Positions 1 through 64,000 of a stretch of 64,000 nt of DNA are shown here, piece after piece. The notes beneath the pieces are model-generated. The model was not told where the DNA came from. It saw only the letters and a list, made by a program, of their open reading frames with translations, and ran no database searches. Made by a program: the position numbers and the translations under genes. The stretch lies in contig NZ_QBUG01000006.1 of the NCBI RefSeq assembly GCF_003058225.1, positions 62,001-126,000 of the forward strand, in the 5' to 3' direction. The DNA is from Promicromonospora sp. AC04 (GTDB lineage: Bacteria > Actinomycetota > Actinomycetes > Actinomycetales > Cellulomonadaceae). The number at the start of each line of letters is the position of its first letter. Positions within the stretch are counted from its first letter, which is position 1.

Positions 1-489
1 GGCGACGCCGAGGCGGTCGCCCGGTCGGTCGCGGAGGAGATCGGCGTCGACCGGTACTTCGCGGGGGTGCGGCCCGAGGACAAGTCCGCCAAGGTCCAGC
101 AGCTCCAGGGCGAGGGCCGGAAGGTCGCGATGGTGGGCGACGGCGTCAACGACGCTCCCGCGCTGGCGCAGGCCGACGTCGGCATCGCGATCGGTGCCGG
201 GACCGACGTCGCGATCGCGTCCGCCGGCGTCATCCTCGCCAGCGACGACCCCCGGTCCGTCCTGTCGGTGATCGAGCTGTCGCGGGCGAGCTACCGCAAG
301 ATGAAGCAGAACCTGTGGTGGGCCGCCGGGTACAACCTGATCTCGGTGCCGCTGGCCGCGGGCGTCCTGGCGCCGATCGGGTTCGTGATGCCGATGTCGG
401 TGGGCGCGCTGCTCATGTCGCTCTCGACCGTCGTGGTCGCGCTCAACGCCCAGCTCCTGCGCCGGCTCGACCTCCGTCCGGGGCGCTGA
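1..489 (+). CDS. Copper-type P1B ATPase, C-terminal part (5' end outside window)
   Basis: The reading frame is open from the first base, so only the last 162 residues are present. They contain the P-type ATPase hinge motif [10 protein letters not shown] (about residues 46-55) and the final two membrane helices. The last helices carry GYN and MSLS, which resemble the metal-site residues (YN in one helix, MxxS in the next) of Cu(I)-exporting P1B-1 pumps. The protein would pump Cu(I) or a similar soft metal out of the cytoplasm. The phosphorylation site DKTG and any N-terminal metal-binding domain lie upstream of the window. The metal assignment is family knowledge applied to a fragment. Confidence 0.9.
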
Positions 490-587
490 CCGGACGTCGG
501 CGCCGTCGGGCGCCGGATGTCCGGTCAGGCGCCGGAGTTGCATAGGCTGCTCGGCATGACGACACATCGATCGCAGATGGGGGCGCC

Positions 588-1547
588 GTGGGTGGCCTGA
601 TGGGACTGCTGGACGACATCGCAGCGCTGGCGAAGCTGGCGGCGGCGTCGATCGACGACGTCGGCGCCGCCGCGGGCCGGGCGACCGCGAAGGCGGCGGG
701 CGTCGTCGTGGACGACACCGCGGTCACGCCGCAGTACCTGCGCAGCGTCGCGGCGCAGCGTGAGCTGCCGATCGTGAAGAAGATCGCCATCGGGTCGATC
801 CGCAACAAGCTGATCTTCATCCTCCCGGCCGCGCTGCTGCTCAGCCAGTTCCTGCCGTGGCTGCTGCCGATCATCCTCATGATCGGCGGCACGTACCTGG
901 CCTACGAGGGCGCCGAGAAGATCTGGCACAAGGTCTCCGGCCACCACGACGCCGACCTGCCGGCCACGGAGGTCAGCCCCGAGGCCGAGAAGAAGATGAT
1001 CGCGGGTGCCATCCGCACCGACCTCATCCTGTCGGCCGAGATCATGGTGATCGCGCTCGCCGAGGTGGCCAGCGAGCCCTTCTGGTCCCGGCTCGCGATC
1101 CTCGTGGTCGTGGCGTTCGTCATCACGATCATCGTCTACGGCATCGTCGCGGCGATCGTGAAGATGGACGACGTCGGACTGCGCCTGGCGCAGCGGGACT
1201 CAGGGTTCTCCAAGTCGCTGGGCCGCGGGCTGGTCAAGGCGATGCCCCGGGTGCTCGCGGTCATCTCGGTGGTCGGCACCATCGCCATGCTGTGGGTCGG
1301 CGGGCACATCCTGCTCGTCAACCTGGGCGCGGACGGCACCGGCTGGCTACCCGGGCCGTACGAGTGGGTGCACCACCTCGAGGTCGCCATCCACGACGCC
1401 ACCGGCGTGTTCGGCGGCACCCTCGGCTGGCTCTTCAACACGCTGTGCTCCGCCGTCGTCGGCCTCGTGGTCGGTGCCGTCGTGGTGGCCGTGCTGCACC
1501 TGCTGCCCTCCCGGAAGAAGAAGGAAGAGGAGCCGGTCAGCCACTGA
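588..1547 (+). CDS. DUF808 (YedI-like) multi-pass membrane protein
   Basis: The 319-residue protein starts LMGLLDDIAAL, contains PIVKKIAIGSIRNKLIFILP, and has an acidic loop with AEKKMIAGAIRTDLILSAEI, all typical of the DUF808/YedI family. Hydrophobic segments near residues 80-105, 160-190, 215-245 and 275-305 suggest four or more membrane helices. The function of the family is unknown. GTG at 588 is chosen as start because GGGGG lies just upstream; ATG at 600 is an in-frame alternative. The gene converges on the acetyltransferase gene, and their 3' ends overlap by 11 bp. Confidence 0.85.
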   Translation: MGGLMGLLDDIAALAKLAAASIDDVGAAAGRATAKAAGVVVDDTAVTPQYLRSVAAQRELPIVKKIAIGSIRNKLIFILPAALLLSQFLPWLLPIILMIGGTYLAYEGAEKIWHKVSGHHDADLPATEVSPEAEKKMIAGAIRTDLILSAEIMVIALAEVASEPFWSRLAILVVVAFVITIIVYGIVAAIVKMDDVGLRLAQRDSGFSKSLGRGLVKAMPRVLAVISVVGTIAMLWVGGHILLVNLGADGTGWLPGPYEWVHHLEVAIHDATGVFGGTLGWLFNTLCSAVVGLVVGAVVVAVLHLLPSRKKKEEEPVSH

Positions 1548-2262
1548 CCGGCGTGCGGATGCTGGCGAAGGCCATGGGGCGGCGCAGCCTGAAGCCCAGG
1601 CTCTCGTAGAGCCGGATCGCGCCCGTGTTGCCCGCCGCGGCGTGCAGCATGGCGCGGTCGCCGCGCTCGTGGATGTGGTGCACGACGTCGAGCACGAGGC
1701 GTGAGGCCAGTCCCTGGCCGCGGTACCGCTCGTCGGTCGCGACGGCGCTGATCTCGGTCCACCCGGCGGGGCTCAGGCGCTCGCCGGCCATGGCCACGAG
1801 GCGCCCGTCGCGCCGGATGCCGACGTACCGGCCCAGCAGGTAGGTCCGCGGCAGGAACGGGCCGGGCTGCGCGCGGGCCACCAGGTCCAGCATCTCCGGG
1901 ACGTCGTCGGCCCCCAGGAGCACCGCCTCGTCGTCGGGCCGCCCGTGCAGGCGGTCGGTCTCGACGAGCTGCACTCCGTGGAAGGGCTCCCCGCGGTCCC
2001 AGCCGGCCGGGAGCTGGACGGACTCCGGCGGGGCCGGGAACTCGGCGCCGGGGCCGACCATGTCGACGATCGCGTCCCAGACGCCGGGGTCGTCCCAGGT
2101 CCGGACGGCGGCGAACGGCGCGACGTCGGTCGAGTACCGGCGGACGAGGTCGCCACCCTCGGCCAGGTGGGCGTGCGCTCCGGTGAGCGACGCCCAGACG
2201 GCGTCGTCGAGCGCGGTCTCGTCGACCGGGGCGCCGTCGCGCGGGGTGTCGATGATGCTCAT
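1537..2262 (-). CDS. GNAT-family N-acetyltransferase
   Basis: The 241-residue protein has a C-terminal GNAT fold with the acetyl-CoA binding motif RYRGQGLASRLV (about residues 179-190), followed by AAAGNTGAIRLYESLGF, the usual motif B region. The roughly 100-residue N-terminal part is not conserved enough to name. It would transfer an acetyl group from acetyl-CoA to an unknown amine. ATG at 2262 is chosen because the reading frame further upstream has no family similarity. It is probably monocistronic; its last codons overlap the convergent DUF808 gene. Confidence 0.82.
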   Translation of the reverse strand: MSIIDTPRDGAPVDETALDDAVWASLTGAHAHLAEGGDLVRRYSTDVAPFAAVRTWDDPGVWDAIVDMVGPGAEFPAPPESVQLPAGWDRGEPFHGVQLVETDRLHGRPDDEAVLLGADDVPEMLDLVARAQPGPFLPRTYLLGRYVGIRRDGRLVAMAGERLSPAGWTEISAVATDERYRGQGLASRLVLDVVHHIHERGDRAMLHAAAGNTGAIRLYESLGFRLRRPMAFASIRTPVSG

Positions 2263-2442
2263 GCGAGGTTTCCGGACGAGAGGTTCACGTCCATCACCAA
2301 CTGGTGCCCGGCCGCCCGCATTCCAGCACGGTCGTCCTCGGCGCAGCGCCGCCTCCGCGGCGCGCGAGGGTGCCGGGTCGTGTCCTCGGGTGAACCAGCC
2401 ACGTCTGAACCACACGGCCCCGGCCACGTCCACTGCACATAC
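2263..2442. other. Intergenic stretch with no recognised gene
   Basis: Between the start of the acetyltransferase gene and the end of the small membrane peptide nothing with codon bias or family similarity was seen on either strand. It presumably carries the acetyltransferase promoter and the 3' end of the DoxX-SRPBCC operon, but no clear hairpin or -35/-10 pair stands out. Confidence 0.5.
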
Positions 2443-2544
2443 TCAGGAGGCCGGTGAGGGCGTGCGTCGGGTCTTCCTGACGAGCTTGTGGATGCGCGCC
2501 TGCTGCCAGATGAACAGCCCTGAGGCGGTCAGGACAGGGATCAC
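2443..2544 (-). CDS. Small single-helix membrane peptide (possibly a frameshifted small gene)
   Basis: This frame encodes 33 residues: one hydrophobic helix (IPVLTASGLFIWQQA) followed by a basic tail (HKLVRKTRRT). Third codon positions in the open frame here are almost all G or C (about 31 of 36), which is the coding signature of this genome, while the overlapping longer frame lacks it. The frame is closed by a stop 18 bp upstream, directly after the preceding gene's stop codon, and no good ribosome site is visible. It may be translated from GTG at 2544 by coupling, or be the tail of a slightly longer gene that lost one base. No function is recognised. Confidence 0.4.
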   Translation of the reverse strand: MIPVLTASGLFIWQQARIHKLVRKTRRTPSPAS

Positions 2545-2562
2545 GACGAACGCTTGACGCCG

Positions 2563-2979
2563 TCATCCGAGCGTCGATGTGACGATGCCGGCGAGGTAGA
2601 GACAGCCGGCTGCGGCGATCCCTGTGGATGGTGTGCGGAACCAGTAGCGACCGCTCAGGGTCAGCATGGCCGCGATGTAGATCGCGCCCAGCACGAGCAG
2701 GAACGGAGAGCCGAGCAGGAACTCGATCCTGACCAGCGCGAGATAGCCGAACACCCCTCCGAAGAGGATGGCGCCGACGGCGTGGCTGGCGTTGAACCCG
2801 ACCCAGAGCCGCCGCATCGTGGTCGCGTCCGACAGGGGCACGGTTGCCTCGTCGAGCTGTTTCCGCACTGCTTCGTCACTGGGGTGCAGGAGGGATGTGG
2901 TGTAGAGCAGCACCAGGTGGCCGGTCCCCAGCAGGGCGAAGACGCCGGCGGCTGCGAGGATCAGCGCCGGCGCGATCAT
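2563..2979 (-). CDS. Small four-helix membrane protein of unknown function
   Basis: The 138-residue protein has about four hydrophobic segments: residues 5-28, 59-80, 88-105 and 117-135. The second follows the motif RRLWVGFNASHAVGAI. It resembles the LIC_13387-type small membrane proteins by recollection only, and no catalytic residues are evident. It is the third gene of an operon, and its ATG overlaps the stop of the DUF6463 gene by 4 bp, so translation is probably coupled. Repeated occurrence of small membrane proteins in this operon suggests a shared envelope role. Confidence 0.7.
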   Translation of the reverse strand: MIAPALILAAAGVFALLGTGHLVLLYTTSLLHPSDEAVRKQLDEATVPLSDATTMRRLWVGFNASHAVGAILFGGVFGYLALVRIEFLLGSPFLLVLGAIYIAAMLTLSGRYWFRTPSTGIAAAGCLYLAGIVTSTLG

Positions 2980-3392
2980 GGCTGGACCGGGTGTTCCTGT
3001 GCGGCGTTGCGCCGGGACATGACCAGTGCCAGGACGCCGATTCCGATCAGCAACCAGCCGCCTGAGGCTGGGTTCAGGAGTGCCAGCGGAATTCCCGGGA
3101 CCAGCAGGATCCACCCGATCTCGGTGGGAAGCCTGCCCGTCACGATGAGGTGTCTCCGAGTGAGTAGACCGAGGCCGGCAAGGGCGATCCCGGTGAGCAT
3201 GAACCAGAGAGCCGCCCTCCGGGCGTCGTCGTCGGCGACGGTGTTCCAGACTCCTTCGGAGACGACGTCGGTCCAGTGCGCGAAGGAGGTGACGACGCCC
3301 AACGACAGGTGCAACGCGGATGCCGCGAAGATCAGTCGAGGAATCCAGCGGTTGCTCGAGGTCGAGTGGCGGACTGCGGGGTCGCCGGTCAT
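2976..3392 (-). CDS. DUF6463 family membrane protein
   Basis: The 138-residue protein has four predicted membrane helices. It has the family-like opening RLIFAASALHLSLGVVTSF, a mid-region DDDARRAALWFMLTGIALAGLG, and a late PGIPLALLNPASGGWLLI segment. The architecture matches the DUF6463 family, whose function is unknown. It sits between the DoxX-SRPBCC gene and another small membrane protein, with 4-bp ATGA overlaps on both sides, so the three products are likely made together. ATG at 3392 is fixed by that overlap. Confidence 0.75.
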   Translation of the reverse strand: MTGDPAVRHSTSSNRWIPRLIFAASALHLSLGVVTSFAHWTDVVSEGVWNTVADDDARRAALWFMLTGIALAGLGLLTRRHLIVTGRLPTEIGWILLVPGIPLALLNPASGGWLLIGIGVLALVMSRRNAAQEHPVQP

Positions 3393-4489
3393 GGTCGCGT
3401 CCCATCCGTCCCGGCTTCGAGCTGGACCTTCCGGGCGACTGAGCGGGGACCGTCTGGACGGACCGGCCCGCTGCCGGTCCGAGCGGCTCGAGCGACCGAA
3501 CGCAGGATGTCCCTGCGGACCAACCCGCTTCCGATGCGGATCGCGTTCCAGTAGATCCTGAATCGCTTCCATGCGTGGTCGTCGGTGCAGTATCCGCGCA
3601 TCTCGGTGCGAAGGCGGGTGCCGCCTCGTTCGGCGGTGAGGCTGAAGTCGGTGAGGTACTTGGCCCAGCCAGGCTCGTCGAATGCGGCGAGTGCTGCGAG
3701 GGTCTCGATCGGCTGCCGTTGCGGCACTCGTTGCCAGGGTCGGGCGATCGATCCACCGATCGCGTAGTCGGGGGCGTCGAGCCGCAGCATGGTGATCGGA
3801 CCGGTGTCGAAGAGGGGACCGTCGCCGGCCTGGGCGCGCCCGAGGTAGCGCAGGCCCACCAGCGCCCTGCTGATGGTCAGGTCGGAGAGCGTGAGCGAGG
3901 CCAGAGCCTCCCACACCGCGGCTGGTGGGGCGTCGATCCATCGGGAGTGGTGGTTGCGGAACTGAAAGTGAGGCATGGCCACCTCGAGGGCGCTGTGCAT
4001 GTTGGCCGCCGGGCCGGGCGTGCGGCGAGCCATCCGCCGCGCACGAAGCTGGAAGGCCAGGACCGCCACGGTCGCGGACAGGTAGACGACCTGGATCAGG
4101 GTGCGCGGGACCAGGGGCATCGCCTCCGTGCTACCGACCATCAGGCCTTGCGACGCCGCGTAGATGTTGGCCGGGAACATCGCGAGCAGCAGTGCGGTGA
4201 GTCCGCCGGATGCCCACAGGACTGTCGGGGGCAGCAGCAGCCCGACGGCGCCGGCGAGCTCGAGGAGACCGGACAGGGTGACCAGCAGGCCGGGCTCCGG
4301 AAGGGCCGGCGGCACCATGCTGATGAAGTCGTCCCGCATGCTGCCGAAATGGGAGGTGCCGGTCAGGACGAACATGGCTGCCAGCCCGCCGCGTAGCGGC
4401 ACTACCCATGGCCGCAGGAGACGCACTCCCACGGCCCCCGCAGCGAGCAGAACAGCGGTGACGAGAACCAGGACGACGAGCGGAGCCAC
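3389..4489 (-). CDS. DoxX-like membrane domain fused to an SRPBCC domain
   Basis: One uninterrupted frame of 366 residues joins two families. Residues 1-165 look like a four-helix DoxX protein (LRGGLAAMFVLTGTSHF, then GLLELAGAVGLLLPP and MFPANIYAA). Residues from about 172 look like a cytoplasmic SRPBCC/START-like ligand-binding domain (RWIDAPPAAVWEALASL). GTG at 4489 is chosen as start because AAAGGGAGG precedes it by about four bases; a TTG at 4531 is possible but lies inside the control palindrome. An in-frame ATG at 3976 with GAGG upstream could also make the SRPBCC part alone. It is the first gene of a three- or four-gene minus-strand operon. Confidence 0.75.
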   Translation of the reverse strand: MAPLVVLVLVTAVLLAAGAVGVRLLRPWVVPLRGGLAAMFVLTGTSHFGSMRDDFISMVPPALPEPGLLVTLSGLLELAGAVGLLLPPTVLWASGGLTALLLAMFPANIYAASQGLMVGSTEAMPLVPRTLIQVVYLSATVAVLAFQLRARRMARRTPGPAANMHSALEVAMPHFQFRNHHSRWIDAPPAAVWEALASLTLSDLTISRALVGLRYLGRAQAGDGPLFDTGPITMLRLDAPDYAIGGSIARPWQRVPQRQPIETLAALAAFDEPGWAKYLTDFSLTAERGGTRLRTEMRGYCTDDHAWKRFRIYWNAIRIGSGLVRRDILRSVARAARTGSGPVRPDGPRSVARKVQLEAGTDGTRP

Positions 4490-4520
4490 GAGGCCTCCCT
4501 TTCGATGAGATCGCAAACTT

Positions 4521-4563
4521 GACAATGACAAGATGCCTTGACGGTCGTCATCTTGTCAATGTC
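4521..4563. promoter_or_regulatory. Inverted repeat in the divergent DoxX/MBL control region
   Basis: GACAATGACAAGATG at 4521-4535 and CATCTTGTCAATGTC at 4549-4563 are inverted copies matching at 14 of 15 bases, 13 bp apart. Each arm contains or abuts a TTGACA: 4519-4524 on the plus strand and 4559-4554 on the minus strand. The site is placed to bind a dimeric regulator over the promoters of the minus-strand DoxX-SRPBCC operon. Confidence 0.55.
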
Positions 4564-4591
4564 TAGATCTGGGCGAACTGGCGCCGGGGTC

Positions 4592-4624
4592 TAGATGATG
4601 TGTAATCTGATGACACATCATCTA
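4592..4624. promoter_or_regulatory. Perfect 12-bp inverted repeat, probable MarR operator
   Basis: TAGATGATGTGT at 4592-4603 is repeated exactly in inverted form at 4613-4624, with a 9-bp centre that holds a -10-like TAATCT (4603-4608). It lies 16 bp upstream of the MBL gene whose operon encodes a MarR protein. MarR proteins commonly repress their own operon through such a site. The link to this MarR is inference from position. Confidence 0.6.
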
Positions 4625-4640
4625 TTGGAAGGAGCTGACC

Positions 4641-5519
4641 ATGCCCACGACAGACCCGATCGCACGTGTCTCGGTGATCAGCACCGGTTCGGTGGTCATC
4701 CGGCCGGAGCACGTCGGCCCGACACGGAAGAACACCTACGTGTGGTTGTTCACCTCGACCAGATGGACGGCGCCGCGACCGATCAACGTCTACGTGATCG
4801 AGCACCGTGACGGCCTGGTGCTGTTCGACACCGGTCAGGACCGTGCATCGGTGACCGACCCCCGCTACTTCCCCGGCGGTCTCAACGGACTGATCTACTC
4901 GCGGCTGGCGAAGTTCGAGATCGGCCCCACCGAGACGCTCGAGGCGGGCCTGTCCGGGCTGGGCTACCGCGTGGACGACGTCGACAAGGCGGTGATCTCG
5001 CACCTGCACCAGGACCACATCGGCGGGCTACCGGTGCTGAGCGGCGCCGAGATCCTCATCAGCGAGCAGGAGTGGAACAGCCTGGACGGACCGCTACCCG
5101 AGGCGCGGGGACTCCTGACCTCACACATCGACCTGCCCGGGCTGCGCTGGAACCGGATCACTCCCGGGCCGCTGGCCGACCCGGAGCTGACGCCGTTCAC
5201 CGACGGGCACGACCTGTTCGGAGACGGCAGCCTGGTTCTGCTGCCCACCCCGGGCCACACGCCCGGATCGCTGTCCCTGCTGGTTCGCCGACCGGCCACG
5301 GCTCCGCTGCTGCTCGTCGGTGACCTGACCTACGACGCCCGCCTGCTGGCGGCCGGCAAGCTGCCCGGCGCCGGCGACAAGCGGCAGATGCGTGCCACGG
5401 TGAGCAGGGTCAACGCGCTGCGCGACACCCTGCCCGGCCTGGTGGTGCTGGCGGCGCACGATCCCAGGGCGGCCGGCCTCCTCGCCGAGACGCTGGCCGA
5501 GAGGGCGGAACACCGATGA
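4641..5519 (+). CDS. MBL-fold metallo-hydrolase, lactonase-like
   Basis: The 292-residue protein has the metallo-beta-lactamase metal motif HLHQDH (His121, His123, Asp125, His126), then PGHTPGS (His206), VGDLTYD (Asp228) and AAHDP (His273). These are the ligands of a two-metal site. The N-terminal INVYVIEHRDGLVLFDTG and overall length resemble N-acyl-homoserine-lactone lactonases and related hydrolases, so a lactone or ester is a fair guess; the substrate is unknown. AAGGAG lies 8 bp before the ATG. It leads an operon with marR and an SRPBCC gene, coupled by an ATGA overlap. Confidence 0.85.
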   Translation: MPTTDPIARVSVISTGSVVIRPEHVGPTRKNTYVWLFTSTRWTAPRPINVYVIEHRDGLVLFDTGQDRASVTDPRYFPGGLNGLIYSRLAKFEIGPTETLEAGLSGLGYRVDDVDKAVISHLHQDHIGGLPVLSGAEILISEQEWNSLDGPLPEARGLLTSHIDLPGLRWNRITPGPLADPELTPFTDGHDLFGDGSLVLLPTPGHTPGSLSLLVRRPATAPLLLVGDLTYDARLLAAGKLPGAGDKRQMRATVSRVNALRDTLPGLVVLAAHDPRAAGLLAETLAERAEHR

Positions 5520-5989
5520 GGCCCGCCGAAGAGCTGCGATATCTGGTCCTGGCCATCCAGCGGGAGGGCAACCGGCTGCTTGCTTCGGAGCTGCGCCCGC
5601 TGGGCGTGACGCCGTCGCAGGCCGAGGTGGTGCGTGTCCTGGCCGACTATCAACCCCTGACCCTGGCCGGGCTGGGCGAGCTGCTGGTCTGCGAGACGGG
5701 CGGAAGCCCGAGCCGGCTTGTGGACCGCCTGGTCACCGTGGGACTGGTCGACCGGGGCGCGGGCGCGACCGACCGCAGGCGCGTCACCCTCGCCCTGACC
5801 GCCGACGGCGAGCGGCTGGCGGCAAGGATCGCGGAGGTGGAGGAGCGGTTGTACGAGAGGATCGACGGCCTCACGACGGGCACGCCGGTCTCGGAGGCGC
5901 TGACGCTGCTGCGGGCGTTCGCGGGCGCGTTCCCGGCCGGGCAGGCCGTGGTCCGCAGGGGCGGCGCACCGGCGGAGGTCGCAGGGTGA
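5516..5989 (+). CDS. MarR-family transcriptional regulator
   Basis: The 157-residue protein has a winged helix (about residues 30-95) with LTLAGLGELLVCETGGSPS as the recognition region and RGAGATDRRRVTLALTADG as the wing, the standard MarR layout. It overlaps the MBL gene by 4 bp upstream and the SRPBCC gene by GTGA downstream. It is the likely ligand-responsive repressor of its own operon through the palindrome at 4592-4624. The ligand is unknown; a substrate of the neighbouring hydrolase is plausible. Confidence 0.88.
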   Translation: MRPAEELRYLVLAIQREGNRLLASELRPLGVTPSQAEVVRVLADYQPLTLAGLGELLVCETGGSPSRLVDRLVTVGLVDRGAGATDRRRVTLALTADGERLAARIAEVEERLYERIDGLTTGTPVSEALTLLRAFAGAFPAGQAVVRRGGAPAEVAG

Positions 5990-6390
5990 CCGCGACCGGC
6001 AGCGCGACGCTGCTCATCGACGCCCCACGGGCGAGGGTGCGCGAGGTCCTGCTCGACGCGCTGTCCCTCCCCTCGTGGAACTCCGCCTTCCTCAGCCTTG
6101 CCGGACCCGCCGCGGCCACCCTCGAAGCGGAGTATCGGATCACTGTCCGGCCGGGACTGAAGGGCACCTTCGCCTACGAGGCGATGGACCCGGACCTCAT
6201 CCGGATGGTGTGGCAGGTGCCCGGTTTCGCGGAGATCGGCGACTGGCAGTTCGGCGCGGAGGGCGGACGCACGCTCGTGCGGCACGACTTCACGCACTCC
6301 GGCCCGCTCGCCGCCATGCTGCGTCAGGCCTACCAGGGTGTAGCAGGTCTCCGGCTCGACCGCCTTCAACGGCGTCTGCTCAGCGGATGA
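5986..6390 (+). CDS. SRPBCC-domain protein
   Basis: The 134-residue protein begins SATLLIDAPRARVREVLLD, followed by LPSWNSAFLSLAGP, the usual start of a polyketide-cyclase/START-like ligand-binding fold, and ends with an amphipathic helix. Such proteins bind hydrophobic ligands or act as small hydrolases or cyclases; no specific activity can be assigned. GTG at 5986 overlaps the marR stop codon, so it is the third gene of the MBL operon. Its 3' end overlaps the convergent nitroreductase gene by 11 bp. Confidence 0.75.
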   Translation: MTATGSATLLIDAPRARVREVLLDALSLPSWNSAFLSLAGPAAATLEAEYRITVRPGLKGTFAYEAMDPDLIRMVWQVPGFAEIGDWQFGAEGGRTLVRHDFTHSGPLAAMLRQAYQGVAGLRLDRLQRRLLSG

Positions 6391-6754
6391 GGAGGAGGAA
6401 GTCCTCAACGTTCGCCGAGCGCAGTACGCCGCGCGCCCAAGCGGGCAGGGACGGTGCGGCGTCCTTCCAGCCGATGGCACGGATCCCGCTGACCTGGTGC
6501 GTGCGCCCGGCCCGGGTCAGCGCACCGCTGCCTGCGCGATCGAGGTTCCGAGCCCACTGCACGTCGCTTCCGTAGGCGAGGCTGACGATCCATCCGCTCT
6601 CGGTCTGGAACGCCATGACGGGACTCTCGTACTGCCGCCCGGTCGTGCGCCCAACATGGTTCACGACCGCGAGTGGTGGCAGCCGGCGTGCGAGCGGGCG
6701 AACGGCGGGGTTGAGGGCACGGGCGACGCGGCGGAACGAACGCGGCATGGGCAT
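6380..6754 (-). CDS. Deazaflavin (F420)-dependent nitroreductase family protein
   Basis: The 124-residue protein contains VVNHVGRTTGRQYESPVM, the phosphate-binding motif of the DUF385/Ddn split-barrel family, and a conserved WARNLDRAGSG segment. Members use F420H2 in actinobacteria for quinone or nitro-compound reduction, often at the membrane. ATG at 6754 is chosen over further upstream frame because a TGGAGC site lies 6 bp before it. It is divergent from the tetR gene and shares its control region, so the TetR protein probably regulates it. Confidence 0.82.
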   Translation of the reverse strand: MPMPRSFRRVARALNPAVRPLARRLPPLAVVNHVGRTTGRQYESPVMAFQTESGWIVSLAYGSDVQWARNLDRAGSGALTRAGRTHQVSGIRAIGWKDAAPSLPAWARGVLRSANVEDFLLLIR

Positions 6755-6770
6755 GGCTTGCTCCAGTCGA

Positions 6771-6833
6771 TAGGATACTCGCGGTATCCTAACCGTAGGC
6801 CGGCTCGAAAGGGAACGCAAGGTATCTTAAGAT
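6771..6833. promoter_or_regulatory. TetR operator half-sites and leaderless tetR promoter
   Basis: TAGGATAC (6771-6778) and GTATCCTA (6784-6791) form a perfect inverted repeat with 5 bp between the arms. The sequence GGTATCCTAA at its right arm recurs as GGTATCTTAA at 6821-6830, giving three related half-sites between the divergent nitroreductase and tetR genes. A -10-like TAAGAT (6828-6833) ends only six bases before the tetR ATG, so the tetR mRNA probably has no leader, and bound repressor would cover it. Confidence 0.6.
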
Positions 6834-6839
6834 CGGCGG

Positions 6840-7418
6840 ATGAGCGATTCTCCCGGCACCCGACGGCGTGGCCCTGTGCTCGAGGCGGCGATCTTCGCTG
6901 CTGTCTGGGACGAGCTTGCCGAGCACGGCTATGCGGGCTTGACGATCGCTGGGGTCGCGGAACGAGCCGGGACGAGCAAGCCGGTGCTCTACCGACGCTG
7001 GCCCAACCGCGCCCACCTGGTGCACGCCGCGCTCGCGAGCGGGCACCGTGCGATCGTCCCGCCTGACACCGGCTCGCTCCGGGGCGACCTCCTCGCGCTG
7101 ATGAACGCTGTAGTCCGGGTGGCGGGAGACGTCACTCCCGACGTCGTGTGGGGGCTGCTGACCGAGAGCGCAGGCGAGAGCACCTTTGCCGCGACGGTTC
7201 GTGACGAGCTCGTCGACGTGCTGCCCGAGGAGATGGTCGCGACCGTGGTCACACGCGCCGAGGGCCGTGGTGAGCTGGCGGCGCGGCCGCGCTCCGCCCG
7301 CGAGCTCACCCTCCCGTTGGACCTGATCCGCTCAGAGTTTTTCGCGCGTGGCACGGTCGACCCCGGTGCGATCGAGGAGATCCTTGATCAGATCACTCTG
7401 CCGCTGCTGCGCCAGTGA
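6840..7418 (+). CDS. TetR-family regulator
   Basis: The 192-residue protein has a TetR helix-turn-helix at about residues 30-65 (LTIAGVAERAGTSKPVLYRRW) and a helical C-terminal ligand domain. It is divergent from the F420-type nitroreductase, with inverted and direct copies of one half-site between them. It therefore probably represses both itself and the nitroreductase. The start ATG lies right after a -10-like hexamer, typical of leaderless actinobacterial genes. The ligand is unknown. Confidence 0.88.
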   Translation: MSDSPGTRRRGPVLEAAIFAAVWDELAEHGYAGLTIAGVAERAGTSKPVLYRRWPNRAHLVHAALASGHRAIVPPDTGSLRGDLLALMNAVVRVAGDVTPDVVWGLLTESAGESTFAATVRDELVDVLPEEMVATVVTRAEGRGELAARPRSARELTLPLDLIRSEFFARGTVDPGAIEEILDQITLPLLRQ

Positions 7419-7458
7419 GACCGGCTGCGGTTCGGTACGGCGGTCGCCGTCGCCCAGA

Positions 7459-8124
7459 TCAGTCCGCGGCACCCACCGCCTGACCGATCATCGCCGCGTC
7501 GTCCAGGACCCGGAGCATGAGGTGGGCCGTGTCCGCCCGGGACAGCCGGACGCCCCAAGGAACGCCGTGACCCAACGCTGTGCGGTAGCGGCCGGTCGCC
7601 GGGCCGTCGCTGAGATACGGCGGGCGGACGGTCGTCCAGTCCAGCCCGCTCGTGCGCAGCACGTGCTCCATCATCGCGACGTCCACGAAGTGGTCGCCCA
7701 GCATGCGCCGTCCCAGCGGCGTCGCGACGTACTGGTTCCATACGCCCGCACCCGGCTCGCGCCGGGGCGGGTGCGGCCGGCTCGGCGTCGGGACCGTGGA
7801 GACGCCCAGGCCGCTGACGGCGACGATGCGGCGGCACCCGGCGTCGTGCATCGCCTCGGTGAGTGCCCGGGTGCCGGGTTCGACGATCCCGTACTCGCCA
7901 GTGCCTCGCGGCCCGAGGCACGACAGAACGGCGTCCTGGCCCACGAGTGCCTCGCGCAGGAGTGCCGTGTCGGGAGCGGCGAGGTCCACCGCTACCGCGG
8001 GGACCGACACATGAAGGTTCGCCGGGGTGCGGACGAGGGCCGTGACCGAGTGTCCGGCCACGAGCGCCTGGTCCAGGAGGTGCCGGCCGACGCCACCGGT
8101 GGCCGCGACGACCGCGAGCCTCAT
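7459..8124 (-). CDS. NAD(P)-binding oxidoreductase (atypical SDR)
   Basis: The 221-residue protein begins MRLAVVAATGGVGRHLL, an NAD(P)-binding Rossmann motif (TGGVGR), then shows DAVLSCLGP and VRPPYLSDG segments typical of NmrA/biliverdin-reductase-like atypical SDRs. It lies directly behind the DoxX gene with a 4-bp overlap. Oxidoreductases and DoxX proteins are known neighbours of ECF41-type sigma factors, and the divergent sigma gene and its promoter motif support membership in that regulon. The substrate is unknown. Confidence 0.8.
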   Translation of the reverse strand: MRLAVVAATGGVGRHLLDQALVAGHSVTALVRTPANLHVSVPAVAVDLAAPDTALLREALVGQDAVLSCLGPRGTGEYGIVEPGTRALTEAMHDAGCRRIVAVSGLGVSTVPTPSRPHPPRREPGAGVWNQYVATPLGRRMLGDHFVDVAMMEHVLRTSGLDWTTVRPPYLSDGPATGRYRTALGHGVPWGVRLSRADTAHLMLRVLDDAAMIGQAVGAAD

Positions 8125-8624
8125 GCGCGCGCCGCCTCGGTGTCGAGTGCCTCGGCGCGCGACGGCGCCGGCGTCCGGAAGATCGCGATGATGTTGACGA
8201 CGAGCGCCACCACGAGCACCCCGATCACGGGCACCAGGAGTTCGGGCGTCAGGGACGGCCCGGTGGCCAGGAGGCCCCAGCGACCGACGGCGACGGCGCC
8301 CGCGAGCATCGCCCACATCGCTGTCTCGAGGGCCGGGAGCCACTCGCCGGCCCGGAGGTGGAAGCCGCACGCCATGAGCGTGACCACCGCGAGGCCGGCG
8401 GCTGCGAGGGGAGTTGTCCACTCGAGGCCGCCCAGGAGCATCGGGAGCACGAGCGCGACCGGCGCGGCGACCTCCGCGATGCCGATCAGGATCGTGAGGG
8501 GCCGCGGGACGTCGTCGAACCCGGTCCAGCGGTCGATGCCGCGGCCGAGGATCTTGGGCAGGCCCGCGAACAGGAAGAACAGGGCGAGGATGATCTGCGC
8601 CGCCCACAGGGTGGTGGTGAGCAT
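8121..8624 (-). CDS. DoxX-family membrane protein
   Basis: The 167-residue protein has four hydrophobic helices and the DoxX opening LWAAQIILALFFLFAGLPKI, with PRPLTILIGIAEVAAPVALVLP as helix two. DoxX proteins are small membrane proteins linked to redox stress. ATG at 8624 is preceded by AAGGAG at 6 bp. The gene starts about 45 bp downstream of an ECF41-like promoter on the minus strand and heads a two-gene operon with the NAD(P)-binding protein. Confidence 0.85.
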   Translation of the reverse strand: MLTTTLWAAQIILALFFLFAGLPKILGRGIDRWTGFDDVPRPLTILIGIAEVAAPVALVLPMLLGGLEWTTPLAAAGLAVVTLMACGFHLRAGEWLPALETAMWAMLAGAVAVGRWGLLATGPSLTPELLVPVIGVLVVALVVNIIAIFRTPAPSRAEALDTEAARA

Positions 8625-8675
8625 GGTGGCTCCTTCAGCTTGTCGGACGGCGGGTTGCCGGCCGGTGCGGGACAG

Positions 8676-8702
8676 GACGAACGAGTGGGCGAGTGTGTGA
8701 CG
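8676..8702 (-). promoter_or_regulatory. ECF41-like promoter for the DoxX operon
   Basis: On the minus strand CGTCACA (8702-8696) is followed after exactly 16 bases by CGTC (8679-8676). The published ECF41 consensus, from memory, is TGTCACA and CGTC at this spacing, so only the first base differs. It lies upstream of the DoxX gene, leaving a leader of about 45 bases that carries the ribosome site. Confidence 0.65.
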
Positions 8703-8758
8703 CTGTCGCTGGGGAGCCGTCTCACCGGAGCCGTCTCGCAGGAGCTGCCGCGCCGAGC

Positions 8759-8785
8759 TGTCACATCCGAGGGTGAACGATCGTC
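8759..8785 (+). promoter_or_regulatory. ECF41-like autoregulatory promoter of the sigma gene
   Basis: TGTCACA (8759-8765), 16 bases, then CGTC (8782-8785) matches the ECF41 promoter consensus exactly. Transcription would begin about 8 bases later, at or next to the ATG at 8794, so the sigma gene is probably leaderless and controls itself. The match on the other strand suggests one sigma factor drives both directions. Confidence 0.7.
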
Positions 8786-8793
8786 TTGTGAGC

Positions 8794-9684
8794 ATGAGCG
8801 AAACCGAACGCGGCGCAGCCGAACCGGACCGGGCCGAACCCACCGCGGCCGAACGCGTTGCCGCCTCCTCACGGGCCGACCGGGCCTACCTGCTCGCCGT
8901 CGCGCACCGGATCCTCGGCGACCCCGCCGAGGCCGAGGACGTGGTCCAGGACGCGTTCGCCCGCCTGGCGACGCAGGAGGTCGGCGAGATCCGGGACCTG
9001 CGCGGCTGGCTGGTAGTGGTGGTGCGGCGGCTCGCGCTGGACCGGATCGGGTCCGCGCACGGCCGCCTCTCCGCGCCGCACGACCCGACCGAGTGGGGCT
9101 TCGACGGCGCTGCCGACGCGCCGGACCCGGCGGACCGCGTCACCCTGGACGACGAGATCCGGCGCGCGCTAGCCGTCGTGCTCGAACGGCTCACACCGGG
9201 CGAGCGTGCGGCGTTCCTGCTGCACGACGTGTTCGGGATCCCCTTCGACAGCGTGGCGGAGACGGTGGGCAGGACTCCCGCCGCGTGCCGCCAGCTCGCC
9301 AGCCGCGCCCGGCGGGCGATCCGGGAGTCCGGTCCGACGTCGGACGTGCCGCGCCCCGACCCGAGGCTCCAGGACGTCGTCGACAGCTTCATCGCGGCGT
9401 GCGCCGGGGGAGACCTGGATGCGCTGGCCCGGACCCTGCACCCGGACGTGTCAGGCTGGGCGACCCTCGACGGCAGGCGCGTCGGGTTCGACGTCGGCGC
9501 CGAGCGGGTGGCGAGCGGATCGCTGAGGTACCTGGGCCCGCAGTCCGGCTGGACGCTGGCGCCGCTGGCCCTGGACGACGGGATGGCCGTCGTCGCCACG
9601 CAGGGCGGCGACCCGGTGGCGCTGATCCGGCTGCAGATCGCCAACGGCCTGATCGCGGCGATCCATACGGTGGTGCTGCGCTGA
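8794..9684 (+). CDS. ECF sigma factor with C-terminal SnoaL-like domain (ECF41/SigJ type)
   Basis: The 296-residue protein has sigma region 2 (AYLLAVAHRILGDPAEAEDVVQDAFARL), region 4 (LTPGERAAFLLHDVFGIPFDSVAE) and a C-terminal SnoaL-like domain of about 110 residues. ECF41-group sigma factors use this domain in place of an anti-sigma factor. The linker and C-terminal motifs WLPEP and DGGGK known in the group are not recognisable (DGRRVGF stands at the latter place). ATG at 8794 is preferred over GTG at 8773, which lies inside the promoter. It is divergent from the DoxX operon. Confidence 0.85.
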   Translation: MSETERGAAEPDRAEPTAAERVAASSRADRAYLLAVAHRILGDPAEAEDVVQDAFARLATQEVGEIRDLRGWLVVVVRRLALDRIGSAHGRLSAPHDPTEWGFDGAADAPDPADRVTLDDEIRRALAVVLERLTPGERAAFLLHDVFGIPFDSVAETVGRTPAACRQLASRARRAIRESGPTSDVPRPDPRLQDVVDSFIAACAGGDLDALARTLHPDVSGWATLDGRRVGFDVGAERVASGSLRYLGPQSGWTLAPLALDDGMAVVATQGGDPVALIRLQIANGLIAAIHTVVLR

Positions 9685-9696
9685 ACGCGGCGGCGA

Positions 9697-9716
9697 GCCG
9701 CGGTGGGTGCCGCGGC
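9697..9716. terminator. Hairpin between convergent sigma and tetR genes
   Basis: GCCGCGG at 9697-9703 pairs with CCGCGGC at 9710-9716 over a 6-base loop. It fills the 37-bp gap between the 3' ends of the sigma gene and the convergent tetR gene and could end transcription from both sides. No U-tract is present, as is common in this group. Confidence 0.5.
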
Positions 9717-9721
9717 GCGGC

Positions 9722-10381
9722 TCAGCCGGCCCGCACTACCGGCGTGACCGGCGCCTGCCAGATACCGGTGATCGCGTCGATCAGGCCGACGGCGGTCTCG
9801 TCCCAGGTCGCGCGAGCGGTGGGGGAGCCCTCCGCGAGGGCCTGCTCGCGTTCGGCGCAGACGTAGACGACGAGGTTGCGGACCATGCGCTCGCGTTCGT
9901 CGACCACCTCGTCCGGCAGGCTCGGCACGCTGCTGCGCAGCCCCTCGTCGGTCCGTCGCCGGACGTCGGACGCCGTGGACTCGTCGAGCTCCGCCAGGTA
10001 GAGGCTCGGGTCGGTCGAGATCTGGGCGACGAGCCTGGCCCACCAGGTGACGCCGGGCAGCGAGGCGAGGTGGTCCGTCATCGGCCGGACGGTGCAGGCG
10101 ACCCAGTCCCGGACCCCGGGATCGTCGCCGAGCTCGGCCAGGAGCCGCTCGCGGATCTGCTCCATCGGCAGGACGTGGCGGCTGACGACCGCCTTGATCA
10201 GCTCCGACTTGGTGCCGAAGTGGTAGCCGACGGCGGAGTTGTTCGCCTGGCCCGCGGCCTCGCTGATCTGCCGGTTGGACACCGCGGACAGCCCGTGCTC
10301 GGCGAAGAGCCGCTCGGCCGCGTCGAGGATCCGCTCGCGGGTCTGGGCTACCTTGTCCGCCCGCGTCGGCTTGGCTTGCAC
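9722..10381 (-). CDS. TetR-family regulator of the P450 cassette
   Basis: The 219-residue protein has a TetR DNA-binding domain at residues 12-60 (ILDAAERLFAEHG, then ISEAAGQANNSAVGYHFGTK) and a long helical C-terminal domain. GTG at 10381 is preceded by AAGAGG. The gene is divergent from the P450-ferredoxin operon with a 227-bp control region between them, so it is the likely repressor of that operon, with a P450 substrate as possible inducer. The ligand is unknown. Confidence 0.87.
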   Translation of the reverse strand: MQAKPTRADKVAQTRERILDAAERLFAEHGLSAVSNRQISEAAGQANNSAVGYHFGTKSELIKAVVSRHVLPMEQIRERLLAELGDDPGVRDWVACTVRPMTDHLASLPGVTWWARLVAQISTDPSLYLAELDESTASDVRRRTDEGLRSSVPSLPDEVVDERERMVRNLVVYVCAEREQALAEGSPTARATWDETAVGLIDAITGIWQAPVTPVVRAG

Positions 10382-10608
10382 TGTGACCTCTTGTCTCTCG
10401 TTGTTCGTTGTGGGCTATAGCTTAGAGAGCTTTGCTCCGGTGGGGCTGGAACGCCACCTCAGACGGGGGTCCCTTCCAGGGGAGAGTCAGGTTCCGTCAA
10501 TTTTAAAGCAGTTGCTTGACTTAGGTCACTCTGGTCGATCTACTGAGGTCACCGGGGGTGAAAGCTCGCCCTCGGCACCAAGGAACCCCCACCAGAGAGA
10601 TCCCGTTC
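10382..10608. promoter_or_regulatory. Divergent control region of tetR and the P450 operon
   Basis: A plus-strand promoter can be read as TTGACT (10516-10521), 17 bp, TCTACT (10539-10544). Overlapping its -35 is AAGCA-GT-TGCTT (10506-10517), a perfect 5-bp-arm inverted repeat and a possible TetR operator. GCTATAGC at 10414-10421 is a second short palindrome on the tetR side. The P450 mRNA leader is about 55 bases. Confidence 0.45.
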
Positions 10609-11820
10609 ATGACCGAGTCCGAGATCCTGTCCTACCCGATTCCTTCCGACCTTGCGCTGGAGCCGCCTGCTGAGTGGGCCGAGCTGCGCGCCAAGTGCCC
10701 GGTGGCCCACGTGCGGTTCGCCAGCGGCGACCCGGCGTCGCTCGTCACCCGGTACGACGACGTGAGGGCCGTCCTGTCCGACCCGCGGTTCAGCCGGGGG
10801 ACCGGCAAGAAGGACGCGGCCCGGGTCGCCGACACCGACGACGGCGGCCTCTTCAACAGCGAGATGGCGACGGTGCTGCCGCAGGAGGGCGAGGGCCACC
10901 TGACCTGGCGACGCCTGGTCGGCAAGTGGTTCACCGCCAAGCGGATGGCCGCCCTGCGGCCGGGGATCACGGCGATGGCCGACCAGCTGATCGACTCGAT
11001 GATCGAGAAGGGCGGCCCGGTCGATCTCAAGGCCGCCTTCGGGTTCCCGCTCCCGGTCTGGGTGATCTGCGACATGCTCGGCGTGCCGGACAGCGACCGG
11101 GACAAGTTCTCCTACTGGTCCGACTGCATGCTCAGCATGACGCGCTACACGCAGGACGAGATGGTCGCCGCGATGACCGAGTTCGGCACCTACATGGCAC
11201 ACCACGTCGAGCTGAAGCGGGCCAACCGCGGCGACGACCTGCTCAGCGAGCTGATCGACGCCACCGACGCCGACGGGCGGCCGCTGTCGACGGCGGTGCT
11301 CGTGGCCACGGGCCAGGGGCTGCTGGTGGCCGGGCACGAGACCACCGCCAACATGATCACCAAGATGGTCGCGATGCTGCTGGCGGACCGCTCGCGCTGG
11401 GAGCAGGTGCTGGCCGACCCCAAGCTCGTCCGGTCCACGGTCGAGGAGGCGCTGCGCTTCGACGCCAACGCCGGGTTCGGCATGGTCCGCTACATCGACA
11501 CGGAGATCGAGCTGTCCGGCGTCGCCGTGCCGAGCGGCACGACGGTCGTGTGCAGCATGGCCGCCGCCAACCGCGACGAGTCGACCTTCGCCGGCGCGGA
11601 CGAGCTCGACCTGACCCGCAGCCCGAACCCGCACCTCGCGTTCGGCGCGGGCGCCCACTCCTGCCTGGGCCAGGCGCTGGCCCGGACGGAGCTCCAGGTC
11701 GCCCTGGAGACGCTGCTCCGCCGGCTGCCGACGCTGGACCTGGCGGTCGGCGCCGAGGAGCTCGTGCGGGTCGACGGCCTCGCCGTCGGCGGCCTGAGCG
11801 AGCTCCCGGTGCAGTGGTAG
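10609..11820 (+). CDS. Cytochrome P450
   Basis: The 403-residue protein has the bacterial class I P450 motifs. These are the I-helix AGHETT (residues 241-246), the K-helix ExxR (Glu280-Arg283) and the haem loop FGAGAHSCLG (residues 345-354) with Cys352 as haem ligand. ATG at 10609 follows a weak GAGAGA site. It would hydroxylate a small hydrophobic compound with O2 and two electrons delivered by the ferredoxin encoded next. The short-chain dehydrogenase and two regulators nearby suggest an inducible catabolic or detoxifying role. The substrate cannot be read from sequence. Confidence 0.93.
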   Translation: MTESEILSYPIPSDLALEPPAEWAELRAKCPVAHVRFASGDPASLVTRYDDVRAVLSDPRFSRGTGKKDAARVADTDDGGLFNSEMATVLPQEGEGHLTWRRLVGKWFTAKRMAALRPGITAMADQLIDSMIEKGGPVDLKAAFGFPLPVWVICDMLGVPDSDRDKFSYWSDCMLSMTRYTQDEMVAAMTEFGTYMAHHVELKRANRGDDLLSELIDATDADGRPLSTAVLVATGQGLLVAGHETTANMITKMVAMLLADRSRWEQVLADPKLVRSTVEEALRFDANAGFGMVRYIDTEIELSGVAVPSGTTVVCSMAAANRDESTFAGADELDLTRSPNPHLAFGAGAHSCLGQALARTELQVALETLLRRLPTLDLAVGAEELVRVDGLAVGGLSELPVQW

Positions 11821-11860
11821 CGGTCCGTTCGAAGCACGAGCTCACGAAAGAGGGAACAAG

Positions 11861-12055
11861 ATGAAGGTCATCGTCGAGGAAGACAAGTGCTGCGGCGCGG
11901 GAACCTGCGTCCTGGTCGCCCCGGACGTGTTCGACCAGCGCGACGACGACGGCATAGTGATGCTGCTCGACGAGGCCCCCGGCCCGGAGCTGCACGACGC
12001 CGTCCGTGAAGCCGTCAGCGTCTGCCCGGCCGCCGCGATCGGCCTGATCGAGTGA
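11861..12055 (+). CDS. [3Fe-4S]-type ferredoxin, P450 partner
   Basis: The 64-residue protein has cysteines at 10, 16 and 55 (DKCCGAGTC ... VCPAAAI). Position 13, which would be the fourth ligand in a [4Fe-4S] ferredoxin, is alanine, so a [3Fe-4S] cluster is expected, as in other actinobacterial P450 ferredoxins. Cys11 is an extra cysteine next to the first ligand. AGAGGG lies upstream of the ATG. It passes electrons from the reductase encoded by the next gene, which overlaps it by GTGA, to the P450 40 bp upstream. Confidence 0.92.
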   Translation: MKVIVEEDKCCGAGTCVLVAPDVFDQRDDDGIVMLLDEAPGPELHDAVREAVSVCPAAAIGLIE

Positions 12056-13299
12056 CTGTCCCGCCCGGGAGCGTCCTGGTCGTCGGCGCCTCGGCCGGCG
12101 GCCTGACCACCGCGGAGGCCCTGCGCCGCAAGGGGTTCGAGGGGCGGATCACCCTGCTCGGCGACGAGACGCACCTCCCGTACGACCGGCCGCCGCTCTC
12201 CAAGCAGGTGCTGTCGGGCGCATGGGAGCCGGTCCGGGCGCAGCTGCGCCCGGAGCCCGCGCTGCGGGCGCTGGACGCCGAGCTTGTCCTCGGCGACCGG
12301 GCCACCGGCCTGGACGTCATGAACCGCACCGTCCGGACCGAGTCGGGGCGCCGGCTGGGCGCCGACGCGATAGTGATCGCGACCGGCGTGCGGGCGCGGA
12401 CCTTCCCCGGGCAGGCGAACCTGGCCAGCGTGCACGTGATCCGCACCCTCGACGACGCCGTCGCCCTGCGTGCGGAGCTCGCCGTCGCCGGCCGGCTGGT
12501 CGTCGTCGGCGACGGGGTGCTGGGCGCCGAGGTCGCGGCCACGGGCAGCGGCCTCGGCCTGGACGTCACCCTGGCCGGGCCGCAGTCCGTCCCGATGGAG
12601 AGCCAGTTCGGTGCGTGGGCCGGGGGCCTGCTCGGCGACCTGCACACCGAGCAGGGCGTCAGGCTGCGGCTCGGCACCGGAGTCAGCGGGCTGGCCGGCG
12701 TGTCCGGCCGGGTGACCGGGGTGGTCCTGGAGTCCGGCGAGCGGCTGCCGGCCGACGTCGTCGTGGTCGCCATCGGCGGCATCCCCGCCACCGACTGGCT
12801 GGCCGACAGCGGACTGACCTGCGAGAACGGGATCGTCTGCGATGCCACGTGCCGGGCGGCCGACGGCATCTACGCGGTCGGCGACGTGGCCCGGTGGCGG
12901 CACCAGGGCCTCGGTGCCCTGCTGCGGCTCGAGAACCGGACCAACGCGACCGAGCAGGCGGTGGCGGTCGCGTCGAACATCCTGGGCGCCGACCAGCCGT
13001 ACACCCCGGTCCCGTACTTCTGGACGGACCAGTACGACGTCAAGGTGATGGTCCACGGCCTGATCCCGGCCGACGCCGAGGTCGAGGTCGTCGAGGGCGA
13101 CCCGGCAGCCCGCCGCTTCGTCGCGCTCTGTCGCAGCGGCGGCGTCGCCCGCGCCGTCGTCGGCTGGAACATGCCCAAGCAGACCCGGGTCCACCGCGGG
13201 CAGGTCGCCGACGCGCTGACCCTGGCGGACGGCGTCCCGGCCGGCGTCCGCCAGGGCTTGCCTTCGAGCGCGCTCGAAGACCTAGCGTCGCCGGCATGA
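12052..13299 (+). CDS. FAD-dependent ferredoxin reductase
   Basis: The 415-residue protein has an N-terminal FAD motif (VLVVGASAGGLTTAEALRRKG), the conserved LPYDRPPLSK, a central NAD(P) motif (LVVVGDGVLGAEVA) and the late FAD motif GIYAVGDVARW. These are typical of putidaredoxin-reductase/rubredoxin-reductase-type enzymes, as is the C-terminal FWTDQYD. It would take electrons from NAD(P)H for the ferredoxin. GTG start overlaps the ferredoxin stop, and its own stop overlaps the SDR start, so the electron chain is translated as a unit. Confidence 0.92.
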   Translation: MTVPPGSVLVVGASAGGLTTAEALRRKGFEGRITLLGDETHLPYDRPPLSKQVLSGAWEPVRAQLRPEPALRALDAELVLGDRATGLDVMNRTVRTESGRRLGADAIVIATGVRARTFPGQANLASVHVIRTLDDAVALRAELAVAGRLVVVGDGVLGAEVAATGSGLGLDVTLAGPQSVPMESQFGAWAGGLLGDLHTEQGVRLRLGTGVSGLAGVSGRVTGVVLESGERLPADVVVVAIGGIPATDWLADSGLTCENGIVCDATCRAADGIYAVGDVARWRHQGLGALLRLENRTNATEQAVAVASNILGADQPYTPVPYFWTDQYDVKVMVHGLIPADAEVEVVEGDPAARRFVALCRSGGVARAVVGWNMPKQTRVHRGQVADALTLADGVPAGVRQGLPSSALEDLASPA

Positions 13300-14165
13300 C
13301 GACAACCAACAGCAGGACATGGATCATCACCGGCGCGAGCTCGGGTCTCGGCCTGGCCCTGGCCGAGGCCGCGCTGCGGGCCGGCGAGCGGGTCGTCGGG
13401 ACGGCGCGCCGGGCCGCCCGGTTCGACGCTCTCCAGGCCCGGTACGGGGATCAGCTGCTCGCGGTGGAGCACGACGTGCGGGACACGGGTGCGGCCGCCG
13501 CGGTCGTGCGGCGGGCCCTGGACGCGTTCGGGCAGGTGGACGTGCTCGTCAACAACGCCGGTGCCGGGCAGGTCGGGGCGGCGGAGGAGGTCAGCGACGG
13601 CGAGCTGCGGGACATGCTCGACCAGCACCTGTTCGGTCCTGCCGCCTACGTGCGCGCGGTCCTCCCGCACATGCGGGAACGCGGTTCGGGCGCGATCGTG
13701 CAGATGAGCAGCCAGGGCGGGCGCATGTCGTTCCCGGCGGTCGGCAGCTACTCCGCAGGCAAGTTCGCGCTGGAGGGCTGGTCCGAGGCCCTCGCCGGCG
13801 AGGTCGCCCCGTTCGGGATCAGGGTGATGATCGTGGAACCCAGCCGGTTCCGCACCGAGTTCAACGCGTCCGAGGTCCTCAACACAGCGGCGCAGGACCC
13901 GTCCTACGACGCGGTGACCGGCGCGGTGCGCGCGAACATGGCGGAGGCCGACGGCATCCAGGAGGGCGACCCGGAGCGCGGCGCCTCCGTGATCCGCGAG
14001 GTGCTCGACGCGTTCGACGCACCGCTGCGGCTGCCGCTCGGGGCCGAGTCCGTCCGCAATCTCAAGCGTGCCTACGTCCGCGCGCTCGACGACGTCGACA
14101 AGTGGGCCCGGGTGAGCGAGTCGGCGGACTTCCCGGGCGTGCCCCCGGCCGTCCGGGCCTTCTAG
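13296..14165 (+). CDS. Short-chain dehydrogenase/reductase
   Basis: The 289-residue protein has the SDR cofactor motif TGASSGLG near residue 13, NNAGAG, a catalytic Ser in VQMSSQGG, and the YSAGK catalytic pair. It belongs to the classical SDRs that use oxidised or reduced nicotinamide. The ATG overlaps the reductase stop by 4 bp, so it is the fourth gene of the P450 operon and may oxidise the alcohol the P450 makes. That role is inferred from position only. Confidence 0.88.
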   Translation: MTTTNSRTWIITGASSGLGLALAEAALRAGERVVGTARRAARFDALQARYGDQLLAVEHDVRDTGAAAAVVRRALDAFGQVDVLVNNAGAGQVGAAEEVSDGELRDMLDQHLFGPAAYVRAVLPHMRERGSGAIVQMSSQGGRMSFPAVGSYSAGKFALEGWSEALAGEVAPFGIRVMIVEPSRFRTEFNASEVLNTAAQDPSYDAVTGAVRANMAEADGIQEGDPERGASVIREVLDAFDAPLRLPLGAESVRNLKRAYVRALDDVDKWARVSESADFPGVPPAVRAF

Positions 14166-14175
14166 GCTGGAGACC

Positions 14176-14646
14176 ATGGCCACGGACGATCTGATGTCGC
14201 GGGCGCTGGCGGCGCTGGGGGAGGACGGCGCGCCGTCGGTCGAGGTGATCCACGCCCTCGCGGACCTGACCGGGACGCCCGAGCCCATGACGATCGCCGA
14301 GGCCGCCGCCCACCTCGACGTCTCGCCCCACACGCTGCGCTACTACGAGCGGTCCGGCCTGGTCGCGGTGTCCCGCGACGCCGTCGGCCATCGGGTGTAC
14401 GACGCCGAGGCGGTGCGGCGCCTGGTCTTCCTCACCCGGATGCGGCTGTCCGGCATGCCGATGCGGGACCTGCAGCACTACGTCTCGCTGGTCGACGCCG
14501 GGAAGCAGACCGAGCCCGAGCGGCTCGACATCCTGCTCGAGCACCGCGACACGATCCGGCGCCGGATCCGGGAGCTGACCCTCTCGCTGGCGGCCACGGA
14601 GTACAAGATCGCCACCTACGGAGGTTCGACGGGGCCGGACGTGTGA
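14176..14646 (+). CDS. MerR-family regulator
   Basis: The 156-residue protein has a MerR helix-turn-helix beginning at residue 38 (MTIAEAAAHLDVSPHTLRYYERSGL) and a dimerisation helix ending near the C terminus. The 37 residues before it are unusual for the family and contain no recognised domain. No metal-binding cysteines are seen, so it is more likely a drug- or organic-ligand-type MerR. It lies 10 bp after the SDR gene and is likely co-transcribed with the P450 operon. Confidence 0.85.
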   Translation: MATDDLMSRALAALGEDGAPSVEVIHALADLTGTPEPMTIAEAAAHLDVSPHTLRYYERSGLVAVSRDAVGHRVYDAEAVRRLVFLTRMRLSGMPMRDLQHYVSLVDAGKQTEPERLDILLEHRDTIRRRIRELTLSLAATEYKIATYGGSTGPDV

Positions 14647-14650
14647 CGCT

Positions 14651-14688
14651 CCGCAGGGCACGTCGAGAACTCTTGAGGTGCCCTGCGG
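14651..14688. terminator. Bidirectional terminator between merR and the fructan locus
   Basis: CCGCAGGGCAC at 14651-14661 pairs perfectly with GTGCCCTGCGG at 14678-14688 across a 16-base loop. It sits in the 46-bp gap between two converging genes, so it can stop both the P450 operon and the long minus-strand fructan operon. Confidence 0.75.
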
Positions 14689-14692
14689 CGGG

Positions 14693-16282
14693 TCAGCTCA
14701 CCTCGAGCTCCCGCACCGTCAGGTCCTCGAACGTCGCCACCCCGCCAGAGGAGAAGAGTCGGATGTGGTTGTCGCCGGCCAGCGGGAAGACCCTGTGCGA
14801 GTGCACGATCCGGCCGTCACCCACGAAGACCTCGACGCTGGCGTGGTCGACCAGGGCTCGGAAGCGAAGGCGTCCGGCCGTCCGGTCGACAGGTGTCTGG
14901 GACTCGCCCCCGGCCGGGTTGAAGGTCGGGCGCCGGTTGACGAAGACGAACCCGCCGTCGAGGTAGGCGCCCGCCGCGACGTGCCGCCCACCGCCGGGCG
15001 CCCGGCAGAGCTCGAACCCGATGTTGCCGGGCCGGTTCGCGGGGTCCCACACGAGGTCGCACGAGATCTCGTACGCTCTCGCGGTCACGTCGAGATCGCG
15101 CGTGCCGTCGACACTGACGTCGCCCAGCCGGTGGGTGCGGGTGACGTGGTCGGAGAGCGCCGCCGTCGGCTGCGATGCGAGGTAGTAGGTCCCGTCGTCG
15201 CCACGCTCGAGTCGCACGTCCCGCACGATCATGTCGTCGCCGTTGTAGCCGTCGGTCGCCATGCTGGGTGCGTTGTGGGGGTAGTCCCAGAAGTTCGCCC
15301 ACCCGAGCGCGTGACGGATGGCGGAGTCCTCGGTCCCGTCCGCTCGGTGGTGCGGGTAGGTCACGGCGCCGTAGAAGTCGTACCCCCAGTCGAGCCACTG
15401 CGGTTCCGCCTCGTCCGGGACGAAGCCGGCCCCGTCGAAGCCACCGGTCCAGTAGGCGTACGTCGCCGGAAGCCCGCGTCCCTTGCCGTTGGCGCTGGTT
15501 CCCAGGATCCAGTGGTCCGAGCCGTCGCCGGCTCGCATCGGGAAGATGTCGGGGCACTCGAGCAGCCCGATGTCGTCCCGCACGAACTCACCGACCCTCT
15601 CCCAGCGGTGCAGGTCGTCCGACGCGTAGAACCCGATCCGGTGCCCCTCGGCGTTCGCCATGAACCAGCGCGACCGCGCGTCGTCCCAGATGACCTTGGG
15701 GTCCCGGAAGTCGTGCTCGCCAGGGTTCGGCAGCACCGGGTCGGTGCCACCGGCCTGGAACGTACGACCGCGGTCGGTCGAGTACCACAGGTACTGCGCC
15801 TGCTTGCCGGCGGGCGCCTGCGTGACGAGCGCGATGACGGCGCCGGCCCCGTACCCCGCCGTGTTCGCGTGATCGACGACGAGGCATCCGGACCAGCAGT
15901 CACCGTTCGGATTGGTGTTCTTCGGGATGGCGACACCCTGGTCGGCGAACGAGACATGGTCACGGGTCGTGGTGAGCCGCCAGGCCGTGCCAGGGCCGCC
16001 GGCGAGGTAGTCGGCGTTGTACAGGTAGTAGTAGAGGTACTCGCCGTCGAGGTAGACGGGGCGCTGCGGGTCGTTCTTCCAGTTGTCCGGGACGCTCAGG
16101 TGGTAGGCGGGACGATAGGTCTGGTGCACGCGCCGGTCTCCTCTGCGCTTGTCGGGTGCAGGGCTCGCGGAGGCGTGGGCCGCCGCACCGGTAGGCCCGA
16201 GCGCGCCACCCGCGGCGCCGGCGGCGAGGCCGCTGGCCGCACCAAGGATCAGGGCTCGGCGGGTTGGCTGGATGGTGTTCAT
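14693..16282 (-). CDS. Secreted GH32 levanase/exo-fructanase
   Basis: The 529-residue protein has a twin-arginine signal (TRRALILGAASG) and the GH32 active-site set: NWKNDP with nucleophile Asp71, FRDPK with Asp194, and LLECPD with acid/base Glu242. A C-terminal beta-sandwich follows (DHASVEVFVGDG). The first motif has KNDPQ instead of the common LNDPNG. It would hydrolyse levan or inulin outside the cell. It is the last gene of the fructan locus, 57 bp after the other GH32 gene, with GAGAGG before its ATG. Confidence 0.88.
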   Translation of the reverse strand: MNTIQPTRRALILGAASGLAAGAAGGALGPTGAAAHASASPAPDKRRGDRRVHQTYRPAYHLSVPDNWKNDPQRPVYLDGEYLYYYLYNADYLAGGPGTAWRLTTTRDHVSFADQGVAIPKNTNPNGDCWSGCLVVDHANTAGYGAGAVIALVTQAPAGKQAQYLWYSTDRGRTFQAGGTDPVLPNPGEHDFRDPKVIWDDARSRWFMANAEGHRIGFYASDDLHRWERVGEFVRDDIGLLECPDIFPMRAGDGSDHWILGTSANGKGRGLPATYAYWTGGFDGAGFVPDEAEPQWLDWGYDFYGAVTYPHHRADGTEDSAIRHALGWANFWDYPHNAPSMATDGYNGDDMIVRDVRLERGDDGTYYLASQPTAALSDHVTRTHRLGDVSVDGTRDLDVTARAYEISCDLVWDPANRPGNIGFELCRAPGGGRHVAAGAYLDGGFVFVNRRPTFNPAGGESQTPVDRTAGRLRFRALVDHASVEVFVGDGRIVHSHRVFPLAGDNHIRLFSSGGVATFEDLTVRELEVS

Positions 16283-16339
16283 AGGGGTCGACCTCTCTGT
16301 CGCGATTGCGTGCGCTGCGTCGTGTTGAAGCGGGCGTGG

Positions 16340-17881
16340 TCAGGGCGTCGGCCAGAGCTCCCGGGTCCGGTCGTCCCAGGCGTCGGCCATGTGCCAGCCG
16401 TCGAGGCGGGTCACGGTGACCGCACCGGAGGGAGCGGCGAGCTCGACGCCGGTGGCGTCGAGCCGGGTCGGATAGACCCGCGCGGTGAGCGGCCGGCCGT
16501 TCGCGAAGACCTCCAGGGCCGAGTGGTCGACGATCACCCGCAGCCGCACCGCGCCGTCGGGCCCGGCCGGGATCTCGCCCGACCGGGGCGTCGCGTCGAC
16601 GGCGGGGTCCAGGCTGGTCCGCGAGCGGTCCAGGCGCAGCATGACCGCGCCGCCTTGCTCGCGCTCGAGCACGAGGCGCGTGCGCTCCCCGGCAGGGTCG
16701 TCGACCTGTCCGGCGGCCCGGACGTCCAGCTCGAGGCTGCAACCCGGCGCCAGGACGACATCGATCTCGAGGTCGAGCTGATCCCCCGAGATCTCGACGG
16801 CCCGGCGCTCGCCGCCGCCCAGCAGGCCCGGGGCGGTGCTGATGCCTTCGCGCCGCAGCAGGCTGACCTCGGGAGCGGGCTCCTGGGCCAGTGCCCCGTC
16901 GGGCGACAGGGTCACCTGCCGAGGCAGCGACATGACGCCCGACCATCCGGCGAGCAGCGCCGCGGCGTCCGGCCTGCCCTCCTGCAGCCACCCGAACATC
17001 AGGCGCCGGCCCTGAGCGTCCTGGAAGGACTGCGGAGCGTAGAAGTATCGGCCGCCGTAGTCGAGTCGACCGAGGCGGTGCGGCGTGAAGGCGTCGCCCG
17101 CGTAGGCGCCGATCCAGTACAGCGGGTGGTGGGTGACCCCCTCGTCCCACGCGGAGAAGACGAGGACGTCCGTGGTCGCGTCCTGGCCAGGGAGCCGGAA
17201 CAGGTCGACGCACTCCCACATCGTCCCGGTCCAGTCCGGGTCCCCCAGCGCGCCGATCGACGCGTCGCCGACCACGAGCGGGCCGACGTACGTCCAGGAG
17301 CGCAGGTCGGCGGACTCGTACAGGAACGCGGCGCCGCCCCGGCCCCGGATGCCCGATCCCACGAGCTGGCGCCACCGGCCGTCCTCCCGCCAGACGCAGT
17401 GGTCGCGGTATGCGGTGACGTCCACATCCGGGGGAGTGGCGGCGATGACCGGGTTCTCCTTGACCGGTGTCCAGGTGCGCAGGTCGGCGGAGCCGACCGC
17501 CACGCACGGCAGCTCGCGCCCGGCGTGCCGCCCCGAGTACACGACAGTCGGGGTCCCGCCGTCGTCGACGAGAACGCCGGACCAGCATCCTTCGGCGTCG
17601 GGTCCGGTCTCGCCGGGGACGAGCGCGACCGGTTCGTCCGTCCAGTGGACCAGGTCGGTGCTGGTGGCGTGCCCCCAGTGGATGCGGTCGTGGACGGGTG
17701 AGTAGGGGTTGTACTGGTAGAAGAGGTGGAACGTCCCGTCCCACTGGCTCAGACCGTTCGGGTCGTTGAGCCATCCGGCCGGCGAGACGAAGTGGAAGCG
17801 GGGTCGATGCGGGTCGGCCTCGGCGCGCTCGACCATCCCGTCGTCGGCGCGTCGTGCGGTGCCGACGGTCAGCTCGTTCAT
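16340..17881 (-). CDS. Cytoplasmic GH32 beta-fructosidase
   Basis: The 513-residue protein has no signal peptide. It has WLNDPNG with nucleophile Asp40, WECVD with acid/base Glu223, and the C-terminal sandwich motif DHSALEVFANG. The second conserved GH32 motif, normally RDP, reads YRDHCVW (Arg159, Asp160, His161), a departure from the consensus although the aspartate is kept. It would release fructose from oligosaccharides or sucrose brought in by the ABC importer encoded just upstream. GGAAAG precedes the ATG at 17881. Confidence 0.88.
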   Translation of the reverse strand: MNELTVGTARRADDGMVERAEADPHRPRFHFVSPAGWLNDPNGLSQWDGTFHLFYQYNPYSPVHDRIHWGHATSTDLVHWTDEPVALVPGETGPDAEGCWSGVLVDDGGTPTVVYSGRHAGRELPCVAVGSADLRTWTPVKENPVIAATPPDVDVTAYRDHCVWREDGRWRQLVGSGIRGRGGAAFLYESADLRSWTYVGPLVVGDASIGALGDPDWTGTMWECVDLFRLPGQDATTDVLVFSAWDEGVTHHPLYWIGAYAGDAFTPHRLGRLDYGGRYFYAPQSFQDAQGRRLMFGWLQEGRPDAAALLAGWSGVMSLPRQVTLSPDGALAQEPAPEVSLLRREGISTAPGLLGGGERRAVEISGDQLDLEIDVVLAPGCSLELDVRAAGQVDDPAGERTRLVLEREQGGAVMLRLDRSRTSLDPAVDATPRSGEIPAGPDGAVRLRVIVDHSALEVFANGRPLTARVYPTRLDATGVELAAPSGAVTVTRLDGWHMADAWDDRTRELWPTP

Positions 17882-17913
17882 GCAGCTCTTTCCTTGTCCG
17901 GGGCGGGCGGTGT

Positions 17914-18963
17914 TCAGGCGGAGGCCGTTCCGGCCACGTCGAGAGCCCGGCGGGCCACCTCGGCCTGCGGGCGAAAGCGGTGGCAACGCACGGTCCAGCC
18001 GGGTGCGACGACATGCTGTACCGGCGCGTCGTCCCGGCACTGCTCGTCGGCCCCGTAGGGGCACGTCGTGGCGCCGAGCACCTGCGCACGCAGCGCGGCC
18101 CGCTCGACCGGGTCGAACGTTCCCGCGCGGCGCGGGTCCGGGACGGCCGACAGCAGCAGCCGGGTGTAGGGGTGGGCGGGATCGGCCATGAGGGCCGTCG
18201 ACTCGCCCGCCTCCACCACCTCGCCGGCGAACATCACGGTGGTCCGGTCCGCGACGTACCGTGCCGCCGCGAGGTCATGGGTGATGTAGAGCACGGAGAT
18301 GCCCCGCTCGTCGCGCAGGCGCCGCATCAGGTTGAGGATCCCGATGCGCACCGACACGTCGAGCATGGACGTGGGCTCGTCCGCGAGGATGACCTCCGGC
18401 TCGACGGCGAGCGCGCGGGCGATCGCGACGCGCTGACGTTGGCCGCCGGAGAGCTCGTGGGGATACGCGTCGAGCATTGCCCGGTCGAGGTCGACGGTGT
18501 CCATGAGCTCGGCGAGCCGGCTCCTGAGTGCGGCGTCCGAGGCCGTGCGGCGGTGCAGCCGGAGCGCCCGCGTGAGGAAGTGCTCGACGCGGTGCGCGGG
18601 GTTCAGGGAACCGAACGGGTCCTGGAAGACCATCTGCACCTTGGCCCGGTACGCGCGAGAAGCGCGCCGCGGCTCGGTCTTCAGCACGTCGACGCCGTCG
18701 ACCAGGAGCGTGCCCGACGTCGGCTGCTCGAGGCGCGCCAGGCAACGCGCGATCGTGGACTTGCCGCTGCCGGACTCGCCGACGAGGGCCATGATCTCGC
18801 CCCGCCGGACGTCGAGGTCGATACCGCCGAGCGCCCGGAACGTGGCACTCGAGAGGAGTCCGCCGACCGGGAAGTCCTTGACCAGCCCGCGGATCTGCAC
18901 CACCGGCGTGGCGGGGTCGGCGATGCCGGCCCGGCCGGGTGCGTGGTCGGTCGTGGCACTCAT
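17914..18963 (-). CDS. ABC importer ATPase (DppF/OppF type)
   Basis: The 349-residue protein has Walker A GESGSGKST, signature LSGGQRQR, Walker B VILADEPT and a C-terminal oligopeptide-transporter extension (HPYTRLLLSAVPDP, then cysteines in TTCPYGADEQC). It is the second ATPase of a family 5 importer whose other ATPase is fused to a permease. The start overlaps the stop of that fused gene by 4 bp. Given two GH32 genes directly downstream, the importer probably brings in fructo-oligosaccharides rather than peptides; this is inference. Confidence 0.9.
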   Translation of the reverse strand: MSATTDHAPGRAGIADPATPVVQIRGLVKDFPVGGLLSSATFRALGGIDLDVRRGEIMALVGESGSGKSTIARCLARLEQPTSGTLLVDGVDVLKTEPRRASRAYRAKVQMVFQDPFGSLNPAHRVEHFLTRALRLHRRTASDAALRSRLAELMDTVDLDRAMLDAYPHELSGGQRQRVAIARALAVEPEVILADEPTSMLDVSVRIGILNLMRRLRDERGISVLYITHDLAAARYVADRTTVMFAGEVVEAGESTALMADPAHPYTRLLLSAVPDPRRAGTFDPVERAALRAQVLGATTCPYGADEQCRDDAPVQHVVAPGWTVRCHRFRPQAEVARRALDVAGTASA

Positions 18964-20939
18964 GCTGGGACCTCCTGGTCGTGGGGTTCGTCGTGCGGCG
19001 CCACCCAGTGGCCTCCGGCCACCTCGACGAGGTCGCCGATGCCGGTGAACCGCACGCCCTCGGCTAGACCCCTGAGCTCGGTGCGGGGCCCGGTCAACGG
19101 CGGGAACGCGTTCATCAGAGCGCGCGTGTACGGGTGCCGCGGTTCCGCGAGGATCGTCGCGGCGGGTGCGGACTCGACGAACCGTCCGCCGTACATCACG
19201 GCCATCCGGTCGGAGAGCTCGATCATGAGCGACATGTCGTGCGTGATGAACAGCACGGCGAAGCCGAGCTCCCGGCGCAGGTCCGCGATCTGCGACATGA
19301 TCTCCTGCTGGACGACGACGTCGAGCGCCGTGGTGGGCTCGTCCATGATGAGCAGCCGCGGGCGCAGCGCCACGGCCATCGCGATCACGACGCGCTGTCG
19401 CATACCACCGGAGAGCTGGTGCGGGTAGGCGCGCAGGCGCGAACGTTCGATCTTGACGAGCTCCAGCAGGTCACCGGCGCGCCGCCGCGCCTCGGTGCGC
19501 GAGACACGTTCGTGCGTGGTGAAGACGTCGACGATCTGGTCGCCGATGGTCATGACCGGGTTGAGCGAGTTCATGGCGGACTGGAACACCATCGCGACGT
19601 CGCGCCAGCGGTGGCTGCGCAGCTCGTCGTCCGGCATCGCGAGCACGTCGCGCCCGCAGAACCGCACGCTCCCCCCGGTGATGACGGCCGGCTCGCGCAG
19701 CAGGCGCATGATCGCATGGGCGACCGTCGACTTCCCGCAGCCGGACTCGCCCGCGAGGCCGAAGACCTCACCCTCGCCGATGGTGAACGAGACGCGGTCG
19801 GCACCGACGACCGTGCGGTTCTCGCTCCGGTACTCGACGGTGAGGTCGCGCACCTCGAGCACGGGGGCCGCGCCGTGCCCGTTCGCGCCTGCGGGGCCCG
19901 TGACGGCTTCCGCGGCACCGGACACGGCCGTCCCGCCGCCGGGCGCGCGCACCCCGGCGCGCCGACGCCGGGGCACGCGCAGCCGCGGGTTCGTCACCTC
20001 GTCGACCGCGTAGTTGAGGAGCGCGAGCGCGAAGGCGACGAGCGCGATGCACAGACCCGAGGGCAGGAAGGCCCACCAGGCACCGACCATGAGCGCGCCG
20101 TCGTTGCTGGCCCAGTACAGGTTGGTGCCCCACGAGACGACCGAGATGTCGCCGAGGCCCAGGAACTCGAGCCCGGCCTGGCTGCCGATGCCGAAGATCA
20201 CCACGCCCAGGAACGTGCTCATGACGATGGACGCCATGTTGGGCAGGATCTCGCGGAACATGATCCAGCCCGGGCCTTCGCCGGTGACGGTCGCCGCGGC
20301 GACGAAGTCCTTCGCCCGGATGGACAGCGCCAGCGACCGCAGCACGCGCGCCGCCCCGGCCCATCCGGTGACGATGAGGACGACGATCACGGTCCCGGTG
20401 CCCGGCGGCAGGAAGGCCGCCAGGACGACGAGCAGCGGCAGCCCCGGCAGGAGCAGGAAGACGTTGGTCACGAGGGACAGGAAGTCGTCGGTGACCTTGC
20501 CGAAGTAGGCGGCGGCGAGCCCGACCGTCACGCCCACCAGGGTCGCGGCGAGGCCGACGAGAAGCCCGACCGCGAGCGACGACCGGGCGCCCCAGAGGGT
20601 GAGGGCGAGGACGTCCTGACCCTTGGCCGTAGTTCCGAGCAGGTGCTCGGCGGACGGCGCCTGGGAACCGGCGTCGGTGATGACCATGGGGTCCCCGGGG
20701 GCCAGGAGGGGCGCGAGGAGTGCGAGCGCGCCGAAGAGCAGCAGGATCCCGACGCCGACGGTCGCCTTACGGTTCCGGAACAGGCTGCGCAGCAGCCCGC
20801 GACGAGGAGCGGGCCGACCGGCGGGCCCTGGCGGGGGCGACGCGTCGGATGCCAGGTCGGGGCGCGCGTTCGGGGTGGGACGTGAGCCGACTCCCGAGGG
20901 GGCGCCGAGGGATGCTGACGTGGATTCTGTGACGGACAC
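18960..20939 (-). CDS. Fused ABC permease-ATPase (DppC-DppD)
   Basis: The 659-residue protein joins an inner-membrane permease (about residues 55-330, EAA-type loop near GEGPGWIMFREILPN) to an ABC ATPase (about 360-659, Walker A GESGCGKST, LSGGMRQR, LLIMDEPTTALD). GTG at 20939 is chosen because AAGGAG lies 9 bp upstream in the gap after the dppB-type gene; the longer frame from 20996 would overlap that gene. Such permease-ATPase fusions are known in actinobacteria. Its partners are the DppB-like permease, the DppF-like ATPase and the lipoprotein encoded alongside. Confidence 0.9.
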   Translation of the reverse strand: MSVTESTSASLGAPSGVGSRPTPNARPDLASDASPPPGPAGRPAPRRGLLRSLFRNRKATVGVGILLLFGALALLAPLLAPGDPMVITDAGSQAPSAEHLLGTTAKGQDVLALTLWGARSSLAVGLLVGLAATLVGVTVGLAAAYFGKVTDDFLSLVTNVFLLLPGLPLLVVLAAFLPPGTGTVIVVLIVTGWAGAARVLRSLALSIRAKDFVAAATVTGEGPGWIMFREILPNMASIVMSTFLGVVIFGIGSQAGLEFLGLGDISVVSWGTNLYWASNDGALMVGAWWAFLPSGLCIALVAFALALLNYAVDEVTNPRLRVPRRRRAGVRAPGGGTAVSGAAEAVTGPAGANGHGAAPVLEVRDLTVEYRSENRTVVGADRVSFTIGEGEVFGLAGESGCGKSTVAHAIMRLLREPAVITGGSVRFCGRDVLAMPDDELRSHRWRDVAMVFQSAMNSLNPVMTIGDQIVDVFTTHERVSRTEARRRAGDLLELVKIERSRLRAYPHQLSGGMRQRVVIAMAVALRPRLLIMDEPTTALDVVVQQEIMSQIADLRRELGFAVLFITHDMSLMIELSDRMAVMYGGRFVESAPAATILAEPRHPYTRALMNAFPPLTGPRTELRGLAEGVRFTGIGDLVEVAGGHWVAPHDEPHDQEVPA

Positions 20940-20961
20940 GGTCTCGGTCTCCTTGGCTCCG

Positions 20962-21939
20962 TCAGGAGACCCGCACGCGCGGGTCGAGACGGACATAGAC
21001 GATGTCGACGAGGAAGTTCACGATCAGCACGGCCGCCGTGATCGTGAGGAAGATGCCCTGCATGAGCGGGTAGTCGAGTCCCTGCACGGCGGCGAGGAGC
21101 TGGTAGCCGACGCCGGGGTAGGCGAACACGACCTCGGTCAGCAGCGCTCCACCGACCACGAAGCCGAGGGACATCCCGAAGGACGTCACGGCCGGGAGCA
21201 TGGCGTTGCGCGCCGCGTAGCGGAACATGATGCGGCCCGGGCGCAGGCCCTTCGCCTCGGCCATGACTATGTAGTCCTCGGCGTTCGTGGCGATCATCGT
21301 GTTCCGCATCGCGAGCATCCAGCCGCCGATCGAGACGACGACGATCGTGACGGCGGGCAGGACGAGGTGCAGGGCGACGTCGCTCACGAACTCGCCGGTC
21401 CAGGCCGGGGAGCTGCCGGCGCTGAACGCGTGGCGCAGCGGGAACCACCCGAACGAGACCCCGAACAGGTAGAGCGCGCCCATCGCGAGCCAGAAGTACG
21501 GGAACGAGCCGACGAAGACGAGGACCGGCGGCAGCATCGAGTCGAGGAACCCGCCGCGTCGCCACGCGGCGAGGATGCCCAGGAGGTTGCCGACGACGAC
21601 GGCGATCAGCAGCGCCGTCCCGCCCAGGAGGAGGGTCCAGCCGATCTGCCCGGCAATGACCTCGACGACGGGTGTCGGGAAGCGGGAGATCGAGACTCCC
21701 ATCTCCCCCGTGAACACGTTGCCCAGGTAGTCGAGGTACTGCTGCCAGAGCGGGCGGTCGTCGACCCCGAAGAGCTGGCGCAGCTGCAGGATCTGCTCGG
21801 GGGTCATCCGGCTCTGGGAGCGGGCGAACATCCGCGAGACGGGGTCGCCCGGCATGAAGCGCGGAAGAAGGAAGTTGAGGGTGATGGACACCCAGAAGGC
21901 GAGCAGGTAGAAGCCCAGTCGCCGCAGGACGAAGTGCAC
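20962..21939 (-). CDS. ABC importer permease (DppB type)
   Basis: The 325-residue protein has six membrane helices, the DppB opening RRLGFYLLAFWVSITLNFLLPRFMPGDP, and the coupling loop AEAKGLRPGRIMFRYAARNA. GTG at 21939 is preferred because GGAGG precedes it by 6 bases; the frame open to 22005 includes a strong hairpin. It pairs with the fused permease-ATPase to form the channel of a family 5 importer. Confidence 0.9.
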   Translation of the reverse strand: MHFVLRRLGFYLLAFWVSITLNFLLPRFMPGDPVSRMFARSQSRMTPEQILQLRQLFGVDDRPLWQQYLDYLGNVFTGEMGVSISRFPTPVVEVIAGQIGWTLLLGGTALLIAVVVGNLLGILAAWRRGGFLDSMLPPVLVFVGSFPYFWLAMGALYLFGVSFGWFPLRHAFSAGSSPAWTGEFVSDVALHLVLPAVTIVVVSIGGWMLAMRNTMIATNAEDYIVMAEAKGLRPGRIMFRYAARNAMLPAVTSFGMSLGFVVGGALLTEVVFAYPGVGYQLLAAVQGLDYPLMQGIFLTITAAVLIVNFLVDIVYVRLDPRVRVS

Positions 21940-21984
21940 GGCGTCCTCCGTTTTCGGTGCGGTGCGGGAGGTGTGATGGTGTGG

Positions 21985-22017
21985 CGCCCGGCCGGCGCGA
22001 GTCACGCCGGCCGGGCG
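21985..22017 (-). terminator. Intercistronic hairpin after the solute-binding protein gene
   Basis: CGCCCGGCCGGCG at 21985-21997 pairs perfectly with CGCCGGCCGGGCG at 22005-22017, loop of 7. It lies 4 bp after the lipoprotein stop and 45 bp before the permease start. Hairpins here often act as partial terminators or block 3' decay, giving more binding protein than permease. Confidence 0.65.
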
Positions 22018-22021
22018 TCGG

Positions 22022-23698
22022 TCAGCCCTGCGCGGGCTCGAGGGTCGTGAGCACCAGCACCGTGGTCGGAGCGCGCGTGCTGAGCGTGGCGTACGGGTCG
22101 TCCTCGGACGGCCAGCCCGTGAACCGGGCGTCGGTGTATGCGCCCCACTCCGGGCCCGGGAACAGGGGGATCACCGGGGCCTCGGCGTCGAACTCGGCCT
22201 GGAGCTCGTTGACGATCGTGCGCTGGGCGTCCTGGTCCGTCGTCGCGGCGAGCTCCGTCAGCAGGGCGTCCGCCTGCTCGTCGCCGAACCGGTGGTAGTT
22301 CTCCAGCGTCTGCTCGCCCACGGGCTTGACCGTCTCGGTCGACATCGTGCCGCGGTAGAACTGGTACGGCGTCGGGGCGTTGTTGCTCCACACGATGCCG
22401 CTGTCGAAGGAGCCCTCCTCGTAGCCCGCCACCACGGCTGACCAGTCGGGCGAGTCGACGGTGGCCTCGACACCGATCTCGGCCAGGTTCTGCGAGATGA
22501 TCTCGGCGACCGACAGCCAGTCGGACGACGTGGAGCCCACCGAGATCGTGACGGTGAAGGGAGAACCGTCCTTGAGCGTGCGGTTCCCGTCCCCGCCGCG
22601 CGGGTAGCCGGCCTCGTCGAGCAACGCGTTGGCGGCCTCCACGTCACGCTGCGTCCACTCGCAGGAGTCGGCCAGGGACTGGTCGCGCCACGTGTCGTAG
22701 CCGCCGGACAGACCGGTGCAGTCCGCGGGGTGGGTGTAACCCTGCATCGCGACGTTGACGATCTGCTCGCGATCGATCGCCATGCTGAGCGCCTTGCGGA
22801 CGTCGACGTCGTCGTACGGCGCCTTCGTCGTGTTGAGCTGCCAGTTGATCATCGAGCCGGTCGGCGGGAACCAGTAGTGGTTGTGCTCCGGGTCCCGCGC
22901 GACGAACGCCTGCTCGATGTTGGGGATGAACTGCGGCGCCCAGTCCACCTCGCCGTTGGCGGCGGCCAGGTTCGCGCCGTCGTTGCCCGCGAACGCGAGC
23001 ATGCGGATCGACGGGATCTTCTGCTTCTCGGGCTGCCAGTAGCTCGGGTTCGGCCCGAGGTCGAACGACTGGTTCTCGAAGCTGAGCACCTCCGTGTACG
23101 GCCCGGTGCCGACCGGGGTCTCGTTCGCGTCCTTGGCCGGATCGTCCACCTCGGACCACACGTGGTCCGGGATGATGATCTGCTGACCGATCTCGTAGAG
23201 GGCCGGCGAGCTGACGCGGTTGAGGTGGAAGACCACGGTTGCGTCGTCGACCGCCTCGGCCTTCTCGAGGTAGTCCAGCCCGCCGAGAAGCTTCTTCTGC
23301 AGCTCGAACGTCGTGACGACGTCCTGGGCCACCAGCGGCTCGCCGTCGGACCACTGGACGCCGTCACGCAGCGAGAAGGTCAGCTCCTTCCCGTCGTCGG
23401 ACGTGCGCCACTCGGTCGCGAGCCACGGCGTCGTGCTGCCGTCCGCCGGGTTGTAGACGAACATCGGCTCGTAGACGGCCTGCTGGGTCATGGGGGCGAC
23501 GGTCGGCGAGAACGGGTTGAAGTTGCGCACGAAGGTCCCCATGTCCTCGCGCGGCACGATCAGTGGCACAGCGGAGGCACCCTCGTTGGTGCCACCGCCG
23601 GAGCCGCCCGTCCCGCATGCCGCGAGGGCAAGGGCGCCGGCGAGCGCCAGCGCGACCACGCGCGCTGCGCGCCGAACCGGGCGAAAACGTGTAATCAT
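22022..23698 (-). CDS. Family 5 extracellular solute-binding lipoprotein
   Basis: The 558-residue protein has a lipoprotein signal with LAAC (Cys28), a Gly/Ser-rich spacer, and an SBP_bac_5 domain (WLATEWRTSDDGKELTFSLRD, later DVRKALSMAIDREQIV). Binding proteins of this family carry peptides but also oligosaccharides in several actinobacteria. The adjacent GH32 enzymes and LacI regulator point to a fructan-derived oligosaccharide. The ribosome site is weak or distant (GAGAGG about 12 bp before the ATG). Confidence 0.88.
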   Translation of the reverse strand: MITRFRPVRRAARVVALALAGALALAACGTGGSGGGTNEGASAVPLIVPREDMGTFVRNFNPFSPTVAPMTQQAVYEPMFVYNPADGSTTPWLATEWRTSDDGKELTFSLRDGVQWSDGEPLVAQDVVTTFELQKKLLGGLDYLEKAEAVDDATVVFHLNRVSSPALYEIGQQIIIPDHVWSEVDDPAKDANETPVGTGPYTEVLSFENQSFDLGPNPSYWQPEKQKIPSIRMLAFAGNDGANLAAANGEVDWAPQFIPNIEQAFVARDPEHNHYWFPPTGSMINWQLNTTKAPYDDVDVRKALSMAIDREQIVNVAMQGYTHPADCTGLSGGYDTWRDQSLADSCEWTQRDVEAANALLDEAGYPRGGDGNRTLKDGSPFTVTISVGSTSSDWLSVAEIISQNLAEIGVEATVDSPDWSAVVAGYEEGSFDSGIVWSNNAPTPYQFYRGTMSTETVKPVGEQTLENYHRFGDEQADALLTELAATTDQDAQRTIVNELQAEFDAEAPVIPLFPGPEWGAYTDARFTGWPSEDDPYATLSTRAPTTVLVLTTLEPAQG

Positions 23699-23768
23699 CG
23701 GTATCGCATTCCTCTCTTCATCGCTGAAGGCGAAGGGTGGGTGTTGTGGTCGCCGGGGTTGATTGGCG

Positions 23769-24827
23769 TCAGACCGACGACCGTTCGAGCAGCGGGCAGT
23801 CGATCGTCACGGTCTCCGTGCCGATCGACTGACCCGTTGTGAGCGCGGCGAGCATGTCGACGCCGCGAGCGCCCATCTCCTGGAAGGGAAGGGCGATGGT
23901 GGTGAGCCGCGGACGCAGGTACGCGGCGATGAGCTCCTGGTTGTCGAACCCCACGACGGCGACGTCGTGAGGGATCGCGAGGCCACGCTCCTTGATGGCG
24001 TCGTAGGCCCCCATGGCCATCCGGTCGTTGCCGCAGAAGATCGCCGTCGGGCGGTCCGCGCGATCCAGGAGCTCGCAGGCGGACGCGTACCCGCCGTCGG
24101 CGGTGGCATCGCCCGCGACCACGAGCGACGGGTCCACCGGGACGCCGGCTGCGCCGAGCGCCTCCTCGTAGCCCTGCCGGCGGCCCACGCTCGCGGGGAT
24201 CGTCGGGTCGAGCGTGATGAACCCGATGCGGGTGTGCCCGGCGTCGAGCAGCCGCTGTGTGGCGCGCCGGCCCCCGCCCACCTCGTCCGGGACGACGGCG
24301 GGGAGGCTGCCCTCGGCGTCGAAGCAGTTGACGAGCACGGCCGGTACCTCGCGGACGACGTCCGGCACGCGGACGGCCCGGTGCCAGGTGGCGGCGTAGA
24401 GGATCCCCTCGACGCGCTGCTCGAGCAGCTTCTCGATCCCGGCGGCCTCGGTGGCCACCTCCGGCTCGCTCGAGGTGATCAGCAGGAACTTGCCCTGCTC
24501 GAGAGCGCGGTCCTGAGCGCCCTTGATCACGTCGACCGCGAACGGCGCGGTGACGATCTCCGTCACGATCCCGTACCAGTCGCTCCGGCGCGCCGCGAGC
24601 GCGCGGGCCCCAGCGTTCGGGCGGTAGCCCAGCTCGGCGGCCGCGTCGATCACGCGGCGACGCGTCTCGTCGGGGATCCCGGCGTCGGCCCGGTCGTTGA
24701 GCACGAACGAGACCGTCGTGCGGGAGACGCCGACCCGCTCCGCGATGTCGCCCATCGTGGCGCCGCGTCGCGGACGCCCGCCCCCCTCGCTACGGGGGCG
24801 GCGGCGTGTGGCATCGCTCGTCGACAT
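23769..24827 (-). CDS. LacI-family regulator of the fructan locus
   Basis: The 352-residue protein has an N-terminal LacI helix-turn-helix (MGDIAERVGVSRTTVSFVLND, from about residue 25) after a basic arm, then a periplasmic-binding-like sugar domain (DAGHTRIGFITLDP, AIFCGNDRMAMGAYDAI, VAVVGFDN). It is the first gene of the minus-strand cluster that continues into the importer and GH32 genes. Two copies of a palindromic operator sit directly upstream of its start, so it most likely represses itself and the locus until a fructan-derived sugar binds. Confidence 0.9.
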   Translation of the reverse strand: MSTSDATRRRPRSEGGGRPRRGATMGDIAERVGVSRTTVSFVLNDRADAGIPDETRRRVIDAAAELGYRPNAGARALAARRSDWYGIVTEIVTAPFAVDVIKGAQDRALEQGKFLLITSSEPEVATEAAGIEKLLEQRVEGILYAATWHRAVRVPDVVREVPAVLVNCFDAEGSLPAVVPDEVGGGRRATQRLLDAGHTRIGFITLDPTIPASVGRRQGYEEALGAAGVPVDPSLVVAGDATADGGYASACELLDRADRPTAIFCGNDRMAMGAYDAIKERGLAIPHDVAVVGFDNQELIAAYLRPRLTTIALPFQEMGARGVDMLAALTTGQSIGTETVTIDCPLLERSSV

Positions 24828-24842
24828 TGACGCTCCTTCGTA

Positions 24843-24878
24843 CTAACGCGCGTTAGGAGAGGAACTTACGCGCGTTAG
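24843..24878. promoter_or_regulatory. Tandem LacI operators
   Basis: CTAACGCGCGTTAG at 24843-24856 is a perfect 14-bp palindrome with the central CG typical of LacI-family sites. A second copy with one mismatch, CTTACGCGCGTTAG, lies at 24865-24878. Their centres are 22 bp apart, about two helical turns, so two dimers could bind on one face, 15 bp upstream of the lacI start. Confidence 0.75.
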
Positions 24879-24909
24879 GAACGGGCGTCAACCCCCGGAT
24901 CGCGATCGG

Positions 24910-27195
24910 CTATGGGTTCCCGGCCGCCGGGGGCCCGGCCAGCCTCGAGGGCCACCAGATTGCCCGGCCGACGTCGTAGGACAGGGCGGGGACCAGCAGC
25001 GACCGGACGGCGAACGTGTCGAGCAGCACGCCGAAGGCGACGATGAAGGCGAGCTGCGCGAGGAAGAGCACGGGGATGACCGCGAGCGCAGTGAAGGTCG
25101 CGGCGAGCACGAGGCCTGCCGACGTGATGATGCCACCGGTCAGTCTCAGCCCGCGCAGCACACCCTCCCGCGTGCCGTGCGCGAGCGACTCCTCGCGGAC
25201 GCGGGTCATGAGGAAGATGTTGTAGTCGATCCCGAGCGCGACGAGGAACACGAAGCCGAACAACGGCACCGCCGGGTCCGCACCGGGGAACCCGACAGCG
25301 TTGAACACCAGAGCGGCCACGCCCATGGCGGTCCCGAAGGACAGCACGGTGGTGAGGACCAGCAGCACGGGTGCGAGCACGGCGCGCAGCAGCGGCATGA
25401 GGATCAGGAGGATGACGACGAGCACGAGCGGCACGATGAGGGCACGGTCCCGGATCGACGCGTCGTTCGTGTCGAGGTCGGTGGCGGACTCGCCGCCTAC
25501 GAGCGCCTCGGGCACCGCGTCGGCGTAGGCGGTGCGCAGGTCGCGGACGGTCTGTTCGGCGGCCGCCGAGTCCGCGGCATCGCCGAGCGTGCCCTGGAGC
25601 AGCACTGCGCCGTCGGAGACCACCGGCTCGGGCGCGGCCGCCTCCACGGGTCCACCCGCCACGCCACCCGGCCGGCCGGCCGCCTCGATGCCGTCGGCGG
25701 TCACCGGAGCGGTCCCGCTGGGGGTGTCCGCGGTGACGGCCACCTGTGCTATGCCGTCCTCCCGCAGCAGGACGTCGGCTGCCCGCTGCAGCTCGCCCTG
25801 CGGCGCGACGACGTAGACCGGGCTCCCGGAACCGGCGGGGAAGTGCTCTGCGAGCCGCTCCTGCCCGGTGCGTGCCTCGGAGGAGCCGAGGACAAGCTCT
25901 GACTGCGGTACGCCGGAGGCCTGAAGCTGTGTGATCCCCGCGGCGCCGAGGGCGAGGGCCACCGCCGTCGTGATCCAGATGGTCCGGGGCCGGGTGCGGA
26001 TGCCGCGGGAGACTCGCCCCCACAGCCCGCGGTCCGGGGTGCCGGCCCGCGCCGCGGCGGGGTCGTACGCCGGGCGGCGAGGCCAGAACGCCGCTCGGCC
26101 GAGCGCGAGCAGCAGCGCGGGAAGCAGGGTGAGCGCCGCGAGCATCGCGAACACGATCCCGACGGCGGCAACCGGGCCGAGGGCGCTGTTGGAGCGCAGC
26201 TCGCTCAGTAGGAGGCAGAGCAGGCCCGCGATGACGGTGCCGCCCGACGCGAGGATCGGCTCGAACGAGCCGAGCAGGGCACGCCGGGTGGCGGTCCACC
26301 GGTCAGGGGTGTGCGCCAGCTCCTCACGGAAGCGCGCGACGTACAGGAGGGCGTAGTCGGTCGCCGCTCCGATGACGAGGATGAAGAGGATGCCCTGGGT
26401 CTGTCCGCTGAGCAGCAGCACCCCCGACCGCGCGAGGTGCCAGACCGTCAGCAACGCAAGGCACAGCGCGAACATGCTGGTCGCGAGCACGGCCAGCGGC
26501 AGCAGCAGCGAACGGTAGACGACGATGAGGATCACCAGCACCGCCGCGAGGGCGACGCCGAGCAGGATGCCGTCGATGCCGGCGAACGCCGACACCAGGT
26601 CGCCGGAGAAGCCCGCGGGGCCCGTGATGTACACCTCGACGCCGTCGGGCAGGCCGGTGCTCAGTGTCTCGCGCAGCTCGCCCGTTGCCTCGCCGAGGTC
26701 GGCGGAGCCGGACAGCGGCACGAAGGCCTGCGCGGCGGCGCCGTCGTCGGAGGGGATGGCCGGGGAGACGGCGCCGTCCACGGCGTCCAGGCCGGCGACC
26801 ACCTTCAGCCGCTCGTCGACGGCGGCGAGGTCGTCGCCGGTGAGCCCGTCCGCGGAACCGCCCGGCGCGACGAAGACGATGATGGCGGGCAACGCGTCAC
26901 CCTCGGTAAAGCCGGAGAGCCGCCCCTGTACCTCGGTCGCCTCGGCGGTGGCGGGCAGGTACGCGGTGCGGTCGTTGGACGAGACCTCGTCGACGCGGCC
27001 GAAGTACGGGCCGCCGATCGCCGCACCCACGAGCCAGGCGAGGATGAGCACGGCCGGCACGGTCACGCGGAGCCAGCGCGGCACGCGCAAGTGCGGGTCG
27101 GGCGATGACGCGACGTGCGGGGTGGATCTCACGAGGCCCGGCCCTGGCGGTCGAGCAGGACCGGATCCGGTGACCAGAGCCGCATGTGCCGGCAC
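24910..27195 (-). CDS. MMPL-family transporter
   Basis: The 761-residue protein has the MmpL/RND-like layout. A first helix is followed by an extracytoplasmic loop and a six-helix block with GAATDYALLYVARFREEL, and then the whole unit repeats, with GIDYNIFLMTRVREE in the second block. Such proteins use the proton gradient to export lipids, drugs or siderophores. GTG at 27195 is the longest start but GGGAGG directly abuts it, so GTG at 27132 is possible. It lies 71 bp downstream of a lacI gene on the same strand; no substrate is indicated. Confidence 0.88.
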   Translation of the reverse strand: MPAHAALVTGSGPARPPGPGLVRSTPHVASSPDPHLRVPRWLRVTVPAVLILAWLVGAAIGGPYFGRVDEVSSNDRTAYLPATAEATEVQGRLSGFTEGDALPAIIVFVAPGGSADGLTGDDLAAVDERLKVVAGLDAVDGAVSPAIPSDDGAAAQAFVPLSGSADLGEATGELRETLSTGLPDGVEVYITGPAGFSGDLVSAFAGIDGILLGVALAAVLVILIVVYRSLLLPLAVLATSMFALCLALLTVWHLARSGVLLLSGQTQGILFILVIGAATDYALLYVARFREELAHTPDRWTATRRALLGSFEPILASGGTVIAGLLCLLLSELRSNSALGPVAAVGIVFAMLAALTLLPALLLALGRAAFWPRRPAYDPAAARAGTPDRGLWGRVSRGIRTRPRTIWITTAVALALGAAGITQLQASGVPQSELVLGSSEARTGQERLAEHFPAGSGSPVYVVAPQGELQRAADVLLREDGIAQVAVTADTPSGTAPVTADGIEAAGRPGGVAGGPVEAAAPEPVVSDGAVLLQGTLGDAADSAAAEQTVRDLRTAYADAVPEALVGGESATDLDTNDASIRDRALIVPLVLVVILLILMPLLRAVLAPVLLVLTTVLSFGTAMGVAALVFNAVGFPGADPAVPLFGFVFLVALGIDYNIFLMTRVREESLAHGTREGVLRGLRLTGGIITSAGLVLAATFTALAVIPVLFLAQLAFIVAFGVLLDTFAVRSLLVPALSYDVGRAIWWPSRLAGPPAAGNP

Positions 27196-27265
27196 CTCCC
27201 GTCGATGGCCCTCGTCTCAGCGTAAGTCCGCCGGCCGTCGTCGGACGCGAACGCCGCCTCACCGC

Positions 27266-28363
27266 TCAGGGTCGGCGCGGCGCCGCGCTCGACCGGCGCT
27301 CGCGGAGCTCGGCGGCGATCTGGGACTGCACGGCCTCGGTCCGGCCCGCCAGCCGTTCGAGCAGGAGCCGTACCGCCTCGCGCCCCATGACGATGCCGCT
27401 CTGGTCGACGCTGGTTAGCGAGACGAGCGGGTGCCGGGCGATCGGGACGTCGTCGTAGCCCACCACCGACACGTCGCTCGCGTCGAGACCGGCCTCCGCG
27501 ACGGCGCTCAGCACGCCGATCGCGAGGGTGTCGTTGCCCGCGAAGATCGCCGTCGGGCGGTCGGGGGAGTCGAGGAGCGCGCGGGTCGCCGCGTGGGCCT
27601 CCGAACCGTCGAACAGCGTGTGGATCACCGACGGCTCGACGCCGAGCGCCTGCATGTGCTCGCGGTAGACGGCGTTACGGATGACGTGCGGCTCGTCGCC
27701 GGCCTGGCCCGCCCAGGGCGGCTCCGGCCGGGACGGGTGGATGGTCAGGTGGGTGATCCGCCGGTGGCCGAGCTCGATGAGGTGCGACATGACCTGCTCG
27801 GCGCCGGACCGGTCGTCGCCGGTGATCGTGTCGTAGCGGTCCGACCTGTCGTGCCTGCCGATCATCACCAGGGGAGTGTGCTCGGCGATCCGTTCGAGCC
27901 AGGCGGGGTCGACGCGCGGCGAGATGGCCACGATGCCGTCGACCTGGCGGTCCGCGAGGCTGTTTATCGCCATGTCGCTCTTCTGGTCCCGGCCGAGCGG
28001 GGCGATGATCATCTGGTACGGGGTGCCGGCGAGCACCTCCGTCGCGCCGTCGACGATCATCGTCAGGAAGTCATTGCCCACCTGGGGGATCTCGAACCCG
28101 AGCGTGAAGCTCGCCCCCCGCATCGCCCGGGCGGCCACCCGGGGCCGGTACTGGAGGCGCTCGATCGCGGCCTCGACCTGGGTGCGCATCCGGTCGCTGA
28201 CGCCGTACGCGTTGCGGATCACCTTGGACACGGCCGCGCGCGAGACGCCGGCCTCGCGGGCGACGTCCTGGATCGTCGAGGGCCGGGGGCCGGGATCGGC
28301 GCTCGGCGGCGGCGTCGGAGCCGGCGACCGGGCGTCGTCCCGCCTGGGTTCTGCTGAGGTCAC
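27266..28363 (-). CDS. LacI-family regulator of the rhamnoside locus
   Basis: The 365-residue protein has a LacI helix-turn-helix (IQDVAREAGVSRAAVSKVIRN) after a Pro/Ala-rich arm, and a sugar-binding domain (LGHRRITHLTIHP, TAIFAGNDTLAIGVLSAV, VSVVGYDDVPIA). GTG at 28363 is chosen; the upstream open frame runs through the promoter and operators. It is divergent from the CUT1 importer and GH78 rhamnosidase genes and most likely represses them through the GTAGA/TCTAC sites between. Confidence 0.88.
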   Translation of the reverse strand: MTSAEPRRDDARSPAPTPPPSADPGPRPSTIQDVAREAGVSRAAVSKVIRNAYGVSDRMRTQVEAAIERLQYRPRVAARAMRGASFTLGFEIPQVGNDFLTMIVDGATEVLAGTPYQMIIAPLGRDQKSDMAINSLADRQVDGIVAISPRVDPAWLERIAEHTPLVMIGRHDRSDRYDTITGDDRSGAEQVMSHLIELGHRRITHLTIHPSRPEPPWAGQAGDEPHVIRNAVYREHMQALGVEPSVIHTLFDGSEAHAATRALLDSPDRPTAIFAGNDTLAIGVLSAVAEAGLDASDVSVVGYDDVPIARHPLVSLTSVDQSGIVMGREAVRLLLERLAGRTEAVQSQIAAELRERRSSAAPRRP

Positions 28364-28379
28364 GACTCTGTTCCCGATT

Positions 28380-28419
28380 CTGTAGATCGGTTGACACCCT
28401 ACAGGGCCCTCGCTAGCGT
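28380..28419 (+). promoter_or_regulatory. Promoter with overlapping inverted repeat, CUT1/GH78 operon
   Basis: TTGACA (28391-28396), 17 bp, TAGCGT (28414-28419) is a good sigma-70-type promoter for the importer operon. CTGTAG (28380-28385) and CTACAG (28399-28404) form an inverted repeat that straddles the -35, placing a repressor directly on it. Confidence 0.6.
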
Positions 28420-28450
28420 GGTCCCGCTGAAAGGATTCATTCGACGGAGT

Positions 28451-28464
28451 GTAGATCGCTCTAC
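28451..28464. promoter_or_regulatory. LacI-type operator in the CUT1 leader
   Basis: GTAGATCGCTCTAC has perfect 5-bp inverted arms (GTAGA/TCTAC) around TCGC. It lies about 30 bp downstream of the proposed -10 and shares the GTAG/CTAC half-site with the repeat over the -35, so two LacI dimers could bind. Confidence 0.6.
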
Positions 28465-28474
28465 GATCCTTTCG

Positions 28475-28492
28475 CTCTACAAGGAGGTAGAG
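28475..28492 (+). promoter_or_regulatory. Inverted repeat enclosing the ribosome site of the CUT1 binding protein
   Basis: CTCTAC (28475-28480) and GTAGAG (28487-28492) flank AAGGAG, the ribosome site of the gene starting at 28495. As DNA it is another half-site pair for LacI; as RNA it could form a 6-bp stem whose loop is the ribosome site. Confidence 0.5.
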
Positions 28493-28494
28493 AG

Positions 28495-29814
28495 ATGTCC
28501 CACGCATTTCGTGCACGCAGCACTCGTCATCGTGTGGTGGTCGCCGCGGCAGCGGTCCCGCTGCTCGTCCTCGCCGGCTGCTCGTCGTCCGGTGGAGACA
28601 CCGGCACCACCGAGATCACCTTTCTCACGACCAACGACGCGCCGAACCCCGAGGTCGCCGACGCCCTGGTCGAGGCCTTCGAGGCCGAGCACCCCGACGT
28701 CTCGGTCTCGGTCGAGATCCGGCCGGGCGGCGCCGAGGGTGACAACCTGATCAAGACCCGGCTGTCCACGGGGGAGATGGCCGACGTCTTCTTCTACAAC
28801 TCCGGCTCCCTGCTGCAGGCGCTCAACCCGGACTCGACGCTGGTGAACCTGAGCGACGAGGAGTGGGTCGGCTCGCTCACCGAGGAGTTCGTCCCCGTCG
28901 TGAGCACCGACAACGGGACCTACGGCGCACCGCTGGGCGCGTCCTTCGCCGGCGGCATCGTCTACAACAAGCCGCTCTACGAGGAGCTCGGGCTCACGGT
29001 CCCGGAGACCTGGGACGACTTCATGGCGAACAACGAGAGGATCGCGGCGGAGGGTGACGGCGTCGCGCCGGTCATCCAGACCTACGGCGAGACGTGGACG
29101 AGCCAGCTCTTCGTGCTGGGCGACTTCGCCAACGTGACCGCCGTCGACCCCGAATGGGCCGAGCAGTACACGGCGCACCAGCGGTTCTACGCCGACGAAC
29201 CCGCGCTCCTGGGGTTCCAGCACCAGCAGGAGGTGGCCGAGGCGGGCTTCTTCAACGAGGACTTCCCGTCCGCGACGTTCCCGGACGGCGCCCGGATGGT
29301 CGCCGAGGGTGAGGGCGTCCACTACCCGATGCTGTCGAACGTGATCCAGACGATCCTGCAGAACACGCCCGACGCCGTGGACGACATCGGCTTCTTCGCG
29401 CTCCCCGCCACGGACGCGGAGAACACCCAGGCGACGATCTGGCAGCCGAACGCGGTCTACATCCCCAAGTCGACCGAGGGCGCCGAGCTCGAGGCGGCCA
29501 AGGAGTTCGTCGCGTTCGTCAACAGCGAAGCCGGGTGCGACATCCAGAACGAGCTGCTCCCGCCCGCCGGACCGTACGCGGGCACGTGCGAGGTGCTGGA
29601 CTCGGCGCCGCCGCTGCTCGACGACATCCAGGCCTACTTCGACGCCGGCAAGACCGCCAACGCCCTGGAGTTCATCTCGCCCGTCAAGGGGCCGAACCTG
29701 GAGCAGGCGACCGTCGAGGTGGGCTCCCAGATCCGCAGCGCCGAGGACGCCGCCGCCTTCTACGACCAGGACGTCGAGAAGCAGGCCAAGCAGCTGGGCC
29801 TCGAGGGCTGGTGA
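28495..29814 (+). CDS. CUT1 solute-binding lipoprotein (family 1)
   Basis: The 439-residue protein has a lipoprotein signal with LAGC (Cys29), then an SBP_bac_1 domain (FLTTNDAPNPEVADALVEAFEAEHPDV start; VPETWDDFMANNERIAAEG; late AAKEFVAFVNSEAG). It would deliver a sugar to the two permeases encoded behind it. The rhamnosidase in the same operon suggests rhamnose-containing oligosaccharides or glycosides. Its TGA overlaps the next ATG by one base. Confidence 0.9.
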   Translation: MSHAFRARSTRHRVVVAAAAVPLLVLAGCSSSGGDTGTTEITFLTTNDAPNPEVADALVEAFEAEHPDVSVSVEIRPGGAEGDNLIKTRLSTGEMADVFFYNSGSLLQALNPDSTLVNLSDEEWVGSLTEEFVPVVSTDNGTYGAPLGASFAGGIVYNKPLYEELGLTVPETWDDFMANNERIAAEGDGVAPVIQTYGETWTSQLFVLGDFANVTAVDPEWAEQYTAHQRFYADEPALLGFQHQQEVAEAGFFNEDFPSATFPDGARMVAEGEGVHYPMLSNVIQTILQNTPDAVDDIGFFALPATDAENTQATIWQPNAVYIPKSTEGAELEAAKEFVAFVNSEAGCDIQNELLPPAGPYAGTCEVLDSAPPLLDDIQAYFDAGKTANALEFISPVKGPNLEQATVEVGSQIRSAEDAAAFYDQDVEKQAKQLGLEGW

Positions 29815-30734
29815 TGTCAGCCGCAACCGAGGTGCGGGCCGCCAGACGCCGCCGGACGGCGGCCCGCACCTCCCTGACCCAGCGCGCCACCTACCCGTCG
29901 TGGTTCTACCTGCCGGCCGGCGTGCTCTACCTGATCTTCTTCGCGATCCCCACGTTCGCGTCGTTCTACTTCAGCCTCACGCGCTGGACGCTGTTCGACG
30001 TCGAGTTCATCGGCCTGGAGAACTACGTCCAGTTCTTCTCGGAGCCGCAGCTCTCGCGCGGGTTCACCAACACGCTGGTCTACGGGTTCGTGACGTCGGG
30101 CGCCAAGGTGGTGCTCGGGCTGGCGCTCGCCGTGCTGCTCACGTCGCAGCTCATCGGCCGCGGCTACCTGCGGTCGGTGGTGTTCTTCCCGGTGCTCGTG
30201 TCCACGATCGGCGTCGGCATCACCTTCACGGCCCTGCTCGACCCGTTCGACGGCGTGGTCAACACGATGCTCGCCGCGTTCGGGATCGACGGCCCCGGGT
30301 GGTTCACCGACCCGAACATGGCGCTCCTGACGATCGCCGCCGTCGACGTCTGGAAGGGGCTCGGCATCGCGACGCTCATCTACATCGCCGGCATCGTCGC
30401 CATCCCGCAGGAGTACTTCGAGGCCGCACGCGTGGACGGCGCGGGCCGCTGGCAGCAGTTCCGCTCCATCACGCTGCCCCTGGTCCAGCCCGCAACGGCG
30501 ACCGTCATCATCCTGTCCCTGATCGGCGGGCTGCGGTCGTTCGACCTGATCTGGGCGACCACGGGCGGCGGGCCGGGGTTCACCAGCGACGTCATCGGCT
30601 CGGTCATCTACAAGCAGTACCAGGCCGGCTTCTACGGGCTGTCCACCGCGGGCAACGTGATCCTGTTCCTGGTGGTCACGGGAATCATGGTGCCGATCTC
30701 GATCCTGCTGAACCGGAAGGCGGTCGAGCTATGA
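29814..30734 (+). CDS. CUT1 ABC permease, first subunit
   Basis: The 306-residue protein has six membrane helices and the MalF/UgpA-type coupling loop EYFEAARVDGAGRWQQFRSITLP. The N terminus opens with a basic cytoplasmic stretch and SWFYLPAGVLYLIFFAIPT. It pairs with the next permease, whose ATG overlaps its stop by 4 bp. No ATPase gene is present in the operon, so a shared MsmX-type ATPase encoded elsewhere is expected. Confidence 0.9.
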   Translation: MSAATEVRAARRRRTAARTSLTQRATYPSWFYLPAGVLYLIFFAIPTFASFYFSLTRWTLFDVEFIGLENYVQFFSEPQLSRGFTNTLVYGFVTSGAKVVLGLALAVLLTSQLIGRGYLRSVVFFPVLVSTIGVGITFTALLDPFDGVVNTMLAAFGIDGPGWFTDPNMALLTIAAVDVWKGLGIATLIYIAGIVAIPQEYFEAARVDGAGRWQQFRSITLPLVQPATATVIILSLIGGLRSFDLIWATTGGGPGFTSDVIGSVIYKQYQAGFYGLSTAGNVILFLVVTGIMVPISILLNRKAVEL

Positions 30735-31558
30735 GGCGCAACGGTTCCTGGGCCGTCGGCATCGTGGCCATCCTCGTGTCGGTGGTCGTGTTCCTCGTGC
30801 CGTTCGTGTTCATCTTCTTCACGGCGTCCAAGGACGCGTCGGAGGCCTCCCGCCTCGAGTTCTCCTGGCCCACCACCTGGGCGTTCGCCGAGAACCTGAC
30901 CGAGGTGCTCGCCACGCGCGACGGCATAGTGGTGCGGGCCTTCGTCAACAGCACGGTCCTCACCGTCGTGAGCGTCGTGATCATGGTGATCCTCGCGGCG
31001 ATGGTGGGCTACCTCCTGCAGCGGCGGCAGTCGCGGATCAACGGGGTGGTGAACTTCTTCGTGCTGGCGGGGCTGATTGTTCCGCCGGCCGTGGTCCCGA
31101 CCGTGTGGGTGCTGCAGAGCATCGGGCTGTTCAAGACCATGCCCGGCCTGATCCTCATCGAGGCGACGTTCGGGCTCTCGTTCTGCATCCTGCTGTTCCG
31201 CGCGTTCGTCGCGACGATCCCGCGGGAGCTCGACGAGGCGGCGATCATCGACGGCGCCGGACCGCTGCGCCTGTTCTTCACCGTCATCCTGCCGCTGCTG
31301 CGGCCCGTGATCATCACGATCGTCGTGGTGCAGGCCGTCAACGTGTTCAACGACTTCACCAACCCGCTGTACTTCCTGCCCGGCGACGAGAACGCGACCG
31401 TCCAGCTCACGCTCTACAACTTCACGAGCCAGATGGTCAGCCAGTTCAACCTGCTGTTCATGGACATCCTGCTGATCACGGTCCCGCCGCTGGTCATGTA
31501 CATCTTCTTCAACCGCCAGATCGTGGCCGGCATGACGTCCGGCGCGGTCAAAGGCTGA
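30731..31558 (+). CDS. CUT1 ABC permease, second subunit
   Basis: The 275-residue protein has six helices and the MalG/UgpE-type loop PRELDEAAIIDGAGPLRLFFTV. It lacks long loops and ends with the usual FNRQIVAGMTSGAVKG. It forms the heterodimeric channel with the preceding gene product. The GH78 gene starts 13 bp after its stop, so the enzyme and importer are made from one mRNA. Confidence 0.9.
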   Translation: MRRNGSWAVGIVAILVSVVVFLVPFVFIFFTASKDASEASRLEFSWPTTWAFAENLTEVLATRDGIVVRAFVNSTVLTVVSVVIMVILAAMVGYLLQRRQSRINGVVNFFVLAGLIVPPAVVPTVWVLQSIGLFKTMPGLILIEATFGLSFCILLFRAFVATIPRELDEAAIIDGAGPLRLFFTVILPLLRPVIITIVVVQAVNVFNDFTNPLYFLPGDENATVQLTLYNFTSQMVSQFNLLFMDILLITVPPLVMYIFFNRQIVAGMTSGAVKG

Positions 31559-31571
31559 GAGAGGTTCATTG

Positions 31572-34439
31572 ATGAACAACACCCCTTTGCCCACCGACGG
31601 CGCCGCGACCTCCGTCAGCCGCGTGCGCGTCGAGCGCCGCACCGACGGCGCCTTCGCCGACAACCCCACCCCGCGGCTGAGCTGGACCGTCGAGTCCGCC
31701 GTGCCCGGCTGGTGGCAGGCCGGCGCCGAGGTGCGGCTCGACGGTGACCAGGTGCGACGCCTGGACACGGACGAGTCCCGGTTCGTGCCCTGGCCGTTCG
31801 ACGCCCTGGCGCCGCACGCCCGGCACACCCTGGAGGTGCGCGTCACCGGCACCGACGGCGAGATCTCACCGTGGAGCGAGCCGGTAACGGTGCGCAGCAC
31901 CTTCCTGGCCGACGGCGAGTGGGCGGCGTCGTTCGTCGGGCTCACCGACCCGGCCGAGCCCGCCACGCCCGGCCTGCTCCGCGCCGAGCTCGACCTGGAC
32001 GGCGAGGTGACCCGCGCGACCCTCTACGCGTCCGCCCACGGCGTCTACCAGGTGGAGATCAACGGGCAGGACGTCGACGACGCCGTGCTCAAACCAGGCT
32101 GGACGGCCTACCAGCACCGCCTCGTGCACGAGGCCACCGACGTGACCGCGCTGCTCCGGTCCGGGGCCAACGCCGTCGGCGTCCGCCTGGCCGGCGGGTG
32201 GTGGACCGAGCAGTACGGCTTCCACGGTGCCGCCCGGACGTTCTACGGCGACCAGCCCGCCGCCGCGGTGCAGCTGCACGTCGAGCTCGCCGACGGGACC
32301 ACCCGCGTCCTGACGACCGGGCCGGACTGGCGCGGGGCCGCGACCGGACCGGTGGTGACCAGCGGCATCTACGCGGGCGAGCGGATCGACGCCGGCCGTG
32401 CCGTACCCGGCTGGAGCCTGCCCGGGTTCGACGACTCGGCCTGGCCGGCGGTGCGGGTGGACGCGTCCGACGTCGTGCCCGAGCCCGCCATCGCCGAACC
32501 CGTGCGGCGGGTCGACGAGCTGCCCGTGCGGGAGGTCATCACCACGCCGTCCGGCCGGACCGTGCTGGACTTCGGTCAGAACCTCGTCGGCCGGCTCCGG
32601 GTGCAGGTCATGGGGGAGCGGGGGCAGGTCATCACGCTCCGCCACGCCGAGGTGCTCGAGGACGGGGAGCTCGGCGTCCGCCCGCTGCGGGCCGCCGCGG
32701 CCACCGACCACCTCGTGCTCTCCGGCGGCGCGGACGTGTTCGAGCCCGAGTTCACCTTCCACGGGTTCCGGTACGCGGAGCTGGACGGCTGGCCCGGCGA
32801 GCTCGACGTGGAGACGGCCAGGGCGGCGATCACCGTCGTCGTCGTCAGCAGCGACATGCGCCGCACCGGCTGGTTCGACAGCTCGGACGAGCGGGTCAAC
32901 CGGCTGCACGAGAACGTGGTCTGGGGGATGCGCGGCAACTTCGTCTCCCTGCCGACCGACTGCCCGCAGCGCGACGAGCGCCTCGGGTGGACGGGCGACA
33001 TCCAGGTCTTCGGCCCGACGGCGAGCTACCTCTTCGACAGCGACGCCTTCCTCGCGTCGTGGCTGCGCGACGTCGCCGTCGAGCAGGCCGACCGCGGCGG
33101 CGTCTGCCCCATCGTGGTGCCGTTCGTGCTGTCCTTCGGGTCGGCGCCGGCCGCCGCGTGGGGCGACGCGGCGACCGTCGTGCCCTCGACGCTGCTCGAA
33201 CGGTTCGCCGACCGGCGGGCGCTCGCGGAGCAGTACGCGAGCATGCGGGCCTGGGCCGACGTCCTGCTGGGTATCGCAGGGGACCGCCTGCTGTGGGAGG
33301 GCATGTTCCAGTTCGGGGACTGGCTCGACCCGGACGCGCCGCCGGACGACCCCGCGGGCGCGAAGGCGGACCCGGACATCGTGGCGAGCGCCCACCTGGT
33401 GCGCTCGCTGCAGCTGGTCACCGCCGCGGCGCGGGAGCTGGGCGACGACGCGGCCGCCGGCCGGTACGGCGACCTCGCCGAGCGGGCCCGGCAGGCCTGG
33501 GTGCGGGAGTACACGACCCCGGCGGGGCGGGTCGTCTCCGACGCGCAGACCGCCTACGCGCTGGCCATCCGGTTCGACCTCGTGGACGGGGCGACGCGCC
33601 AGGTGATGGGCGACCGGCTCGCCTGGCTGGTGCGCCGCGCGGGCTACCGCATCGGCACCGGGTTCGTGGGTACGCCGATCATCCAGGACGCCCTCACCGT
33701 CACGGGCCATGCCGACGTCGCCGCCCGCCTGCTGCTCCAGACCGGCGTGCCGTCCTGGCTGTACGCCGTGACGATGGGCGCGACCACGGTCTGGGAGCGG
33801 TGGGACAGCATGCTGCCCGACGGGAGCATCAACCCCGGCGAGATGACGTCGTTCAACCACTACGCCTTCGGCGCCGTCGCGGACTGGCTGCACCGCACCG
33901 TGGCCGGGCTCGCCCCGGACGCGCCCGGTTACCGGCGGCTGCGGATCGCGCCCGTGCCGATCGCGGGCCTGGACCGGGCCTCGACCCGGCACGAGACCCC
34001 GTACGGGATCGCCGAGGCCGGCTGGGCGGCCCGGGACGGGCGGCTCGTGGTGCGGGCGATGGTGCCCCCGAACACCACCGCGGTGGTGGTGCTGCCCGGC
34101 GCGGCGTCCGGCGACGAGACCGAGGTGGGCTCCGGACGGCACGAGTGGACCGTCCCCGACCCCCGGGTGCGGGCCGAGCCGCGGCCGGTCACGCTGGGCT
34201 CGACGCTCGGCGAGATCGCCGACGACCCGGAGGCGTACGCGGCGGTGCTGGACGCCTTCGACGCTCTCGGCCCGGAGTCGGGCACCAGCCTGCGCTCGCT
34301 CAAGGAGTGGACCGACCAGCGCACCCTTCAGGACGAGCTGGTGCGGCTGCCGTCCGGCGCGCCGGACCGCCTGCGGGCGGCGCTCGACGAGCTCAACTCC
34401 CGCAGGCGGCCGGCCTCCGTCACACCGAGTCCTTGGTGA
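31572..34439 (+). CDS. GH78 alpha-L-rhamnosidase
   Basis: The 955-residue protein shows the GH78 order. There are N-terminal beta-sandwich modules (PTPRLSWTVES; VLKPGWTAYQHRLVHE), then an (alpha/alpha)6 catalytic domain with DCPQRDERLGWTGD (residues 463-476), which carries the catalytic acids, and a C-terminal sandwich with SFNHYAFGAVADWLHRTVAG before it. No signal peptide is seen, so it acts inside the cell on imported rhamnosides. A roughly 80-residue helical tail follows the usual end and is not recognised. ATG at 31572 follows GAGAGG. It overlaps the convergent SDR gene by 20 bp. Confidence 0.92.
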   Translation: MNNTPLPTDGAATSVSRVRVERRTDGAFADNPTPRLSWTVESAVPGWWQAGAEVRLDGDQVRRLDTDESRFVPWPFDALAPHARHTLEVRVTGTDGEISPWSEPVTVRSTFLADGEWAASFVGLTDPAEPATPGLLRAELDLDGEVTRATLYASAHGVYQVEINGQDVDDAVLKPGWTAYQHRLVHEATDVTALLRSGANAVGVRLAGGWWTEQYGFHGAARTFYGDQPAAAVQLHVELADGTTRVLTTGPDWRGAATGPVVTSGIYAGERIDAGRAVPGWSLPGFDDSAWPAVRVDASDVVPEPAIAEPVRRVDELPVREVITTPSGRTVLDFGQNLVGRLRVQVMGERGQVITLRHAEVLEDGELGVRPLRAAAATDHLVLSGGADVFEPEFTFHGFRYAELDGWPGELDVETARAAITVVVVSSDMRRTGWFDSSDERVNRLHENVVWGMRGNFVSLPTDCPQRDERLGWTGDIQVFGPTASYLFDSDAFLASWLRDVAVEQADRGGVCPIVVPFVLSFGSAPAAAWGDAATVVPSTLLERFADRRALAEQYASMRAWADVLLGIAGDRLLWEGMFQFGDWLDPDAPPDDPAGAKADPDIVASAHLVRSLQLVTAAARELGDDAAAGRYGDLAERARQAWVREYTTPAGRVVSDAQTAYALAIRFDLVDGATRQVMGDRLAWLVRRAGYRIGTGFVGTPIIQDALTVTGHADVAARLLLQTGVPSWLYAVTMGATTVWERWDSMLPDGSINPGEMTSFNHYAFGAVADWLHRTVAGLAPDAPGYRRLRIAPVPIAGLDRASTRHETPYGIAEAGWAARDGRLVVRAMVPPNTTAVVVLPGAASGDETEVGSGRHEWTVPDPRVRAEPRPVTLGSTLGEIADDPEAYAAVLDAFDALGPESGTSLRSLKEWTDQRTLQDELVRLPSGAPDRLRAALDELNSRRRPASVTPSPW

Positions 34440-35181
34440 TGCTCCAGCCGCCGTCGACATTGAGCTCGACGCCCGTGATGAACGACGCGCGGTCCGAGCA
34501 GAGGTAGGCGATCGCGTCGGCGACCTCGGACGCCTCACCCAGGCGTCCGAGGGCCGTCGCCGCGGCGGCGCTCGCCCGCTCCGCCTCGCCGACGCCGTCC
34601 CAGTGCGGCGTGAGCACGGGGCCGGGCAGCACGCTGTTGACCCGGACGGCGGGCGCGTACTCGGCGGCGAGCTGGCGGGCCAGCCCGGTCATCCCCGCCT
34701 TGGCCGAGGCGTACGCGGCGCGGCCCGGCAGCCCGAAGCGCGCGTGCACCGACGACACCATGACCACCGAGCCATGCCGCGACGCCGTCAGGTCGGGCAG
34801 CAGTGCCCGCGTGCCGAGGAACGCGCCCGTGAGGGTGACCCGCAGCTGAAGCTCCCAGCTGGACAGCGGTGTGTCCTCGAGCGACGCGATGCTGGTCGCG
34901 TACGCGTTGTTCACCAGGATCGCGGGGTGGCCGACCTCGGCGCGGCAGGCGACGACGGCGTCGGCCCAGGCGGACTCGTCGGAGACGTCCATGACCGACG
35001 CCGCGGCCCGGTGCCCGGCGGCGCGCAGCTCGTCCCGGACGTCGAGCACGGTGGGCGAGAGGTCTACGAGGAAGACGCCGGCACCCTCCTCCGCGAGCCG
35101 AAGCGCGGTGGCGGCGCCGATACCCCTGGCGGAGCCGGTGACGACGGCCGTGCGACCGTCCAGGGCGAGTTCACGCGTCAT
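34420..35181 (-). CDS. Short-chain dehydrogenase/reductase
   Basis: The 253-residue protein is a classical SDR with TGSARGIG, LVNNAY (instead of NNAG), MVSSVHA with the catalytic serine, YASAK, and a C-terminal GVELNVDGG. Family members next to sugar loci are often sugar 1-dehydrogenases, for instance for rhamnose or fucose, but the substrate cannot be fixed. ATG at 35181 is chosen because the cofactor motif follows at normal distance; ATG at 35199 is possible. Neither has a ribosome site, and the gene may be leaderless. Confidence 0.85.
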   Translation of the reverse strand: MTRELALDGRTAVVTGSARGIGAATALRLAEEGAGVFLVDLSPTVLDVRDELRAAGHRAAASVMDVSDESAWADAVVACRAEVGHPAILVNNAYATSIASLEDTPLSSWELQLRVTLTGAFLGTRALLPDLTASRHGSVVMVSSVHARFGLPGRAAYASAKAGMTGLARQLAAEYAPAVRVNSVLPGPVLTPHWDGVGEAERASAAAATALGRLGEASEVADAIAYLCSDRASFITGVELNVDGGWSITKDSV

Positions 35182-35243
35182 CGTAGAAGTATCGGGCATC
35201 GGTGGGCCGGACCGCGCGGCCCGGCCCACCGGCTGTCGGCGAC

Positions 35244-36707
35244 CTACCCGGCGGCGTGCATCAGCGTGGTGAAGCCGAGCTGGTCGAAGCCGCCGCCGTT
35301 GCCGTAGTCCCCGCCCCCGCCGTCGGCCCGGATGCTCGCGGCCATCCGCCGGGTCCAGGGCGCCGAGAGGCCCTTGCGCCCGGCGTAGTGGCCGAGCACG
35401 AGGTCCCACACGGGCCGGACGTGGCCTCGTCCGGCGGCGCTGACGACCGTCTGCGTGCCCCATCCGACGTGCGCGGCGTTGGTGTTGGGGCCGGACTGCC
35501 ACGCGTACTCCGTGAACGGGACGTCGTAGCCGAGGTTGTACTTGGCGACGTACTCGGCGGCCTTGAGGAACCGGTTGTTGTCGTAGCCGTAGCAGTCGAC
35601 GCCCTGGTGCCAGGCCATCTCGCAGAAGGTCGCCATGAGGCCGATGCCCATGACGGTGTGCCCCTGGTCGCGGCCGGCCTCCTGCCACTGAGCGAGGCCC
35701 TCGCGCTGGTAGACGACGGGAACGGCGTTCTTGATGGACCCGTTGCCCTCGCCGTTCCTGAAGTAGTCGATGGCCCGGTTCACCAGGTCCTTGCGGTCGG
35801 TGAAGGCGCCGATGGCCAGGATCGAGCACATGTTGCACAGGTCCCAGTTGGCCCAGTAGTTCATGATCACCGCGTTGTTGTGGTAGGTCAGGAACTCCTC
35901 GTTCATCGGGTAGAAGATCCCGAGCAGCATCTTCTGGAAGCGCGCCAGGTCGAAGTCCGGGTGGTCGCGCACGAGCTCGCCCGCGTTCGCCCACTGGTAG
36001 CCGTAGATCCCGGAGGCGAGGTAGCGGTCGGCGTTGCCGCCCAGGGAGCGCAGGGTGCCCGACCAGGCGTTGAGGATGGCCACGGCGGTGTCGCCGTGCG
36101 CCTTCTCGCCGGTGAGGCGCCAGCGCAGGGCGTTCTGGTAGGCGGCGTGGATGTCGATGTACATCTGGGCGACGTTGTCGCCGACGCCGCCGCGGATCAC
36201 GTCCTGCAGGGGGCGGGGCGACCAGTCGGCGTGGGACCGGCCGTTGGCGGCCAGCCGGTCCCAGCCCGATGCCCAGGGCTGGGCGCCGGCGGCGACCCGG
36301 CCGGCTGTGCGCTCGAGGTCGGACGCGGAGTGCAGCAGGCCGGGCCGGGTCGGGTCCACGGGCTCCGGCGTCGGCGAGGGTGTCGCTGACGGCGAGGCGG
36401 ACGGCGAGGGAGCGGCCGACGGGGAGGCCGACGGCGATGGGGAGGCCGACACCGAGGCCGACGGCGACGCGGACGCCGAGGCGCTCGGGGACCTGCCCGG
36501 TACAGGGTGGCCGGCCGGGACGGCCGAGCCGTCCGCTCCCGCGAGCGTCCCGGTCCCGTCCGGTCGCGCCGCCCACGCGTACCAGGCGGCGAACGGGACG
36601 GCGACGGCAGTGCCGGCGAGGATCGCCCGGCGGGTGACCTTGCGTGGCGACGAGAGCGGTTCGCGGGCGTGGCCCGGTCGCGGACCGGTCGTGTCCTTCT
36701 GGGGCAT
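35244..36707 (-). CDS. Secreted alginate-lyase-fold polysaccharide lyase-like protein
   Basis: The 487-residue protein has a twin-arginine-type signal (VTRRAILAGTAVAV) and a Ser/Pro/Ala linker (about residues 70-115). A C-terminal (alpha/alpha)-toroid domain carries motifs shared with the alginate lyase family: NNAVIMNYWANWDLCNM, EAGRDQGH and NLGYDVPFTEY. It would cut an acidic polysaccharide outside the cell, but the polymer is unknown and alginate is only the family name. Its start lies downstream of a LacI-like palindrome at 36747-36758. It sits with the rhamnosidase locus, which could fit a rhamnose- and uronate-containing polymer. Confidence 0.78.
   Translation of the reverse strand: MPQKDTTGPRPGHAREPLSSPRKVTRRAILAGTAVAVPFAAWYAWAARPDGTGTLAGADGSAVPAGHPVPGRSPSASASASPSASVSASPSPSASPSAAPSPSASPSATPSPTPEPVDPTRPGLLHSASDLERTAGRVAAGAQPWASGWDRLAANGRSHADWSPRPLQDVIRGGVGDNVAQMYIDIHAAYQNALRWRLTGEKAHGDTAVAILNAWSGTLRSLGGNADRYLASGIYGYQWANAGELVRDHPDFDLARFQKMLLGIFYPMNEEFLTYHNNAVIMNYWANWDLCNMCSILAIGAFTDRKDLVNRAIDYFRNGEGNGSIKNAVPVVYQREGLAQWQEAGRDQGHTVMGIGLMATFCEMAWHQGVDCYGYDNNRFLKAAEYVAKYNLGYDVPFTEYAWQSGPNTNAAHVGWGTQTVVSAAGRGHVRPVWDLVLGHYAGRKGLSAPWTRRMAASIRADGGGGDYGNGGGFDQLGFTTLMHAAG
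36365..36500. repeat. Low-complexity GACGGCGAGG-like repeats encoding the Ser/Pro/Ala linker
   Basis: Imperfect short direct repeats built on gccgacggcgaggcggac encode the alternating Ser-Pro-Ser-Ala linker of the lyase-like protein. Both DNA strands are low in complexity here, which favours slippage and length variation. Confidence 0.6.
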
Positions 36708-36746
36708 GTTGGATCCGTTCGGTCGAGGCTGGGGGCTCGATTTCGG

Positions 36747-36758
36747 GAGAACGTTATC
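36747..36758. promoter_or_regulatory. LacI-like palindrome upstream of the lyase-like gene
   Basis: GAGAACGTTATC is a near-palindrome with the central CG and A-ACGTT core of LacI-family sites, 40 bp upstream of the lyase-like gene. It matches the GACAACGTTGTC site at the CUT2 promoter at 10 of 12 positions. Confidence 0.4.
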
Positions 36759-36874
36759 AGGACAATTCACCCGGGGGGTTCGTCCGCCTGATGGGTGACC
36801 GGGCGCCGACGACGGCCGCGCCGGCCGCGCCCCGGCCTGTCGGGGGCGGTGGACTTGGCGCGCGTATGACCCTA

Positions 36875-36892
36875 TCGTTGGCATGCCAACGA
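36875..36892. promoter_or_regulatory. 18-bp perfect palindrome upstream of the gentisate operon
   Basis: TCGTTGGCATGCCAACGA is a perfect 18-bp palindrome 30 bp before the gentisate dioxygenase start. It is the obvious operator for this operon; the MarR protein encoded at its end is the nearest candidate to bind it. The TTGGC/GCCAA type of arm also fits GntR or IclR proteins. Confidence 0.65.
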
Positions 36893-36922
36893 ATGGCGAC
36901 GACGCCACCAGGAGGAGCGACC

Positions 36923-38014
36923 ATGCAGGAGATGGACGGCACGGCGGACACCGCGGAGCTCAAGCAGCTCTACGCCGACTTCGACACCCACAACCTGTCC
37001 CCGTTGTGGACCCAGCGCGACGACCTCATGCCCTTCACGCCTTCGCCGAAGGCGGTGCCGCACGTGTGGGAGTGGTCCACGCTGTTCGGTCTCGCCGAGC
37101 GGTCGGGCGAGCTCGTGCCCGTGGGGCGCGGGGGCGAGCGGCGGGCGATCGGCCTGGCCAACCCCGGGCTCCCCGGCACGGCCTACGCGACGCCGACCCT
37201 CTGGTGCGCGATCCAGTACCTCGGCGGGTTCGAGACCGCGCCCGAGCACCGGCACAGCCAGAACGCCTTCCGGTTCGTCGTCGAGGGCGAGGGCGTCTGG
37301 ACGGTCGTCAACGGCGACCCCGTCGCGATGCGCCGCGGCGACCTCCTGCTCACGCCGGGATGGAACTTCCACGGCCACCACAACGACACCGACCGGCCGA
37401 TGGCGTGGATCGACGGCCTCGACGTGCCGTTCTCGCACTACGCCGACGTCGGCTTCTTCGAGTTCGGCTCGGAGCGCGTCACCGACGAGGCGTCCCCGGA
37501 CGTCTCCCGCTCCGAGCGGCTCTGGGCCCATCCCGGCCTGCGCCCGCTCAGCGGCCTCGAGGACACCACGAGCTCGCCGCTCGCCGCGTACCGCTGGGAG
37601 CACACCGACCGGGCCCTGACCGAGCAGCTCGCGCTGGAGGACGCCGGGCACCCGGCGACCGTCGGGCAGGGTCATGCCGCCATCCGCTACGTCAACCCGA
37701 CCACCGGCGGCGACGTGATGCCGACCCTGCGCTGCGAGTTCCACCGGCTCCGCGCCGGCGCCTCCACGCCGGTCACGCACGAGGTCGGGTCCTCGGTGTG
37801 GCAGGTGTTCGAGGGCGAGGGCACCGTCGTGCTCGGCGAGAGAGAGCACCGGCTGCACACCGGAGACCTGTTCGCCGTGCCGAGCTGGGTCCCGTGGTCG
37901 CTGCACGCGGACAGCCAGTTCGACCTGTTCCGGTTCAACGACGGCCCGATCGTCGACCGCCTGCACTTCACGCGCACCTACCGCCCCGGCCAGCGAAACG
38001 AGGACCTCGCATGA
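36923..38014 (+). CDS. Gentisate 1,2-dioxygenase
   Basis: The 363-residue protein is a bicupin. The first cupin has the iron-binding HRHSQNAFRFVVEGEG and later FHGHHN; the second has THEVGSSVWQVFEGEG. The N-terminal DFDTHNLSPLW and the length fit gentisate 1,2-dioxygenase, which opens gentisate to maleylpyruvate with Fe(II) and O2. GGAGGAG precedes the ATG. The next genes encode a fumarylpyruvate-type hydrolase and a mycothiol-dependent maleylpyruvate isomerase, which completes the lower gentisate pathway. Confidence 0.92.
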   Translation: MQEMDGTADTAELKQLYADFDTHNLSPLWTQRDDLMPFTPSPKAVPHVWEWSTLFGLAERSGELVPVGRGGERRAIGLANPGLPGTAYATPTLWCAIQYLGGFETAPEHRHSQNAFRFVVEGEGVWTVVNGDPVAMRRGDLLLTPGWNFHGHHNDTDRPMAWIDGLDVPFSHYADVGFFEFGSERVTDEASPDVSRSERLWAHPGLRPLSGLEDTTSSPLAAYRWEHTDRALTEQLALEDAGHPATVGQGHAAIRYVNPTTGGDVMPTLRCEFHRLRAGASTPVTHEVGSSVWQVFEGEGTVVLGEREHRLHTGDLFAVPSWVPWSLHADSQFDLFRFNDGPIVDRLHFTRTYRPGQRNEDLA

Positions 38015-38847
38015 GGCTCGCCACCCTCCGTCTCGGCGAGAGCACCGCCGCCGTCCGCGTCGATGAGCGGGTCGCGGTCGAGATACCGGGCCACGCCGAC
38101 GTCGGCCGCCTGCTCCAGGACCCGCAGTGGGCCTCGGTCGCACGTTCCGCTGACGGCCCGGCGCACGACCTCGCCGGCCTCGACCCGCAGGCCTGGGCGC
38201 AGCCGGTGCTGCGCCCGGCCAAGATCGTCTGCATCGGGCTCAACTACCGCAACCACATCCGGGAGATGGGGCGCGAGCTGCCCGAGCACCCCACGCTCTT
38301 CGCCAAGTTCCCCGAGGCGCTGATCGGCCCGTACGACCCCGTCGTCCTGCCGGCGCACGCCGCGGACGCCGTCGACTGGGAGGGCGAGGTGGCCGTCGTC
38401 GTCGGCCGGACCGCGCGCCGGCTCACCGTGGCGGAGGCCGCGGACGCCATCGCCGGCTACGCCGTGCTCAACGACGTGACGATGCGCGACTTCCAGTACC
38501 GCACCCCGCAGTGGCTGCAGGGCAAGACGTTCGAGGCGACGACGCCGTTCGGCCCCTGGCTGACGACGCTCGACGCCGTCGAGCCGGGGGGCGAGCTGGT
38601 GACGGAGGTCGACGGCGAACCGGTGCAGCGCACACCGATCGACGACATGGTCTTCGGCCCCGCTGCGCTCGTGGCCTACATCTCGCAGATCGTCACGCTC
38701 CACCCCGGCGACGTCATCGCCACCGGGACGCCGGGCGGCGTCGGCCACGCCCGGAAGCCCCCGCGCTACCTCGCGCCCGGGCAGGAGCTGGTCACGTCCG
38801 TCACCGGGCTCGGCACCCTGCGCAACGCCGTCGTCAAGGAGGGCTGA
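38011..38847 (+). CDS. Fumarylpyruvate hydrolase (FAH family)
   Basis: The 278-residue protein has the FAH-fold signature region IGLNYRNHIREMGRELPEHP, the metal ligands in DWEGEVAVVVGR, and GDVIATGTPGGVG. In this operon its natural reaction is cleavage of fumarylpyruvate to fumarate and pyruvate. The ATG overlaps the dioxygenase stop by 4 bp. A second FAH protein is encoded at 50537 in the next catabolic set. Confidence 0.9.
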   Translation: MRLATLRLGESTAAVRVDERVAVEIPGHADVGRLLQDPQWASVARSADGPAHDLAGLDPQAWAQPVLRPAKIVCIGLNYRNHIREMGRELPEHPTLFAKFPEALIGPYDPVVLPAHAADAVDWEGEVAVVVGRTARRLTVAEAADAIAGYAVLNDVTMRDFQYRTPQWLQGKTFEATTPFGPWLTTLDAVEPGGELVTEVDGEPVQRTPIDDMVFGPAALVAYISQIVTLHPGDVIATGTPGGVGHARKPPRYLAPGQELVTSVTGLGTLRNAVVKEG

Positions 38848-38850
38848 GCC

Positions 38851-39657
38851 ATGCCGGCTCGCACCGACCAGGCCACCGATCCGCGGCTCCTTGCGGGCCT
38901 GCTGCTCGCCCGCCGTGGGCAGGCGTACTTCTCCCGCAAGCTCAACGAGCTCCGCAACGACCGGCTGGACGCGCCGTCGCTGGTGGCCGGCTGGACGCGT
39001 CGGCACGTCGTCGCGCACGTCGGACTGAACGCCCGTGCGCTCACCCGGCTCACCGAGTGGGCGGCCACGGGCGTCGAGACGCCGATGTACGCCTCGCCCA
39101 CCCAGCGCGACGAGGAGATCGAGTTCGCCGCGACGCTCCCCGCCCGGGCGCTGCGCAACCTCTGCGCCCATGCAGCTGTGCACCTGGACGTGGAGTGGCG
39201 GGACCTGCCCGAGGAGGCGTGGCGCGCACCGGTGCGCACGGCGCTCGGCCGCGTCGTGCCGGCCTCCGAGACCGTCTGGATGCGGACGCGGGAGGTGTGG
39301 GTGCACGCCGTCGACCTCGACAACGGCGGCTCGTTCGACGACTTCCCGCCCGAGCTGCTCGACGCGCTGCTCGCCGACGTCGTCGGTGCGTGGCGGCGCC
39401 GCCTGGGCCCGGACGGCCTGCCGGCGCTCGTGCTCGAACCCGTCGACCGCGAGGTCACCTACGCGTTGGCGCCGGACGGGACGGCGCCGGACTGGACGGT
39501 GCCGGACGGGACGGTGCCGGACGGGACGGTGCCCAACGGGACGGTGACGGTGCGCGGGACCGCGGCGGACCTGACGCGGTGGGCGACGGGCCGGGGGTCA
39601 CGCGGCCTGGTCACGTCCGATGGCGCGCCCGTGCCCGAGCCGCCGCGCTGGCTGTGA
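38851..39657 (+). CDS. Mycothiol-dependent maleylpyruvate isomerase
   Basis: The 268-residue protein has the DinB-like N-terminal bundle with VAGWTRRHVVAHVGLNARAL and the metal-binding REVWVHAVDLDNG, as in actinobacterial maleylpyruvate isomerase, and a C-terminal MDMPI domain. It converts maleylpyruvate to fumarylpyruvate using mycothiol. The C-terminal domain contains a tandem PDGTV-type repeat (about residues 209-233) encoded by 15-bp DNA repeats, which is not usual for the family. GGAGG lies 8 bp before the ATG. Confidence 0.92.
   Translation: MPARTDQATDPRLLAGLLLARRGQAYFSRKLNELRNDRLDAPSLVAGWTRRHVVAHVGLNARALTRLTEWAATGVETPMYASPTQRDEEIEFAATLPARALRNLCAHAAVHLDVEWRDLPEEAWRAPVRTALGRVVPASETVWMRTREVWVHAVDLDNGGSFDDFPPELLDALLADVVGAWRRRLGPDGLPALVLEPVDREVTYALAPDGTAPDWTVPDGTVPDGTVPNGTVTVRGTAADLTRWATGRGSRGLVTSDGAPVPEPPRWL
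39474..39548 (+). repeat. Five 15-bp tandem repeats inside the maleylpyruvate isomerase gene
   Basis: Units of consensus GGACGGGACGGTGCC run head to tail: two identical central copies, with one to four changes in the others. Being a multiple of 3 bp they encode PDGTV-like pentapeptides in frame, so unit number could change without breaking the gene. Confidence 0.85.
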
Positions 39658-39667
39658 TGATCGGTAC

Positions 39668-40198
39668 ATGACTCAGCGAAGCGAGGTCGCCGCGACCCGG
39701 CCCGACCGGCCCGACGGGCCCGACCGGCCCGAGCGGGCCGACGACGTCGGCGGCCGGCAGTCCCTCTACCTGCCCGAGCACGTCGGCTTCCTCATCCGGC
39801 GTGCTCAGCAGGTGCACCTGGCGGTGTGGGCCGAGGAGGCGGGGCAGGGGCTGAGCAACGTCCAGTTCGGCGTGCTCAACGTGCTGCACCGGACCGGCGG
39901 CGCCAGCCAGCGTGAGCTGTGCGACGCGCTCGACCTGGACCGCTCGACCGTCGCGGGCCTGGTCGCCCGGCTCGAGGCCAGGGGGCTGGTCGAGCGGGCC
40001 AGGGCGGCCGCGGACCGCCGCCGCAACCTCGTCCGGCTCACCGAGGCGGGCGGCGCCGAGCTGCGCCGGCTCGTGCCGCACGCGGCCCAGGTGGACGCCT
40101 CGCTCACCGCCGGCCTCACGGAGCAGGAGCAGACCACCCTGCGCCGCCTCCTCACCAGAATCCTGGACACCCACGGCCACCACGCGCCCGCCACCTGA
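39668..40198 (+). CDS. MarR-family regulator of the gentisate operon
   Basis: The 176-residue protein has a MarR winged helix (GGASQRELCDALDLDRSTVAG recognition region; RAAADRRRNLVRLTEAG wing). The first 30 residues are an Arg/Pro/Asp-rich arm from repeated cccgaccgg-like DNA. It lies 10 bp after the isomerase gene, so it is the fourth gene of the gentisate operon and the likely regulator of it. The ATG at 39668 lacks a clear ribosome site. Confidence 0.87.
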   Translation: MTQRSEVAATRPDRPDGPDRPERADDVGGRQSLYLPEHVGFLIRRAQQVHLAVWAEEAGQGLSNVQFGVLNVLHRTGGASQRELCDALDLDRSTVAGLVARLEARGLVERARAAADRRRNLVRLTEAGGAELRRLVPHAAQVDASLTAGLTEQEQTTLRRLLTRILDTHGHHAPAT

Positions 40199-40205
40199 CT
40201 CCCGT

Positions 40206-40261
40206 TGACCATGCGGTTGCTACCGGTACCGGCCGGTGATCCGGCAGCAACCGCGTGGTCA
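40206..40261. terminator. Bidirectional terminator between marR and the TauABC-type operon
   Basis: TGACCATGCGGTTGCT (40206-40221) and AGCAACCGCGTGGTCA (40246-40261) pair at 15 of 16 positions across a 24-base GC-rich loop. The right arm includes the stop codon of the convergent ATPase gene. It separates two converging operons. Confidence 0.75.
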
Positions 40262-41071
40262 GCTGGTTGGGCGGGGAAGCGGCGTCCGGGCGCCGCGTTT
40301 GGCGTGCTGGATCTGCTCGTGGACGTGCGTGCGCAGCTCGGTGAACCGGGGCAGGGCGCGGGTGGAGATCTGGTCGCGTGCGGCCGGCAGGTCGACGGCC
40401 AGGTCCTCCTGGACCACCGTCGGCGAGCTCGACAGCACCAGCACCCGCTCGCCCAGGTACACCGACTCGTCGATGTCGTGGGTGACGAAGATGACGGTGA
40501 CCCCCAGGTCCTGCCACACGCGCCGGACCAGGTCCTCCAGGTCGGCGCGGGTCTGCGCGTCGACGGCCGCGAACGGCTCGTCCATGACGAGCACCTCCGG
40601 CTGGTACGCGATGGCCCGGGCGATCGCCACCCGCTGCTGCATGCCACCGGACAGCTGCCACGGGAACGACGCGAGGGCCTGGCCCAGCCCGACCTCCTCG
40701 AGAGCCGCCCGGACGGCCTGCTCCCGCTCGTCGCGCGGTACCCCGCGCGCCTTGAGCGGCAGGCCCACGTTGTCCCGCACGCTGAGCCACGGGTACAGGC
40801 TGCGTCCGTACTCCTGGAAGACGACGGCCATCTTCTCGGGCGGCGCGAGCACGGCCTGCCCGTCGAGCAGCACCGACCCGGTCGTCGGGCTGAGCAGCCC
40901 CGACAGGCACTTGAGCAGCGTCGTCTTACCGCAGCCCGAGGGGCCGACGATGCAGACCAGCTCGCCCGCCCGGACGTCGAAGCTGATGGACCGGATCGCC
41001 TCGACCTCGCCCGTTCCCACCGGGTAGGTCTTGCCGAGGTCCCGTACGGACAGTGTTCCCGTGTCAGCCAC
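40259..41071 (-). CDS. ABC importer ATPase (TauB/SsuB type)
   Basis: The 270-residue protein has Walker A GPSGCGKTT, the Q-loop VVFQEYGRSLYPWL, signature LSGGMQQR, Walker B VLVMDEPF and H-loop VTHD. It is closest to nitrate/sulfonate/taurine/aromatic-acid importers. GTG at 41071 follows GAGG at 7 bp and overlaps the permease stop. It energises a transporter with one intact and one frameshifted permease. Its position beside the gentisate operon suggests an aromatic acid or sulfonate substrate. Confidence 0.9.
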   Translation of the reverse strand: MADTGTLSVRDLGKTYPVGTGEVEAIRSISFDVRAGELVCIVGPSGCGKTTLLKCLSGLLSPTTGSVLLDGQAVLAPPEKMAVVFQEYGRSLYPWLSVRDNVGLPLKARGVPRDEREQAVRAALEEVGLGQALASFPWQLSGGMQQRVAIARAIAYQPEVLVMDEPFAAVDAQTRADLEDLVRRVWQDLGVTVIFVTHDIDESVYLGERVLVLSSSPTVVQEDLAVDLPAARDQISTRALPRFTELRTHVHEQIQHAKRGARTPLPRPTS

Positions 41072-41861
41072 GTGCCACCTCTCTCATGCCGTGGTACCAG
41101 TGCAGGACGCGCCGTTCGGCGATCCCGTAGAGCGTCGCCACCGCGACGCCGATGAGCCCGAGCAGCACGATGCCGCTCCACATCTGGGCGATCATGAAGC
41201 TGCGCTGGAAGTAGACGATCCGGTAACCGAGCCCCGACGACGACGCGAACATCTCCGAGATCACCATGAGGATCAGCCCGATCGACAGGCACAGGCGGAT
41301 GCCGGCCATGATCTGCGGGCTCGCGGCAGGCAGCACCACGTAGCGCAGCGACAGCGCACCCCGGACGCGGTAGGAGCGGGACGTCTCGGTGAGCACCGTG
41401 TCGACGCCGCGCACCCCCTCGACGGTGTTGAGCAGCACGGGCCACACGCAGCCCGAGACGATGACGGCGATCCGCATCGAGTCCCCGACGCCGAGCATCA
41501 GCATGAGCACAGGTACCAGCACGACGGGCGGGACCGCGCGGAAGAACTCGAACAGCGGCTCCAGCAGGTCCCGCAGCCACCGGGTCGTGCCGATCGCGGT
41601 GCCGGCGACGACTCCGATGACTATCGACAGCAGCACGCCGACCGCGAACCGGCCCAGGCTCGGCAGCACGTCGGTCGTGAACGCCGGGCCGAACCAGGTG
41701 GCGGCGAAGGCGTTCGCGATGGTCCCCGGCGGCGGGAAGTAGATCGAGGCCGACCGGTCCGTGGCCAGGGCCCAGGCCAGCAGCGCGAGCGCGGGCAGCC
41801 CGGCCGCGTACCCGACGGCGCGCAGCGCCCCTGCTACAGGCCGGAGCCGGGTCCGCGTCAT
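41064..41861 (-). CDS. ABC importer permease (TauC/SsuC type), intact copy
   Basis: The 265-residue protein has six helices and the BPD_transp_1 coupling loop ETSRSYRVRGALSLRYVVLPAA. The C-terminal LHWYHGMRE resembles LLHWHPSVR of the neighbouring permease, so the two are paralogues that could form a heterodimer. GGAGGAGG precedes the ATG, which overlaps the stop of the frameshifted permease by 4 bp. Confidence 0.9.
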   Translation of the reverse strand: MTRTRLRPVAGALRAVGYAAGLPALALLAWALATDRSASIYFPPPGTIANAFAATWFGPAFTTDVLPSLGRFAVGVLLSIVIGVVAGTAIGTTRWLRDLLEPLFEFFRAVPPVVLVPVLMLMLGVGDSMRIAVIVSGCVWPVLLNTVEGVRGVDTVLTETSRSYRVRGALSLRYVVLPAASPQIMAGIRLCLSIGLILMVISEMFASSSGLGYRIVYFQRSFMIAQMWSGIVLLGLIGVAVATLYGIAERRVLHWYHGMREVARG

Positions 41862-42699
41862 CGTGCCTCCTCCCTGCGCACCGAGGGGTGCCAGTGCAGC
41901 AGACGCCGCTCGACCCTGCGGGTCGCGAGGTTGACGAGGATGCCGAGCCCGCCCGTGACCAGCACCAGCGCGTAGAGGCCCGGCGCGTCCGGGGCGGACC
42001 GGTAGAGCTCGATCTGCCGTCCGAGGCCCGGGTTGCCGATCACCAGCTCGGCCGTGATGGTCAGGACCAGGCCACCGACGCGGCGAGCCGGAACCCGGTG
42101 ATCACGTACGGCAGGGCCGTCGGCAGCACGAGGTGGCGCAGCCGGTCGAGCCGGCCGAGCCCGTAGCTGCGGGCGGTGTCCCGGGCGACCGGGTCGACGT
42201 CGGCGACGCCGTGCAGCACCTGGACGAATACCTGCCAGAACGGCGCGTACACGACCACCATGAGCGCGGCCTCCCGGGACAGCCCGGCGACGAGCACGGC
42301 GAGCGGGATGATCGCTACCGAGGGGATCGGCCGCAGGAACTCCACGCTGCTGTGCGTGGCCCGCTCGAGGAACGGTACGAGCCCGACGACGGCCCCCAGC
42401 GCGATCGCGGCGACGACGGCGATCCCCAGCCCGGCCGACCACGTGATGACCGTGTCGCCCAGGGTGACCCAGAAGTCCGGCGTGGTGAGCTCACGGCCGA
42501 GCCGGAGGAGCGTCGTCGAGGCGGTCGGCAGGTAGGTGCGGCTGACCACCTCCAAGAGGGCAACGACCTCCCAGGCGAGCAGGAACCCGCCGATCCCCAC
42601 CAGGCCGAGCGCCCGCCGCCGTCCCGCCGGCGCCCGTCGCGCCGGCCGGGACACCGCGGTGCGGGATCGGGCGATGGATCCGGTCAGCGATGCCATCAT
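41858..42699 (-). pseudogene. ABC importer permease with a one-base frameshift
   Basis: From ATG 42699 the frame encodes a normal TauC/SsuC-type permease as far as ITGFRLAASVA and then reaches a stop at 42063-42061. The family continuation (VLTITAELVIGNPGLG ... LLHWHPSVRREEAR) resumes in the next frame and ends at 41858. Reading the last C of GCC twice (GCC TGG to GCC CTG) restores one 280-residue protein, so one C is missing near 42070-42073. The start overlaps the binding-protein stop and the end overlaps the next permease start, so the operon is otherwise intact. It is a real lesion or a sequencing error. Confidence 0.85.
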
Positions 42700-43667
42700 T
42701 CGGCGAGGATCGCGTCGACGTCCGGGGCTTCCTGGAAGTATTCGTACTGGACTCCCAGGTCGGCCAGCGCCTCGATGGTGGCCGCGTCGACCGCCGTGGT
42801 GAAGCGCGGCAGCGGCAGGTTCGCCGCGGCCTCCGCGGGGATCTCGAGGTTGTCGACGAGCGACTGGCGGACGGCGTCGTCGTTCTCCTCGGCCCAGGTG
42901 AACGCGTCGGCCAGCGCCGCCCGGACGTCGGCGACCAGCTCGGGGTCCTGCTCGACGGTCTGGGTGGTCGTCTGGACCACGAGGGTGGGCAGCCCGGGGA
43001 TGACCGCCTGATAGGGGTAGACGACCTTGGTGCCGCCCGCTCCGGTGATCATGGAGACGAAGGGCTCCGGGACCCACGCGGCGTCGATGTTCCCGGCCTC
43101 CAGCTGGGCCGCCGCGTCGGGGAAGGCCACCTCGACGAACTCGATGGCCGCGGGGTCCCCGCCGTCCTGTTCGACGGCGGCCCGGATGGTGAGGTCTCCC
43201 GCCGCGCCGAGGGAGTTGACCGCGACCTTCGCGCCCGCGAGGTCGGCCGGCCGGACGATGTCCGAACCCGCGCCCGCGACCACGGCGTTGATGTCGTCGC
43301 CGTCGGGGTAGCTCTCGGCGTACCCGGCCACGATCGCGACCGGCAGCCCCTGCTCGGTCGCCCGCAGGGCGCCGAACGGCTGCCCGATCATGAGGTCGAC
43401 GTCGCCGTTGATCAGCGCGGGCATCGCCTGAGCGCCGCCCTGGATCGGCTGGACGGTCACGTCGAGCCCGTGCTCGGCGAACACGCCGGCGTCGACGGCG
43501 GCCCACAGCGGCGCGGTCTCGCTGATGGTCAGCGCGCCGATCGTCACTGCCCGGGTGCCGTCCTGGGTGGTCTCGCCGGGATCTGCGGCGTCAGCGCCGC
43601 AGGCGGCCAGGCCCAGGCCCAGCAGGACCGTGCAGGCGGCCAGAACGACGGAACGTCGTCGGCTCAT
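42696..43667 (-). CDS. Solute-binding lipoprotein (TauA/SsuA/NMT1 type)
   Basis: The 323-residue protein has a lipoprotein signal with LAAC (Cys23) and an NMT1-like domain (APLWAAVDAGVFAEHGLDVTV; MPALINGDVDLMIGQPFGAL). Proteins of this kind bind sulfonates, thiamine precursors or aromatic acids. GGGGAA lies 7 bp before the ATG. It is the first gene of the importer operon and is divergent from a PaaX-type repressor, across a strong inverted repeat, which suggests uptake of the substrate degraded by the neighbouring enzymes. Confidence 0.88.
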   Translation of the reverse strand: MSRRRSVVLAACTVLLGLGLAACGADAADPGETTQDGTRAVTIGALTISETAPLWAAVDAGVFAEHGLDVTVQPIQGGAQAMPALINGDVDLMIGQPFGALRATEQGLPVAIVAGYAESYPDGDDINAVVAGAGSDIVRPADLAGAKVAVNSLGAAGDLTIRAAVEQDGGDPAAIEFVEVAFPDAAAQLEAGNIDAAWVPEPFVSMITGAGGTKVVYPYQAVIPGLPTLVVQTTTQTVEQDPELVADVRAALADAFTWAEENDDAVRQSLVDNLEIPAEAAANLPLPRFTTAVDAATIEALADLGVQYEYFQEAPDVDAILAE

Positions 43668-43811
43668 GAGGGTTCCCCAATTCGTCGTTGAATCGTGAGG
43701 CTGCGAGAAATGCATGACACTTGCGCGTACAGAGTGCAGCCAACATGTCATGCATGTCAACGGCCTCGGCTCTTCACTCCTGTCCGGAGCACCTCTGGAA
43801 TACTCCAGGGC
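43668..43811. promoter_or_regulatory. Divergent control region of importer and paaX-like gene
   Basis: ATGCATGACA (43710-43719) and TGTCATGCAT (43746-43755) are perfect inverted 10-bp copies 26 bp apart; a further ATGTCAA follows at 43754-43760. CTGGA-ATAC-TCCAG (43795-43808) is a second small palindrome just before the paaX-like ATG and contains a -10-like AATACT, so that gene may be leaderless and self-controlled. Confidence 0.6.
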
Positions 43812-44669
43812 ATGTCAGCACCTCAGGGCGGCGGGGAACGTGTCGCGGCGGGCCGGGCGTCGCGCCGCCCCGAGCAGCTGCTCCTCGCGTTCCTCGGGGA
43901 GTTCGTGCTCGACGCCGATGTCGAGCGCGTTCCCTCCGCGGTGCTCATCGGGCTGCTCGCCGAGCTCGGCGTCGGCGACGCCGCGACGCGCGCCACTCTC
44001 GCCCGCATGAGCCGCCGGGGCCTGCTCGAGAAGGTCCGCTCGGGCCGGGAGGTGGCCTACGGCCTCGCTCCGGCCGGCGAGTCCGTGCTCCGCGAGGCGC
44101 GGGGCCGCGTGCTCGCGGACGAGCCCTTCGCGCCCGTCGGCAAGGGGTGGACCCTCGTGACGTTCTCCGTGCCCGAGAGCCAGCGGGACGCGCGCCACCG
44201 GGTACGGGCAGCCCTGACCTGGGCGGGCTTCGGCCTGCTGCGCGACGGACTGTGGATCGCCCCCGGCGACGTCGATGTCGCTTCCGCGCTCCGCCCGCTC
44301 GACGGCGACCTCGCCGACGTCGAGCTGTCCGCGTTCCGCGCGTACGAGATCGAGGGCTTCTCGGCGACGCGGGCGGTCCGCTCGGCCTGGCGGCTCGACG
44401 AGATCGCCGCCCACCACCGCGAGTTCCTCGAGACCTGGGCCGATGTCGAGGGCTCGTCCGACCCGCTGCGGGACATGACGGCCCTGGGGGCCGACTGGCT
44501 CGCGCTCCTGCGCGCCGACCCGCGGCTGCCCGCCGAGCACCTCTCGGCCGACTGGCCGTCCGGCCGCTCTGCGGCCACTTTCCGGCGTTTGCGCGGGGCG
44601 TTCGTCGGCGCGGCGCGGGCCGGTCTCACGGGCCTGCTGGGCCGGTCGGTGGTGTCGTCGGCCGGCTGA
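43812..44669 (+). CDS. PaaX-like transcriptional repressor (first copy)
   Basis: The 285-residue protein has the PaaX layout: an N-terminal winged helix (QLLLAFLGEFV; LGVGDAATRATLARMSRRGLL), a central domain with GWTLVTFSVPESQRDARHRVRAAL and a C-terminal helical domain. PaaX repressors respond to aryl-CoA thioesters such as phenylacetyl-CoA. It is divergent from the importer and lies upstream of a CoA-ligase/beta-oxidation set, so an acyl-CoA intermediate of that set is the likely inducer. Confidence 0.88.
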   Translation: MSAPQGGGERVAAGRASRRPEQLLLAFLGEFVLDADVERVPSAVLIGLLAELGVGDAATRATLARMSRRGLLEKVRSGREVAYGLAPAGESVLREARGRVLADEPFAPVGKGWTLVTFSVPESQRDARHRVRAALTWAGFGLLRDGLWIAPGDVDVASALRPLDGDLADVELSAFRAYEIEGFSATRAVRSAWRLDEIAAHHREFLETWADVEGSSDPLRDMTALGADWLALLRADPRLPAEHLSADWPSGRSAATFRRLRGAFVGAARAGLTGLLGRSVVSSAG

Positions 44670-44817
44670 CATTCGACTTTCTCATGACGGGCGTCACGAA
44701 ACTGCTTGACGTCGTGCGGGTCGGTGGGGCACGATCGAAGCCTCGCCGACGGTCGGCCGCCTGAACCTCGCCTGAGGCTCGGGAGTCGACCGAGGCCCGC
44801 CCACGAGGATGTGAGCA

Positions 44818-46464
44818 GTGGACCAGCCGACCCCGAACAACCATCTGAGCCGAGCGAACTACGCGACCATCTGGGAGTCCGTGGCTCGCGCGGTGCCCGA
44901 CCGGGCCGCCGTCATCGCGGACGGCCGCAGCATGACCTACCGCGAGCTGGACGACGCAGCGGCCCGGGTCGCCGGCACGTTGCGCGCCGAGGGCCTCGGC
45001 GCGGGGTCGCGCGTCGCGATCTTCATGTACAACCGCGTCGAGTACCTCGTCACCGTGTACGCGGCGTACAAGATCGGGGCGATCCCGGTCAACATCAACT
45101 TCCGCTACCAGGGCCGCGAGCTCGCCGACCTGCTGCGCGCGTCGCGCGCCGCGGCCCTCGTGCACCCGACGAGCCTCGGGCGGCACGTGCGCGACGCCGC
45201 CCCCCACGTCCCGCTGCCGGCCCTCGTGCTCGCCGTGCCCGACGACGACGGCCCCACCGCGCCCGGCCGGCCGTTCGCCACCGCGCTGGACGCCGAGCCG
45301 CTCGCCCCGCGGTCGCTGTCCCCGGACCACCAGATCTTCATGTTCACCGGCGGCACCACGGGTACGCCCAAGGCCGTCGTCTGGACGCACGGGAATCTGT
45401 TCGACAGCCAGCTCTTCTCGATCTACGGTTCCCTGCCCGTCGTCGTCCCCAAGGACCTCGACGAGGTGACGCGCATCGCCGCGCGCACGGACCTCCCGCC
45501 GACCGTGACCCTGCCGCTGACCCCCCTCATGCACGCCCTTGCGCTGTTCAACGTGATGAACGCGCTGGTCCTCGGCGGGTGCGTGATCTTCCTGCCGTCG
45601 GTGAGCCACGACCCGCTGGCCGCTGCCCGGACCATCCACGAGATGCGGGTGACGCGGCTGATCGTGGCGGGCAACGCCGTCGTCGGCCCGCTCGTCGACG
45701 CGCTCGACTCGCCCGAGGGCGCCGGACTTTCCGTGACCAGCCTGACCACCGTGCTCAGCTCCGGCATGGCGTGGTCCGACGACCTCAAGCTGCGGCTCAT
45801 CGGCCACGCCCCCCGGGCGACGCTGATCGACATCTTCGGCTCGAGCGAGGGCGGGCCGTTCGCCTACGGGGTGGTCCGCGGACCCCAGGACATCCCGTGC
45901 CACCCGCGGCTGGCCCCCGGCACCGTCGTGTTCGACGCCGAGATGCGTGAGGTCCAGGACGTCCCGGGAGCGACCGGCGTCCTGGCCTACCGCGGGCAGA
46001 TGCCGCTCGGCTACGACGACGACCCGGTGCGGACCGCCGAGGCGTACCCCACGATCAACGGCGTCCGGTACGTGATGCCGGGAGACCACGTGCGGGTCCT
46101 CGGCGACGGGCTGGTCGAGCTGCTCGGCCGCGGGTCGGCGGTGGTCAACACCGGCGGGGAGAAGGTCTTCACCGGCGAGGTCGAGACGGTCCTGACAGCG
46201 ATCCCCGGTGTGACCGACGCCGTCGTCTTCGGCACGCCCGACCCGCGGTGGGGAGAGGTAGTCACCGCGTACGTCGTCACCGCTCCCGGCGCGTCGCTCA
46301 CCGTGGAGCAGGTCCAGGAGGAGGTCGGGCGGCGGCTCGCCGGCTACAAGAAGCCGCGCAAGGTGTTCTTCGTCGACGCCCTGGACCGCAGCCCGAGCGG
46401 AAAGCTCAACATGCGCGCTCTGCGCACCCACGTCCCCGAGCTAGAGACAGGTCAGCACACATGA
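44818..46464 (+). CDS. AMP-forming acyl/aryl-CoA synthetase
   Basis: The 548-residue protein has the adenylation motifs FTGGTTGTPKAVVWTH (residues about 176-191), the YxxxGD-type motif VMPGDHVRVLGDG, and C-terminal GYKKPRKVFFVDALDRSPSGK with the catalytic lysine. It would activate a carboxylic acid to its CoA ester with ATP. GTG at 44818 is preceded by GAGG. It starts a five-gene set with thiolase, hydratase, dehydrogenase and thioesterase; a hydroxycinnamate-type acid is a reasonable guess for the substrate. Confidence 0.92.
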   Translation: MDQPTPNNHLSRANYATIWESVARAVPDRAAVIADGRSMTYRELDDAAARVAGTLRAEGLGAGSRVAIFMYNRVEYLVTVYAAYKIGAIPVNINFRYQGRELADLLRASRAAALVHPTSLGRHVRDAAPHVPLPALVLAVPDDDGPTAPGRPFATALDAEPLAPRSLSPDHQIFMFTGGTTGTPKAVVWTHGNLFDSQLFSIYGSLPVVVPKDLDEVTRIAARTDLPPTVTLPLTPLMHALALFNVMNALVLGGCVIFLPSVSHDPLAAARTIHEMRVTRLIVAGNAVVGPLVDALDSPEGAGLSVTSLTTVLSSGMAWSDDLKLRLIGHAPRATLIDIFGSSEGGPFAYGVVRGPQDIPCHPRLAPGTVVFDAEMREVQDVPGATGVLAYRGQMPLGYDDDPVRTAEAYPTINGVRYVMPGDHVRVLGDGLVELLGRGSAVVNTGGEKVFTGEVETVLTAIPGVTDAVVFGTPDPRWGEVVTAYVVTAPGASLTVEQVQEEVGRRLAGYKKPRKVFFVDALDRSPSGKLNMRALRTHVPELETGQHT

Positions 46465-47672
46465 GGTTCCGCGACGCGTACATCCCCTTCGGCCTGAGCT
46501 GGACCTCGCCGTTCGCCAAGTGGCAGGGCCCCCTGGCGGAGGTGAACAGCCTCGACCTGGCCGTCGACGTCACCGGCCGGGCGCTGGAGGCCCGCGGCCT
46601 GCCGCCCGAGGAGATCACCGAGTGGACGCTCGGCTGCACCGTGCCCCAGCAGTACGGGTTCTACGGCGTGACCCTCGTGTCCCGGCGCCTGGGCGCGGGC
46701 CGGTACGGCGGACCGTGGCTCTCGCGGGCCTGCGCGACGTCGGCGGTGGTCGTGGAGCACCTGGCCACCCAGGTCGAGCTCGGCGCGCACGCCACGACGA
46801 TCGGCGTCATCACCGACCGGACCAGCAACGGCCCGCTGATGCTCTACTCCAGCCAGCGCAGCACCGGCGGCGCCCCGCTGGCCGAGCACTGGGTGCTCGA
46901 TCCCATGAAGCTCGACCCGACCACCGGCCAGAGCATGAACGACACAGCGGAGAACACCGCCGTCGACGGCGGCTACACGCGCGAGCAGGTCGACGAGGTG
47001 ACGCTGATGCGCTACGAGCAGTACCTGAGTTCGCTCGCCGACGACCGCGCCGTCCAGCGGCAGTACATGGTGCCCGTGCGCCTCCCGCGTACCAAGGGCG
47101 GGAGGGGCGGTAAGGACGGAGCCGACTGGGTCGAGGAGGACCACGGCGTCTTCCCGACCACCGCCGAGGGGCTGGCCAAGCTGTCAGCCGTCAGGCCCGG
47201 GGGAGTGGTCACCTACGGGTCGCAGACCCACCCGGCCGACGGCTGCGCCGGCGTCGTCGTCGCGACGGGCGACCGGGCCCGGGAGCTCGGGCAGGACGGC
47301 GTCACCGCGCAGATCCTGGCCACCGGGTTCGGCCGCGCCGAGCCCGCATACATGCCCAAGGCGCCTGTCGAAGCCGCACGCGTGGCCCTGGCGGACGCCG
47401 GGATCGAGATGTCCGACGTCGATGTGGTCACCACGCACAACCCGTTCTCGGTGAACGATCTCTGGTTCTCGGACCAGATGGGCTACCCGCTCGAGCGGAT
47501 GAACCCCTACGGGTCCTCGCTGGTCTACGGCCACCCGCAGGGACCGACCGGCGCCCGGGCGATCACCGAGCTCGTCCACGCCCTGCACGCGCGCGGCGGC
47601 GGCACCGGTCTGTTCACGGGCTGCGCGGCCGGCGACTCCGCCGGGGCCGTCGTGGTCCGCGTCGACGGATAG
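46461..47672 (+). CDS. Thiolase-family acyltransferase
   Basis: The 403-residue protein has the thiolase set: nucleophilic Cys in WLSRACATSAVVVEH, His in YGHPQGPTGAR and the second Cys in FTGCAAGDSAGA. It would cleave a 3-ketoacyl-CoA with CoA, releasing acetyl-CoA. Motifs are variant (GHPQGPTGAR rather than GHPxGxSG), which fits a degradative thiolase of uncommon specificity. The ATG overlaps the CoA ligase stop by 4 bp, so the two are made together. Confidence 0.88.
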   Translation: MRFRDAYIPFGLSWTSPFAKWQGPLAEVNSLDLAVDVTGRALEARGLPPEEITEWTLGCTVPQQYGFYGVTLVSRRLGAGRYGGPWLSRACATSAVVVEHLATQVELGAHATTIGVITDRTSNGPLMLYSSQRSTGGAPLAEHWVLDPMKLDPTTGQSMNDTAENTAVDGGYTREQVDEVTLMRYEQYLSSLADDRAVQRQYMVPVRLPRTKGGRGGKDGADWVEEDHGVFPTTAEGLAKLSAVRPGGVVTYGSQTHPADGCAGVVVATGDRARELGQDGVTAQILATGFGRAEPAYMPKAPVEAARVALADAGIEMSDVDVVTTHNPFSVNDLWFSDQMGYPLERMNPYGSSLVYGHPQGPTGARAITELVHALHARGGGTGLFTGCAAGDSAGAVVVRVDG

Positions 47673-47756
47673 CCCGCCCCGACTCTGCCCAGCTCCGAAA
47701 ACCTCAGCCCACCCGACCCTCCTCACGAACCAACGACCTCGATTGCGAGCGAGCCG

Positions 47757-48245
47757 ATGACCCCAGTACCCACACCGCCCGAGACGGCGACAGCCCCCAC
47801 GAGAGTGGCCCTGGCCGACCTGCCCCAGCACGTCGGGACGGTGTTCGGCCCGTCGTCGTGGCGCACCGTCAGCCAGGAGGAGGTCAACGACTTCGCCGAC
47901 CTCACCGCCGACCACAACCCCATCCACGTCGACGCCGAGGCCGCCGCGCGGTCTCCCTTCGGCGGCACCATCGTGCACGGCTACTTCACGCTGAGCCTCC
48001 TCGTCCCGCTCATGGCCGAGATCTTCGAGGTCACGGGCGTGGCGACCGGCATCAACTACGGGCTGGACCGCCTGCGCTTCCCGGCTCCGGTGCCCGTCGG
48101 CGCGCGGGTCCGGGTGCAGTCCACGCTCCGCGAGGTCACCGATGTGCCCGGCGGGTACCAGACGGTGTTCGAGAACGTCGTCGAGGTCGAGGGCCAGGCG
48201 AAGCCCGGCGTCGTCGCCGTGATGGTCCTGAGGTTCCTCGGATGA
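47757..48245 (+). CDS. MaoC-like enoyl-CoA hydratase
   Basis: The 162-residue hotdog protein has the R-hydratase motif DFADLTADHNPIHVDAEAAARSPFGGTIVHGYFTLSL (Asp and His catalytic pair in ADHNPIH). It would add water to a trans-2-enoyl-CoA. The ribosome site is weak. It overlaps the following SDR gene by ATGA. No enoyl-CoA isomerase or acyl-CoA dehydrogenase is encoded in the set, so the substrate should already carry the double bond. Confidence 0.88.
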   Translation: MTPVPTPPETATAPTRVALADLPQHVGTVFGPSSWRTVSQEEVNDFADLTADHNPIHVDAEAAARSPFGGTIVHGYFTLSLLVPLMAEIFEVTGVATGINYGLDRLRFPAPVPVGARVRVQSTLREVTDVPGGYQTVFENVVEVEGQAKPGVVAVMVLRFLG

Positions 48246-49174
48246 GCGGGCACATCGACCTGACCGGGAAGGTCGCGATCGTCACCGGCAGCGGGCAGGG
48301 CCTCGGGCTGGCCTACGCGACGGCGCTCGCCGCGGCCGGCGCGAAGGTCGTGGTGAACGACGTCGACGGCGGCGCCGCCGAGCGTGCCGTGCGGGCGATC
48401 ACCGACGCCGGCGGCGCGGCGGTCGCCGTCGTCGCCCCCGTGGGCCCGACCAGCACCGCCGACCTGCTCGTGCGGACCGCGGTCGAGGAGTTCGGGCGGC
48501 TCGACGTGCTCGTGGCGAACGCCGGGGTGATCCGCGACCGGGTGCTGTGGAAGATGACCGACGACGACTTCGACGTCGTCGTCGGCACGCACCTGCGGGG
48601 CACGTTCACCACGGTGCGTGCGGCCGCGACCCGCCTGCGGGAGCAGGGCGAGGGAGGCCGGATCGTCGTGGTCGGGTCCCCGGCCGGGCAGCACGGCAAC
48701 TTCGGGCAGACGAGCTACGCGGCGGCCAAGGCCGGCGTCGTCGCGATGGCCCGCACCTGGTCGCTGGAGCTGGCGCGCGCACAGGTGACGGTGAACGTGG
48801 TGATCCCGACGGCGATCACCGCGATGACCGCGACCATCCCCGTCTACAAGGAGGTCGCCGAGGCGTACCAGCGTGGCGAGCCCCTGCCGCGCGTGGTGCG
48901 CCGGGAGCATGCGCTCGGCGGTCCGGAGGACGTGGCGCCGCTGGTGGTGTGGCTCGCCTCGGACCGCAGCGCGGGCGTCACGGGGCAGGCGATCGGCGTC
49001 GGCGGCGACAAGCTGTCGCTGTACTCGTACTCCGAGGAGCTCGCGGTCACCTACCGGGAGGGCGGCTGGTCGGCCGAGGCGATCGCCGACGCCTGGCCGT
49101 CCACCTTCGCCCCGGCCGGGCAGACGAGCGGTATCACGCTGCCTCCGCTGGAGACCGATGCCCTCGCACCGTGA
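48242..49174 (+). CDS. Short-chain dehydrogenase, probable 3-hydroxyacyl-CoA dehydrogenase
   Basis: The 310-residue protein has TGSGQGLG, VANAGVIRDRVLWKMTDDDFD and the YAAAK catalytic pair. The tail (WPSTFAPAGQTSGITLPP) is like the N-terminal dehydrogenase unit of multifunctional beta-oxidation enzymes. It would oxidise the 3-hydroxyacyl-CoA made by the MaoC hydratase. Its catalytic serine position reads VVGSPAG, a usual variant. The ATG overlaps the hydratase stop; its own stop lies 17 bp into the thioesterase gene. Confidence 0.88.
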   Translation: MSGHIDLTGKVAIVTGSGQGLGLAYATALAAAGAKVVVNDVDGGAAERAVRAITDAGGAAVAVVAPVGPTSTADLLVRTAVEEFGRLDVLVANAGVIRDRVLWKMTDDDFDVVVGTHLRGTFTTVRAAATRLREQGEGGRIVVVGSPAGQHGNFGQTSYAAAKAGVVAMARTWSLELARAQVTVNVVIPTAITAMTATIPVYKEVAEAYQRGEPLPRVVRREHALGGPEDVAPLVVWLASDRSAGVTGQAIGVGGDKLSLYSYSEELAVTYREGGWSAEAIADAWPSTFAPAGQTSGITLPPLETDALAP

Positions 49175-49532
49175 GCCGGTCCGGGTCGAGTTCGCCGACA
49201 CGGACGCGGGCGGCCGGATCCATCACACCGCCGCCCTGCGCTGGGCCGAGCGGGCGGAGCACCAGCTGCTCCGCTCGCTCGGCTGGCCCGAGCTGACCCG
49301 GTTCCCGCGCCGCCGGCTCCAGGTGGACTTCCTGGCCCCGCTGCGGTTCGGCGACGAGGTGGTGGTCGAGATCGCGGCCTCGGCGGTCGGCCGGACGTCG
49401 GTCAGCTACGCCTGGCGGGTGCTGAAGGACGGCACGAGCTGCATCGAGGGTTCGACCACCTGCGTCCACGTGGACGACGCCGGCCTGCCGTGCGCGGTGC
49501 CGCCGGAGCTGCGGGCGGCGCTCAGCTGCTGA
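49158..49532 (+). CDS. 4HBT-type hotdog thioesterase
   Basis: The 124-residue protein has the YbgC/4-hydroxybenzoyl-CoA thioesterase motif VEFADTDAGGRIHHTAALRWAERAEH with the Asp that activates water. It would release a free acid from an acyl- or aroyl-CoA. As the last gene of the CoA set it fits hydrolysis of the hydroxybenzoyl-CoA left after side-chain shortening. It overlaps the SDR gene by 17 bp and the convergent PaaX-like gene by 11 bp. Confidence 0.88.
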   Translation: MPSHREPVRVEFADTDAGGRIHHTAALRWAERAEHQLLRSLGWPELTRFPRRRLQVDFLAPLRFGDEVVVEIAASAVGRTSVSYAWRVLKDGTSCIEGSTTCVHVDDAGLPCAVPPELRAALSC

Positions 49533-50433
49533 CCGGGCCGCGCTCGGCCGCGTGGTCGGCGAGCTCGGGTGCGTGCCGGGCGATGACCTCGCGCACGCGC
49601 GCCGAGGCCGCGACGCCGAGCCGCTCGTAGGTGTCCAGGAAGAGCTCGCGGGCCCGCGGCCGAGGCCACCCCGTCGGCAGGAGCGACGCCGGCAGGTCGG
49701 GGTCGAGGCCCGGGAACGCGCGCCAGGCGTCCATCAGCTCGGTGCGCCGGACGAGGGCGTCCACCGGGTCGATCGCGCCCCGCCCGAGCGCGGCGTGAGT
49801 CGGCTCCCAGTCGTCGACGAACGCCTGGTAAAGCGCGGCCAGGCCCTCGAGGTCCCATGCGCTCTGCGGGGGCACGGTCGCGGGCAGGTCGGGTGCCGTG
49901 GCCACGAAGGCGGTGGCCGCCGTGACCCCGAGCTCGACCAGCTCGGCGAGCGCCTCGGCGTGATGTTCGTGGGGTGAGACCCACAGCGCGTCGTAGAGCG
50001 GTGCGAAGCCGAGCCAGCGCAGGCGCGTGCGCAGCGCCTCGCGGGCTGCTCGGTTGGCCTCAGGCACGGAGAACGCGACGACGCTCCAGCGGCCGTCCCA
50101 GGGCTCGCCGTCGTCGGCGCCGAAGCTGAAGATCCGGGCGGCGCCGTCGCTCAGCACCGTCTGGGCGCGCGGCGTGAGCTCGTGGAAGGTGTTCCGGCCG
50201 GAGCGAGTGCTGGCGAGCAGGCCGTGCTTGACCATGCGGCTCAGCGCGGCTCGGGCGGCGACGTCGCTGACCCCGAAGTCGGCCAGCAGCTCGACCAGGG
50301 CGGCCGACGGCAGCGGTTCGGCGCGTCCCCACCAGTAGTCGCCCAGCAGGGTCAGCAGCAGGCTCGGCGGCGAGCCCTGGCGGGTGCGGGGCAGGCGGGG
50401 GTGTTCTCCGGCGGCTTTGGTCGCCTTTGTCAT
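49522..50433 (-). CDS. PaaX-like transcriptional repressor (second copy)
   Basis: The 303-residue protein has the PaaX layout with PPSLLLTLLGDYWWG, the winged helix LADFGVSDVAARAALSRMVKHGLLAS, a middle domain (RWSVVAFSVPEANRAAREALRTRL) and a helical C-terminal domain. It is divergent from the FAH/CoA-ligase/monooxygenase operon and convergent with the thioesterase gene. GAGGAAGG precedes the ATG. It is only distantly similar to the first copy, so the two may sense different CoA esters. Confidence 0.88.
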   Translation of the reverse strand: MTKATKAAGEHPRLPRTRQGSPPSLLLTLLGDYWWGRAEPLPSAALVELLADFGVSDVAARAALSRMVKHGLLASTRSGRNTFHELTPRAQTVLSDGAARIFSFGADDGEPWDGRWSVVAFSVPEANRAAREALRTRLRWLGFAPLYDALWVSPHEHHAEALAELVELGVTAATAFVATAPDLPATVPPQSAWDLEGLAALYQAFVDDWEPTHAALGRGAIDPVDALVRRTELMDAWRAFPGLDPDLPASLLPTGWPRPRARELFLDTYERLGVAASARVREVIARHAPELADHAAERGPVSS

Positions 50434-50536
50434 AGGTCGCCTTCCTCTGGTCGAAGATCAACAGCCCGATCGATACTTGACATACCTTACTCCGACCGCC
50501 GATGGTTGTGTCACGTTACCGAAGGAGCAACTGACG
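50434..50536. promoter_or_regulatory. Divergent control region of the second paaX-like gene and the FAH operon
   Basis: TTGACA at 50477-50482 is a -35 candidate for the plus-strand operon, though no clear -10 follows. The same bases read ATGTCAA on the minus strand, the half-site also found at the first paaX-like gene (43754-43760). AAGGAG serves the FAH start at 50537. Confidence 0.4.
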
Positions 50537-51397
50537 ATGAGGTTAGCCAGCACCGTCGACGCCCGCCTGCACGCCGTCGTCCAGGACCGTCTCGTCGACC
50601 TGACCGATGCCCTGGGAATTGCCGGGCCCGGACCGGGCGGTCCGCTGCTCGCGTACCTGGAGCGCGGCGGCACCCTGGCCGAGCTCGCCGCCCTGGACCT
50701 GGACGGGCTGCCGAGCCGCCCGCTGGACGGCACCCGGCTCGCGGCGCCGATCGCCCGCCCGGGCAAGGTCGTCGGCGCACCGGTCAACTACCTGGACCAC
50801 AAGGCCGAGATGGGCGAGCAGAAGACCATCGCCGAGTACGGCGTGTTCCTCAAGGCGAGCTCCTCGGTCATCGGGCCCTCCGATGCGATCCGGCTGCCGT
50901 ACAGCGACGTGCGGACCGACCAGGAGGGCGAGCTGGCCGTCGTCATCGGACGGACGGCCAGCCGCGTGGACGCCGCCGACGCGCTCGACCACGTGCTCGG
51001 CTACGCCCCGACCCTGGACATCACCGTGCGGTCCACCGAGGACCGTTCGACGCGCAAGTCGTTCGACACGTTCACCCCGTTCGGCCCGTGGATCACCACG
51101 GCCGACGAGGTGGGCGACCCCGGCGACCTGGAGCTGCGCTGCTGGGTGGGCGGGGAGCTGCGCCAGCAGGTGCTGACCAAGGAGCTGATCTTCGACGTCG
51201 CGCAGCTCGTCGCGTACGCCAGCCACGTCATGACCCTGTACCCCGGGGACGTCATCGCGACGGGCACCCCCGCGGGGGTCGGCCCGATCGCCGCGGGACA
51301 ACGCGTGGTGGTCGAGATCGACCGGCTCGGCCGGCTCGACGTCCCGGTGACCGCCGACGGGGCCATCCCCTACGGCAGCCGCCCGGGTGCACGATGA
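50537..51397 (+). CDS. FAH-family hydrolase (second copy)
   Basis: The 286-residue protein has the FAH region APVNYLDHKAEMGEQ, metal ligands in DQEGELAVVIGR and GDVIATGTPAGVG. The family hydrolyses or isomerises C-C bonds of ring-cleavage products such as fumarylacetoacetate, fumarylpyruvate or 2-hydroxyhepta-2,4-dienedioate. Here it leads an operon with a CoA ligase and a flavin monooxygenase, so its substrate is probably an aromatic ring-fission product. It overlaps the next gene by ATGA. Confidence 0.88.
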   Translation: MRLASTVDARLHAVVQDRLVDLTDALGIAGPGPGGPLLAYLERGGTLAELAALDLDGLPSRPLDGTRLAAPIARPGKVVGAPVNYLDHKAEMGEQKTIAEYGVFLKASSSVIGPSDAIRLPYSDVRTDQEGELAVVIGRTASRVDAADALDHVLGYAPTLDITVRSTEDRSTRKSFDTFTPFGPWITTADEVGDPGDLELRCWVGGELRQQVLTKELIFDVAQLVAYASHVMTLYPGDVIATGTPAGVGPIAAGQRVVVEIDRLGRLDVPVTADGAIPYGSRPGAR

Positions 51398-53502
51398 CGG
51401 CGACCTGGGCCGGCGACGGGCCCGTGGACCCGTCCGCGCCGTCGGCGCAACCGCTGGAGGCCCTGTTCCGGCCGCGCAGCATCGCCGTCGTCGGCGCCTC
51501 GGCCAGCCCCGACAAGGCCGGGTACGCCATGATGCAGGCGCTCGACGGCTTTGCCGGCGAGCTGCACCCGGTCAACCCCCGCGGCGGCACCATCCTCGGC
51601 CGCGCCGCCGTGGCCGGCCTCGGTGAGCTGCCCGGCCCGGTGGACCTCGCCGTCCTCGTGGTCCCGCCGCAGGTCGTCCCGCGCGCGATCGAAGAGGCGG
51701 CGGCAGCGGGGGTGCGGGCCGCCGTCGTGTGCGCCGGCGGCTTCGCCGAGAGCGGCCCCGAGGGCGTTGAGCTGCAGGAGCAGGCCCTTGAGGCGGCGCG
51801 GCGCGGCGGCATCCGGCTCCTCGGCCCGAACACGTCCGGCTTCATGAACCCGGTCGACGGCGTGTCCGCAAACTTCATGCCCGCCGCCGCCGCGCTGCGG
51901 CCCGGCACGGTGGGGGTCGTCGCGCAGTCCGGCGGCGTCAACCTCGCGATCGCGTTCCTCCTGGAGCGTGCGGGCATCGGCCTGCGCCTCGGCGTCGGTC
52001 TGGGCAATGCGGCCGACGTCGGCTTCCCGGACCTGCTGGACTTCTTCGCGGACGACGACGCCACCACCGCCGTCGGCCTGCACGTCGAGGGCATAGCCGA
52101 CGGCGCCGAGGTCGTCGCGGCCCTGCGCCGCGTCACGGCCCGCAAGCCCGTGGTCGCCTTCAAGGTCGGGCGCTCCGACGTCGGCGACTTCGCCAGGTCG
52201 CACACCGGCTCGCTCACCGGCTCCTACGAGCTGACCCGCGCCGCGCTCGCGCAGGCGGGAGCGGTAGTCGTCGACGGGCTCGACGAGATGGTGGCCGCCC
52301 TCCAGGCCCTCCGCTCCGTGCGGCTGCCCGCGGCACCCCGGTCCGCGACCGGCGTCGCGGTGCTCACCGGCCAGGCCGGGCCCGGCCTCGTCGTCGCCGA
52401 CGCGCTCGGCGCCCGGGGCGTCCGGGTCCCCGAGCTGGCACCCGCGACCCTCGACCGGCTCGGGGAGCTCCTGCCGCCGCTGACCTACCAGCGCAACCCG
52501 GTCGACACCGGGCGGCCCTCGGCCACCTTCCCCGCCGTGCTGCGCCTCGTCGCCGCCGAACCCGGGATCGACGCCGTCGGCGTGTACGCGCTCGACGAGC
52601 CCGGCGTCCTGGACCCCGTGAGCGCAGTCGAGGGCGCGGTCGGCCGGGTGCTCTACGCCACCGGGGGACCCGCCGCCGTCGTCGAGGAGCACCGGGCGCG
52701 GCTGGAGAAGCTCGGCGTGCCGCTCTACGCCAGCCCCGGCGACCTCGCGATCGGGCTCGCCGCCCTGGTCAGCGACGCCGCCGCCCGCGCGGTACCCGAC
52801 GCGCCGCCCGTCGCCGCCACGCGGACCGTCGGGCGCGACCTGGACGAGGACGAGGCAAAGACGCTCTTCGAGGCCAACGGCCTGCGCACCATGCGCCGGC
52901 GCGCGGCCGCGGACCGGGCCTCCGCCCACGACGCCCTGGACGAGCTCGGCGGACCGGAGAACCCGGTGGTCGTCAAGGTCCTCGACGCCGCGGTGCTGCA
53001 CAAGTCCGACGTCGGCGGGGTGCACGTCGGGGTCCGCGGCCACGCGGAGCTGGACGCGGCCGTCGACGCGATCGACACGATCGACGGGACCTCCCCACGG
53101 CGTTACCTCGTCGAAGAGCAGGCGCCCGGCGGCACCGAGCTCATCGTCGGCGGGGTCCGCGACGCCGTCTTCGGGCCCGTCGTCCTGCTCGGCCTCGGCG
53201 GCGTAGGGGTCGAGCTCGGCAACGAACCCGTCCTGCGCCTCGCACCCCTGTCCGCCGAGCGCGCCGCCGAGATGGTCGACGCGCTGCCCGCCGCGGTGCT
53301 CGACGGCTTCCGGGGCGCGCCGCCAGTGGACCGCGCCGCGCTCGCGACCACCCTGCTCGCCGTGAGCGACGTGCTCACGCAGCACCACGACATCACCGAG
53401 ATCGATCTCAACCCGGTACGGGTCACCGCCCGCGGACCGGTCGTCCTGGACGCCGTCGTCGTCCGGACCCCAGGAGAGGAGAACCATGTCCAGCACGCCT
53501 GA
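51394..53502 (+). CDS. ADP-forming (NDP-forming) acyl-CoA ligase
   Basis: The 702-residue protein joins a CoA-binding/succinyl-CoA-ligase alpha-like half (FRPRSIAVVGASASPDKAG; VGVVAQSGGVNLAI; the phosphohistidine segment FARSHTGSLTGSYE) to an ATP-grasp beta-like half (VVVKVLDAAVLHKSDVGGVHVGV; TEIDLNPVRV). This is the acetate-CoA ligase (ADP-forming) family, also known with aromatic acids as substrates. It gives the operon a second, reversible way of making a CoA ester. It overlaps the monooxygenase gene by 17 bp. Confidence 0.9.
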   Translation: MTATWAGDGPVDPSAPSAQPLEALFRPRSIAVVGASASPDKAGYAMMQALDGFAGELHPVNPRGGTILGRAAVAGLGELPGPVDLAVLVVPPQVVPRAIEEAAAAGVRAAVVCAGGFAESGPEGVELQEQALEAARRGGIRLLGPNTSGFMNPVDGVSANFMPAAAALRPGTVGVVAQSGGVNLAIAFLLERAGIGLRLGVGLGNAADVGFPDLLDFFADDDATTAVGLHVEGIADGAEVVAALRRVTARKPVVAFKVGRSDVGDFARSHTGSLTGSYELTRAALAQAGAVVVDGLDEMVAALQALRSVRLPAAPRSATGVAVLTGQAGPGLVVADALGARGVRVPELAPATLDRLGELLPPLTYQRNPVDTGRPSATFPAVLRLVAAEPGIDAVGVYALDEPGVLDPVSAVEGAVGRVLYATGGPAAVVEEHRARLEKLGVPLYASPGDLAIGLAALVSDAAARAVPDAPPVAATRTVGRDLDEDEAKTLFEANGLRTMRRRAAADRASAHDALDELGGPENPVVVKVLDAAVLHKSDVGGVHVGVRGHAELDAAVDAIDTIDGTSPRRYLVEEQAPGGTELIVGGVRDAVFGPVVLLGLGGVGVELGNEPVLRLAPLSAERAAEMVDALPAAVLDGFRGAPPVDRAALATTLLAVSDVLTQHHDITEIDLNPVRVTARGPVVLDAVVVRTPGEENHVQHA

Positions 53503-54724
53503 GACCGACGGGGTCCGGGAGCGCGAGACGCTCGTCGTCGGCGCGGGGCCGGTCGGCCTGACCGCCGCCCTGGCGTTGCGGTCGTTCGGCCGTCCGGTGA
53601 CCGTCCTGGAGGCCGGGCCGGACGGGCGGCAGCGGCCGGGCAGCCGCGCGATCTTCACGCACAGCCAGACACTCCAGATCCTCGACCGGCTCAGCCCCGG
53701 GCTCGGCGCTCAGCTGTACGAGCACGGCGTCTACTGGAACACCCAGCGCACGTTCTACGAGGGCAAGGAGGTCTACGCCAAGACCTACCCCGACCCCGCG
53801 CCGGGCACGTACCCGCACTTCACGAGCCTGCCGCAGGTGCAGACCGAGCGGTACCTCTACGAGCGGGCGGTCGCCGCCGGCGTCGAGTTCGCCTGGGAGC
53901 AGGAGGTCGACGAGCTCGTCGCCGACGACGACGGCGTGCGGCTCACCACCCTGGGCGGCGACCGCTGGCAGGCCAAGTACGTGATCGCAGCGGACGGCTC
54001 GCGCTCGGCCGTGCGCAAGCAGATCGGCGCCCGGATGGAGGGCGGACGCGACGACGGCTGGTACATCGTCGTGGACGTCGACGAGATCGACCGGCCCACG
54101 CTGCCCCAGGAGCGGCACTTCCACTACGCCCACCCCGCGGTCCAGGGCCGCAACGTCCTCGTCGTGCCGTTCGCGGGCGGGTACCGCGTCGACCTGCAGC
54201 TGGTCGACGGCGACGACGCGGAGAAGTTCGCCTCGCCCGACGGCGTGCGCATCTGGCTCGACGCGGTGCTCCCGCCCGGGTACGGGGAGCGCACCTCGTG
54301 GGTCTCGACCTACCAGTTCCTCCAGCTCGTCGCGCACGACTTCGCCGATCCCGCCCGCCGGGTGCTGCTCGTCGGGGAAGCGGCCCACCTCTTCGCGCCG
54401 TTCGGCGCGCGAGGCCTCAACTCGGGCGTGCCCGACGCCGAGGCGGCCGCGTCCGCCGTCGTCCTGGCGCTCGCGGCGGGCACCCGGGAGTCGGCGCGTA
54501 CGGCGGTGGAGTCGTTCGCCCTCGCCCGCCGCTCCGCCGCGCTGTTCAACCGGGACGCCGCGGGGGAGGCGCTGGCGCACCTGCGCCCTTCGCCCGAGCG
54601 GGCCGGCGAGGTCCGGGCGGCCGCCGAGCAAGCCCCGCAGAACGAGGCGGCGTCCAGCTGGCTCGAGAAGGCGCCCTACGGACCACGCGGTGTGCACACG
54701 GCGCAGACCGTCTACCGGTACTGA
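53486..54724 (+). CDS. FAD-dependent aromatic monooxygenase
   Basis: The 412-residue protein has the Rossmann FAD motif VVGAGPVGLTAALAL, the DG motif IAADGSRSAVR and the GD-type motif GEAAHLFAPFGARGLNSGV, the set of class A hydroxylases such as 3-hydroxybenzoate 6-hydroxylase, MhpA and PHBH. It would add one oxygen to a phenolic ring with NAD(P)H. With gentisate dioxygenase encoded 16 kb away, ring hydroxylation to gentisate is a good candidate reaction, but the exact substrate is not fixed by sequence. GGAGAGGAG precedes the ATG. Confidence 0.9.
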   Translation: MSSTPETDGVRERETLVVGAGPVGLTAALALRSFGRPVTVLEAGPDGRQRPGSRAIFTHSQTLQILDRLSPGLGAQLYEHGVYWNTQRTFYEGKEVYAKTYPDPAPGTYPHFTSLPQVQTERYLYERAVAAGVEFAWEQEVDELVADDDGVRLTTLGGDRWQAKYVIAADGSRSAVRKQIGARMEGGRDDGWYIVVDVDEIDRPTLPQERHFHYAHPAVQGRNVLVVPFAGGYRVDLQLVDGDDAEKFASPDGVRIWLDAVLPPGYGERTSWVSTYQFLQLVAHDFADPARRVLLVGEAAHLFAPFGARGLNSGVPDAEAAASAVVLALAAGTRESARTAVESFALARRSAALFNRDAAGEALAHLRPSPERAGEVRAAAEQAPQNEAASSWLEKAPYGPRGVHTAQTVYRY

Positions 54725-54737
54725 AAGGTTGGTCGTC

Positions 54738-55655
54738 ATGTCTCTCCTCGGCAACGTGCACGTGGCCTCCGTGGTCGCGCTCGGAATGCAGCGGCTGTCC
54801 ACCGTCGGCCTCCGGCTGGCATCGCGCGGCAAGCCGACGCCGTTCCCCGAGTGCCGCGCGCAGATCGACGAGGTCAGCGTCCCGACCTCGGTCGGACCGG
54901 CCACGGCGTTCGTCTACCGCCCCCTCGACCGGGCCGACGACCTGCCGGTGCACGTCAACTTCCACGGCGGCGGGTACGTCATGCGGGACGCGGCGCTCGA
55001 CGACCCGCTCTGCCGGTACCTCGCCGCCGAGGCCGGGGTGGTCGTCGTCAACGTCGACTACGCCGTCGCGCCGCAGCACAGGTTCCCCGCACCGGCGCAC
55101 CAGGCCTACGAGGTGGTGCGGTGGGTCGCCAACCACGGGGGCGACCACGGCTGGGACGGGACACGGCTCACGGTCGGCGGCCAGAGCGCGGGCGGCGCGC
55201 TCGCGGCGGCCGCGGCGCGCCAGGCCCTCGAGCGGGGCGATCCCCGCATCGCGCTCCAGGTCATCCACTACGCACCCCTGGATCTGGTCACCCATGCCCG
55301 GGACAAGGAGTCGGTCGGCCCCAACCCGCTGATCAAGCCCTGGATGGGCGACGTGTTCGACAACGCCTACATCCCGGACCCGGCGATGCGCTCGGACCGC
55401 CTCGCCTCGCCGGGCAACGCCGCCGACGTCGCCGACCTGACCGGCATCGCGCCCGCGGTGGTCGTGACCTGCGAGCTGGACCGGCTCCGTGGTGACGGCG
55501 CGGCCTACGCGCGGCGGCTGCGCGACGCCGGAGCCCTGGTCACCCACGTGGACGTCCCGGGCGTCGACCACGCCTACGACATGACCGACATCGAAACGGC
55601 CCGGCGCACGTACGCGCTGATCGCCGAGCACCTCAGAGAAGTTTCTCAACGATGA
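54738..55655 (+). CDS. Alpha/beta hydrolase (HSL/acetyl-esterase family)
   Basis: The 305-residue protein has the oxyanion motif HGGGY, the nucleophile elbow GGQSAGG, and the catalytic Asp and His in CELDRLRGDG and GVDHAYD. It belongs to the hormone-sensitive-lipase-like esterases. It would hydrolyse an ester or lactone, perhaps to release the aromatic acid. ATG at 54738 follows AAAGG by about 10 bp and lies 13 bp after the monooxygenase stop. Confidence 0.88.
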   Translation: MSLLGNVHVASVVALGMQRLSTVGLRLASRGKPTPFPECRAQIDEVSVPTSVGPATAFVYRPLDRADDLPVHVNFHGGGYVMRDAALDDPLCRYLAAEAGVVVVNVDYAVAPQHRFPAPAHQAYEVVRWVANHGGDHGWDGTRLTVGGQSAGGALAAAAARQALERGDPRIALQVIHYAPLDLVTHARDKESVGPNPLIKPWMGDVFDNAYIPDPAMRSDRLASPGNAADVADLTGIAPAVVVTCELDRLRGDGAAYARRLRDAGALVTHVDVPGVDHAYDMTDIETARRTYALIAEHLREVSQR

Positions 55656-55665
55656 GAGGACCGTC

Positions 55666-57162
55666 ATGACCATCACCGACAACCCCGCAGAAGTTGCCAG
55701 CGGCGTGCACTTTCCCCCCGGACGGCTGTTCGTCGGTGGCGAGTGGCGCGAGGCAGCCGACGGCGGACGACGCGACGTGATCAGCCCGGCGACGGGCCGG
55801 GTGATCTCGTCGGTGGCCTGGGCCGGGACGACCGACGTCGACGCGGCCGTCGCCGCCGCGCGCGAGTCGTTCGACTCCGGCGTCTGGTCGCGGCTGAGCG
55901 GCCGCGAGCGGTCGCGCGTCCTGCTCAAGGCCGTCGAGATCCTTCGTGAGCGCCGTGAGGAGCTCGCGCAGCTGGAGAGCCACGACGTCGGCAAGCCGAT
56001 CACGTTCGCGCGGATCGTCGACGTCGAGCACGCGATCCTGCAGTTCGAGTACGCGGCGAGCCTCGGCCAGCACCTGGACGGCTCGGTCCGGGAGATCCCG
56101 GCCAACGCCCATGCATACATCCGCAAGGAGCCGATCGGCGTCGTCGCCGCGATCACGCCCTTCAACTTTCCGCTGATCCTGTCCTCGACCAAGATCGCCC
56201 CGGCGCTCGTCGCCGGGAACTCAGTGGTCCACAAGCCGGCGAGCGACACCCCGCTCAGCGCGCTGTTCATGGCCCAGGTGCTCAAGGACGCCGGCGTCCC
56301 GGACGGCGTCTTCAACGTCGTCACGGGCTCCGGCGCGAGCCTGGGGGACCACCTCGTCGGCCACCCGCAGGTCGACAAGGTCGCGTTCACCGGGTCGACG
56401 GAGGTGGGTGCACACGCCGCGGCGCTCGCCTCGCGCACCCTCAAGCCGTTCACGGCGGAGCTCGGCGGCAACGCGGCCAACATCCTGTTCGCCGACGCCG
56501 ACCTCGACAAGGCGATCGGCACCGTGATCGGCGCGTTCGTCTTCAACGCCGGCCAGTTCTGCATGGCCGGGCCGCGTCTGCTCGTCGAGCGGCCGATCTA
56601 CGACACCGTGCTGGGCATCCTGGGCCAGGCGGTCCCCGGCGTGCCCTTCGGCGACATCACCGACGACGCCACCGTCGTCGGACCGCTCGCCAGCCAGAAG
56701 CAGCTCGACAAGGTCACGGCCCTGGTCGAGTCCGCGCGCCGCGACGGCGCGCAGGTGGTGTGCGGCGGCGAGCAGGCCGACCTGGGCGGCGGGTTCTACT
56801 ACCGGCCGACGGTCCTGGCCGGCCTGTCGTCGGACGCGGAGTGCGTCCGCGAGGAGGTGTTCGGGCCGGTCCTCACGGTCCAGCCCTTCGACACCGAGGA
56901 CGAGGCCGTAGCGATGGCGAACGGCACGGCCTACGGCCTGGCCTCCGGCATCCAGAGCTCGGACATCGCGCGTATCCACCGCGTGGCCAAGCGGCTCGAC
57001 GCCGGGATCTGCTGGGTCAACGGTTGGGCCGTGCTCGACCCGGCGGTCCCCTTCGGCGGGGTCAAGGCGTCGGGGTGGGGCCGGGAGTACGGCCCTGAGG
57101 CGCTGGCGTCCTACCAGCGCACCAAGTCCATCGTCATCGACCTCGGGGAGGACCCGGCATGA
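55666..57162 (+). CDS. Aldehyde dehydrogenase
   Basis: The 498-residue protein has the ALDH set: ITPFNFPLIL, FTGSTEVGAH, catalytic Glu in TAELGGNAANIL and catalytic Cys in NAGQFCMAGPRL, and late REEVFGPVLTV. It is like aryl-aldehyde (vanillin, benzaldehyde) dehydrogenases and would oxidise an aldehyde to the acid with NAD(P)+. GAGAGGA precedes the ATG. Its stop overlaps the alcohol dehydrogenase start by 4 bp. Confidence 0.9.
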   Translation: MTITDNPAEVASGVHFPPGRLFVGGEWREAADGGRRDVISPATGRVISSVAWAGTTDVDAAVAAARESFDSGVWSRLSGRERSRVLLKAVEILRERREELAQLESHDVGKPITFARIVDVEHAILQFEYAASLGQHLDGSVREIPANAHAYIRKEPIGVVAAITPFNFPLILSSTKIAPALVAGNSVVHKPASDTPLSALFMAQVLKDAGVPDGVFNVVTGSGASLGDHLVGHPQVDKVAFTGSTEVGAHAAALASRTLKPFTAELGGNAANILFADADLDKAIGTVIGAFVFNAGQFCMAGPRLLVERPIYDTVLGILGQAVPGVPFGDITDDATVVGPLASQKQLDKVTALVESARRDGAQVVCGGEQADLGGGFYYRPTVLAGLSSDAECVREEVFGPVLTVQPFDTEDEAVAMANGTAYGLASGIQSSDIARIHRVAKRLDAGICWVNGWAVLDPAVPFGGVKASGWGREYGPEALASYQRTKSIVIDLGEDPA

Positions 57163-58265
57163 GCACCACCACCAGGGCCGCGGTCCTCACCGCGCCCCAG
57201 ACGCCGTTCACCGTGCGGGACGTCGAGCTCGCCGAGCTGCGTGCGCACGAGGTCCTCGTGCGGATGGTCGCCACCGGCGTGTGCCACACCGATCTGGGCG
57301 TGTGGGCCGGCGGCATCCCGTTCCCGCTGCCCGGGGTCATCGGCCACGAGGGCGCCGGGGTGGTGGAGCAGGTCGGCCCGGCGGTGACCACTGTCGCCCC
57401 GGGGGACCAGGTGGTGCTGAGCTACACGTCCTGCGGCGACTGCCCGGCGTGCCTGGACGGCCACCCGGCCTACTGCGCCACCTGGCTGCCCCGGAACCTC
57501 TTCGACGGGGCGCGCGAGGACGGGACGGCGACGCTCTCGATCGACGGCGCTCCCATCGGCGGGCACTTCTTCGCCCAGTCGTCGTTCGCCGAGCACGCGA
57601 TCGCCGAGGAGCGCAACGTCGTCGTCGTGGATGCCGACGCCGACCTCGCAGGTCTCGCCCCGCTCGGGTGCGGGGTGATGACGGGCTTCGGATCGGTGTG
57701 GAACGCGCTGGACGTCCAGCCCGGTGCGCGGGTCGCGGTGTTCGGGGCGGGCGCGGTCGGCCTGTCGGGAGTGGTGGCCGCGGCCCTGCGCGAGCCGGGC
57801 CTGCTCATCGCCGTCGACGTCGTGCCGGAGCGGCTCGAGCTGGCGGCCGAGCTCGGCGCCACGCACACGATCAACGGCCGGGACGAGGACGTGGCCGCGC
57901 GCATCGCGGAGTTCACCGCCGGCGCCGGCCTGACCCACGCCTTCGACACCACCGGGGTGCCCGCAGTGGCGCGGTCCGCGATCGACGCCCTCGGCGCACG
58001 GGGCCACCTGGTCACCTGCGGCGCTCCGCCGCCCGGGACGGAGATCCCCGTGGACTTCCAGGGCATCCTCCCCGGCAAGTCGGTCAGCGGCGTGACGATG
58101 GGCGACGCCGACCCGAAGGTCCTCGTCCCGCAACTCGTCGAGCTCGTGGCCGCCGGCCGGCTACCGCTCGGGCGGCTCGTCAAGCAGTACAAGCTGTCCG
58201 AGCTCGACGCGGCCTTCGCCGACATGCACCACGGCACCACTGTCAAGCCGGTCATCGTGCACTGA
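57159..58265 (+). CDS. Zinc-dependent alcohol dehydrogenase (aryl-alcohol type)
   Basis: The 368-residue protein has the catalytic zinc region GVCHTDLGVWAG and GHEGAGVVEQVG, the structural-zinc cysteines in SCGDCPACLDGHPAYC, and a Rossmann motif VFGAGAVGLSGV. It is like benzyl-alcohol/aryl-alcohol dehydrogenases of the MDR family. Coupled to the preceding aldehyde dehydrogenase it would take an alcohol to the acid. It is the last gene of the operon and ends at a strong hairpin. Confidence 0.9.
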   Translation: MSTTTRAAVLTAPQTPFTVRDVELAELRAHEVLVRMVATGVCHTDLGVWAGGIPFPLPGVIGHEGAGVVEQVGPAVTTVAPGDQVVLSYTSCGDCPACLDGHPAYCATWLPRNLFDGAREDGTATLSIDGAPIGGHFFAQSSFAEHAIAEERNVVVVDADADLAGLAPLGCGVMTGFGSVWNALDVQPGARVAVFGAGAVGLSGVVAAALREPGLLIAVDVVPERLELAAELGATHTINGRDEDVAARIAEFTAGAGLTHAFDTTGVPAVARSAIDALGARGHLVTCGAPPPGTEIPVDFQGILPGKSVSGVTMGDADPKVLVPQLVELVAAGRLPLGRLVKQYKLSELDAAFADMHHGTTVKPVIVH

Positions 58266-58272
58266 TCCGTTG

Positions 58273-58302
58273 CCCCTCGCTGCGGCCGGCAGCAGCGAGG
58301 GG
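58273..58302. terminator. Bidirectional terminator after the alcohol dehydrogenase gene
   Basis: CCCCTCGCTGC (58273-58283) pairs perfectly with GCAGCGAGGGG (58292-58302) over an 8-base loop in the 45-bp gap between the convergent alcohol dehydrogenase and DUF4242 genes. Confidence 0.8.
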
Positions 58303-58310
58303 TCCGGTCC

Positions 58311-58559
58311 TCAGACCTCCACCGGGACCGGGTAGACCTCGGTGGCCGGGTGGCCGGTGCGCTCGTGGATGCGCTTGACCGCCTCCGCGTCGGGCGCCTC
58401 CGAGACGCACCAGACCATCCCGGAGTCGGGGTCGCCCCATGCCTTCTGGAAGTCGACACCTTCGTCGCCCTGGATGTCGAGGTCCGCCTGATGTGCGGCT
58501 TTGAGTGCTTCGGGGGTGATGCCGTGCATCCCGTGGTGAACGTCCATGAACTTGGGCAT
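58311..58559 (-). CDS. DUF4242 (SCO4226-type) small protein
   Basis: The 82-residue protein begins MPKFMDVHHGMHGITPEAL and has the DUF4242 pattern with a late GHPATEVYPV. The Streptomyces homologue SCO4226 is described as a nickel-binding protein; the histidines in the first motif fit metal binding. AGGAGG precedes the ATG. It lies 65 bp after the lacI gene on the same strand and may be read from its own promoter. Confidence 0.85.
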   Translation of the reverse strand: MPKFMDVHHGMHGITPEALKAAHQADLDIQGDEGVDFQKAWGDPDSGMVWCVSEAPDAEAVKRIHERTGHPATEVYPVPVEV

Positions 58560-58624
58560 GGCGAGAACCTCCTGGTTCGTTTCCGGCGCCGCCGTTGGCG
58601 CCGGCTACCTCTGTTCTACACCGA

Positions 58625-59734
58625 TCAGGCCGATGACGATCGTCGGCCGGCGTCCGAACCGGGGCTCGGGTCGCGGCGGGAAGCCGCCGGCGCCGGGATC
58701 TCGCCCGACCCCCGCACGACGAGGCGGGTGGGCACGACTACCTGGCGCGCCGGGCTGGTGTCGCCGTCGAGGTGCGCGAAGAGGCGCTCGGCGGCGAGCC
58801 GCCCGATGCGGTCGGGGTCCTGCGCGATAGTCGTGATGGCGGGCTTGATCAGGTCGCTGGTCTCGACGTCGTCGAACCCGACCACCGCGACTTCGCGCTC
58901 GCGGCCGAGCTGCTGGAGGGCCCGGACCGTCCCGATGGTGATCAGGTTCTGGCTGGAGAAGATGGCGGTCGGCGGGTCGGGGAGGGTGAGGAGGCGGCGG
59001 ACGACGGCGGTGGCGGTCACGTCGTCGTGCAGGCCGAGCACGATCAGGGCCGGGTCGGCGTCGATCCCGGCCGCCGCGAGCTCGGAGAGGTACCCCTCCC
59101 GCCTCAGGCGCGCCGTCTCGATCCGCTCGAGGTCGCCGAGGAAGGCGATCCGGCGGTGCCCGAACGACACGAGATGGCGCACCGCGTCACGGGCGCCCTC
59201 GACGTTCGCCGTCACCACGCAGTCCGTCTCGATGCCGTGCGGCGCCCGGTCGACGCACACGAGCGGCGTCCCGCGGTCCGCGTGCACGCGCAGGTAGGAC
59301 TGGTCGTCGCGCACCGGGGTGACGATGAACCCGTCGACCCTGCGCCGGGCCAGTGCTGTCACCGCCCGCAGCTCGGCGTCGGGATCGTCCTCCAGGCTCG
59401 CGGCGAGGACCGCGTACCCGTACTCGGTGGCGACGCGTTCGATCGCGCGGTGGACCTGCGCCGCGAACGGGTTGGCGACGCTGGAGACCAGGAGACCGAG
59501 CGTCCGGGTGCGGCCGTCGGCACGGCGCAGGTTGCCGGCGTGGACGTCGGGCTCGTAGAGGAGGTCCGTCGCGGCGCGGCGCACGCGCTCGGCGGTCGCG
59601 GGGGAGACGTTGGGCTCGCCGTTGACCACCCGGGAGACCGTCTTGATGCCGACCCCGGCGAGCTGCGCCACGTCGCGCATGGTGGGCCGTCGCTGGCGAG
59701 GCGACGGCGGGGAATCGTCTGACACCGATGTCAC
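58625..59734 (-). CDS. LacI-family regulator of the CUT2 sugar operon
   Basis: The 369-residue protein has a LacI helix-turn-helix (MRDVAQLAGVGIKTVSRVVNG) and a sugar-binding domain (VSFGHRRIAFLGD, TAIFSSQNLITIGTVRAL, VAVVGFDD). GTG at 59734 is chosen because AAGGAG lies 10 bp upstream. It is divergent from a CUT2 importer and kinase operon and probably represses it via the palindromes at 59770-59810. Confidence 0.89.
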   Translation of the reverse strand: MTSVSDDSPPSPRQRRPTMRDVAQLAGVGIKTVSRVVNGEPNVSPATAERVRRAATDLLYEPDVHAGNLRRADGRTRTLGLLVSSVANPFAAQVHRAIERVATEYGYAVLAASLEDDPDAELRAVTALARRRVDGFIVTPVRDDQSYLRVHADRGTPLVCVDRAPHGIETDCVVTANVEGARDAVRHLVSFGHRRIAFLGDLERIETARLRREGYLSELAAAGIDADPALIVLGLHDDVTATAVVRRLLTLPDPPTAIFSSQNLITIGTVRALQQLGREREVAVVGFDDVETSDLIKPAITTIAQDPDRIGRLAAERLFAHLDGDTSPARQVVVPTRLVVRGSGEIPAPAASRRDPSPGSDAGRRSSSA

Positions 59735-59762
59735 GAAACAGTCACTCCTTGCATCCGTTGCC

Positions 59763-59810
59763 TTGACCCTACCCGGAGATTCGGGTAGACACTCTCCTGA
59801 CAACGTTGTC
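59763..59810 (+). promoter_or_regulatory. CUT2 promoter with two palindromes
   Basis: TTGACC (59763-59768), 17 bp, TAGACA (59786-59791) can serve as promoter. TACCCG-GAGATT-CGGGTA (59770-59787) is a perfect 6-bp-arm inverted repeat between the boxes, and GACAACGTTGTC (59799-59810) is a perfect 12-bp palindrome at the expected transcription start, with the central CG typical of LacI sites. Confidence 0.65.
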
Positions 59811-59840
59811 GGGCGCAAGCCCTCACGGAGGAGTTCGACG

Positions 59841-60929
59841 GTGAACCTTATGACCAGCAACCGAGCCTCGCTGCGGCGAGGCGTGGCAGTGACCGGGGTC
59901 GTCGCGCTGGGGGCGCTCGCCCTCACGGCGTGCGGCAACAGCGGCGATGAGGCTGACAACGGTGTCGGCGTCTCGCTGATCGTCAAGACGACGACCAACC
60001 CGTTCTTCGTCGCGATGCAGGACGGCGCAGAGGCGGCCGCTGCCGACAACGGCGTCGAGCTGACGATGGCCGCCGGCAAGGCCGACGGCGACGAGGAGAC
60101 GCAGATCCAGGCGATCGAGAACGCGATCGCCCGGGGCGACGCCGGCATCCTCATCACGCCGAACGGCCCGTCCGTCGTCGACGCCATCGAGCGGGCCCGT
60201 GACGCGGGCCTGTACGTCATCGCCCTCGACACGCCGCCCGACCCGGCCGACGCGGTCGACATCACGTTCGCAACCGACAACCGGGAGGCCGGGACGCTCA
60301 TCGGCCAGTGGACGGCCGCCCAGCTCGACGGCGAGCAGGCCACCATCGCGATGCTCGACCTCTTCGACGACAAGGTCGTCTCGGTCGACTACGACCGCGA
60401 CCAGGGCTTCCTGGAGGGCATGGGCATCGACGTGGCCGACCCGGCGGTCAACGGCGACGAGGCCGCCACCGGCTCGTACAGCGGCGGCGAGTACGAGATC
60501 GTCGGCAACGAGGCGAGCCAGGGCGCCGAGGACGCCGGGCGGACCGCGATGGAGAACCTGCTCACCAAGAACCCGGACATCAACGTCGTCTACACGATCA
60601 ACGAGCCCGCCGCGTACGGGGCGTTCCAGGCGCTCGAGGCGGCCGGCAAGTCCGCCGACGACGTGCTGATCGTCTCGGTCGACGGCGGGTGCGCTGGCGT
60701 CGACAACGTCGAGAGCGGCACCATCGACGCGACGAGCCAGCAGTACCCGGTCAAGATGGCCGAGCTGGGCGTCGAGGCGATCGCCGAGCTCGTGGAGACG
60801 GGCACCGCTCCCGAGACCACCGAGGGACTCGACTTCTTCAACACCGGCGTCGCGCTCGTGTCGGACACGCCCGCCGACGGCGTCGAGTCCATCGACTCGG
60901 CCGCCGCGTCCGAGATCTGCTGGGGCTGA
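59841..60929 (+). CDS. CUT2 sugar-binding lipoprotein
   Basis: The 362-residue protein has a lipoprotein signal with LTAC (Cys31) and a periplasmic-binding fold (VSLIVKTTTNPFFVAMQDGAE; AIARGDAGILITPNGPSVVD; VLIVSVDGG), as in ribose and fructose binding proteins. GTG at 59841 has GGAGGAG at 8 bp; the later ATG at 59850 is too far from it. The rest of the operon, with a single-domain ATPase and a PfkB kinase, resembles FrcBCA-type fructose importers. Confidence 0.9.
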   Translation: MNLMTSNRASLRRGVAVTGVVALGALALTACGNSGDEADNGVGVSLIVKTTTNPFFVAMQDGAEAAAADNGVELTMAAGKADGDEETQIQAIENAIARGDAGILITPNGPSVVDAIERARDAGLYVIALDTPPDPADAVDITFATDNREAGTLIGQWTAAQLDGEQATIAMLDLFDDKVVSVDYDRDQGFLEGMGIDVADPAVNGDEAATGSYSGGEYEIVGNEASQGAEDAGRTAMENLLTKNPDINVVYTINEPAAYGAFQALEAAGKSADDVLIVSVDGGCAGVDNVESGTIDATSQQYPVKMAELGVEAIAELVETGTAPETTEGLDFFNTGVALVSDTPADGVESIDSAAASEICWG

Positions 60930-60940
60930 CGACAAGCGCC

Positions 60941-60963
60941 GGCGTCGCCCCTGGGGCGGCGCC
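60941..60963 (+). terminator. Intercistronic hairpin after the CUT2 binding-protein gene
   Basis: GGCGTCGCCCC (60941-60951) pairs with GGGGCGGCGCC (60953-60963), with one U-G wobble. It sits 12 bp after the binding-protein stop and 35 bp before the permease start, like the hairpin after the family 5 binding protein at 21985-22017. Confidence 0.6.
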
Positions 60964-60997
60964 GCGCCTCGTCCCGCCGCACGACCAAGGAGTACCT

Positions 60998-62032
60998 GTG
61001 AGCACATCAACGCTAGCCGCGCCCGGGCACGACCCGGCCGCCGAGTTCCTCGACCGCCGCACGCCGCTCGAACGCGCGCGCGGCGTACTGCACCGCTACC
61101 CGGCCCTGAGTCCGGCGATCGTGCTGGTGGTGTCGGTCATCGTATTCGGGTTCCTCAACGACCGGTTCCTGGCGCCGGGGAACCTGTCCCTGATCACGCA
61201 GCAGGTGGCGGTCGTCGGCACCCTCGCCGTCGCCCAGACGCTGGTGATCCTCACCGCCGGCATCGACCTGTCGGTCGGGGCGACGATGGTCCTGGCCTCG
61301 ATGGTCATGGCCCAGGTCACGAGCGCCGCGGGGGTGCCGCCCCTGCTCGCGCTGTTGCTCGGGCTCGTGGTGGGGCTCGCCGCGGGGGGACTCAACGGCC
61401 TGCTCGTCACGCGGCTCAAGCTGCCTCCCTTCATCGCCACGCTGGGCACGCTCAACATCTACCTGGCCATCACGCTGCTGTACTCGCACGGCGCCACTGT
61501 CCGCGGGGGCGACATGCCGGGATCGATGACGTGGACGGGCACCACCTTCCCCGTGTTCGGCGTGCGGGTCTCCACCGGTGTGGTCCTCATGCTCGCCGCC
61601 TACCTGCTGGTGGCGTTCGTGCTCGCGCGCACCGCCTGGGGCACGCACGTCTACGCGGTCGGCGACGACCGGGACGCCGCCCGGCTCTCCGGCATCAGCG
61701 TCAACCGCGTGCTCGTCAGCGTGTACCTCGCCGCCGGCGCGATCCTCGCGCTCGCCGCCTGGATCCAGATCGGCCGCGCCAACGCCGCGAGCCCCAACGT
61801 CGGCGTCGACATGAACCTCGACTCCATCACCGCCGTCGTCATCGGTGGCACGAGCCTGTTCGGCGGCCGCGGCACGGTCTGGGGCACCCTGCTGGGCGCG
61901 CTGATCGTCGGGGTCTTCCGGAACGGGCTCTCGCTCGCCGGCCTCGACGTGCTGTACCAGACCCTTGCCGTGGGCGTCCTCGTGATCGTCGCGGTCTCGC
62001 TCGACCAGTGGATCAGGAAGGTGCGCAAGTGA
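60998..62032 (+). CDS. CUT2 ABC permease (RbsC/FrcC type)
   Basis: The 344-residue protein has eight to ten helices and the RbsC-type motifs LTAGIDLSVGATMVLASMV, LPPFIATLGTLNIYLAI and VVIGGTSLFGGRGTVWGTLLG. GTG at 60998 follows AAGGAG by 6 bp. Its stop overlaps the ATPase start by GTGA. It forms a homodimeric channel for a monosaccharide. Confidence 0.9.
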   Translation: MSTSTLAAPGHDPAAEFLDRRTPLERARGVLHRYPALSPAIVLVVSVIVFGFLNDRFLAPGNLSLITQQVAVVGTLAVAQTLVILTAGIDLSVGATMVLASMVMAQVTSAAGVPPLLALLLGLVVGLAAGGLNGLLVTRLKLPPFIATLGTLNIYLAITLLYSHGATVRGGDMPGSMTWTGTTFPVFGVRVSTGVVLMLAAYLLVAFVLARTAWGTHVYAVGDDRDAARLSGISVNRVLVSVYLAAGAILALAAWIQIGRANAASPNVGVDMNLDSITAVVIGGTSLFGGRGTVWGTLLGALIVGVFRNGLSLAGLDVLYQTLAVGVLVIVAVSLDQWIRKVRK

Positions 62033-62835
62033 CTACCATCGACGCGACCACAGCGACCGACCGCCCCGGGGACGCGGACACGACTCCCGTCCTCCGGGCT
62101 CGCGGGCTGGTCAAGACCTTCGGCCGGGTCGTCGGGCTCGACGGGGTGGACATCGAGCTGTACCGGGGCGAGGTGCTCGCGATCATCGGCGACAACGGGG
62201 CCGGGAAGTCGACGCTCGTCAAGTGCCTGACCGGAGCCGAGATCCCCGACCAGGGCGAGATCCTGCTCGACGGCAGGCCCGTGCACTTCAAGCGTCCCCA
62301 GGACGCGCGCGCGGCCGGGATCGAGACCGTCTACCAGACGCTGGCGGTCGCCCCGTCGCTCGACGTCGCCGCGAACCTGTTCCTCGGCCGGGAGGTGCGG
62401 CGCAAGGGCCCGCTCGGCTCCGTGCTGCGCATCACCGACCGGGCCGGGATGCGCGAGCGCGCTCGCCGCGAGCTGCGCGAGCTCGGCATCTCGACGCTGC
62501 AGGACGTGACCGTCCCGGTCGAGAACCTGTCCGGCGGCCAGCGCCAGGCGGTCGCCGTCGCGCGGGCCGCGGCGTTCGGCTCGAAGGTCGTCGTCCTCGA
62601 CGAGCCGACGGCGGCGCTCGGCGTCCGCGAGTCCGGCCAGGTGCTCGAGCTGGTGCGGACCCTGCGGGACAAGGGCGTGCCGGTGATCATCATCAGCCAC
62701 AACATGCCGCAGGTCTTCGAGGTGGCCGACCGGATCCACATCCAGCGGCTCGGCCGGCGCGCCGCGACGATCACGCCGAAGTCGCACACCATGACGGAGG
62801 CCGTGGCGATCATGACCGGCGCCGCGGAGGCCTGA
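62029..62835 (+). CDS. CUT2 ABC ATPase, single nucleotide-binding domain (FrcA type)
   Basis: The 268-residue protein has Walker A GDNGAGKST, signature LSGGQRQAV, Walker B VVVLDEPTAALG and the H-loop ISHNMPQVFEVADRI. Unlike RbsA it has one ATPase domain, so it acts as a dimer, as FrcA does. The GTG overlaps the permease stop, and the kinase gene starts one base after its stop. Confidence 0.9.
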   Translation: MTTIDATTATDRPGDADTTPVLRARGLVKTFGRVVGLDGVDIELYRGEVLAIIGDNGAGKSTLVKCLTGAEIPDQGEILLDGRPVHFKRPQDARAAGIETVYQTLAVAPSLDVAANLFLGREVRRKGPLGSVLRITDRAGMRERARRELRELGISTLQDVTVPVENLSGGQRQAVAVARAAAFGSKVVVLDEPTAALGVRESGQVLELVRTLRDKGVPVIIISHNMPQVFEVADRIHIQRLGRRAATITPKSHTMTEAVAIMTGAAEA

Positions 62836-62836
62836 C

Positions 62837-63790
62837 GTGCACGCTGACGAGGGCGGCCGGGTCCTCGTCGTCGGCGAGGCGCTCACCGACGTCGTCACGT
62901 CGGCCGACGGGCGGCACCGGGAACATCCGGGCGGAAGCCCGGCGAACGTCGCGGTGACGCTGGGCCGGATGGGGCACCGGCCCTTGTTCGCGACGTCGGT
63001 CGGCCGCGACGACCGCGGCCGCCGCATCCAGGAGTGGCTGACGGAGTCCGGGGTCGAGCTCACGCCCGGCAGCGCAGGCAGCGGCGCGACCTCCGTCGCG
63101 GCCTCCCGCCTCGGCCCGGACGGGGCCGCCGACTACGAGTTCGCGCTCCGCTGGGCGCCCCGCCTGCCTCGGGCGGGCGCTGCGAGCGTCGTCCACGTGG
63201 GTAGCGTCTCGACCCTGCTCGAGCCCGGCGCGGGCGACGTGCTGCGGCTCGTCGAGGAGGCCCGAGCGACGGCGACGGTGACCTACGACCCGAACCTGCG
63301 GCCGTCGATCTGCCCGGACCGCGCGGCGGTCCGGCGCCGGGTCGAGCGCCTGGTCCAGCTGGCCGACGTCGTGAAGGTGTCGGACGAGGACCTGGCCTGG
63401 CTGTACCCCGGGGAGACCCTCCGGGCGGTGCTCGGCCGCTGGTCCGACGCCGGGCCGGCCGTCGTCGTCGGCACACGAGGCGCGCGGGGCGCCGTGCTCC
63501 TGGCCGACGGCGTGGAGCTCGACGTGCCGGGCCGGGCCGTCACGGTCGTGGACACGATCGGCGCGGGTGACGCGTTCATGGGCGGGCTGATCCACGGCCT
63601 GCTGGCCGCGGGCCTGGACGGCGCGGACCGCCGGACGCTCCTGAGAGCCGTGCCGACGCCGACGCTGGAGGAGATACTGCGCTTCGCCGCCGGCATCGCG
63701 GCGGCGACGGTGAGACGGCCCGGGGCCAACCCGCCGTGGTTCTCGCGCAGTGCCGTGGGGTACGAGCGGCGCGTCGAGGACCACGGCTGA
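62837..63790 (+). CDS. PfkB-family sugar kinase, fructokinase-like
   Basis: The 317-residue protein has the PfkB N-terminal GGSPANVAVTLGRMGH and the C-terminal DTIGAGDAFMGGLIHGLL with the catalytic Asp, and YDPNLRP in the middle. It would phosphorylate the sugar taken up by the preceding CUT2 importer; fructose is likely given the FrcA-type ATPase, ribose possible. GTG at 62837 starts one base after the ATPase stop. Confidence 0.88.
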   Translation: MHADEGGRVLVVGEALTDVVTSADGRHREHPGGSPANVAVTLGRMGHRPLFATSVGRDDRGRRIQEWLTESGVELTPGSAGSGATSVAASRLGPDGAADYEFALRWAPRLPRAGAASVVHVGSVSTLLEPGAGDVLRLVEEARATATVTYDPNLRPSICPDRAAVRRRVERLVQLADVVKVSDEDLAWLYPGETLRAVLGRWSDAGPAVVVGTRGARGAVLLADGVELDVPGRAVTVVDTIGAGDAFMGGLIHGLLAAGLDGADRRTLLRAVPTPTLEEILRFAAGIAAATVRRPGANPPWFSRSAVGYERRVEDHG

Positions 63791-63831
63791 CCCTCCCTCG
63801 GCCTTGGAGCTCGGCTCCTCCACGGTAGATT

Positions 63832-63849
63832 GATTGGGCATATCCAATC
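63832..63849. promoter_or_regulatory. Inverted repeat before the gntR gene
   Basis: GATTGG (63832-63837) and CCAATC (63844-63849) are inverted copies around GCATAT, 15 bp before the GntR start. It is a likely autoregulatory operator. Confidence 0.45.
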
Positions 63850-63864
63850 GGTGAAAGGCCACCC

Positions 63865-64000
63865 GTGAGCCAGCCGCTCTACCTCGAGGTGTACGAGAAG
63901 CTCCGCGACGCGATCCACGCCGGCACGTACCGCGTCGGTGACCGGATGCCCGCCGAGGCCGAGCTGACCAAGCAGCTGGGGGTAAGCGCCATCACGCTGA
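63865..64000 (+). CDS. GntR-family regulator, N-terminal part (3' end outside window)
   Basis: Only 45 residues are in the window. They begin SQPLYLEVYEKLRDAIHAG and continue YRVGDRMPAEAELTKQLGVSAITL, the GntR winged-helix start with the usual spacing between the first helix and the recognition helix. GTG at 63865 follows GAAAGG. The ligand-binding domain is beyond the window, so the subfamily (HutC type is likely from the sequence) cannot be confirmed. Confidence 0.88.
   Translation, partial: MSQPLYLEVYEKLRDAIHAGTYRVGDRMPAEAELTKQLGVSAITL

Follow-up and report, generated by a model that had tools for sequence, protein, structure and literature searches.

Results

Genes and features of the locus

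The window is the whole 64,000-nucleotide stretch of Promicromonospora sp. AC04 that was analysed. It contains a block of about 20 genes in which all nine enzymes listed in a preliminary description, from the CoA ligase to the FAH hydrolase, are genuine open reading frames with the expected family signatures. Two genes overlooked there, FAH2 and an acyl-CoA synthetase, lie directly upstream of the FAD hydroxylase. Neighbouring genes overlap or nearly abut within each unit, as seen from the coordinates, and the layout is one of four multi-gene units plus two PaaX genes instead of three operons. The features are as follows.

36876–36891, no strand: perfect palindrome CGTTGGCATGCCAACG in the GDO promoter, predicted as the probable operator of the cluster's MarR
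36923–38014, plus: gentisate 1,2-dioxygenase (GDO), a bicupin
38011–38847, plus: FAH1, candidate fumarylpyruvate hydrolase (PF01557)
38851–39657, plus: mycothiol-dependent maleylpyruvate isomerase (TIGR03083, PF11716)
39668–40198, plus: MarR regulator (PF12802)
40259–41071, minus: importer ATPase, SsuB/TauB type (PF00005)
41064–41861, minus: importer permease 1 (PF00528)
41858–42690 (outer bounds approximate), minus: importer permease 2, broken by a frameshift near 42070
42696–43667, minus: NMT1/SsuA-type solute-binding lipoprotein (PF09084; TIGR01728 below cut-off)
43715–43759, no strand: TGACA...TGTCA...TGTCA repeats between importer and PaaX1, candidate PaaX site
43812–44669, plus: PaaX1, candidate repressor (PF07848, PF20803, PF08223)
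44685–44696, no strand: inverted repeat TGACGGGCGTCA in the ligase promoter, then TTGACGTC; candidate regulator site
44818–46464, plus: AMP-forming acyl-CoA ligase (PF00501; PRK07798-like, below cut-off)
46461–47672, plus: thiolase (Cys91, His358 and Cys388 invariant in six members)
47757–48245, plus: MaoC, candidate enoyl-CoA hydratase (PF01575)
48242–49174, plus: SDR, candidate 3-hydroxyacyl-CoA dehydrogenase (PF13561)
49158–49532, plus: hotdog thioesterase, YbgC/4HBT type
49522–50433, minus: PaaX2, candidate repressor (PF07848, PF20803, PF08223)
50478–50513, no strand: inverted repeat TGACA-N26-TGTCA between PaaX2 and FAH2, candidate PaaX operator
50537–51397, plus: FAH2, nearest to the haloarchaeal FAH found beside the hydroxylase
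51394–53502, plus: ADP/NDP-forming acyl-CoA synthetase, alpha and beta parts fused (PF13380, PF13607, PF13549; TIGR02717 below cut-off)
53486–54724, plus: FAD ring hydroxylase, candidate 4-hydroxybenzoyl-CoA 1-hydroxylase (PF01494)
54738–55655, plus: alpha/beta hydrolase (lipase/esterase), not core (PF07859)
55666–57162, plus: aldehyde dehydrogenase (ALDH), not core (PF00171)
57159–58265, plus: zinc alcohol dehydrogenase (ADH), not core (TIGR03989-like)

Conservation of the arrangement

The order thiolase-MaoC-SDR-PaaX2-FAH2 is kept in all 14 loci fetched from relatives, and genome G283 has a compact ten-gene core of the same arrangement, which puts it far beyond chance. Within Cellulomonadaceae the genes form a single conserved island, and the synteny comparison proposed earlier found them conserved as a unit. 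In Nonomuraea, the synthetase, hydroxylase and thiolase genes adjoin one another. The upper path earlier drawn from an importer, ADH and ALDH survives only in part. The importer genes are present, with the second permease frameshifted, and the two dehydrogenases are lineage-specific, occurring in two of the 11 relatives' loci that reach past the hydroxylase, both from Promicromonospora; ADH and ALDH were therefore rejected as parts of the core.

Gentisate unit

The top-scoring PDB entries for GDO were 3nst (labelled gentisate 1,2-dioxygenase; 603 bits) and 2phd, a group that we take to be the Pseudaminobacter salicylate 1,2-dioxygenase and its mutants. Against the NCBIfam model TIGR02272, GDO scores 250, short of the cut-off of 442. 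To the extent visible in the alignment, it keeps the Arg83, Trp104 and Asp174 positions of the bicupin active site. A Gly106-to-Ala change was reportedly made in salicylate dioxygenase, and the mutant is described as a model of conventional GDO. At that position (Gly106 in the numbering given in an excerpt of PMC10306065) the window has alanine, as do 11 of the 11 relatives printed, so the candidate identity of salicylate dioxygenase was rejected. The isomerase scores 198 bits against Cgl3021 of C. glutamicum and adjoins FAH1 in one unit, the combination expected of gentisate ring fission. FAH1 is missing from the gentisate unit of P. panici.

Candidate side-chain-shortening unit

Ligase, hydratase, dehydrogenase and thiolase genes lie in one unit, as expected for thiolytic shortening of a hydroxycinnamate, for which no acyl-CoA dehydrogenase is needed. 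The earlier statement that this enzyme is absent is accurate for the window: a family search with PF00441 gave five matches in the genome, all of them elsewhere. Of 66 other thiolase loci, 32 have a feruloyl-CoA-synthase-type ligase in the stretch read (cut at 40% identity and 60% coverage), many of these 32 being close Acidovorax and Variovorax relatives; eight of 15 listed plasmid homologues of this feruloyl-CoA-synthase-type ligase bear the name feruloyl-CoA synthase. None of eight counted markers was found in 29 of the 66 loci (10 of the 42 stretches of at least 15 kb). Among the best 25 of 1483 plasmid records matching the thiolase, one Pseudonocardia relative is 45% identical and the others 28–30%. 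The nearness of the thiolase family to feruloyl-CoA-synthase-type ligases supports hydroxycinnamate shortening. Judged by gene content, CoA-dependent side-chain shortening is fairly well supported, and to this extent the conserved unit and the ligases seen elsewhere favour the earlier proposal of thiolytic shortening joined to gentisate fission.

The SDR-MaoC pair travels with the thiolase or with the importer. In G283 an SDR-MaoC pair (SDR 62%, MaoC 46%) accompanies an importer at a second locus, and an apparent loss of hydratase and dehydrogenase in that genome was for this reason rejected as a counterexample to beta-oxidation.

Hydroxylase unit and its relatives

FAH2 is 43–47% identical to three haloarchaeal FAHs (FAH1, 32–33%), and haloarchaeal relatives of the hydroxylase are about 45–50% identical to it. 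We compared 12 haloarchaeal loci, taken from the 18 haloarchaeal rows among the best 25 of 568 matching plasmid records, over 9 kb per side; the plasmid gene tables are incomplete, and L096 and L142 have almost the same gene order. The hydroxylase has as neighbours an FAH in 10 of the 12, a CoA-binding/ADP-forming ligase in 10, an AMP ligase in seven (five are without one), a thioesterase in six and a GDO-like cupin in six, the other six being without it. Three of these cupins were compared with GDO (about 28–29% identity) and three are so called by name. Thiolase-type and hydroxyacyl-CoA-dehydrogenase genes also occur in L095, L137 and L140 (domains checked in L137 only), and haloarchaeal loci also hold an ALDH, 37–40% identical in the two compared. 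One haloarchaeal relative of the hydroxylase adjoins chorismate pyruvate-lyase, which makes 4-hydroxybenzoate; a Streptomyces relative clusters with a named aminodeoxychorismate synthase and a class IV aminotransferase, and that of G313 is near a PabAB- or anthranilate-synthase-type gene. In all four further actinobacterial loci (L094, L123–L125) the gene directly upstream of the hydroxylase is an adenylate-forming one. The neighbours of these relatives point to a para-substituted benzoyl group.

No 3-hydroxybenzoate-, salicylate-type or salicylyl-CoA 5-hydroxylase model was found among the best 25 of the 74 NCBIfam matches of the hydroxylase, nor did a search of the genome with the 3-hydroxybenzoate 6-hydroxylase family NF006021 at E 1e-20 pick up the protein. 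Judged by family matches, this is neither a 3-hydroxybenzoate-type nor a salicylate-type hydroxylase. The best other protein of the genome scored 163 against the NF006021 cut-off of 459, which is too strict to exclude such an enzyme elsewhere in the genome because none of 14 control genomes passes it, C. glutamicum included. The growth substrates first suggested, 2- or 3-hydroxycinnamate, salicylate and 3-hydroxybenzoate, suit an ordinary 3-hydroxybenzoate or salicylate hydroxylase and are poorly matched to this one. Its neighbours among solved structures include PnpA and VibO, which we take to be ipso-hydroxylases; an AlphaFold model built on 11 sequences was of low quality (pLDDT 61).

Regulators and promoter repeats

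PaaX1 and PaaX2 each carry the PaaX N-terminal, central and C-terminal domains, in keeping with the PaaX-like control noted earlier, and there is one MarR in addition. In the GDO promoter, the core GTTGGN4CCAAC was present in 12 of 12 aligned promoters and the full 16-mer in 10. The repeats between importer and PaaX1 occur in 11 of 11 importer-bearing rows (L014, L015, L016, L029 and G283 were dropped, having no importer or a wrongly caught gene or spacer). TGACGN2CGTCA was found in the ligase promoter of 14 of 15 rows, L018 being kept as a miss, and has two matches in the window against 0.17 expected. Upstream of FAH2, the TGACA-N26-TGTCA spacing is the same in 14 of 15 PaaX2-bearing rows, the fifteenth being cut at the edge; the G283 row was dropped before counting.

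Discussion

We propose tentatively, at somewhat short of an even chance, that this conserved island serves the breakdown of a hydroxycinnamate via gentisate, with p-coumarate as the likeliest substrate. The acid would be taken in by the importer and joined to CoA by the AMP-forming ligase; hydration by MaoC, oxidation by the SDR and cleavage by the thiolase would then give hydroxybenzoyl-CoA and acetyl-CoA. The FAD hydroxylase may act on the ring while it is still held as a CoA thioester, converting 4-hydroxybenzoyl-CoA to gentisyl-CoA by an NIH shift in which C1 is hydroxylated and the acyl group migrates. Gentisate would be released by the ADP-forming synthetase running towards ATP and, in many members, by the hotdog thioesterase too. 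GDO, the isomerase and FAH1 and/or FAH2 would carry gentisate to fumarate and pyruvate. The two PaaX-type repressors may sense an aryl-CoA and act on three units, those of the importer, the ligase and FAH2-hydroxylase, with MarR governing the gentisate unit. Several observations count against this explanation. The importer is damaged here by the frameshift in permease 2. Free 4-hydroxybenzoate should be degraded in the ordinary way, since the genome holds a PobA-family gene, at 451 bits above its cut-off of 351, together with a regulator of PcaR/PobR type and genes resembling pcaB and pcaD that score below their cut-offs; it would have to be explained why the same ring is given another route. 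The 29 thiolase loci without any marker, the close kinship of many loci that do have a feruloyl-CoA-synthase-type ligase, and the haloarchaeal loci lacking a GDO-like cupin (six of 12) or an AMP ligase (five) also weigh against it.

Other readings start from the same genes. In the version of the preliminary description, which we consider unlikely though the strongest competitor, 3-hydroxycinnamate would yield 3-hydroxybenzoyl-CoA or 3-hydroxybenzoate, and the FAD enzyme would hydroxylate C6 to give gentisate without migration. The same gene set would serve, C6 of the 3-hydroxy compound is likewise para to the hydroxyl, and Haloferax degrades 3-hydroxybenzoate and cinnamate via gentisate according to an excerpt of PMC4005966; against these points stand the missing NF006021 match and hydroxylase relatives that adjoin a 4-hydroxybenzoate maker or sit with 4-aminobenzoate genes. 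A route in which 2-hydroxycinnamate yields salicylyl-CoA and hydroxylation at C5 follows, on the pattern of the sdg pathway, is far less probable: conversion of salicylyl-CoA to gentisyl-CoA by SdgC is described in the available portion of PMC13215587, and a ligase and a thioesterase are present, but no salicylyl-CoA 5-hydroxylase model appears in the best 25 of 74 NCBIfam hits, and the alanine in GDO makes direct salicylate fission unlikely.

Classical flavin hydroxylases use free acids, and the synthetase gene precedes that of the hydroxylase. The synthetase or thioesterase might thus free hydroxybenzoate before hydroxylation; we judge this improbable, as an acyl-activating gene lies directly upstream of the hydroxylase here and in the four further actinobacterial loci, and the PobA-family gene already supplies a free-acid 4-hydroxybenzoate enzyme. 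It is also rather improbable, and to a greater degree, that two unrelated functions merely lie side by side, an operon for short- or medium-chain acyl-CoA oxidation and one for gentisate. The best NCBIfam match of the ligase is indeed a general acyl-CoA synthetase subfamily, below cut-off, and thiolase and SDR are generic by profile, but the gene order shared by all 14 loci, its compact form in G283, the recurrence of synthetase-hydroxylase-thiolase or -thioesterase links in Nonomuraea and haloarchaea, and the lack of an acyl-CoA dehydrogenase in the window argue otherwise.

The p-coumarate route proposed here has partial counterparts. Haloarcula D1 is said to convert 4-hydroxybenzoate to gentisate with an NIH shift. 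The haloarchaeal plasmid loci, compared by genes and with no tie implied to the routes of Haloarcula D1 or Haloferax D1227, share GDO-type fission and related FAH2, ADP-forming synthetase and FAD hydroxylase, but belong to another domain of life, have ECH/HADH-type beta-oxidation genes (L137) in place of MaoC/SDR and hold a cupin only distantly similar to GDO. Brevibacillus phgABC reportedly encodes 4-hydroxybenzoyl-CoA ligase, 1-hydroxylase and gentisyl-CoA thioesterase; compared by its described chemistry, it would share the proposed CoA-level reaction with acyl migration, but begins at free 4-hydroxybenzoate, without side-chain shortening. The Corynebacterium gentisate operon has the same kind of isomerase, whereas GDO here scores best with 3nst/2phd and the gentisate unit is coupled to a CoA pathway. 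In the hydroxycinnamate routes of Rhodococcus RHA1 (cou) and Agrobacterium, the ring is said to enter by protocatechuate. Like the island, these have CoA-dependent shortening and a CoA ligase for hydroxycinnamate, and RHA1 has an aryl-CoA-sensing repressor (PMC4737184, in excerpt); that repressor, CouR, is a MarR, whereas the candidates here are PaaX proteins, for which aryl-CoA sensing is our proposal. The sdg salicylate pathway hydroxylates an aryl-CoA ring to gentisyl-CoA (excerpt of PMC13215587), as may happen here, but involves no shortening, and no sdg-family model is among the best 25 of 74 NCBIfam matches of our hydroxylase. The combination, at first not recognised, has some precedent. 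Gentisate is the intermediate through which Haloferax D1227 uses cinnamate and phenylpropionate for growth (PMC4005966, in excerpt), so the island would be a new gene-level variant of physiologically known chemistry. None of the titles and abstract openings among the open-access matches listed joins hydroxycinnamate shortening to gentisyl-CoA.

A bolder formulation is possible, held at well under even confidence: Cellulomonadaceae would degrade p-coumarate without free 4-hydroxybenzoate or protocatechuate, a flavin enzyme shifting the acyl-CoA group to give gentisyl-CoA and the ADP-forming synthetase freeing gentisate with recovery of ATP, through a synthetase-hydroxylase-FAH module shared with haloarchaea and joined there independently to other beta-oxidation genes. 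If the proposed route is right, it would provide the genes of an aerobic pathway for p-hydroxycinnamate ending in gentisate, not protocatechuate, point to a gene family that may carry out the carboxyl-migrating hydroxylation known from haloarchaea, and predict an energy-saving step in which thioester energy is recovered as ATP. It would also sharpen the annotation of haloarchaeal plasmid proteins now called "FAD-dependent monooxygenase", "acetate--CoA ligase family protein" and "CoA-binding protein".

Gene content of the island

Every gene named in the preliminary description was found between 36.9 and 58.3 kb with matching family, in a source genome of 6.85 Mb (26 contigs), and by their coordinates the genes within each unit overlap or almost abut. 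A family search upheld the claimed lack of an acyl-CoA dehydrogenase: all five of the genome's matches lie outside the window. Two genes had been overlooked, FAH2 and a fused acyl-CoA synthetase, which lie immediately upstream of the FAD hydroxylase. Genes discussed below are placed as follows:

36923-38014, gentisate 1,2-dioxygenase (GDO)
38011-38847, FAH1, in the GDO unit
38851-39657, mycothiol-dependent maleylpyruvate isomerase
41858-42690 (-), importer permease 2
43812-44669, PaaX1
44818, AMP-forming acyl-CoA ligase
49522-50433 (-), PaaX2
50537-51397, FAH2 (overlooked)
51394-53502, fused ADP/NDP-forming acyl-CoA synthetase (overlooked)
53486-54724, FAD hydroxylase

A single frameshift near 42070 splits permease 2 of the NMT1-type importer, which is intact in relatives (Promicromonospora panici and a Micrococcales MAG); the frameshift could be a sequencing error or mark a decayed gene. 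An alpha-L-rhamnosidase upstream (31569-34439), and a LacI-type regulator and sugar-ABC-like genes downstream (58625-63790; by sequence, with one binding protein by Pfam), are ordinary sugar-uptake neighbours.

Conservation among relatives

Searching named genomes with the thiolase as lead gave 139 confirmed relatives, the nearest being Promicromonospora species (93% in the thiolase), and the best 80 loci were retained. Among these, 14 loci (two Promicromonospora, Isoptericola, Antribacter, six Cellulomonas, two Actinotalea and two order-level MAGs) all show the order thiolase-MaoC-SDR-PaaX2-FAH2. The AMP-forming ligase occurs in 13/13 of these loci with that side in view, and where the stretch extends far enough the synthetase occurs in 13/13 and the hydroxylase in 11/11. 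GDO was found in 10 of the 14, three stretches ending before its position; in Cellulomonas phragmiteti neither isomerase nor GDO was found within 1.6 kb of sequence, and MarR matches are weak. The remaining genes are less constant (hotdog gene, 9/14; importer, 10/13; esterase, 3/11; ALDH/ADH, 2/11). FAH1 is present in nine of the ten GDO-bearing loci, the exception being P. panici, where the isomerase directly follows GDO (L013, 1214-3117). Since P. panici retains FAH2, FAH2 may be able to replace FAH1 at the fumarylpyruvate step.

A related genome, G283, has a core of ten contiguous genes (identity 78-96%) that lacks the importer, MaoC, SDR, hotdog gene, PaaX2, esterase, ALDH and ADH. About 390 kb away, an SDR (62%) and MaoC (46%) pair is accompanied by importer genes (74% for the ATPase and 44% for the binding protein). 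The hydratase and dehydrogenase have therefore more probably moved than been lost, and the importer accompanies them. Counting the source genome, the thiolase is rare in the order (3/297 genomes at E 1e-40) and class (4/394 at E 1e-60), as is the hydroxylase in the phylum (4/396 at E 1e-55). The observation is confirmed, and is stronger than was apparent at first.

Conserved promoter repeats

The palindrome CGTTGGN4CCAACG is complete in ten of 12 aligned GDO promoters, and its core GTTGGN4CCAAC is present in all 12. When 17 sequences were scanned on both strands for CGTTGGN4CCAAC, 12 had one site each, at the GDO start, and five had none. As a bare motif the palindrome is not significant, with at least one near match in 15 of 100 window shuffles and one further genomic copy, equal to the reversed control; the evidence is its conservation at the GDO promoter. 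Among the rows listed, TGACA-N26-TGTCA occurs with identical spacing in the PaaX2/FAH2 spacer of 14/15 PaaX2-bearing rows, TGACA...TGTCA...TGTCA in the importer/PaaX1 spacer of 11/11 importer-bearing rows, and TGACGN2CGTCA in the ligase promoter of 14/15 rows. We infer that MarR acts at the GDO palindrome and the PaaX proteins at the other repeats. The ligase promoter core also occurs at window position 4539, outside the island, within a long inverted repeat (4519-4558, TTGACAATGACAAG...GACGGTCGTCATCTTGTCA).

Probable side-chain shortening

Cys91, His358 and Cys388 of the thiolase, the expected catalytic residues, are invariant across six aligned members. Beyond the fourteen loci, a feruloyl-CoA-synthase-type (PRK12582-like) ligase lies in the stretch of 32 of 66 thiolase loci, many of which are close Acidovorax or Variovorax relatives and hence non-independent; 29 of the 66 have none of the eight counted markers. 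This ligase or an orthologous SDR is found in 29 of 42 thiolase-locus stretches of at least 15 kb. Three members of the ligase group were assigned by profile, and eight of the 15 plasmid homologues listed are annotated as feruloyl-CoA synthase. Such neighbours support, without proving, a hydroxycinnamoyl-CoA as the substrate of thiolysis.

The FAD hydroxylase and its relatives

The hydroxylase is a FAD_binding_3 protein of 412 residues whose top NCBIfam match is far under cut-off; the models for 3-hydroxybenzoate 6-hydroxylase and salicylyl-CoA 5-hydroxylase are both absent from its best 25 of 74 matches. Among solved structures it is most similar to rifampin monooxygenases and to PnpA and VibO, the last two being ipso-hydroxylases that attack para to a phenol. 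The AlphaFold model was too poor for use. The flavin motif GARG[LM]NSG is present in all 30 family rows compared, and the longer GEAAHL[FL]APFGARG[LM]NSG in 23; own-genome paralogues with a readable motif have GDAAH without GARG. The best plasmid matches are haloarchaeal (45-50% identity over 94-98% of the query) and from Streptomyces (49%). In a quick tree the haloarchaeal proteins form one clade; other branch order is poorly supported, and a bacterial member (L124, a locus with NRPS domains) is placed with the paralogues at support 0.16.

Near the hydroxylase in 12 haloarchaeal loci are FAH (10), a CoA-binding/ADP-forming ligase (10), an AMP ligase (7), a GDO-like cupin (6) and a thioesterase (6). 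The three haloarchaeal FAHs compared (L093, L095, L097) are closest to FAH2 (43-47%, versus 32-33% for FAH1). Three haloarchaeal stretches (L095, L137, L140) carry a hydroxyacyl-CoA dehydrogenase together with a thiolase-type gene that has an OB-fold partner, domains verified in L137, which also has a CoA ligase; this looks like the same combination assembled independently. On a Halorussus caseinilyticus plasmid (L138, 8354-11238), the hydroxylase adjoins chorismate pyruvate-lyase, whose product is 4-hydroxybenzoate, along with a MenA-type prenyltransferase, a gene set that suggests quinone-like biosynthetic use in some haloarchaea. A Streptomyces plasmid cluster (L094), which includes 4-aminobenzoate and desaturase genes, joins the hydroxylase to aminodeoxychorismate synthase and a class IV aminotransferase. 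In G313 it is close to a gene encoding both GATase and chorismate-binding domains, for which Pfam cannot separate 4-aminobenzoate from anthranilate synthase. An adenylate-forming gene immediately precedes the hydroxylase in all four further actinobacterial loci (L094, L123, L124, L125). At least two of these clusters (L094 and L124) look biosynthetic, possibly with unrecognised tailoring chemistry on activated 4-aminobenzoate. From these neighbourhoods, the hydroxylase substrate would be the thioester of a para-hydroxy- or para-aminobenzoyl group.

A proposed route to gentisate

In the proposed route, p-coumarate would be activated, hydrated, oxidized and thiolysed to 4-hydroxybenzoyl-CoA; hydroxylation at C1 with acyl migration would give gentisyl-CoA, and thioester release gentisate. 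Such chemistry has precedents. Brevibacillus is reported to have a ligase-hydroxylase-thioesterase route. Archaeal 4-hydroxybenzoate metabolism reportedly involves an NIH shift (Fairley 2002), with gentisate given as its product (PMC10815724), and BH1999, located in a gentisate cluster, is described as a gentisyl-CoA thioesterase (PMC516016). Because every member whose stretch extends to the synthetase has it, whereas 5/14 lack the hotdog gene, we infer that release is chiefly by the synthetase, run towards ATP. GDO and the isomerase are well supported as the downstream enzymes; Ala occupies the Gly106 position of GDO in the window and in 11/11 relatives.

Several observations count against this route. 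The source genome has a separate protocatechuate branch (contig C8, ~267-273 kb), where a PobA-family 4-hydroxybenzoate 3-monooxygenase lies with genes resembling pcaB and pcaD and a regulator of the PcaR/PobR type, so free 4-hydroxybenzoate should go to protocatechuate; FAH1 and FAH2 are usually both retained; and importer permease 2 is frameshifted here. The ring substrate may instead be 3-hydroxybenzoyl-CoA, the evidence on the ring position being indirect. The 3-hydroxybenzoate 6-hydroxylase cut-off was passed by none of 14 control genomes, Corynebacterium glutamicum included, so such an enzyme may be encoded elsewhere in the genome. The earlier interpretation is partly right: side-chain shortening into gentisate is well supported, but the substrates listed (2-/3-hydroxycinnamate, salicylate, 3-hydroxybenzoate) are probably not. 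The chemistry is known and the genetic combination is new, with one step that is bold and testable.
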